Source: a bacterium
GTDB taxonomy: Bacteria > 4484-113 > JALSIF01
DNA: 20,115 nt
Assembly: GCA_026981635.1 (NCBI GenBank)
Contig: JALSIF010000137.1
Coordinates: forward strand, 1 to 20,115
Reading direction: 5' to 3'
In this document: piece after piece, positions 1 through 20,115 of the stretch
Numbering within the stretch: position 1 is the stretch's first letter
Layout of the letters: each line of letters starts with the position of its first letter
Notes under the pieces: model-generated
The model's input: the letters and a program-made list of their open reading frames with translations, nothing else
What the model was told of the DNA's origin: nothing
The model's database searches: none
Program-made: the position numbers and the translations under genes

Positions 1-3000
1 GGTGAGGCTTCCCTCGGCCACTCCGGCAAGCTCAACCTGGCCGGGAGCAAAGAGAGCGGCGAGATCGGCCAGGGTGAGCCGGTCGGTAGCGACGGTGAGG
101 GATACCCCCTCCCGGGCGAGGGCCGATCGGGAGGGGTTGATCAGCTCCAGGAAGGAGAGGGGGACACTGCCCGAGGCGGTGAGCCTGCCCCCGTATCCCC
201 CCTGGGTGGCGGGGGACAGCTCCAGGTAGCGCAGCTCGGTCCTGCCCCCCTCACTGTGGATGAGCCCCTGCAGGGTGCGCAGGCTGAGGCGGGAGATAAT
301 TATCTGGGTGCCAGAGAAGTCCAGGTCAAAGACCGGCCGCCCCTCAGGATCGGAGGTGAGGGTGAGGCGCAGACCCACCCTCCCCTCCATGGGTGGCAGA
401 AGGCCCGGGAGCAGGGCGCCGATCAGGCTCAGGTCACCATAGGGAAGCTCCAGGGTGATGAGGCTCTGGGCCGGGTCCCGCAGGTGGTAGATGCCCTGGC
501 CGGTGAGGGTTCCCCAGTCGCTGTCCAGGCTGAGCTCGTCAAAGCTGATCACCTCCCCCCGCTTGGCGAGAGATAGGCGCAGCACCCCTGGTCCCGCCTG
601 GCCGATGCTCAGCGCCTGGCTCTCCACCACCAGGCTGAGGTCGGGGTTGTCCACTGGCCCCTGGCCGGAAAGCTCGCCAAACAGGGGCCCGGAGACCTGG
701 CCGAGCTTGCCCAGGCCAGTAAGTGCAGCCAGGGTGCCGGCATCTATCCCACTCAGCTTCAGCCTTGCCCCCAGATGGCTCACCCCCTGGGCGAAGCCGA
801 GGTCAAGGACTCCCTCAAGCTCCCCCAGCCGGTCCCTCACCAGCAGGCGGGAGAGGTGGAGCTTGAGCCCCAGGGGCGGGGTGGGGGAGGGGGGAGCTGC
901 TGCCTCTCCCGCCCTCTCCTGCAGGGGGAAGGGCAGCCAGCTTCGGCCGGGCAGGAAACCTCCCCCAACGGCGGGAGAGGTCTGACCAGTCAGGGACCAG
1001 CCCGGCAGGGGGGGAGAGGAGCTGTTTCCTGGCGGAGAAAGGGACCCCAGCTTACCTGTGGTGACCGGAGGGAGTGGAGAGGTTCGCGCGGGCGGAGCGG
1101 GGGTCAGGCTGGCGGTAAACTCCAGCCTCTCCAGGGGCCGTTTGCCGATCATGGCCAGGTCTGAGCGGTAGCTGGCCACCAGGGTGGGCCAGCGGAGCGG
1201 CCCACTCACCGTCAGGGTAAGCTCTCCGGTGGTAACCAGGGGATAGCCGGGAGCCAGCAGCTGGACGAAGGGGGTGATACCCAGCTCGGGTGAGTGGAGG
1301 GTAAGGGCCAGCTGGTCAGGGCGGACCACCCCCTGAAACTCCACCAGCCCCCCCTCAAACAGGAAACTTCCCCCCTCCACCAGCAGGATGCCCCCCTCCA
1401 TCTTGCCCTGCCCGCGGATCTCCTCCAGCCTGAGCTCCCCTCCACCGGCGGGCAGGATCAGGCTTCCCCCGGCCAGGCGCAGGCTGGCCTCGGGTCGCTC
1501 TCCCCGCCGCCAGAGGAGGGAAAAGCTTATGGGCAGGTTTCCCCCGCTTTCCGCCACCAGCAGAGCGGGGGAGAGGTGCCTGAGCTGCCCTTTCATCTCC
1601 ATCCGACCCGGTCCGGGGAGGGAGAAGGAAAGCTGGCCGGCCAGCACCGGCGAGCTGAGGCTGAGGGAGCCGCTACCCTCGTCCTGCAGGTAGGAGAGCT
1701 TGCCGCGGAAGGGAAAGCTAAGCTCCCCCGACCGGGCTTCTCCTGTCAGGGTGGAGGTAAACACTCCTCCCTTGAGGTAAAACTCGGCCCCCAGCCGGGG
1801 GATCTCCATACCCGGGAGGCTAAGCCCCTCAGCAACCACACTGCCCTGCCAGCCCATCCTTGGTGCATAACTTAGTTGGGCGGCAAACCCCGCCCTCAGG
1901 GGGGGCTGGCTGAGACTCAGATGTCCGCTTACGGCTGCCCGCCTCAACCTTCCCTCGGCCAGCTCAAGCTCTCCGCTGGCCTCCCTCAGCGCCATGTCGC
2001 TGATCCGAACCTCCGGTGAGGCCAGAGTCAGGGTGATGCGGGGGGGCCCTCCCAGGCGGCCCTCAACCACACCCTCCCCCGACAGGTCTCCCCTCAGCTC
2101 GGCGGGGAGGGGAATCCCCGCTTGGGTGAGCAGCCTGAGGGGCAGGCTCTCTGCCACCACCGCCCCCTGGTAGGAGCCCTTACCCACCACCCCGCTGGCC
2201 GCCAGGGTGAACCCTTTCCCCCTGAGCTCGGCCCGCTCCAGGACGAGCAGCTCGCCCTCGCTGTGGGCCTGGATCCGGCCCCTCAGGCCCCGCTGACCGA
2301 AGAGGCTGAGTTCATCAAGATCTGCCTTGAGCTCCAGCTGGGGGGGGTGGCCCCTTTTCAGGCCCAGCCTGATATCGGCGGAGACCACTCCCGCCGGCCT
2401 TGCCCCGGAGGGGAGGGCGAAGAGGTGGCTGAGCAGACTTTGATCAAGCTTCCCCAGGTCCGCCAGCCTGAGGGAGAGGACGGCATCCAGGGAATCTGGC
2501 CGCACCAGGGCCTCCTTAACGGTGAGGGAGCCGCCGAGGTATGCCGCCCGGGCCCGGGTGATGCGTATCCCCCTGAGATCTGCCACCCAGCCACCCGCCA
2601 GCTCCACCTGCCCCAGCTCCACCTCTCCCAGGGATAGCCGGGGCAGGCGGAGGCTGAAGCTCAGCCCCCTAAGGGTAGTTATGCCCCGGCGGTGGGAGAG
2701 CTCAAGCGTTAGGTCGGCTTCTCCTCCCGGGCCGGCCATCCTCTCCGCCAGGGGAAAGAAGCGAGCTACCGCGCCAAGGAGCTGGTCTGCTGGCTGTCGC
2801 CTGAGGCTGATCCCTAGCTTCCAGCCGCCGGGGTCAAACTTCCCCTCCAGCCGTCCCACCACCGGTTCGCTCAGGTTGAGGCGGAATCCTCCCCCCTCTC
2901 CCCCCGCCGGCAGCCACAACCTCCCCCGGGAGATGGCCAGGCCGAGAGTGGGTTCGGTGGTCGGCTCGGGCAGGGGCTGGGCCAGGCCGAGCAGGGTGCG

Positions 3001-3543
3001 CACCTTGGGGGGTAGCTCCTTCCCCAGGGGGGGAAGCTCCTTTATCCGCCAGGCCTGGTCCAGGTAGCTGAGCCTGAGCTCGGAGGCGGTGACCACCACC
3101 GTCCACTTGGAGCCTGGGCGCTCGGTGGGAGGGCGGAGGAGCTTGCTCAGGTTGAGCTTTCCGTCCCGGAACCTAGTCAGGTTGAGCTCAGCCCCCGCCA
3201 GGTGGATCCTGAGCTGGCGGGTGAGGGGAACCACTCCCACCGAGACCCGGCTGGCGTGGAGCACCACCTCTCCCGCTGGATCCTTGAGCACCGCCTCCCT
3301 CAGCACCAGGGTGGAAATCCCCCCCAGGCTGGCCTCCGCATAACTGAACTGGCCGTTAATGCTCTCTCCGATGAACTCAGCCAGCCTCTCAGCCGCCAGT
3401 CGGTTGAGGGGCGCCCTGAGAAGGTAGAGTGCCGCGAGAAGAAGGGCAAGCAGGAGGAGGGCCCTCCGCCCCCAGCGCCCGATCCTGGCGAGGGGGGACT
3501 GCCTGCCCGCTTTCCCCTTACCTGAGTTTCTCTGGTGGGTCAA
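1..3543 (-). CDS. tamB: TamB/AsmA-like giant envelope protein, N-terminal 1181 residues (continues past the left edge)
   Basis: One reading frame stays open on the minus strand from 3543 to base 1, ending on a whole codon at the edge. It begins at TTG (3543-3541); an in-frame TAG two codons upstream makes this the earliest possible start, and later starts would lose the membrane anchor. Residues about 28-42 are one hydrophobic helix after a basic N-terminus (N-in, bulk in the periplasm). The segment at about 45-90 resembles the AsmA/TamB N-terminus, with a degenerate 'LREAVLKDPAGEVVL' stretch. The rest is a long succession of short amphipathic beta strands, as in the lipid-conducting beta-groove of this superfamily, broken by a Pro/Ser/Gly-rich low-complexity stretch at about residues 811-890. 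The start lies 10 nt after the mlaD stop, so it is the fourth gene of the mla operon. The diagnostic TamB C-terminal domain is outside the window, so AsmA-like or YhdP-like remain possible. Confidence 0.82.
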   Translation of the reverse strand, partial: MTHQRNSGKGKAGRQSPLARIGRWGRRALLLLALLLAALYLLRAPLNRLAAERLAEFIGESINGQFSYAEASLGGISTLVLREAVLKDPAGEVVLHASRVSVGVVPLTRQLRIHLAGAELNLTRFRDGKLNLSKLLRPPTERPGSKWTVVVTASELRLSYLDQAWRIKELPPLGKELPPKVRTLLGLAQPLPEPTTEPTLGLAISRGRLWLPAGGEGGGFRLNLSEPVVGRLEGKFDPGGWKLGISLRRQPADQLLGAVARFFPLAERMAGPGGEADLTLELSHRRGITTLRGLSFSLRLPRLSLGEVELGQVELAGGWVADLRGIRITRARAAYLGGSLTVKEALVRPDSLDAVLSLRLADLGKLDQSLLSHLFALPSGARPAGVVSADIRLGLKRGHPPQLELKADLDELSLFGQRGLRGRIQAHSEGELLVLERAELRGKGFTLAASGVVGKGSYQGAVVAESLPLRLLTQAGIPLPAELRGDLSGEGVVEGRLGGPPRITLTLASPEVRISDMALREASGELELAEGRLRRAAVSGHLSLSQPPLRAGFAAQLSYAPRMGWQGSVVAEGLSLPGMEIPRLGAEFYLKGGVFTSTLTGEARSGELSFPFRGKLSYLQDEGSGSLSLSSPVLAGQLSFSLPGPGRMEMKGQLRHLSPALLVAESGGNLPISFSLLWRRGERPEASLRLAGGSLILPAGGGELRLEEIRGQGKMEGGILLVEGGSFLFEGGLVEFQGVVRPDQLALTLHSPELGITPFVQLLAPGYPLVTTGELTLTVSGPLRWPTLVASYRSDLAMIGKRPLERLEFTASLTPAPPARTSPLPPVTTGKLGSLSPPGNSSSPPLPGWSLTGQTSPAVGGGFLPGRSWLPFPLQERAGEAAAPPSPTPPLGLKLHLSRLLVRDRLGELEGVLDLGFAQGVSHLGARLKLSGIDAGTLAALTGLGKLGQVSGPLFGELSGQGPVDNPDLSLVVESQALSIGQAGPGVLRLSLAKRGEVISFDELSLDSDWGTLTGQGIYHLRDPAQSLITLELPYGDLSLIGALLPGLLPPMEGRVGLRLTLTSDPEGRPVFDLDFSGTQIIISRLSLRTLQGLIHSEGGRTELRYLELSPATQGGYGGRLTASGSVPLSFLELINPSRSALAREGVSLTVATDRLTLADLAALFAPGQVELAGVAEGSLT

Positions 3544-3553
3544 TGCCTAAGCC

Positions 3554-4921
3554 CTAGAAGTCAAAGCGGAGGCCCAGGGTGAGGTGATTATCCTGGAAGG
3601 CGTCCTCCACCCCGAAGACCAGCCGGTAGCCCGGGCCGATGGGGTAGGTGAGGTAGGCGTTGGTCTTCACATCGTTGGGGTCATAGACATCAAGGTCCAG
3701 CGCCGCCTCCCCCAGGAGCAGCCTTGTGCCCAGGGCCCACTTCCCCCGGTGGATGCCTCCCCGAAGCTGGACCGGACCCTGCCAGGTGCCCGCTTCCAGG
3801 GTGAGCTTGCCCCCCTCTCCCAGGTTGTCCACCCCGGTGAGGAAGGCGCTGTCACCCATGCGAAGCTCCAGCCTGAGGTCGCCGCGAAACTCGTCCTCCC
3901 TCTTCGGGTCGCGGGTGAGCAGAGCGCGCTGGGTGATGCTCTTGGAGAACTGGATGTTGTCCTCCTCCCCCTCTCCCTCGGTGCCCAAAAGGTCGTTTAT
4001 CCCCGCCACCGCCCGGTCAACCCGGGTGAGGGTCTCGTTTAGGTGGACTACCGTCTTCTTGGCCTCCTCCACCGTCTCCTTGGTGAGCCTGGCCGCCGCC
4101 ACCAGACTGGACTTCACCTCCGGGTCGCCGGTGATGTCAGAGATGTCAGAGAGGATCTCGTTTAGCTCCCTTGAGCTTTGGTCCAGGTTCTTGGCCAGCT
4201 GGTTGAGGGAGGAAAGCAGCTCCTCATTGGTCAGCGCCTGGCGGATCTGTCTGGCCAGAATGGCAAAGTTTTCCGCCGCCGCCTGCATGTTGGCGGTGGT
4301 GGCGCTGATCTCGTCGGCATTCTCCACCACCACGCTGTTTAGGGAGGTGATCAGCCGGTTGATGTTGTCAAGGGTCTCGCCCACCTGCTGGTTAAGCTCC
4401 TTAAGGGACCTGCCCAGGGGGTCCTCCTCTAGGTAGCGGTTGAGGTTGTCAACCAGCTGACTTGCGTTGGCCAGCAGCTCCACCCCCCGGGTCATCATTT
4501 CGTTAAAGTCGGGCCCCTTGTGACCGGTCTCAAAGGTGTGGCCCGGAGCTACCTCCTCCCCTGGCTTGGGCGGACCTGTGGGGAAGTCAACCGCCACGTA
4601 GCTCTCCCCCAGGTAGCCGGAGGAGAGGATGGTGAAGGTGGCATCCTCGGGCAGCCTGAAGCTCTTTGCCAGTTCCAGCTTCAGTCTGGCCCTCCCCTGA
4701 TCATCAAGGCTGATAGATGCCACATAGCCCACCTGCATTCCCGCCTTCTTGACCAGGCTCTGCTCCTGGATTCCCTCCACGCTGTCAAACACAACATAGA
4801 CCGGATAGGTGGGTTCGGCCATGCTCACCCTGACCAGGGAGAAGGCCAGCCAGCCCAGGATCACCGCCGCCACCAGGACCACGCCAACCTTGACCTGAAG
4901 GCTAAGTTCGCTCGTGTCCAT
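3554..4921 (-). CDS. mlaD: MCE-family substrate-binding protein MlaD with C-terminal beta-barrel-like domain
   Basis: 455 residues, much longer than the roughly 180 of E. coli MlaD. Residues 11-33 form an N-terminal membrane helix and about 38-115 the MCE domain ('VYVVFDSVEGIQ', 'GYLGESYVAVDF'). About 138-312 is a long, mostly helical region rich in Asn/Leu/Glu heptad-like stretches, expected to form the periplasmic coiled tube of the hexamer. About 343-455 is a run of alternating amphipathic strands ('DLRLELRMG', 'KLTLEAGTW', 'WALGTRLLLG', 'YRLVFGVED') closing with 'LTLGLRFDF*'. A terminal Phe after a strand is the classical BAM recognition signal of outer-membrane barrels. I infer an inner-to-outer membrane bridge, as described for MlaD of Veillonella parvula. 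ATG 4921 follows two AGGAGG-type ribosome sites 15 nt after the mlaF stop. Confidence 0.93.
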   Translation of the reverse strand: MDTSELSLQVKVGVVLVAAVILGWLAFSLVRVSMAEPTYPVYVVFDSVEGIQEQSLVKKAGMQVGYVASISLDDQGRARLKLELAKSFRLPEDATFTILSSGYLGESYVAVDFPTGPPKPGEEVAPGHTFETGHKGPDFNEMMTRGVELLANASQLVDNLNRYLEEDPLGRSLKELNQQVGETLDNINRLITSLNSVVVENADEISATTANMQAAAENFAILARQIRQALTNEELLSSLNQLAKNLDQSSRELNEILSDISDITGDPEVKSSLVAAARLTKETVEEAKKTVVHLNETLTRVDRAVAGINDLLGTEGEGEEDNIQFSKSITQRALLTRDPKREDEFRGDLRLELRMGDSAFLTGVDNLGEGGKLTLEAGTWQGPVQLRGGIHRGKWALGTRLLLGEAALDLDVYDPNDVKTNAYLTYPIGPGYRLVFGVEDAFQDNHLTLGLRFDF

Positions 4922-4936
4922 CTCTCCTCCTACCTC

Positions 4937-5752
4937 CTAGTGACGATGCTGGTCGTCAACTCCTTCAGCGGGGGAGCCCTTCTGGCCCGCCGCAATCAGC
5001 CTTCTTAGTCCGGCGGTGAAGGCCTTGACCCTGGGGTCTTCTGAGGTCAGCAGCTTTTCCGGGCTCCCCACCTGGTTAATCTTTCCCCCGCTGAGCATAA
5101 GGACCTCGTCGGCCACCTCCATCACCGTGTCCAGGCTATGGGTGACCACGATGCTGGTCAGCCCCAGACGGCGGTTGGTCTCAACGATCAGCTGGTCCAC
5201 CACCTCGGTGGTGAGGGGATCAAGGCCGGTGGTGGGCTCGTCGTAGAGCAGAAGCTCGGGCTCAAAGATGAGGGTGCGGGCCAGCGCCACCCGCTTCTTC
5301 ATCCCCCCGGAAAGCTCATTCGGCATCTGTCCCGCCGCTTCCTCAATGCCCAGTTTCTCAAGCACTTCCATCACCCTTCGGCGGCGCTGGGCCGGAGGCA
5401 CCCGCTCCACATACCTTAGGTAGAACTCCACGTTCTCGTAGACGGTAAGGGAATCAAACAGCGCCCCCTCCTGAAAGACCAGGCCAATGCGCCCGCGCAG
5501 GCTGCCGTCGTGGTTGGCCAGGTAGGGCTCCACTCCAAACACCTCAATCCGGCCGGCGGTGGGACGGATGAGCCCCATGATCAGCTTCAGGATGGACGAC
5601 TTTCCCGCCCCGCTGGGGCCGATGATGGCGACGACCTTCCCCCCCTCCACGGTGAAGCTTGCCCCCTCAAGCACCCGCCTCCGGCCGTAGCTGAGGCTCA
5701 CCCGGTCAAAGCGGACCACCACCTCCTGCCTGCCTCTCTCCCCCCGCTCCAT
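4937..5752 (-). CDS. mlaF: ABC transporter ATPase MlaF (phospholipid transport)
   Basis: Cytoplasmic ATP-binding subunit that powers the MlaE permease. Of 271 residues, the Walker A motif 'GPSGAGKSS' is at 45-53, the Q-loop at Q94 ('LVFQEGALFDSLTV', the form usual in Mla ATPases), the signature 'LSGGMKKRVALAR' at about 147-159, Walker B 'LLLYDEPTTGLDP' at 167-179 (catalytic E172), and the switch His in 'VVTHSLDT'. The length matches the family. ATG 5752 lies 2 nt after the mlaE stop, so translation is probably coupled. Its place between a MlaE permease and an MCE protein fixes the assignment beyond a generic ABC ATPase. Confidence 0.95.
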   Translation of the reverse strand: MERGERGRQEVVVRFDRVSLSYGRRRVLEGASFTVEGGKVVAIIGPSGAGKSSILKLIMGLIRPTAGRIEVFGVEPYLANHDGSLRGRIGLVFQEGALFDSLTVYENVEFYLRYVERVPPAQRRRRVMEVLEKLGIEEAAGQMPNELSGGMKKRVALARTLIFEPELLLYDEPTTGLDPLTTEVVDQLIVETNRRLGLTSIVVTHSLDTVMEVADEVLMLSGGKINQVGSPEKLLTSEDPRVKAFTAGLRRLIAAGQKGSPAEGVDDQHRH

Positions 5753-5754
5753 GG

Positions 5755-6510
5755 CTAGAACAGCACCGGCAGCAGTATCAGGTCAAGGGCAAAGATGAGC
5801 ACGATGGAGGTGGTGACCGAGGCGGTCACCGCCCGGCCCACCCCGGCTGCCCCGCCGGTGGAGCGGTAGCCGTAGACCACCGCCACCAGGGTGACGGTGG
5901 AGGCAAAGACCAGAAGCTTGATCAGGCTGGCGTAGTAGTCCCACACGTCCACGAACAGGCCCGAGTACTGGACGAAGGTGGAAAGGGACATGCCGATCTG
6001 GGCCTTGGCCATGAACCAGGCCGAGTAGTAGCCGGCGTAGCCGGCAAAGACCGCCACCACCGGCATCATGATCAGGGCAGCCAGCAGGCGGGGGATGGTG
6101 AGATACCAGTCGGGGTCAACGTGCAGGGTGCGAAGGGCGTCTATCTGCTCGGTCACCCGCATGGCGCCGATCTCGGCGGTGATGGAGGCGCCCACTTTTC
6201 CGGCAAAGACCACCGCGGTAAGGACAGGAAGAAGCTCGCGAAGCTCAATGAGGAGGATGGAGCCGGGTAGCAGTAGCTGCGCCCCCCGCTCGGCAAGCTC
6301 CCTCGCCATCACATAGCTAAGGGACGCCCCCACGAAGGACTGGACCAGGGCGGCGATGGGGATGGTGTCCACCCCCAACAGGGCCATCTGGCGGATAAGC
6401 AGGGCGGGGTTGACTCTAAGGGTGGCGATGCGGGCGGAACAGCGCACCAGCAGCAGGGCGACCGCACCAATCAGGGCAAAGATGTCGGTAAGCTGGCGTA
6501 TCAGGGTCAT
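5755..6510 (-). CDS. mlaE: Phospholipid ABC transporter permease MlaE
   Basis: 251 residues with five to six hydrophobic segments and the family hallmark 'GKVGASITAEIGAMRVTEQI' at about residues 104-123, typical of MlaE/Ttg2B permeases. It spans the inner membrane and pairs with MlaF and the MCE ring to move phospholipids between the membranes. First gene of a four-gene operon (mlaE-mlaF-mlaD-tamB-like). The ATG at 6510 has no strong Shine-Dalgarno sequence. A TATCCT box at 6536-6531 would give a leader of only about 14 nt. The gene is divergent from folC across 66 nt. Confidence 0.95.
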   Translation of the reverse strand: MTLIRQLTDIFALIGAVALLLVRCSARIATLRVNPALLIRQMALLGVDTIPIAALVQSFVGASLSYVMARELAERGAQLLLPGSILLIELRELLPVLTAVVFAGKVGASITAEIGAMRVTEQIDALRTLHVDPDWYLTIPRLLAALIMMPVVAVFAGYAGYYSAWFMAKAQIGMSLSTFVQYSGLFVDVWDYYASLIKLLVFASTVTLVAVVYGYRSTGGAAGVGRAVTASVTTSIVLIFALDLILLPVLF

Positions 6511-6530
6511 GGGGCTGTCCCAGGCAGGCT

Positions 6531-6536
6531 AGGATA
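6531..6536 (-). promoter_or_regulatory. Possible -10 box for the mla operon
   Basis: TATCCT on the minus strand, 20 nt upstream of the mlaE ATG. No convincing -35 box at 16-18 nt. It lies in the short intergenic space shared with the divergent folC promoter, so the two promoters nearly overlap. Confidence 0.35.
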
Positions 6537-6561
6537 ACACAGCCCGAGCCCCTCGCCGGCC

Positions 6562-6567
6562 TATAAT
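6562..6567 (+). promoter_or_regulatory. Consensus -10 box directly in front of folC
   Basis: A perfect TATAAT ends 9 nt before the folC ATG. With initiation about 7 nt after the box, the transcript would begin at or 2-3 nt before the start codon, so the mRNA would be leaderless or nearly so. No Shine-Dalgarno sequence precedes this ATG ('CCGCCCGCC'), which agrees. No clear -35 box. Confidence 0.55.
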
Positions 6568-6576
6568 CCGCCCGCC

Positions 6577-7914
6577 ATGCCCGGCACGACCATCACCTTT
6601 GAACAGGCCGAAGAGTACCTCTACCACCTCACCCCGGGCAAGGTTGAACTGGGCCTGGAGCGCCTGAGGAGGGTGCTTAAGGTGCTGGGCGACCCCCACC
6701 TGGAGCTTCCCTGTATCTTGGTGGCAGGCACCAACGGCAAGGGCACCGTGGTCACCGCCTTGGCCTCGGTGCTGGCCGAGCGCTACCGGGTGGGCGCCTT
6801 CGTCAAACCGCATCTTGTCTCCCTGGTGGAGCGGGTGCAGGTGGACCGCCGGCCCATCTCCCGCCATCTCTTTGCCGAGCTTACCGACCGGGTGCGCCGG
6901 GCGGTGGCGGAGGCGGGGGTGCACCTTACCTACTTTGAGCAGACCTTCCTCATCGCCCTGCTGGGCTTCCTAACTGAGGAGGTGGAGCTGGCCGTCTTTG
7001 AGGTGGGGCTGGGTGGAAGGCTTGATGCCACCAACGCCATGGAGCCGGTGGTCTCGGTGATCACCACGGTGGACCTGGACCACACCCATCTCCTCGGCGA
7101 GACGGTGGAGGAGATCGCCCGCGAGAAGGCCGGCATCATGCGCCCCAACGCACCGGTGGTGGTGGGGAGACTCCCCGACGCCGCCCTGGCGGTGGTCCGC
7201 CAGCAGGCCCACCGGCTGGGTTGCGAGGTCCACCAGGTGGGCCATGAGCTTGACCTCATCGGCTACGACCCCGACCGGATGGTGGTGCGCTTCTTCCTGG
7301 CCGAGGACCAGGGAGAGGTTGACCCCCTCACCACCCCCATGTGCGCCCTCTACCAGCTGGAAGACCTGGCGGTGGTGCTGCGCACCCTGAAGGTGATGCG
7401 CCAGGTGGGCATCCCCACCACCCGCAAAGATGTGGTGCGGGGGATGAGGCGGGCCTTCATCGCCGGCCGCTTTGACCTGCGCTTCGTCGGCGGCCAGCCG
7501 GTTCTGTTTGACGCCGCCCACAACCCCTCCGGCGCCCGCGCCCTGGCCGAAAGCCTCATATGGTTCTGCCGCGAGAACCGCTGGCCCTCCCCGGAGGGGA
7601 GGCTGGAGCTTCTGTTTGGCTGCCAGGCTACCAAGGACCCCAGGGCGATGCTGGCGGAGCTTGCAGGTCTTGTCCGCCGGGTCTACCCCATTGAAATTCA
7701 GGTCCTCTCCCCCGCACCCAAAGAGGAGATCGCCCAGGCGGCAAGGGAACTTGGCCTTGAGGTGGAGGTGACCGGCGGGTGGCAGGAGGCCCTGGAGCGG
7801 GCCCTCATGAGCTCGGAGGGAGAGCTTCCGGTGGTGGTTTGCGGAAGCATCTACTACCTGGGGCAGATCTATCGCCGGCTGGGCCTTGACCCCTTCCCCA
7901 TGGATGGGGCCTGA
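6577..7914 (+). CDS. folC: Bifunctional folylpolyglutamate synthase / dihydrofolate synthase
   Basis: 445 residues, the usual Mur-ligase-family FolC length. It adds glutamate to dihydropteroate and folates in the cytoplasm. Visible motifs: P-loop 'GTNGKGT' at 51-57; 'FEVGLGGRLDATN' at 141-153; 'DLDHTHLLG' at 166-174 with the following 'AREKAGIM' holding the Lys (K184) usually carbamylated; and 'FDAAHNPSGA' in the C-terminal glutamate ligase domain near residue 311. The usual 'SPHL' folate loop reads 'VKPHLVSLVERV'. It starts at ATG 6577 without a ribosome site and is probably read from a leaderless transcript. It converges on the ferredoxin genes, with 11 nt between the two stop codons and no room for a long terminator. 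Confidence 0.95.
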   Translation: MPGTTITFEQAEEYLYHLTPGKVELGLERLRRVLKVLGDPHLELPCILVAGTNGKGTVVTALASVLAERYRVGAFVKPHLVSLVERVQVDRRPISRHLFAELTDRVRRAVAEAGVHLTYFEQTFLIALLGFLTEEVELAVFEVGLGGRLDATNAMEPVVSVITTVDLDHTHLLGETVEEIAREKAGIMRPNAPVVVGRLPDAALAVVRQQAHRLGCEVHQVGHELDLIGYDPDRMVVRFFLAEDQGEVDPLTTPMCALYQLEDLAVVLRTLKVMRQVGIPTTRKDVVRGMRRAFIAGRFDLRFVGGQPVLFDAAHNPSGARALAESLIWFCRENRWPSPEGRLELLFGCQATKDPRAMLAELAGLVRRVYPIEIQVLSPAPKEEIAQAARELGLEVEVTGGWQEALERALMSSEGELPVVVCGSIYYLGQIYRRLGLDPFPMDGA

Positions 7915-7925
7915 ACGGTGGAAGC

Positions 7926-8405
7926 CTAGGAGCCGAGGAGCTTTATCTTCTCCGTGTGATAGATGGGCCTTCCATGGGGCCAGAGGGTGAGCACCCTCAC
8001 ATCCCCCCTGACTTTGGTCTGGCAGGCAAGCCTGATCACCGCCTTGAGCTCCCCCCAGGTCACATAGCCCACCCCCACCGCATGGCCGTGGTCGGGGTGG
8101 TAGGGGGCCGGGTAGTCGGTGGAGAGGTTGAGGCCGAAGAGGATGTGCAGGGGATCAAGCCCGTGCAGCAGGGAGTGCCACTTCTCCACAAAGGTGGGCG
8201 GGGTGACGTTGGCCGCACTGGTCAGCGCCACCAGGCAGGTTCCGCAGAGGCCGTGCCCCCGGCAGTTGAGGATATTGAAGGGGGGTTTGTAGAGGTTTAC
8301 CCCGCAGGCCAGCGCCGCGGTGCGCAGGTCCACCCCCTCTTCCACATCCACGTGGACCTTCTCGTGGTGGAAGTAGACCCGACAGACCTTTCCCCGCCTA
8401 GCCAC
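7926..8405 (-). CDS. [2Fe-2S] ferredoxin with a His-rich insertion inside the cluster domain
   Basis: About 159 residues from GTG 8405. I prefer this start because GGAGG lies 8 nt upstream; GTG 8414 would add three residues. Cluster cysteines: C48-x5-C54-x2-C57 ('NCRGHGLCGTC') and C128 in 'RLACQTKVRGDVRVLT', the canonical C-terminal ferredoxin motif. The gap between the third and fourth cysteines is 70 residues, about twice the usual. The insertion (about 60-123) carries six His (77, 81, 87, 103, 106, 108), including 'YHPDHGHAVG'. No membrane segment, so likely soluble. It overlaps the end of the membrane-bound ferredoxin gene by 8 bases and is translated with it. Electron partner unknown. 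The C-terminal tail 'WPHGRPIYHTEKIKLL' was not recognised. Confidence 0.85.
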   Translation of the reverse strand: MARRGKVCRVYFHHEKVHVDVEEGVDLRTAALACGVNLYKPPFNILNCRGHGLCGTCLVALTSAANVTPPTFVEKWHSLLHGLDPLHILFGLNLSTDYPAPYHPDHGHAVGVGYVTWGELKAVIRLACQTKVRGDVRVLTLWPHGRPIYHTEKIKLLGS

Positions 8406-9207
8406 CTTGGCCACCTCCGCTGGTCGTTGTTCTAGGCGTCTCGCTTCTCAGGCTCTCGGGGGCAAACTGGCGCTCGTATTCGGCTACCGGTAGCATCACG
8501 CTCTCCGGCACCAGGGTGCGCACGATCACATCCTCCTGTCCCACCAGGGTCTGACAGGCAAGCACCCGCCTGCCCAGGCTTCGCCGGCGTCGCTCCTGCT
8601 CCTCCCGCCTGGCCTTTATCCTGGCCTGATATTCCAGATACTGCTTGGGCCAGAAGAGGCGGGCGATGGGGCCGCCCGGCCCGGCCAGCAGACCGAACAG
8701 GATCCAGCCCACCCAGGAGCCATAGAAGACGGCCAGGCTGATCAGCGTCCACCAGGTGGTCTGCCAGGCCACCTGCCGGTCAACATTGGAGAGCTTGAAG
8801 ATGCTCACAAAGAGATCGTCCAGGACGGGCTTGCCGTTGGCAAAGACCACAAACCAGGTGTAGGCAATGGTAAAAAGCCCAATCAGCAGGGGAAGTCCCA
8901 CCAGCCAGAGGGGGAGGTTGAAGCCGGGCAGCTTCTCCCGAAACTGCAGGTTGTGCAGGCGCATGTGCAGCCGGTCAAGGTCCACCGCAATAGGGCCAAG
9001 CTTTATGGGCGGCCGCTTGCGGGAGACCGAGTGGGGGTTTATCACCTCAACCTGGCACGAGCCGCAGAGCCCCTTGCCGCCGCAGTTTAGGACGTTGAAG
9101 GGGCGCGGATAGATGTTTATCCCCTCCTGGATGGCCACGCTGCGCAGGTCCTGGCCCGGCTCGGCCGAACAGCGCCTTTTCTCCCGCTCAAAGTAGACCC
9201 AGGGCAT
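8398..9207 (-). CDS. Membrane-anchored [2Fe-2S] ferredoxin split by a two-helix transmembrane insertion
   Basis: 269 residues. The N-terminal half of a plant/adrenodoxin-type ferredoxin (about 1-56) has C42-x5-C48-x2-C51 ('NCGGKGLCGSC'). The fourth ligand C218 lies in 'RVLACQTLVGQEDVIVRTL', the normal ferredoxin C-terminal motif, but 166 residues later. Between them are two hydrophobic helices (about 97-122 and 148-176) and a strongly basic stretch (about 183-214, 'KARREEQERRRRSLGRR'). Basic residues after helix 2 and an even helix number put both ferredoxin halves in the cytoplasm, where they could fold together. A Ser/Thr/Gly-rich tail ends the protein. A short 'DLDRLHMRLHNL' stretch loosely recalls the insertion of the neighbouring soluble ferredoxin, so the two may be paralogues. 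Divergent from an MFS transporter. Confidence 0.85.
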   Translation of the reverse strand: MPWVYFEREKRRCSAEPGQDLRSVAIQEGINIYPRPFNVLNCGGKGLCGSCQVEVINPHSVSRKRPPIKLGPIAVDLDRLHMRLHNLQFREKLPGFNLPLWLVGLPLLIGLFTIAYTWFVVFANGKPVLDDLFVSIFKLSNVDRQVAWQTTWWTLISLAVFYGSWVGWILFGLLAGPGGPIARLFWPKQYLEYQARIKARREEQERRRRSLGRRVLACQTLVGQEDVIVRTLVPESVMLPVAEYERQFAPESLRSETPRTTTSGGGQGG

Positions 9208-9223
9208 GGCTTGAGGCGAGCGA

Positions 9224-9229
9224 ATTCTA
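9224..9229 (-). promoter_or_regulatory. Possible -10 box for the ferredoxin pair
   Basis: TAGAAT on the minus strand, 16 nt before the ATG at 9207; initiation about 7 nt downstream would leave a leader near 10 nt. No recognisable -35 box at normal spacing. It shares the intergenic space with the divergent MFS gene. Confidence 0.35.
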
Positions 9230-9285
9230 ACATAGCCAGGCGCCCCTCGCCGCCCTGCCGGCCTGCTAGATTAGGGGCCAAGGCC

Positions 9286-10689
9286 GTGGGGAGAAGCACT
9301 ACTAGACCCCTGGTTGAACCCCGTCGCCTGGCCGCCATGGCCAGCTTCTGGTTTGCGGTCCACTTCTTCTGGACGGTGGTGCTGTCGGTCTTCGTCCAGT
9401 CCCGCCTGGAGGAGCTGAGGGAGCTTGGCCGCCTCCCCTTCCCCGAGGGGACCTCCCTGGCCCTGATCCTGGCCAGCGGGGCCCTCTTCTCCATCGCCGT
9501 TCAGCTTTCGGTGGGCTTTCTCTCCGACCACACGGTGGGCCCCTATGGGCGGCGCAAGCCCTACCTGGTCAGCGGGGCGCTGATGGCGGTGGCGGCCATC
9601 TTCGCCCTCTTCCTCTCGCCAAGCTTTATCTCCCTGCTTCTTTCATACCTGGGGGTCCAGTTTGCGGTCAACTTCGCCTCGGTCCCCTACCAGAGCTACC
9701 TGCCCGACCTGGTCCCCCCCACCATGCACGCCCGCGCCTCGGCCTACCTGGGGGTGGCTCATCTATCGGGAAAGCTTTTGGGGCTTATCTCCTTTGCCCT
9801 GCTGGTTTTTTTCAGTGCTCCCCGGGTAGTGCTGCCGGCCACCTTCGCTCTGGTCTTTCTCGCCGCGGCGGCCATTACCGTGCGCGGGGTGGGGGAGGGG
9901 CCGGCCGAGGAGCCGGTCACCGAGCTGGACCTCAGGCGCGTCCGCCACCTGCTTCCCCGCAGCCGGCTGGTCTTCCCCGCCCTGCCCGAGGAGGGACTCT
10001 GGTCCGCCGCCTGGCGTCGCTTTGCCGACTTCAGCCTGCCCACCGGGGGCGACTTCTTCTGGGTCTGGCTTAGCCGCCTGGTGGCACATCTTGGCTTCTA
10101 CACCTTCCTTGACTTTCTCTACTACTACGTAAGAAGCGGGCTCAGCACCGCCGGCCTCATCCCTGGCATGGAGGACCCCCAGCAGGTGCTCACTCCCCTT
10201 ATCCTGGTGGTGGCGGTGCTGGCCGGCTACCTGGGCAACTGGCTGGCCGGCCTTCTGGGCGACCGCTACCACAAGCGCACCCTGATCTGGCTTAGTCTCG
10301 CCTTGGGGGCCGTCTCCTTGGTGGGCTTCATCCTTACCGAGAGCTACTTTGTCGCCCTAGTTATGGCGGTGGGCATGGGGGCCGGCTGGGGCGCCTTCCT
10401 CACCCTGGACTGGGCCTACGCCACCACCCTGATGACGCCGGAAAAGAGCGGCCGCTTCATGGGCCTGTGGGACGTCTCCACCTTGCTTCCTCAGGTTGCG
10501 GCAAGCACCATTAGCGGCCTCGCCCTGGATCGACTCTCCTCCCTCTTCCTCGCCCAGGGCCTCAGCCCCCAAGTGGCCGAGGCCCAGGCGGTAAGGCTGA
10601 TCTTCTTTTCCATCATCTTCTGGTTCGCCCTGGCCAGCCTGCTGCTTATCAGGGTGAGAAGCGGAGCCCCCCTGGCCAGCACCTCTTAG
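9286..10689 (+). CDS. Major facilitator superfamily transporter, SLC45/sugar-type
   Basis: About 467 residues with some 12 hydrophobic helices. The loop 2-3 signature 'GPYGRRKPYLVSG' and 'VPYQSYLPDLVP' fit the SLC45-like and GPH-like group of MFS proteins, many of which carry glycosides or disaccharides with a cation. The second half repeats a weaker form, 'GLLGDRYHKRTLIW'. Substrate cannot be read from sequence. Start: GTG 9286 has AGGGG 7 nt upstream and gives a basic N-terminus before helix 1. ATG 9337 ('MASFWFAVHFFW') would begin inside helix 1, and TTG 9211 gives a Pro/Arg-rich leader unlike the family. Single gene, divergent from the ferredoxin pair and ahead of fliI. Confidence 0.85.
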   Translation: MGRSTTRPLVEPRRLAAMASFWFAVHFFWTVVLSVFVQSRLEELRELGRLPFPEGTSLALILASGALFSIAVQLSVGFLSDHTVGPYGRRKPYLVSGALMAVAAIFALFLSPSFISLLLSYLGVQFAVNFASVPYQSYLPDLVPPTMHARASAYLGVAHLSGKLLGLISFALLVFFSAPRVVLPATFALVFLAAAAITVRGVGEGPAEEPVTELDLRRVRHLLPRSRLVFPALPEEGLWSAAWRRFADFSLPTGGDFFWVWLSRLVAHLGFYTFLDFLYYYVRSGLSTAGLIPGMEDPQQVLTPLILVVAVLAGYLGNWLAGLLGDRYHKRTLIWLSLALGAVSLVGFILTESYFVALVMAVGMGAGWGAFLTLDWAYATTLMTPEKSGRFMGLWDVSTLLPQVAASTISGLALDRLSSLFLAQGLSPQVAEAQAVRLIFFSIIFWFALASLLLIRVRSGAPLASTS

Positions 10690-10719
10690 GCCCTGGTTCA
10701 CTACGGCCTCACCCCGGGT

Positions 10720-10748
10720 TTGTTTTCCCTGCCGAGGGCAGGTATCAT
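10720..10748 (+). promoter_or_regulatory. Probable sigma-70-type promoter of fliI
   Basis: TTGTTT (10720-10725), 17 nt, TATCAT (10743-10748). The predicted start of transcription is within a base or two of ATG 10756, so fliI mRNA would be leaderless. No Shine-Dalgarno sequence precedes the ATG. Confidence 0.5.
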
Positions 10749-10755
10749 CAGAGCG

Positions 10756-12108
10756 ATGGATCTCCGCACCAAGGCCCGCCTGGTGGAGAAGGTGGCCCCC
10801 TGCCGCTACCTGGGGCGGGTTGAGCGGGTGGCGGGGATCCTCATTGAGGCGGTCACCCCCAAGGTCTCCATCGGCGAGATCTGCTACATCCTCTCCGACT
10901 ACACCGACCTTTCCGCCCCCGGCCACCCCCGCCGCACGGTGCGCATCCCTGCCGAGGTGGTGGGGATCGACCGGGAGCGCACCTACCTCATGCCCTTTGA
11001 GTTCGTGGACACCATCTCGGCCGGCGCACCGGTGGAGACCACCGGCAGCCCCTTTGCGGTGAGGGTGGGGGAGGAGCTGCTGGGCCGGGTGCTTAGCGGC
11101 CTCGGCACCCCCATTGACCAGGGTGGGCCGGTGGAGCCTCCCCATGTGGCGCCGGTGGTAAACCGCCCCCCCCGGCCCCTGGAGCGCCCCCGCATCAGCG
11201 AGCTGCTCTCCTCGGGGATAAAGAGCATTGACTGCCTGGTGGCCTGGGGCAAGGGCCAGCGGCTGGGGATCTTTTCCGGCTCCGGGGTGGGCAAGTCCAC
11301 CCTGCTGGGGATGATCGCCAGAAACTCCAGCGCCGACGTAAACGTGATTGCCCTGATTGGCGAGCGGGGCAGGGAGGTGCGCGAGTTTATTGAGCGTGAC
11401 CTGAGGGAGGAGGGGCTGAGGAAATCGGTGGTGGTGGCGGTGACCAGCGACGAGAGCCCCATCATGCGCCTCAAGGGGACCCTGGTGGCCCACACCATCG
11501 CCGAGTACTTCCGCGACCGGGGAAGGGATGTCCTCCTGCTCATGGACAGCCTCACCCGCTACGCCTACGCCCTGCGCGAGGTGGGCCTGGCCCTGGGCGA
11601 ACCCCCCACCACCCGGGGCTACACCCCCTCGGTCTACGCCCGCATCCCCCAGCTCTGTGAGCGGGCCGGGCTCACCGAGCGGGGCTCCATCACCGCGGTC
11701 TACACCGTGCTGGTGGAGGGGGACGACCTTACCGAGCCGGTCTCCGATATTGCCCGAAGCGTCCTGGACGGCCACGTCACCCTCTCCCGGCGGCTGGCCA
11801 ACGAGGGCTTCTATCCCCCGGTGGACGTACTTGACTCGGTGAGCCGCCTGATGTACGACCTGGTAAGCGAGGAGCACCGCCAGGCCGCCCAGTGGGCCAG
11901 GCAGGTGCTGGCTACCTACCGGGAGGCGGAGGAGCTGATCAACATCGGCGCCTACCAGCGGGGCAACAACCCCCGCATTGACCATGCGGTGGACTTCTAC
12001 CCCCGGCTGATGGAGTTTTTGCGTCAGGATCGGGCGGAGAGGGTGGAGTATGCCCGTTTCCTGGCCCAGTTCATTGAGCTTTGGCGGACCGCCCAGGCCC
12101 AGGCCTAG
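10756..12108 (+). CDS. fliI: Flagellar type III export ATPase FliI
   Basis: 450 residues from ATG 10756; a TTG at 10720 would add 12 residues but lies in the promoter. Cytoplasmic ATPase of the flagellar export gate, related to the F1 beta subunit. Walker A 'SGSGVGKST' at 174-182, 'IGERGREVREF' with the catalytic Glu (E207) at 201-211, Walker B 'VLLLMD' with D264, and 'GEPPTTRGYTPSVYARIPQL' at 281-300, which is diagnostic for FliI/type III ATPases over F1. The N-terminal beta-barrel domain is complete. The usual neighbours (fliG, fliH, fliJ) are absent here; it stands between an MFS gene and rpsP, separate from the flgFGA genes 5.7 kb away. A non-flagellar secretion ATPase is possible but unlikely given flgF, flgG and flgA. 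Confidence 0.94.
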   Translation: MDLRTKARLVEKVAPCRYLGRVERVAGILIEAVTPKVSIGEICYILSDYTDLSAPGHPRRTVRIPAEVVGIDRERTYLMPFEFVDTISAGAPVETTGSPFAVRVGEELLGRVLSGLGTPIDQGGPVEPPHVAPVVNRPPRPLERPRISELLSSGIKSIDCLVAWGKGQRLGIFSGSGVGKSTLLGMIARNSSADVNVIALIGERGREVREFIERDLREEGLRKSVVVAVTSDESPIMRLKGTLVAHTIAEYFRDRGRDVLLLMDSLTRYAYALREVGLALGEPPTTRGYTPSVYARIPQLCERAGLTERGSITAVYTVLVEGDDLTEPVSDIARSVLDGHVTLSRRLANEGFYPPVDVLDSVSRLMYDLVSEEHRQAAQWARQVLATYREAEELINIGAYQRGNNPRIDHAVDFYPRLMEFLRQDRAERVEYARFLAQFIELWRTAQAQA

Positions 12109-12155
12109 AAGGCTTTCCCCTCGGCGGAGGTATTAGGTGAAGCTCCGGCTGGGCT

Positions 12156-12183
12156 TTGATCCTGCCGGCTTATCTGCTAGCAT
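12156..12183 (+). promoter_or_regulatory. Probable promoter of rpsP
   Basis: TTGATC (12156-12161), 16 nt, TAGCAT (12178-12183), each 4 of 6 to consensus. The predicted leader is about 33 nt and includes GAGG at 12211-12214, 8 nt before the rpsP ATG. Confidence 0.4.
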
Positions 12184-12222
12184 TTCCCCTCCCCTGGAGG
12201 GCAACCTACCGAGGACCACGAG

Positions 12223-12630
12223 ATGGCAGTAAAGATCAGGCTAACCAAACTGGGCAAGAAGAAGGAGCCCTACTACCGCATCGTGGTGGTGGATGCGCGC
12301 GAGGCGCGCGACGGCCCCTACATTGAGCAGGTGGGGTTTTACAACCCGCGTCGCGACCCGGAGGAGGTGCGCTTCAACGAGGAGCGCCTGCTCCACTGGA
12401 TCAGCGTGGGGGCCATCCCCACCGAGACGGTACGCCGGCTGATGATGAAGTACACCAAGGTACCGGTCCCCCCCCGCAAGGGGGAGCCACGCTGGAAGCG
12501 GGAGCGGTTTAGAAGGTGGGTCAAGGCAGCCCTGGCCGGTGAGCCCTTTGAGCTCACCGGGGCTGGCGAAGGGGAGCCCCAGCCCGCCTCCGATCATGAG
12601 GCCGAGCCCCAGGCGGCGGAGGACGGCTAG
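12223..12630 (+). CDS. rpsP: 30S ribosomal protein S16
   Basis: 135 residues. The N-terminal 'MAVKIRLTKLGKKKEPYYRI' and 'EQVGFYNPRRDPEEVRFNEE' are unmistakable S16. The core ends near residue 80; the remaining 55 residues are a basic 'PRWKRERFRRW' stretch and an acidic, Ala/Pro-rich tail, longer than in E. coli (82 residues) but seen in other S16 proteins. First gene of the translation block. The start is fixed by homology and GAGG 8 nt upstream. Confidence 0.98.
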   Translation: MAVKIRLTKLGKKKEPYYRIVVVDAREARDGPYIEQVGFYNPRRDPEEVRFNEERLLHWISVGAIPTETVRRLMMKYTKVPVPPRKGEPRWKRERFRRWVKAALAGEPFELTGAGEGEPQPASDHEAEPQAAEDG

Positions 12631-12638
12631 TCCAGCTC

Positions 12639-12667
12639 TTTACCCGCCGCGGGGGCTTTGATAGAAT
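12639..12667 (+). promoter_or_regulatory. Probable promoter of khpA
   Basis: TTTACC (12639-12644), 17 nt, TAGAAT (12662-12667). It starts just after the rpsP stop and leaves a leader of about 66 nt, so khpA can be transcribed apart from rpsP. Confidence 0.5.
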
Positions 12668-12739
12668 TTCACCCTCAAATACCGTTCGCCAATACCAGGC
12701 GGAAGCACGGCAAATCCAGCAAGTAAGGAGTGAGGAGCC

Positions 12740-13057
12740 ATGAAGTTCTTTAGCGGCAAGCCCGAGCAGGCGTCCACTGGAAGCTTCGGTAGTCCCGCAG
12801 CGGGAGGAGGTCAGACCCCCCTCTACGACCTCCTGGAGACCATGGTCAAGAGCATCGTTGACCACCCCGAGGAGGTGGAGATCAACGAGCTGGCGGGGCA
12901 GGCCTCCATCTTCTACGAGATGCGGGTCCACCCCAACGACGTGGGCAAGGTGATCGGTCGCGAGGGCCGCATCATCAACGCCATGCGCACCATCCTCAAG
13001 GCAGCGGGTGGTCGTGAACAGCGCCAGGTTGAACTGAAGCTCCTCTCCGAGGAGTAG
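12740..13057 (+). CDS. khpA: KH-domain RNA-binding protein KhpA (YlqC family)
   Basis: 105 residues. The single KH domain spans about 27-105, with the GxxG RNA-binding loop in 'VGKVIGREGRIINAMRTIL'. KhpA usually has about 75-80 residues; this one has a Ser/Gly-rich, probably disordered N-terminal extension of about 25. In Gram-positive bacteria KhpA pairs with KhpB and binds many RNAs; its place after rpsP is conserved. ATG 12740 has a strong AAGGAG 9 nt upstream (12725-12730), plus GAGGAG nearer. The extension belongs to the protein unless translation starts inside at an unsupported codon. Confidence 0.95.
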   Translation: MKFFSGKPEQASTGSFGSPAAGGGQTPLYDLLETMVKSIVDHPEEVEINELAGQASIFYEMRVHPNDVGKVIGREGRIINAMRTILKAAGGREQRQVELKLLSEE

Positions 13058-13185
13058 TCAAAACCAGCCCCCGCCCACTCTCCCCCGCCCGGCAAGTCTG
13101 GGCAGATGGTGTAGTCGTCGCCCGGGAGAGGGCCGGTGTAGCTTGCGGTCGGTGGTTAGCTGGGCTGAGCCTAGCGGGCAGAGGA
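13058..13185 (+). other. Structured leader between khpA and rimM
   Basis: 128 nt without a credible gene; B. subtilis has ylqD here. CTCTCCC (13078-13084) is complementary to GGGAGAG (13124-13130), with a short GCCC/GGGC hairpin (13087-13103) nested inside. A second hairpin GCTGGGC-TGA-GCCTAGC (13159-13175, one G-U pair) stands just before the rimM ribosome site. No U-run follows, so these do not look like Rho-independent terminators. Possibly a regulatory leader for rimM-trmD. Confidence 0.35.
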
Positions 13186-13698
13186 ATGCAGGTGAGAATC
13201 GGCAGACTGCGCCGCACCCACGGGGTGCGGGGGTGGCTGAAACTGGAGCTTTCCACCGAGGTTGCGGCCGAGCTTCTTCTCCCCGGCCGGCGAGTGGTGC
13301 TGGAGCGCCCCGGGGTACCCGACCGGGAGCTGGTGATTGAGCAGGTCAAGCTGGATGCCTTCCAGCCCATGATCAAGTTTAAGGGCTACGACACCCCCGA
13401 GGAGGCCAGGGTGCTCTCGGGGGGCTACCTCACCGTAGCCGAAGAGGAGCTGCCCCCCCTGGAGGAGGGGGAATACTACACCTACCAGCTCATGGACCTG
13501 GCCGTGCTTGACCGGGCCGGGGAGAGGCTGGGGAGGGTGTGCGAGGTGATCTCAGCGGCGGGGAGCCTGCTCATTGAGGTGAGGCGGGAGAGCGGTAAGA
13601 CCTTCCTGGTCCCCTTCAACGAGAACTCGGTCATTGAGGTGGACCTTGCCGCTGGTACTATCACCATTGATGAGCGCACTGTCACTGTGCCCCGCTAG
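13186..13698 (+). CDS. rimM: Ribosome maturation factor RimM
   Basis: 170 residues, family length. N-terminal RimM domain 'VRIGRLRRTHGVRGWLKLE' (about 3-21) and C-terminal PRC-barrel (about 95-170, 'YYTYQLMDLAVLD', 'LVPFNENSVIEVD'). It binds S19 in the 30S head during assembly. ATG 13186 is only 1 nt past GAGGA; GTG 13192, two codons later, is 6 nt from the same GAGGA and is an equally good start. Its end overlaps the trmD start by 29 bases, so the two are coupled. Confidence 0.96.
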   Translation: MQVRIGRLRRTHGVRGWLKLELSTEVAAELLLPGRRVVLERPGVPDRELVIEQVKLDAFQPMIKFKGYDTPEEARVLSGGYLTVAEEELPPLEEGEYYTYQLMDLAVLDRAGERLGRVCEVISAAGSLLIEVRRESGKTFLVPFNENSVIEVDLAAGTITIDERTVTVPR

Positions 13699-14386
13699 CC
13701 CGCCCACCTTCTGGCTCCTCACCACCAACCCCGCCTTCATGGAGACCTACTTTGAGGAGGGGGTGGTGGGCCGGGCAAGGCGACTGGGCCTCATCCGGGT
13801 CTTTCCCCTTGACCTTCGCCGCTTCGCCGAGGACCGCCACCGCAAGGTGGACGACCAGCCCTACGGGGGAGGGCCAGGCATGGTGCTCATGGTGGGTCCC
13901 ATCTACCGCGCCGTTGAGTTTGTCCGCTCGCGGGTCCCCCGAAGGGAGGAACTCACCGTGGTACTGACCGATGCGGGGGGGGAGAGTTTTGACCAGGGGC
14001 TGGCCGCCCAGTTTTCCCGCCCCCGCCACCACACCCTAATCATCTCCGGCCGCTATGAGGGGGTTGACCAGCGGGTGGCCGACCACCTGGCCGACCGCCT
14101 GGTCAGGGTGGGGGAGGCGGTGCTTTCCTCGGGAGATCTGCCCGCCCTGGTGATGGTGGATGCCGCCGCACGGCTGGTGGCCGGGGTGCTGGGCAACCCG
14201 CTGAGCCTGGCTGAGGAGACCGGGGGGGAGCTGGTGGACTATCCGGTCTACACCCGCCCGCCAGAGTTTAGGGGCTGGCGGGTCCCCGAGATCCTGCTTT
14301 CGGGCCACCACCGCGAGATCAGGCGCTGGCGCACCGAGTGGCGCAGGCACCGTCCCGACCCGGGGGAGGGGAGGGATACAAGTTGA
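13670..14386 (+). CDS. trmD: tRNA (guanine37-N1)-methyltransferase TrmD
   Basis: 238 residues. SPOUT-fold enzyme that methylates G37 of tRNAs with G36, using S-adenosylmethionine. Visible: 'DRHRKVDDQPYGGGPGMV' at 55-72, 'SGRYEGVDQRV' at 127-136 (usual form CGRYEG), the trefoil-knot part 'VGEAVLSSGDLPALVMVD' with D164, and 'VPEILLSGHHREI' at 205-217. The knot motif departs from the usual 'SIGDYVLSGGE'. ATG 13670 is the best start in frame: the conserved domain begins about 11 residues later ('TFWLLTTNPAFM'), and ATG 13634 would add more unmatched residues. No ribosome site, consistent with coupling to rimM. Confidence 0.95.
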   Translation: MSALSLCPASPPTFWLLTTNPAFMETYFEEGVVGRARRLGLIRVFPLDLRRFAEDRHRKVDDQPYGGGPGMVLMVGPIYRAVEFVRSRVPRREELTVVLTDAGGESFDQGLAAQFSRPRHHTLIISGRYEGVDQRVADHLADRLVRVGEAVLSSGDLPALVMVDAAARLVAGVLGNPLSLAEETGGELVDYPVYTRPPEFRGWRVPEILLSGHHREIRRWRTEWRRHRPDPGEGRDTS

Positions 14387-14410
14387 CATCGCCCCCCTGG
14401 AGGGTAGAAT
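14383..14410 (+). promoter_or_regulatory. Strong sigma-70-type promoter of rplS
   Basis: A perfect TTGACA (14383-14388), 16 nt, TAGAAT (14405-14410). The -35 box overlaps the trmD TGA stop. The leader would be about 25 nt with GGAG 7 nt before the rplS ATG. This is the closest match to consensus in the window and would give L19 extra expression over the enzymes upstream. Confidence 0.65.
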
Positions 14411-14441
14411 AACCCGCTAATCTGGCCTTGGGAGCTCTGGC

Positions 14442-14867
14442 ATGGCGGTAGATCTGGACAAGCTGGTTCGCGACTATGAGAAGACCCTGCTCAGGGACGA
14501 TGTCCCCGAGATTGAGCCGGGCGACACGGTGCGCGTGCACATCCGCATATACGAGGAGACCCCCGAGCTCCTTCACCTCAAGAAGATCCACCGCATCGCC
14601 GCCAGGGGTAAGGAGCAGAAGCAGGCCAAGGTGGAGCGGGTGCAGGTCTTTGAGGGGGTGGTGCTGGCGGTGGACGGCCAGGGGCTGGGCAGGTCCATCA
14701 CCGTGCGCAAGATCTCCAACGGCGTCGGGGTGGAGAAGGTCTTCCCCCTTCACAGCCGCCGGATTGAGAAGATTGAGGTGCTCCGCCACGCCAAGGTGCG
14801 CCGGGCCAAGCTCTACTACCTGAGAAATAGGGTGGGCAAGGCGGCCCGCCTCAAGGAGCGCCGCTAG
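14442..14867 (+). CDS. rplS: 50S ribosomal protein L19, with internal insertion
   Basis: 141 residues; L19 usually has about 115. The conserved parts '[14 protein letters not shown]', '[14 protein letters not shown]', '[19 protein letters not shown]' and '[20 protein letters not shown]' are intact. Where most L19 proteins have a tight turn ('VEGNRER'), this one has about 23 extra residues (about 37-63), charged and probably helical, ending '[10 protein letters not shown]'. Own strong promoter upstream. Followed 7 nt later by lepB. Confidence 0.97.
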
Positions 14868-14874
14868 GGGGTCC

Positions 14875-15744
14875 ATGTTGAACTTCCTTTTTAGGCGAAG
14901 GGAGGAGCCGGCCTACGAAGTCTCCCTCTCGCCCACCCGCATCCCCGCCGACGGTCGTTCCAGCGCCGAGGTGGTGGTTAGGCCCAGGCCGGGCCATCAA
15001 CCGCCCCAGCAGCTTACCTTCACCCTCTCCCAGGGAAGCTTTTCCCCCGACGAGGTGGTGCGAGAAAGAACCATCACCGCCGACCCCGAAGGGGTCTTCC
15101 GCTTCCGGGTCTACGCCCCACGCCGCCCCGCCGTAATTACCATCGCCGCCGGCGGCAGGCCCATCGCCGAGCTAACCGCCCGCGCCAGCCTCATCCAGTC
15201 CCTGATCTATGAGTGGGTGCCCATGATCGCCATCGCCATCGTGCTGGCATTTATCCTGCGCACCTATGCGGTGGCCGCCTATTACATCCCCAGCGGCTCC
15301 ATGGAGCCCACCCTGCAGGTGCGTGACCGGCTCATTGCGGTCAAGTTCCCCTACGTGGTGCTGAAGGAGAAGCCCAGGTTTGGTGACATCGTAATCTTCA
15401 AGCCCGACTGGTCGCGCAAGGACTTCATCAAGCGGGTAATCGGCCTACCCGGCGACACCATTCAGGTGGTAAAGGGGGTGGGGGTGTTTAGGAATGGCAA
15501 GCTTTTGGAGGAACCCTACGTTAAGGCACCCCCCAACTACAACTGGGGGCCCGAGGTGGTGCCGGAGGGCAAATACTTCGTCCTGGGCGACAACCGGATA
15601 AACAGCTGGGACAGCCACTACTGGGGCTTTCTGGAACAGGACGACATTGAGGGCAAGGCGGTGCTGGTCTTCTGGCCTCCCCGCCGCTTCAGCCTGCTTA
15701 CCCGCAGCCGTCCCCGGGAAGTGGAAGGCGAGCCCGCCCCCTAG
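14875..15744 (+). CDS. lepB: Signal peptidase I with an N-terminal Ig-like (Big_1-type) domain
   Basis: 289 residues. The S26 domain is complete: membrane helix at about 113-134, catalytic Ser142 in 'SGSMEPTL', Lys186 in '[12 protein letters not shown]', and '[14 protein letters not shown]' at 238-251. It cleaves signal peptides on the outer face of the inner membrane. Ahead of the helix is an extra domain (about 14-100) resembling the invasin-type bacterial Ig fold: '[20 protein letters not shown]' opens it and '[15 protein letters not shown]' lies in the middle. No hydrophobic segment precedes it, so by the normal LepB topology it would face the cytoplasm, odd for an Ig domain. ATG 14875 is preceded by AGGGGG; TTG 14878 is an alternative. 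Cotranscribed with rplS. Confidence 0.95.
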
Positions 15745-15746
15745 GC

Positions 15747-15760
15747 GGGAGCAATCTCCC
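15747..15760 (+). repeat. Small perfect hairpin before rbgA
   Basis: GGGAG-CAAT-CTCCC, 3 nt before ATG 15764. The GGGAG arm would be the only Shine-Dalgarno-like sequence here and is paired in the hairpin. CATAAT (15760-15765) also resembles a -10 box that would start a transcript at ATG 15773. Confidence 0.35.
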
Positions 15761-15763
15761 ATA

Positions 15764-16642
15764 ATGTCTTCCATGGCCACGGCTGACCAGCGGCCCATCT
15801 TTCCTCCCCACCTTGCCCAGCACATTGATGTGGCCTGCCTGCTCATTGATGCGCGCCTGCCCAACTCAACCCTGTGGATTGAACAGAGCCTCAGGGGAAA
15901 GGAGCTTCTGGTGCTAAACAAGGCCGACCTTGCCCCCGAGGAGGGAGTGGGGGAGTGGGTGGCCTTCTTTCGCCGCTACGGCTATCCGGCGGTGCCGGTC
16001 TGCTCGGCCGACGGCTCGGGATTTATGGTGCTTGGCCGGGTGCTTCTGGAGTGGCTGGAGCGAAAGAGCCGTGAGCGGGAAAAGCTTGGCATCGCCCGCA
16101 CCGTGCTCCGGGTGGCGGTGGTGGGCCTACCCAACGTGGGCAAGTCCACCTTCATCAACCGGCTGGTGGGCCGGCGCAAGGTGAGGGTGGGGGATGTGCC
16201 CGGCATTACCCGCGGCCACCAGTGGGTCCGGGTGCTGGAGGATGTGGAGCTGCTGGACACCCCGGGGGTGATCCCCCTGGGCTCAGCCAGGAAGGAGAAG
16301 CAGGCCCTCTTTGCGGTGCTAAACCTCGCTCCCCTCACCGACGAGCTCCAGGGCCAGGCGGAGGAGACCCTCTATGGGCTGGTTCGCGACCACCTGAGGG
16401 AAGGCGCCCTTAAACGCTATAAGCTGGAAGAGTTTCCCGACACCCCCTACGACCTCTACCGGCAGGTGGCAGAGAAACTCTCCCTTCGCCTGCGCGGCGG
16501 CAGGCTGAACCTGCTCAAGGCCTTCCACGCCGTGCGTCGCGACCTCAACCATGGGAGGCTGGGAAGGCTCATGATTGAAAAGCCTCCCCCCGACCTCGGG
16601 GGTATCTATTCTCCCCTGTTTGAGGACCGCTCCCAGGGCTGA
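15764..16642 (+). CDS. rbgA: Ribosome biogenesis GTPase RbgA (YlqF)
   Basis: 292 residues from ATG 15764; ATG 15773 would drop three. Circularly permuted GTPase of late 50S assembly. Motif order G4 'NKAD' (52-55), G5 'CSADGSG' (80-86), G1 'GLPNVGKST' (121-129), G2 'GITR' (T149), G3 'DTPG' (165-168). The N-terminal 'FPPHLAQ' aligns with the 'FPGHMAKA' of RbgA, keeping the His implicated in GTP hydrolysis, but about eight residues after it are missing. The C-terminal ANTAR-like RNA-binding region is present. Starts 20 nt after lepB. Confidence 0.93.
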
Positions 16643-16662
16643 AGCCAGCGGGAAGACTACCA

Positions 16663-17760
16663 ATGGCGGTACTTGAATTTACAGTCTCTCCTGAGGAGGC
16701 GGGAAGCCGCCTGGACGTGGTGGTGACCACCCACATCGTCAAGGTCCACCCGCGGGCGGCAGGATTCACCCGCTCCCAGGCCCAGCGGATGATTGAGGCG
16801 GGCTGGATCAGGGTGGACGGTGAGGTGCGCCCCAAGGGCTACCGCCTGAGCGAGGGGGAGCGGGTGGTGGTGGAGCGGCTGGAGGAGCCCACCCGCCCCG
16901 GCGGCCTCCACCCCCTGGAGCGCTACTACGTGGAGGGAAACCTGATTGAGGTGCTCTACGCCGACCAGTATCTTGCGGTGCTAAACAAGCCCAGGGGCCT
17001 TGCCGTCCACCACACCCCGGGCTCAAACCTTCCCGCCCTGATAAACATCCTGCCGGAGATGTTTCCCGCCCTGAGAAAGCGCCGCGACCCAAACCGGGGC
17101 GGCCTGGTCCACCGGCTGGACAAGCAGACCAGCGGGGTGCTGGTGATCGCCCTGGACGTCCAGACCCACCAGCTCATCGCTGACCAGTTCAAGAAGCGGC
17201 AGGTAAGGAAGGAGTACCTGGCCATCTGCTACCACACCCCACCCCAGGCTGAGGGGCTGGTCCGCCTCACCCTCTCGCGCCACCCGAGGAGCCGCAAGAA
17301 GATGGTCCCCCAGGAGGAGGGGCGGGAGAGCCTCACCCGCTATCGCTTCCTCCACCGCTGGGGGGAAAGCTACTCGGAGATGCTTTTTTATCCCCTAACC
17401 GGCCGCACCCACCAGATCCGGGTCCACGCCGACTACCTGGGGGTGCCCATCGTGGGCGACGAGCTCTACGCCCGCCGCTACAACCAGTACCTCTACCGCC
17501 TGCTGAGGGACCCCGGCTACCGCCATGCCCCGCCCTTCATCCGAAAACTTGTCGAGGCAGAATCCTTTCCCCAGTGGAGCAGGGCCCTGCTTGAGTCCCC
17601 CGGCCAGCTCCTCCACGCCCGCCGCCTCACCTTCCTCCACCCCTGGAAGGGGGAGGAGATGACCTTCACCGCCCCGGAACCTGAGATCTTCACCCTGACC
17701 CGGAGCCTGCTTGATGAGCTCTACCCCCGCTCCGACCAGCTCTCCCGCGAAGAGGAGTAG
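16663..17760 (+). CDS. Large-subunit pseudouridine synthase, RluA/RluD family
   Basis: 365 residues. The N-terminal S4 RNA-binding domain (about 14-72, 'SRLDVVVTTH', 'GWIRVDGEVRPKGYRL') is followed by the catalytic domain with 'HRLDKQTSGVLVIA' (150-163; nucleophile D153) and 'GRTHQIRVH' (247-255). It converts specific uridines to pseudouridine in 23S rRNA or tRNA; the exact site cannot be told. Between 'YARRYNQYLYR' and 'LLHARRLTFLHPW' it has some 30 residues more than typical RluD. It starts at ATG 16663, 20 nt after rbgA, and follows that ribosome-assembly gene in the same direction. rluD is the closest name. Confidence 0.92.
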   Translation: MAVLEFTVSPEEAGSRLDVVVTTHIVKVHPRAAGFTRSQAQRMIEAGWIRVDGEVRPKGYRLSEGERVVVERLEEPTRPGGLHPLERYYVEGNLIEVLYADQYLAVLNKPRGLAVHHTPGSNLPALINILPEMFPALRKRRDPNRGGLVHRLDKQTSGVLVIALDVQTHQLIADQFKKRQVRKEYLAICYHTPPQAEGLVRLTLSRHPRSRKKMVPQEEGRESLTRYRFLHRWGESYSEMLFYPLTGRTHQIRVHADYLGVPIVGDELYARRYNQYLYRLLRDPGYRHAPPFIRKLVEAESFPQWSRALLESPGQLLHARRLTFLHPWKGEEMTFTAPEPEIFTLTRSLLDELYPRSDQLSREEE

Positions 17761-17781
17761 TCTTCCACCGCCCCTCCCCCC

Positions 17782-17808
17782 TCAAGCCCCCCTGGGGTTG
17801 GCCGATTT
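17782..17808 (+). promoter_or_regulatory. Possible sigma-28 (FliA)-type promoter of flgF
   Basis: TCAAGCCC (17782-17789), 11 nt, GCCGATTT (17801-17808) resembles the flagellar sigma consensus TAAAGTTT-N11-GCCGATAA, with the exact spacing and 6 of 8 matches in the -10 part. Initiation would fall near 17815, a few bases before ATG 17821. The -35 part is weak. Confidence 0.35.
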
Positions 17809-17820
17809 ATGGGGTGGCGG

Positions 17821-18609
17821 ATGCTTCGGGGGATATACACCGCGGCAAGCGGCCTTCTGGCCAATCAGGAGCAGCTTGATATCACCGCCAACAACATCGC
17901 CAACGCCACCACCAACGCCTTCAAGCGCGACCTTCTGGTCCACCTTGCTGCGCCAAACCTCTCCATCTCCCGCATTGAGGGGATGGACCGGGTCCCCGAG
18001 CCGGGCAGGCCCATGATGGAGGCCGAGCCGGTGGGGGTGCTCTCTACCGGCATCACCGACAGTGAGGTCTTTACCGACTTTGCCCAGGGCGCCCTGGTGG
18101 AGACGGGTAGGAACCTGGACCTGGCCATCCAGGGGCCGGGATTCTTCGTCCTGCTTACCCCCCAGGGGCTGCGCTACACCCGGGCGGGCAACTTCACCTT
18201 GTCCGCCGACGGCACCCTGATCAGCCCCCAGGGCTTTCCCGTGCTGGGCGAGCAGGGTCCCATCCTCATCCAGGGCCAGCGGGTGGAGGTGGGCCGGGAC
18301 GGCATGGTGGTGGTGGACGGGGCGGAGGTGGACCGCCTCCGTCTGGTGGAGTTTGCCAACCCCCAGGGGCTGGTCAAGGAGGGGGGCACCCTCTACCGGG
18401 ACGAGGGTACCGCCGGCCTCCGGCGGGACGGCCGCTCGGTGGTGGTAAGCGGTGCCCTGGAGCAGTCCAACGTAAGCACGGTTGACGAGCTGGTGGGTCT
18501 GATCGTGAACCTGCGCCAGTTTGAGACCGGCCAGCGGGCCATCAGGGCCTACGACGAGACCCTGGAGCGGGCGGCGAGCCGGGTGGGGCTGGTGGCCCCG
18601 GCCGGCTAG
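17821..18609 (+). CDS. flgF: Flagellar basal-body rod protein FlgF
   Basis: 262 residues from ATG 17821, the position matching family N-termini ('MLRGIYTAASGLLANQEQLD'); ATG 17809 would add 'MGWR'. N-terminal rod motif 'DITANNIANATTNAFKRD' and C-terminal 'LEQSNVSTVDELVGLIVNLRQFE' form the conserved coiled-coil ends of axial proteins; the middle (about 75-200) holds the FlgE/F/G-like beta domain ('NLDLAIQGPGFFVLL'). Proximal rod subunit exported by the type III machinery powered by FliI, without a signal peptide. It is the first of the flg genes here and the less conserved of the two paralogues. Confidence 0.93.
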   Translation: MLRGIYTAASGLLANQEQLDITANNIANATTNAFKRDLLVHLAAPNLSISRIEGMDRVPEPGRPMMEAEPVGVLSTGITDSEVFTDFAQGALVETGRNLDLAIQGPGFFVLLTPQGLRYTRAGNFTLSADGTLISPQGFPVLGEQGPILIQGQRVEVGRDGMVVVDGAEVDRLRLVEFANPQGLVKEGGTLYRDEGTAGLRRDGRSVVVSGALEQSNVSTVDELVGLIVNLRQFETGQRAIRAYDETLERAASRVGLVAPAG

Positions 18610-18685
18610 CGGGAAGTTGGAGGGAAATGAAGGAGGCTTGATGGAGGGAAACAGGAAGAGCTAGGGGAGAAAGGATTGGGCTGGA

Positions 18686-18703
18686 CCCCGCCCCCGGGCG
18701 GGG
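18686..18703 (+). repeat. Perfect G+C-only inverted repeat in the flgF-flgG gap
   Basis: CCCCGCCC-CC-GGGCGGGG, an 8-base perfect inverted repeat (7-bp stem with a 4-base loop as RNA). No T-run follows, so it is not a classic terminator. It may attenuate read-through, protect a 3' end, or bind a regulator. Confidence 0.6.
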
Positions 18704-18710
18704 AGGCCTA

Positions 18711-18736
18711 GGCGGCGCGACCGACCGACCGCCGCC
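18711..18736 (+). repeat. Second hairpin with a CGAC-repeat loop
   Basis: GGCGGCG (18711-18717) pairs with CGCCGCC (18730-18736). The 12-base loop is exactly three copies of CGAC. Placed 7 nt after the first hairpin, giving a tandem structure. Confidence 0.55.
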
Positions 18737-18790
18737 CCATCCCCAGGCTTCTTCCCCCCTCCTAGGGCCAAAGCTTTGACCATGAGCGAA

Positions 18791-18797
18791 AGGAGGG
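18791..18797 (+). promoter_or_regulatory. Strong ribosome binding site of flgG
   Basis: AGGAGGG, 10 nt before ATG 18808, the best Shine-Dalgarno match among the plus-strand genes. A nine-codon reading frame (18782-18811, MSERREVRP) runs across it and its TGA overlaps the flgG ATG-ATG; it has no ribosome site of its own. Confidence 0.7.
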
Positions 18798-18807
18798 AAG
18801 TAAGGCC

Positions 18808-19596
18808 ATGATGAGGGCACTCTACACCGGAGCCTCGGGGATGAAGGGGCAGCAGTTTCGCATTGACGTTACCGCCAACAACATCGCCAACGTAAACACC
18901 ACCGGCTTCAAGCGCGACCGGGCCGAGTTCCAGGACCTCATCTACCAGAACCTGCGCGTCCCCGGCGCCACCTCCGCCACCGGCACCCAGTTTCCCACCG
19001 GCCTCATGGTGGGCCTGGGGACCCACCCGGTGGCCACCTTCAAGATGTTCTTCCAGGGCCCCCTGGTGGAGACCCAGAACCCCCTGGACCTGGCCATTGA
19101 GGGGGACGGCTTCTTCCAGGTGCTGATGCCCGACGGCACCATCGCCTACACCCGCGACGGCAGCTTCAAGATTGACGGGCAGGGGAACGTGGTGACCAAC
19201 GAGGGCTTCTTCCTGGAGCCGCCCCTCACCGTCCCCGCCAATGCGGTGGAGCTGGTCATCACCCCCGACGGGGTGGTGAACGTGCGCCTGCCCGGCGAGC
19301 CGAATCTCACCCAGATCGGCCAGATTGAGACGGTGCGCTTCATCAACCCGGCCGGCCTCCAGCCCATCGGTCGCAACCTCTTCCAGGAGACCGACGCCTC
19401 CGGGCCGCCCCAGCTGGGCCAGCCGGGGCTGGAGGGCCACGGGTTTGTGCGCCAGGGCTTTCTGGAACAGTCCAACGTGCAGATCGTGGACGAGATGATT
19501 GACCTCATCATCGGCCAGCGGGCCTTTGAGACCAACAGCAAGTCGGTCCAGGTGAGCGACCAGGTGCTGGGGATCGCAAACGAGCTCAAACGGTAG
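18808..19596 (+). CDS. flgG: Flagellar distal rod protein FlgG
   Basis: 262 residues, the usual length. 'MMRALYTGASGMKGQQFRID' and 'TANNIANVNTTGFKRDRAEFQDL' are highly conserved FlgG N-terminus; 'LEQSNVQIVDEMIDLIIGQRAFETNSKSVQVSDQVL' (read in two parts) is the conserved C-terminus. The middle holds 'NPLDLAIEGDGFFQVLMPDG'. Distal rod subunit passing through the P and L rings. It starts at ATG 18808, with a second ATG immediately after. Followed by flgA after 7 nt. Confidence 0.97.
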   Translation: MMRALYTGASGMKGQQFRIDVTANNIANVNTTGFKRDRAEFQDLIYQNLRVPGATSATGTQFPTGLMVGLGTHPVATFKMFFQGPLVETQNPLDLAIEGDGFFQVLMPDGTIAYTRDGSFKIDGQGNVVTNEGFFLEPPLTVPANAVELVITPDGVVNVRLPGEPNLTQIGQIETVRFINPAGLQPIGRNLFQETDASGPPQLGQPGLEGHGFVRQGFLEQSNVQIVDEMIDLIIGQRAFETNSKSVQVSDQVLGIANELKR

Positions 19597-19603
19597 CTGA
19601 GGG

Positions 19604-20115
19604 ATGGCTAGTCCTAGACTAAGAAGCAGTTTTCGGCGGCTTGGGGAGTTCCTTGGGGTTTCCCTGGCCGCCTTCTCCCTGCTTCTTGGGCTTTCCCTTC
19701 CGGCAATGGCAGCTCTGCCCGCGGGCACTCCGGAGTGTGCCCGGCGGGTGATGCAGGCGGTGGAGCGGGAGCTGGTGGAAGCCTACCCGGGGGTCGAAAT
19801 GGAGGTGGTGTGGCTAAACCCGCCCAGGTGCGAGAAGGCCCTCCCGCTCCACCGCATTGAACTGGTGGGCGGCGACGAGCACCGCCTCCCCCTGGTGGCA
19901 AAGCTCATGGACCGCCAGGGTGGGGTGCTCGCCTCGCTGGTGCTTCGCTCCCTCCTTGAGGTGAAGCTGCCCCAGCTGGTGGCCAAGCGGGAGTTTGCCT
20001 TCGGGGAGGAGTTTGACCCCGAGGGAATCGCCCTCAGGCAGGTCACCAAGCGCCCCGGGGAGAGCTTCCTTGCCGACCCGGGGCAGGTTTCTGGCATGCG
20101 TACCCGGATGCGCAT
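19604..20115 (+). CDS. flgA: Flagellar P-ring assembly chaperone FlgA, N-terminal 170 residues (runs off the right edge)
   Basis: Open from ATG 19604 to the window end. A basic N-terminus, then a hydrophobic stretch (about 16-36, 'FLGVSLAAFSLLLGLSLPAMA') with an 'AMA-ALP' Sec cleavage site, gives a periplasmic protein. The mature part has 'VEMEVVWLNPPRC' early on and, near the edge, 'LVAKREFAFGEEFDPEGIAL' followed by a 'GQVSGMRTRMR' stretch. This is the pattern of the FlgA SAF domain, where 'G..ar..i..G' comes next. Order flgF-flgG-flgA matches many diderms and predicts flgH/flgI beyond the edge. Two Cys flank the early mature part. GAGGG sits directly against the ATG. Confidence 0.85.
   Translation, partial: MASPRLRSSFRRLGEFLGVSLAAFSLLLGLSLPAMAALPAGTPECARRVMQAVERELVEAYPGVEMEVVWLNPPRCEKALPLHRIELVGGDEHRLPLVAKLMDRQGGVLASLVLRSLLEVKLPQLVAKREFAFGEEFDPEGIALRQVTKRPGESFLADPGQVSGMRTRMR

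What the first reader, a model, noticed from the sequence alone, without database searches (positions are those of the whole stretch)
1..20115. TCGA is almost absent and shapes codon choice
Reading the whole window I found TCGA only at 10530, 10967, 17552 and 19794. A simple independent-base estimate at two thirds G+C would be around 60 (my rough estimate). CCGA, GCGA and ACGA are common, and so are ATCGCC and TTCGCC, so it is the tetramer that is avoided, not CG or NTC codons. Before Asp/Glu codons Ile is written ATT, Phe TTT, Val GTT and Leu CTT or CTG, while the same residues use C-ending codons elsewhere. Candidate causes: past or present TaqI-like restriction at TCGA, or C-to-T decay of a methylated TCGA into TTGA/TCAA.
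Basis: partly seen in the sequence, partly recalled or inferred. Interest (0 to 1): 0.78.

Follow-up and report, generated by a model that had tools for sequence, protein, structure and literature searches.

The report
Genome nearly purged of TCGA
This bacterium has lost about nine in ten of its expected TCGA words across the sampled genome, bending its codon choice; this is most likely the known footprint of a DNA-cutting (restriction) defence system, but no matching enzyme was found in the recovered genome, so the cause is not proven.

Summary
TCGA occurs exactly four times in the window, at the stated positions, against 35 expected by a Markov model. It is the rarest of all 256 tetramers. 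In 649 kb of the same draft genome there are 106 against 1,284 expected (0.08; about 0.06 in genes). Nine genomes of the same class show 0.77-1.46, so the depletion is lineage-specific. Before Asp/Glu codons ATC falls from about 80% to 2% and TTC from 45% to 0.5%. Fourteen of 15 tRNA genes keep TCGA in the T-loop.

The likeliest cause is avoidance of the site of a TCGA-specific Type II restriction-modification system, present or lost, a documented phenomenon. The recovered genome shows no TaqI-type nuclease or methylase and no C5-cytosine methylase. It has two beta-class methylases, which look like GATC and GANTC enzymes. The enzyme is therefore missing from the assembly or gone.

The missing sites reappear as TTGA/TCAA, and depletion is deepest where C-to-T is silent (0.02, against 0.15 and 0.31 in the other phases). 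That fits m5C decay, but also mutation-limited purging by restriction. A Thermus control with an m6A TCGA system shows a similar order. The mechanism stays open.

The parts
1..20115 (.). Whole window: TCGA-depleted stretch, 4 sites against 35 expected by a Markov model
   Evidence: Counts and Markov O/E; same depletion in 78 other contigs of the genome
10530..10533 (.). TCGA site in an MFS transporter gene (9211-10689, +), phase NNT|CGA (GAT CGA)
10967..10970 (.). TCGA site in a FliI/EscN-type ATPase gene (10720-12108, +), phase NTC|GA (ATC GAC)
17552..17555 (.). TCGA site in a gene read by eye as an RluD-type pseudouridine synthase (16663-17760, +), phase NTC|GA (GTC GAG)
19794..19797 (.). 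TCGA site in an open frame at the window's end (19604-20113, +), phase NTC|GA (GTC GAA)

Best explanation
TCGA is the recognition site of a Type II restriction-modification system that lived long in this lineage. Occasional cutting of unprotected host TCGA sites selected against them, so mutations that removed a site (mostly silent C-to-T in NTC|GA contexts) were kept until over 90% were gone from genes. Sites needed for function, such as the tRNA T-loop, stayed. The system is now either lost or lies in the unrecovered part of the genome. Shown: genome-wide, lineage-specific depletion in genes and between genes; retention in tRNAs; no cognate enzyme in the recovered genome. Inferred: that an endonuclease caused it.
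For: O/E 0.08 over 649 kb, the lowest tetramer in the 302 kb where all were ranked, in all flanking contexts. Intergenic DNA is depleted too, so codon bias is not the driver. Same-class genomes are normal, 0.77-1.46. Avoidance of orthodox Type II sites, also as traces of lost systems, is documented in thousands of genomes (PMC4687349). H. pylori carries a measured m6A TCGA methylase and few TCGA sites (608 strand positions in strain 26695; PMC3936762), and Helicobacter phage KHP30 has 6 against 63 expected. T. thermophilus HB8 pTT27 is at 0.55.
Against: No TCGA nuclease or methylase was found; the two methylases present look GATC- and GANTC-type. Depletion is very unequal between phases (0.022, 0.15, 0.31), which equal selection at equilibrium does not predict. 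Fourteen of 15 tRNAs keep TCGA although A57 tRNAs exist.
Confidence: 0.6

Rival explanations
1. Mutational decay: the C of TCGA was (or is) 5-methylated, and deamination turned TCGA into TTGA/TCAA far faster than other mutations, with no nuclease needed.
For: TTGA/TCAA excess about as large as the TCGA deficit (2,802 against 1,823 per strand). Depletion deepest where C-to-T is silent: 0.022 in NTC|GA, 0.15 in TCG|A, 0.31 in NNT|CGA, although NNT|CGA has more silent exits of other kinds. Val GTT rises from 6.5% to 21% before GA while GTG does not.
Against: No C5-cytosine methylase in the recovered genome. Intergenic DNA, where decay is unconstrained, is less depleted than genes. Ile ATA also rises, 5.7% to 14.7%, which is not C-to-T. 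Thermus, with an m6A TCGA system (own knowledge), shows a similar order of phases, on small numbers.
Confidence: 0.22
2. The solitary C157 beta-class methylase (L053:1441-2319, -) is itself TCGA-specific, a remnant of the system.
For: Beta-class m6A methylases for TCGA exist (M.HpyAX, PMC3936762). Genomes with this methylase family plus its companion nuclease are TCGA-poor, median O/E 0.57 against 0.98 without the nuclease. The companion nuclease is absent beside C157.
Against: Best matches are CcrM, whose word is GANTC. CTAG, GATC and GGCC move with TCGA in the same comparison. Class members G003 and G006 carry relatives at 56% identity with TCGA at 0.87 and 0.77.
Confidence: 0.1
3. Codon or codon-pair preference for translation, not a DNA-level cause.
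For: Codon context does matter in this genome: in 4-fold families NNC before G is partly replaced by NNG.
Against: Depletion is seen in all three phases and between genes and in all flanking contexts, and is absent from relatives of similar G+C.
Confidence: 0.03

Closest known systems
Recognition-site avoidance by orthodox Type II R-M systems, including traces of lost systems (Rusinov et al. 2015, PMC4687349; Gelfand and Koonin 1997)
   Same: A short palindrome that is a known Type II site is strongly under-represented in the sampled genome; avoidance without a detectable system is a described case
   Different: Here no close relative with the system is known, and losses are strongly biased to NTC|GA contexts
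TCGA in Helicobacter pylori (M.HpyAX / M.Hpy99VII, m6A, beta class; PMC3936762)
   Same: Same word and rare TCGA (608 strand positions in strain 26695; phage KHP30 6 against 63 expected)
   Different: There the methylase is known and active; here none is assigned
TaqI / TthHB8I of Thermus (TCGA, m6A)
   Same: Same word; pTT27 of HB8 is depleted (0.55) and also writes Phe as TTT before GA
   Different: Weaker depletion, CTC|GA largely kept (16%) and lost CTC replaced by CTG; the TaqI nuclease family is absent from the genome studied here

Membership tests
Type II R-M site avoidance | Site under-represented against a Markov expectation, genome-wide | tested here: met
   106 against 1,284 in 649 kb, O/E 0.08
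Type II R-M site avoidance | Word is a known orthodox Type II site | tested here: met
   TCGA is the site of TaqI (PMC5587805 abstract) and of M.HpyAX (PMC3936762)
Type II R-M site avoidance | Depletion is specific to the lineage carrying the system | tested here: inconclusive
   Lineage-specific: nine same-class genomes 0.77-1.46; but no carrier of a TCGA system is known in the lineage
Type II R-M site avoidance | Cognate nuclease encoded in the genome or in close relatives | tested here: inconclusive
   RE_TaqI absent from own genome; other TCGA nuclease families have no model here; genome 85% complete; no close relatives held
TaqI-type R-M system | TaqI nuclease domain (PF09573) | tested here: not met
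   No match in own genome; the control Thermus composti rings
TaqI-type R-M system | TaqI-type methylase (PF12950 or PF07669) | tested here: not met
   No match
m5C deamination decay of TCGA | C5-cytosine methylase in the genome | tested here: not met
   PF00145 absent in an 85% complete assembly
m5C deamination decay of TCGA | TTGA/TCAA excess and deepest loss where C-to-T is silent | tested here: met
   not exclusive to this cause
m5C deamination decay of TCGA | Intergenic DNA at least as depleted as silent coding sites | tested here: not met
   About 0.10 of a composition-only expectation between genes (11 of 112, RNA genes set aside by hand) against 0.036 in genes on the same basis; small numbers
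m5C deamination decay of TCGA | Methylated C in TCGA in vivo | not testable with these tools
   No long-read or bisulfite data here

The most novel reading that the evidence does not exclude
TCGA was erased by site-specific C-to-T mutation (a methylated TCGA decaying to TTGA/TCAA) rather than by selection against cutting, so a methylase alone rewrote the codon usage of a whole genome.
Probability: 0.22. Interest if true: 0.55.

Novelty: new member of a known kind. Interest (0 to 1): 0.35.

Why it matters
A depletion this deep and this lineage-specific is a fossil of a DNA modification or restriction system, readable without the enzyme. It also gives a clean case to separate selection against cutting from methylation-driven mutation, because the two predict different losses in the three reading phases and between genes. 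In practice, TCGA-poor DNA is a binning and host-assignment signature for this lineage and its phages, and TCGA-rich stretches mark candidate recent arrivals.

Tried and rejected
TaqI nuclease and TaqI-type, Eco57I, type I N6, D12 and C5 methylases were searched in the window's genome: none. 16S rRNA was sought as a further constrained-RNA control and for identity: not in the assembly. The C157 methylase was tested as the TCGA enzyme through 56 relatives: mixed depletion, several palindromes moving together, and a tree on which C157 is a long branch with no TCGA-poor clade around it; left as a minor rival. The companion nuclease of that family has no Pfam family and no solved relative but matches a PADLOC REase_II model. 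Thermus pTT27 was used as a positive control for an m6A TCGA system: useful, but too few sites outside NTC|GA to settle the phase test. Paper searches for TCGA avoidance in thermophiles gave nothing direct.

Full report
Observation. TCGA occurs at 10530, 10967, 17552 and 19794 and nowhere else in the window. The maximal-order Markov expectation is 35.0 (O/E 0.11), the lowest of the 256 tetramers; composition alone gives about 64. The chance of four or fewer at 35 is 4e-11. In the genome sample CCGA and GCGA are at expectation, and in the window other CG palindromes are far less depleted.

The rest of the genome. The window is contig C137 of an unnamed draft genome of 1.75 Mb in 317 contigs, 85% complete. 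I took 79 readable contigs, the window included, 649 kb in all. Contigs under 3 kb read as N and could not be used, and whether the family searches saw them is unknown. TCGA: 106 against 1,284 expected (0.08); genes of 600 bp or more 63 against 1,059 (0.06). In the first 302 kb TCGA was again the lowest tetramer, and all 16 NTCGAN contexts were rare. Nine genomes of the same class gave 0.77 to 1.46. The depletion therefore most likely arose in this lineage after it split from the other families of its class; no closer relative was held.

Codons. In 559 genes: Ile before GA is ATC 2.2%, against 80% before other G-starting codons; Phe TTC 0.5% against 45%; Val GTC 0.3% against 6%; Leu CTC 0.3% against 9%. 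Ser TCG before A is 0.6% against 13% elsewhere, and Arg CGA after NNT is 1.2% against 3-5%. Related genomes show no such effect.

What is kept. Fourteen of 15 tRNA genes found keep TCGA in the T-loop. Of the remaining sites between genes, many lie in tRNA genes, and one at L098:7760 looks by eye like the 3' end of tmRNA. Without these RNA sites, 11 remain in 30.5 kb of gaps of at most 600 bp, against about 112 from composition (subtraction by hand). So non-coding DNA is depleted about ten-fold, less than genes are on the same basis (63 against 1,732).

Which way the sites went. TTGA and TCAA are in excess (2,802 against 1,823 per strand), about as many extra sites as TCGA is missing. In codons with confident gene calls, observed over expected is 33/1,496 = 0.022 in phase NTC|GA, 8/53 = 0.15 in TCG|A and 14/45 = 0.31 in NNT|CGA (Fisher p 3e-10 for first against last). 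At least two of the TCG|A sites are in fact tRNA sites overlapped by an ORF, so 0.15 is an upper value; others lie in real genes such as elongation factor P, and two NNT|CGA sites lie in a phosphomannomutase-family gene. The order follows how easily C-to-T (on either strand) can be silent. That is what deamination of m5C predicts. It is also broadly what a purge limited by the supply of mutations predicts, since C-to-T is usually the commonest mutation (own knowledge). Equal selection at equilibrium does not predict it. As a control I read 150 kb of Thermus thermophilus HB8 pTT27, from a strain with an adenine-methylating TCGA system (own knowledge): O/E 0.55, phases 0.29, 0.58 and 0.96, with Phe TTT 98% before GA. 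The order is similar where m5C is not expected, but only 8 and 3 sites underlie the last two numbers. In Thermus the lost Leu CTC goes to CTG; in this genome the gain is in CTT and GTT, which leaves some weight on directional C-to-T.

Enzymes. Not found in the recovered genome: TaqI nuclease, TaqI_C, C5-cytosine methylase, Eco57I, type I N6 methylase, D12 methylase. Found: two beta-class methylases. The one on C275 is followed by a DpnII-family nuclease, so a GATC system is likely; GATC itself is at 0.79, as expected of a recent arrival. The one on C157 is solitary beside a gene read by eye as MscS-like and an ABC transporter gene, matches CcrM best and is 45-50% identical to alphaproteobacterial methylases, so GANTC is likely. 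Its relatives are spread over bacteria and archaea, many from hot environments by their record titles, 23 of 56 with a nuclease gene just downstream. Genomes with that nuclease are poorer in TCGA (median 0.57 against 0.98), but also in CTAG, GATC and GGCC, so this does not show specificity. Class members with C157 relatives at 56% identity have near-normal TCGA.

Comparison with what is known. Rusinov et al. (PMC4687349) show that sites of orthodox Type II systems are avoided in about half of cases, more so the longer the system has been resident, and that avoidance without a system in the genome is often a trace of a lost one. H. pylori has a measured TCGA m6A beta-class methylase and few sites (PMC3936762), and Helicobacter phage KHP30 holds 6 against 63 expected. 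TCGA depletion linked to an R-M system is thus a known kind of thing; this is a new and deep instance in an unnamed lineage.

Verdict. Observation confirmed and extended to the sampled genome. Best explanation: footprint of a TCGA-specific Type II system, present but unrecovered, or lost (0.6). Main rival: m5C decay (0.22). The pattern of losses is recorded because it could separate the two once a close relative or long reads exist.

Noticed in passing
G000:C275 (L052:622-2487): A DpnII-family nuclease next to a DpnA/CcrM-like methylase, beside a superoxide-dismutase-like gene; TCGA sites lie inside the methylase gene and just downstream (L054:914 and 2553), as if recently acquired.
   Followed up: partly
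L121-L176; e.g. L156:9977-11699, L148:10837-11703: A widespread methylase-nuclease pair in bacterial and archaeal MAGs; the nuclease (about 290 aa) has no Pfam family and no solved relative but matches PADLOC REase_II. Its word is not assigned here.
   Followed up: partly
L174, L173, L148, L147, L150: Other genomes, several with hot-spring-type isolate names, also show strong local TCGA depletion (O/E 0.07-0.21).
   Followed up: partly
L069:3520-9988 (G000:C290): Cluster of TCGA sites in large PKD/Ig-like surface-protein genes, a possible recent arrival in the TCGA-poor genome.
   Followed up: partly
L241-L243 (Thermus thermophilus HB8 pTT27): Phe is TTT 98% and Ile ATC only 17% before GA, yet CTC|GA is largely kept: the depletion in Thermus is not uniform over contexts.
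   Followed up: partly
window 1-3543 (-): Long open frame of 1,181 codons, open at the window start, with no Pfam match, next to mlaD, an ABC ATPase gene and mlaE.
   Followed up: no

What the first reader, a model, noticed from the sequence alone, without database searches (positions are those of the whole stretch)
8398..9207. Ferredoxin domain split by a two-helix membrane anchor
The three N-terminal cluster cysteines and the C-terminal 'LACQT' cysteine of a [2Fe-2S] ferredoxin are separated by 166 residues holding two membrane helices and a basic arm. An even number of helices puts both halves on the same side, so one cluster fold could close over the membrane surface. Fusions of ferredoxins to membrane domains at an end are familiar; insertion inside the cluster domain is a layout I do not recognise.
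Basis: partly seen in the sequence, partly recalled or inferred. Interest (0 to 1): 0.68.

Follow-up and report, generated by a model that had tools for sequence, protein, structure and literature searches.

The report
Ferredoxin split by membrane hairpin
A small iron-sulfur electron-carrier protein in an uncultured bacterium has a two-helix membrane anchor built into the middle of its metal-binding domain, and structure models suggest that the two halves still close into one working domain; this layout was found in none of the roughly thousand other genomes searched.

Summary
ORF 8398-9207(-) encodes 269 aa with CX5CX2C (C42, C48, C51), two hydrophobic helices flanked by basic arms, and LACQT (C218) 166 residues after C51. 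It belongs to a widespread family of small adrenodoxin-type [2Fe-2S] ferredoxins, whose closest solved relatives by profile are the plastid NDH subunit PNSB3. The family occurs in Cyanobacteria, Planctomycetota, Nitrospinota, KSB1 and others, and the fourth Cys is invariant in all 37 aligned members. Relatives have 30-50 residues between C3 and C4. An adjacent, overlapping 162-aa paralog has 71 and no membrane helix. The window protein has 167. Two AlphaFold models, one built from 37 sequences and one from only the two window paralogs, superpose residues 1-56 plus about 213-234 on complete ferredoxins (best Z 12.0 and 9.9). No relative with the same insertion was found in about 1,060 genomes or in a motif scan of about 85,000 species genomes. 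Best reading: a membrane-tethered ferredoxin whose anchor was grown inside a loop that is already a hotspot for insertions. Partner and reaction are unknown. New variant of a known kind.

The parts
8398..9207 (-). Ferredoxin with inserted membrane hairpin, 269 aa
   Evidence: ORF; Fer2 E 0.0045, 17.3 bits, below the Pfam cut-off of 21; family alignment; structure models
9040..9207 (-). N-terminal ferredoxin part, residues 1-56, with CX5CX2C (C42, C48, C51)
   Evidence: Alignment; HMM 77 bits against at most 4.3 for shuffles; pLDDT 92-97 for residues 1-30, 66-71 for residues 31-50
8572..9039 (-). Inserted segment, residues 57-212, in the connector between C3 and C4
   Evidence: Alignment; relatives have 30-50 residues from C3 to C4
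8842..8916 (-). Membrane helix 1, about residues 98-122 (model 100-123)
   Evidence: Hydropathy peak 2.05, no charged residues; helix in model
8683..8757 (-). Membrane helix 2, about residues 151-175 (model 141-175)
   Evidence: Hydropathy peak 1.79, no charged residues; helix in model
8575..8646 (-). Basic helical arm, about residues 188-211
   Evidence: Helix 188-211 in model; residues 176-215 have K+R 12, D+E 4
8500..8571 (-). C-terminal ferredoxin part, residues 213-236, RRVLACQT with C218 and the last strand (227-231)
   Evidence: Alignment; shuffle test; pLDDT 81 (211-220) and 96 (221-230)
7926..8414 (-). Paralogous ferredoxin, 162 aa (159 aa if the GTG at 8405 is the start), C3-C4 spacing 71, no membrane helix; its start overlaps the end of the first gene
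   Evidence: (42% identity over residues 4-82)

Best explanation
This is an adrenodoxin-type [2Fe-2S] ferredoxin whose electron-carrier head is pinned to the cytoplasmic face of the inner membrane by a helical hairpin inserted in the connector between the third and fourth cluster ligands. Residues 1-56 and about 213-236 close into one domain and bind one [2Fe-2S] cluster through C42, C48, C51 and C218. The two helices cross the membrane and return, and a basic amphipathic arm (about 176-212) leads the chain back to the head. It most likely shuttles electrons between a soluble donor and a membrane-bound acceptor. The soluble donor may be the co-transcribed paralog. Shown by sequence: all four ligands, the hairpin, basic flanks, the tandem overlapping paralog. 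Shown by model only: closure of the fold. Inferred: cluster binding, topology, electron transfer, partner.
For: All ligands are conserved in the family. Closure appears in two models, one of them built without any compact relative. There are two charge-free hydrophobic helices with basic flanks on both ferredoxin-side arms and a balanced 28-residue loop between them. The connector is variable in relatives: 30-34 in most, 39-50 in planctomycetes and others with hydrophobic or amphipathic segments (e.g. L145 KFTTLVNPIWFFARIG), and 71 in the paralog. Other members gained a membrane anchor another way, as a C-terminal helix in Ignavibacteria (L076) and KSB1 (L077, L085), so membrane tethering recurs in this family. 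The two genes overlap by 8 or 17 bases and lie on one strand. The genome has membrane electron acceptors: two complex I-type clusters, a cytochrome b/Rieske pair and a cbb3-type oxidase.
Against: No relative shares the insertion, so selection on the hairpin cannot be shown. The C-terminal signal is short. The cluster loop (31-50) is modelled at pLDDT 66-71 and the hairpin loop at about 52-61, pTM 0.55. No cofactor, topology or activity data exist. The flanking genes (folC, an MFS transporter) do not name a partner.
Confidence: 0.62

Rival explanations
1. The protein is a structural or assembly subunit of a membrane respiratory complex (for example the complex I-type complexes of this genome), and the ferredoxin head is a docking module instead of a shuttling carrier, as with plant C1-FDX or plastid PNSB3.
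For: The best profile hits among solved structures are PNSB3 chains in NDH complexes (E 6e-23). C1-FDX bridges the arms of plant complex I and is needed for its assembly (PMC11446459). The genome holds two complex I-type clusters. NuoF (PF01512) was not found in this genome but is present in all nine held classmates.
Against: All four cluster ligands are kept, unlike C1-FDX, which lacks one (PMC11446459). The genes do not lie near nuo genes. The missing NuoF and NuoG N-terminus may be an assembly gap: the genome is 85% complete and contig C96 starts inside a molybdopterin-binding C-terminus next to nuoH. The compact relatives stand alone in varied contexts.
Confidence: 0.2
2. The halves do not close within one chain: two molecules swap, with C218 of one completing the cluster of the other, giving an obligate membrane dimer.
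For: In Azotobacter FeSII a crystal domain swap was described for the internal N-loop (residues 59-96) and its lid helix (PMC11301756), which by my alignment is the same connector. The long helical arm (188-211) could reach a neighbour.
Against: Single-chain models place both halves in one fold. In FeSII the swap was attributed to crystallization.
Confidence: 0.1
3. The C-terminal LACQT is coincidental. The N-terminal half is a relic or a three-Cys metal site fused to a small membrane protein.
For: The C-terminal match is short, 9.0 bits for the tail, and Pfam Fer2 matches only residues 40-57.
Against: It exceeds all 5,000 shuffles. The adjacent paralog has the same LACQT-V--DV-V-TL-P pattern in a clear ferredoxin context. 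Both models place the last strand at pLDDT 91-96.
Confidence: 0.05
4. Assembly artefact: two genes joined, or foreign DNA inserted, in a metagenome contig.
For: Only one genome carries it, and this genome is a fragmented assembly (317 contigs).
Against: One uninterrupted frame with gene-like GC3 in every segment. The inserted segment shares residues with the paralog loop, such as V..PP, H..LH and L.G.NL.
Confidence: 0.03

Closest known systems
PNSB3, plastid NDH subcomplex B ferredoxin-like subunit (PDB 7eu3/7f9o, 7wff/7wg5, 9grx)
   Same: Closest solved relative by sequence and profile. Same CX5CX2C ... LACQ pattern and same fold in the model (Z 10.7).
   Different: Compact C3-C4 connector (about 33 residues by the printed alignment), no membrane helices, held in NDH by other subunits.
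Compact bacterial members of the same family (Cyanobacteria, Planctomycetota, Nitrospinota, Nitrospirota, Binatota and others)
   Same: Same fold, same ligands, 30-41% identity to the window protein over aligned residues. Some planctomycete members carry a short hydrophobic insert at the same place.
   Different: Mostly 98-130 aa, connector 30-50 residues, no membrane hairpin.
Azotobacter FeSII (Shethna protein II)
   Same: Adrenodoxin-type [2Fe-2S] ferredoxin with an elaborated internal loop (residues 59-96, PMC11301756) that by my alignment lies between ligands 3 and 4.
   Different: The loop is soluble and is linked to binding nitrogenase. No membrane helices.
NqrF of Na+-NQR
   Same: A membrane-tethered [2Fe-2S] ferredoxin domain (matched).
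   Different: From established knowledge, its helix is at the N-terminal end of the protein, not inside the ferredoxin domain, and it is fused to an FAD/NADH module.
C1-FDX, ferredoxin subunit of plant complex I
   Same: Ferredoxin fold bound to a respiratory membrane complex (7aqq_O, Z 8.8).
   Different: Lacks one conserved Cys (PMC11446459). No internal hairpin known to me.

Membership tests
[2Fe-2S] adrenodoxin-type ferredoxin (PNSB3-like family) | Four cluster cysteines in the order CX5CX2C ... C within (L/M)(A/G/S)CQ | tested here: met
   C42, C48, C51, C218; alignment of 37 members
[2Fe-2S] adrenodoxin-type ferredoxin (PNSB3-like family) | Beta-grasp ferredoxin fold | tested here: met
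   Model superposes on full-length ferredoxins, Z up to 12.0; two-sequence model Z 9.9. Model, not experiment.
[2Fe-2S] adrenodoxin-type ferredoxin (PNSB3-like family) | Typical connector of about 30-50 residues between third and fourth ligand (a usual trait, not a strict definition) | tested here: not met
   167 residues. The paralog has 71. Length is variable in the family, so this marks a variant and does not exclude membership.
[2Fe-2S] adrenodoxin-type ferredoxin (PNSB3-like family) | Binds a [2Fe-2S] cluster | not testable with these tools
   Needs EPR or UV-visible spectra
Pfam Fer2 (PF00111) | Score above the gathering cut-off of 21 bits | tested here: not met
   17.3 bits, residues 40-57 only. 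The insertion breaks the match; relatives L076 and L145 pass at 31.3 and 25.4.
PNSB3 (NDH subunit) | Part of an NDH / complex I-type complex | not testable with these tools
   The genome has two complex I-type clusters, but no linkage to this locus was seen.
C1-FDX (structural complex I ferredoxin) | Loss of one of the four cluster Cys | tested here: not met
   All four Cys present; the loss in C1-FDX is stated in PMC11446459

The most novel reading that the evidence does not exclude
A ferredoxin fold interrupted by a transmembrane hairpin, so that the [2Fe-2S] cluster sits at the membrane surface with both of its connector strands coming from the bilayer. The hairpin could do more than anchor: it could dock the cluster permanently onto a quinone-reducing complex (for example a complex I-type enzyme fed without NuoF), making a built-in ferredoxin entry point.
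Probability: 0.2. Interest if true: 0.75.

Novelty: new variant of a known kind. Interest (0 to 1): 0.52.

Why it matters
Membrane attachment of soluble electron carriers is usually drawn as a tail at one end. If this domain really closes around an inserted hairpin, the ferredoxin fold tolerates a membrane domain between two of its own cluster ligands. That would bear on how such proteins fold (the cluster cannot form until both helices are inserted and the chain has returned) and on how soluble carriers evolve into subunits of membrane complexes. The range of connector lengths in relatives (30-50, then 71 in the paralog, then 167) gives a possible path for such a change.

Tried and rejected
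Searched for the same architecture in about 1,060 whole genomes (relatives, cyanobacterial phylum, the G289 phylum, the G014 phylum) and twice in genome contigs. All ferredoxin matches end by about residue 85 in the genome searches. In one search the longest spans (L109, L068) turned out to be compact members with connectors of about 40-46. Weak matches to the membrane segment alone (G335, G361, G464; E 0.0015-0.009, two with stops inside) were taken as composition. A bis-His heme in the hairpin was considered and rejected: neither membrane helix has a His (sequence). Neighbourhoods of 20 relatives gave no recurrent partner. A tree of the core columns did not place the two window proteins in any supported clade, with long branches meeting. 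Literature searches for a ferredoxin domain with an internal membrane hairpin found none in the held library, which does not hold most subscription papers. PHROGs gave no match.

Full report
Observation. The ORF at 8398-9207 on the minus strand encodes 269 residues. Its cysteines are C13, C42, C48, C51 and C218. C42, C48 and C51 form CX5CX2C, and C218 sits in LACQT, 166 residues after C51. Two charge-free hydrophobic stretches lie between them, about 98-122 and 151-175. Flanks are basic on both ferredoxin sides (K+R/D+E 8/3 and 12/4), and the 28-residue loop between the helices is balanced (3/3), which fits both halves facing the cytoplasm. GC3 is gene-like in every segment.

Is it more than chance? 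A profile of the N-terminal part made from relatives without the window proteins scores the window protein at 77 bits, against at most 4.3 for 5,000 shuffled tails. The C-terminal profile scores the tail at 9.0 bits, against at most 7.3 for 5,000 shuffles; the paralog tail scores 25.3. Removing the insertion by hand raises the best PDB matches slightly and brings LACQT into the alignment with PNSB3 (compare).

Family. The protein falls just below the Pfam Fer2 cut-off (17.3 of 21 bits), but two relatives tested pass (L076, L145). Relatives were found in cyanobacteria, Planctomycetota including Kuenenia, Nitrospinota, Nitrospirota, Binatota, KSB1, Ignavibacteria, Chloroflexia and others. They are mostly 98-130 residues. 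The profile of the family finds PNSB3 of the plastid NDH complex first (E 6e-23), then putidaredoxin-type ferredoxins, NqrF and FeSII. In 37 aligned members C42, C48 and C218 are invariant and C51 is lost only in two KSB1 members.

The insertion point. The spacing from the third to the fourth Cys is 30-34 in most relatives and 39-50 in planctomycetes and a few others, where the extra residues are often hydrophobic or amphipathic. Directly downstream, overlapping by 8 or 17 bases depending on the start used, lies a 162-residue paralog with a spacing of 71 and no membrane helix. The first part of the two insertions shares residues. The window protein has 167. So the hairpin lies in a connector that the family already elaborates. 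Azotobacter FeSII offers a precedent: an internal loop (residues 59-96) with a lid helix, linked to nitrogenase binding and described as domain-swapped in crystals (PMC11301756). That this loop is the same connector is my inference from the alignment. Two other groups in the family carry a membrane helix at the C-terminus instead (L076; L077 and L085).

Does it close? AlphaFold2 with 37 sequences gave mean pLDDT 76.6 and pTM 0.55: 92-97 for residues 1-30, 66-71 for 31-50, 81 for 211-220 and 96 for 221-230. Helices span 100-123 and 141-175, a long helix spans 188-211, and strands 213-216 and 227-231 complete the fold. VIA-align puts residues 1-232 or so on whole ferredoxins: FdC 9i2a_B Z 12.0 with 90 of 94 residues, E. 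coli Fdx 1i7h Z 11.4, PNSB3 9grx_3 Z 10.7. Plain Foldseek on the same model gave only weak E-values (best 0.02, the same PNSB3 chain), as expected for a small domain interrupted by a long insert. Because compact relatives in that alignment could force closure, I repeated it with only the two window paralogs. Confidence fell (62.6), but residues 1-30 kept 86-92 and 221-230 kept 91, and the best match was again FdC at Z 9.9 with 87 of 94 residues. The paralog still carries some information on closure, so this second test is less biased but not independent. Cys distances were not measured because coordinates are not released.

Distribution. None of nine held classmates has a match. None of about 1,060 genomes shows the insertion. 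The genome-contig scan with [LM]NC[GRH]GxG[LMQ]CG, which the window protein itself fits, found 327 relatives, none of the best 80 with the hairpin. The search is limited by that motif. The layout is therefore so far a singleton, and purifying selection on the hairpin cannot be tested.

Function. The most economical reading is a membrane-tethered ferredoxin passing electrons between a soluble partner, perhaps its overlapping paralog, and a membrane acceptor. The genome has two complex I-type clusters, a cytochrome b/Rieske pair and a cbb3-type oxidase. NuoF was not found in this genome but is present in all nine classmates. This would fit a ferredoxin-fed complex I, but the N-terminal part of NuoG is also missing while a molybdopterin-binding C-terminus opens contig C96 beside nuoH, so a single assembly gap could explain both. 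I treat it as a lead only. Neighbouring genes (folC, an MFS transporter) are uninformative. Neither membrane helix holds a His, so a bis-His heme is excluded.

Verdict. It is a new variant of a known kind: a real ferredoxin by sequence, ligands and predicted fold, with a layout for which I found no precedent in the sequences or held literature searched. Interest is moderate to good. The limits are a single example, no conserved partner and no experiment.

Noticed in passing
L077:6001-6414 and L085:6001-6414 (KSB1): Two relatives have Asp in place of the third cluster Cys (CGSD) and a C-terminal membrane helix, keeping the fourth Cys: a possible Asp-ligated or cluster-free variant.
   Followed up: partly
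L076:3636-4073 (Ignavibacteriales): Relative with all four Cys and a C-terminal membrane helix: a separate route to membrane anchoring in the same family.
   Followed up: partly
window 7926-8414 (-): The paralog's 71-residue connector is rich in His (WHSLLHGLDPLH, YHPDHGH), perhaps metal-binding.
   Followed up: no
L059:5947-6684 (Nitrospinaceae): Two compact members in tandem, as in the window, in an unrelated group.
   Followed up: no
L138:12204-13268 (-), own genome contig C214: A 354-aa protein with a hydrophobic N-terminal part and a weak 4Fe-4S match sits between nuoH and nuoJ, where nuoI is expected.
   Followed up: partly
own genome (G000): PF01512 (NuoF) and PF10588 (NuoG N-terminal) not found, while all nine classmates have NuoF; may be an assembly gap.
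   Followed up: partly
window 14875-15744 (+): Signal peptidase I-like protein with an extra domain of about 100 residues before its first membrane helix (read from the sequence, not tested).
   Followed up: no
window 3554-4921 (-): MCE-type protein beside MlaE/MlaF-like genes with a long C-terminal part that reads like an outer-membrane strand-rich region (read from the sequence, not tested).
   Followed up: no
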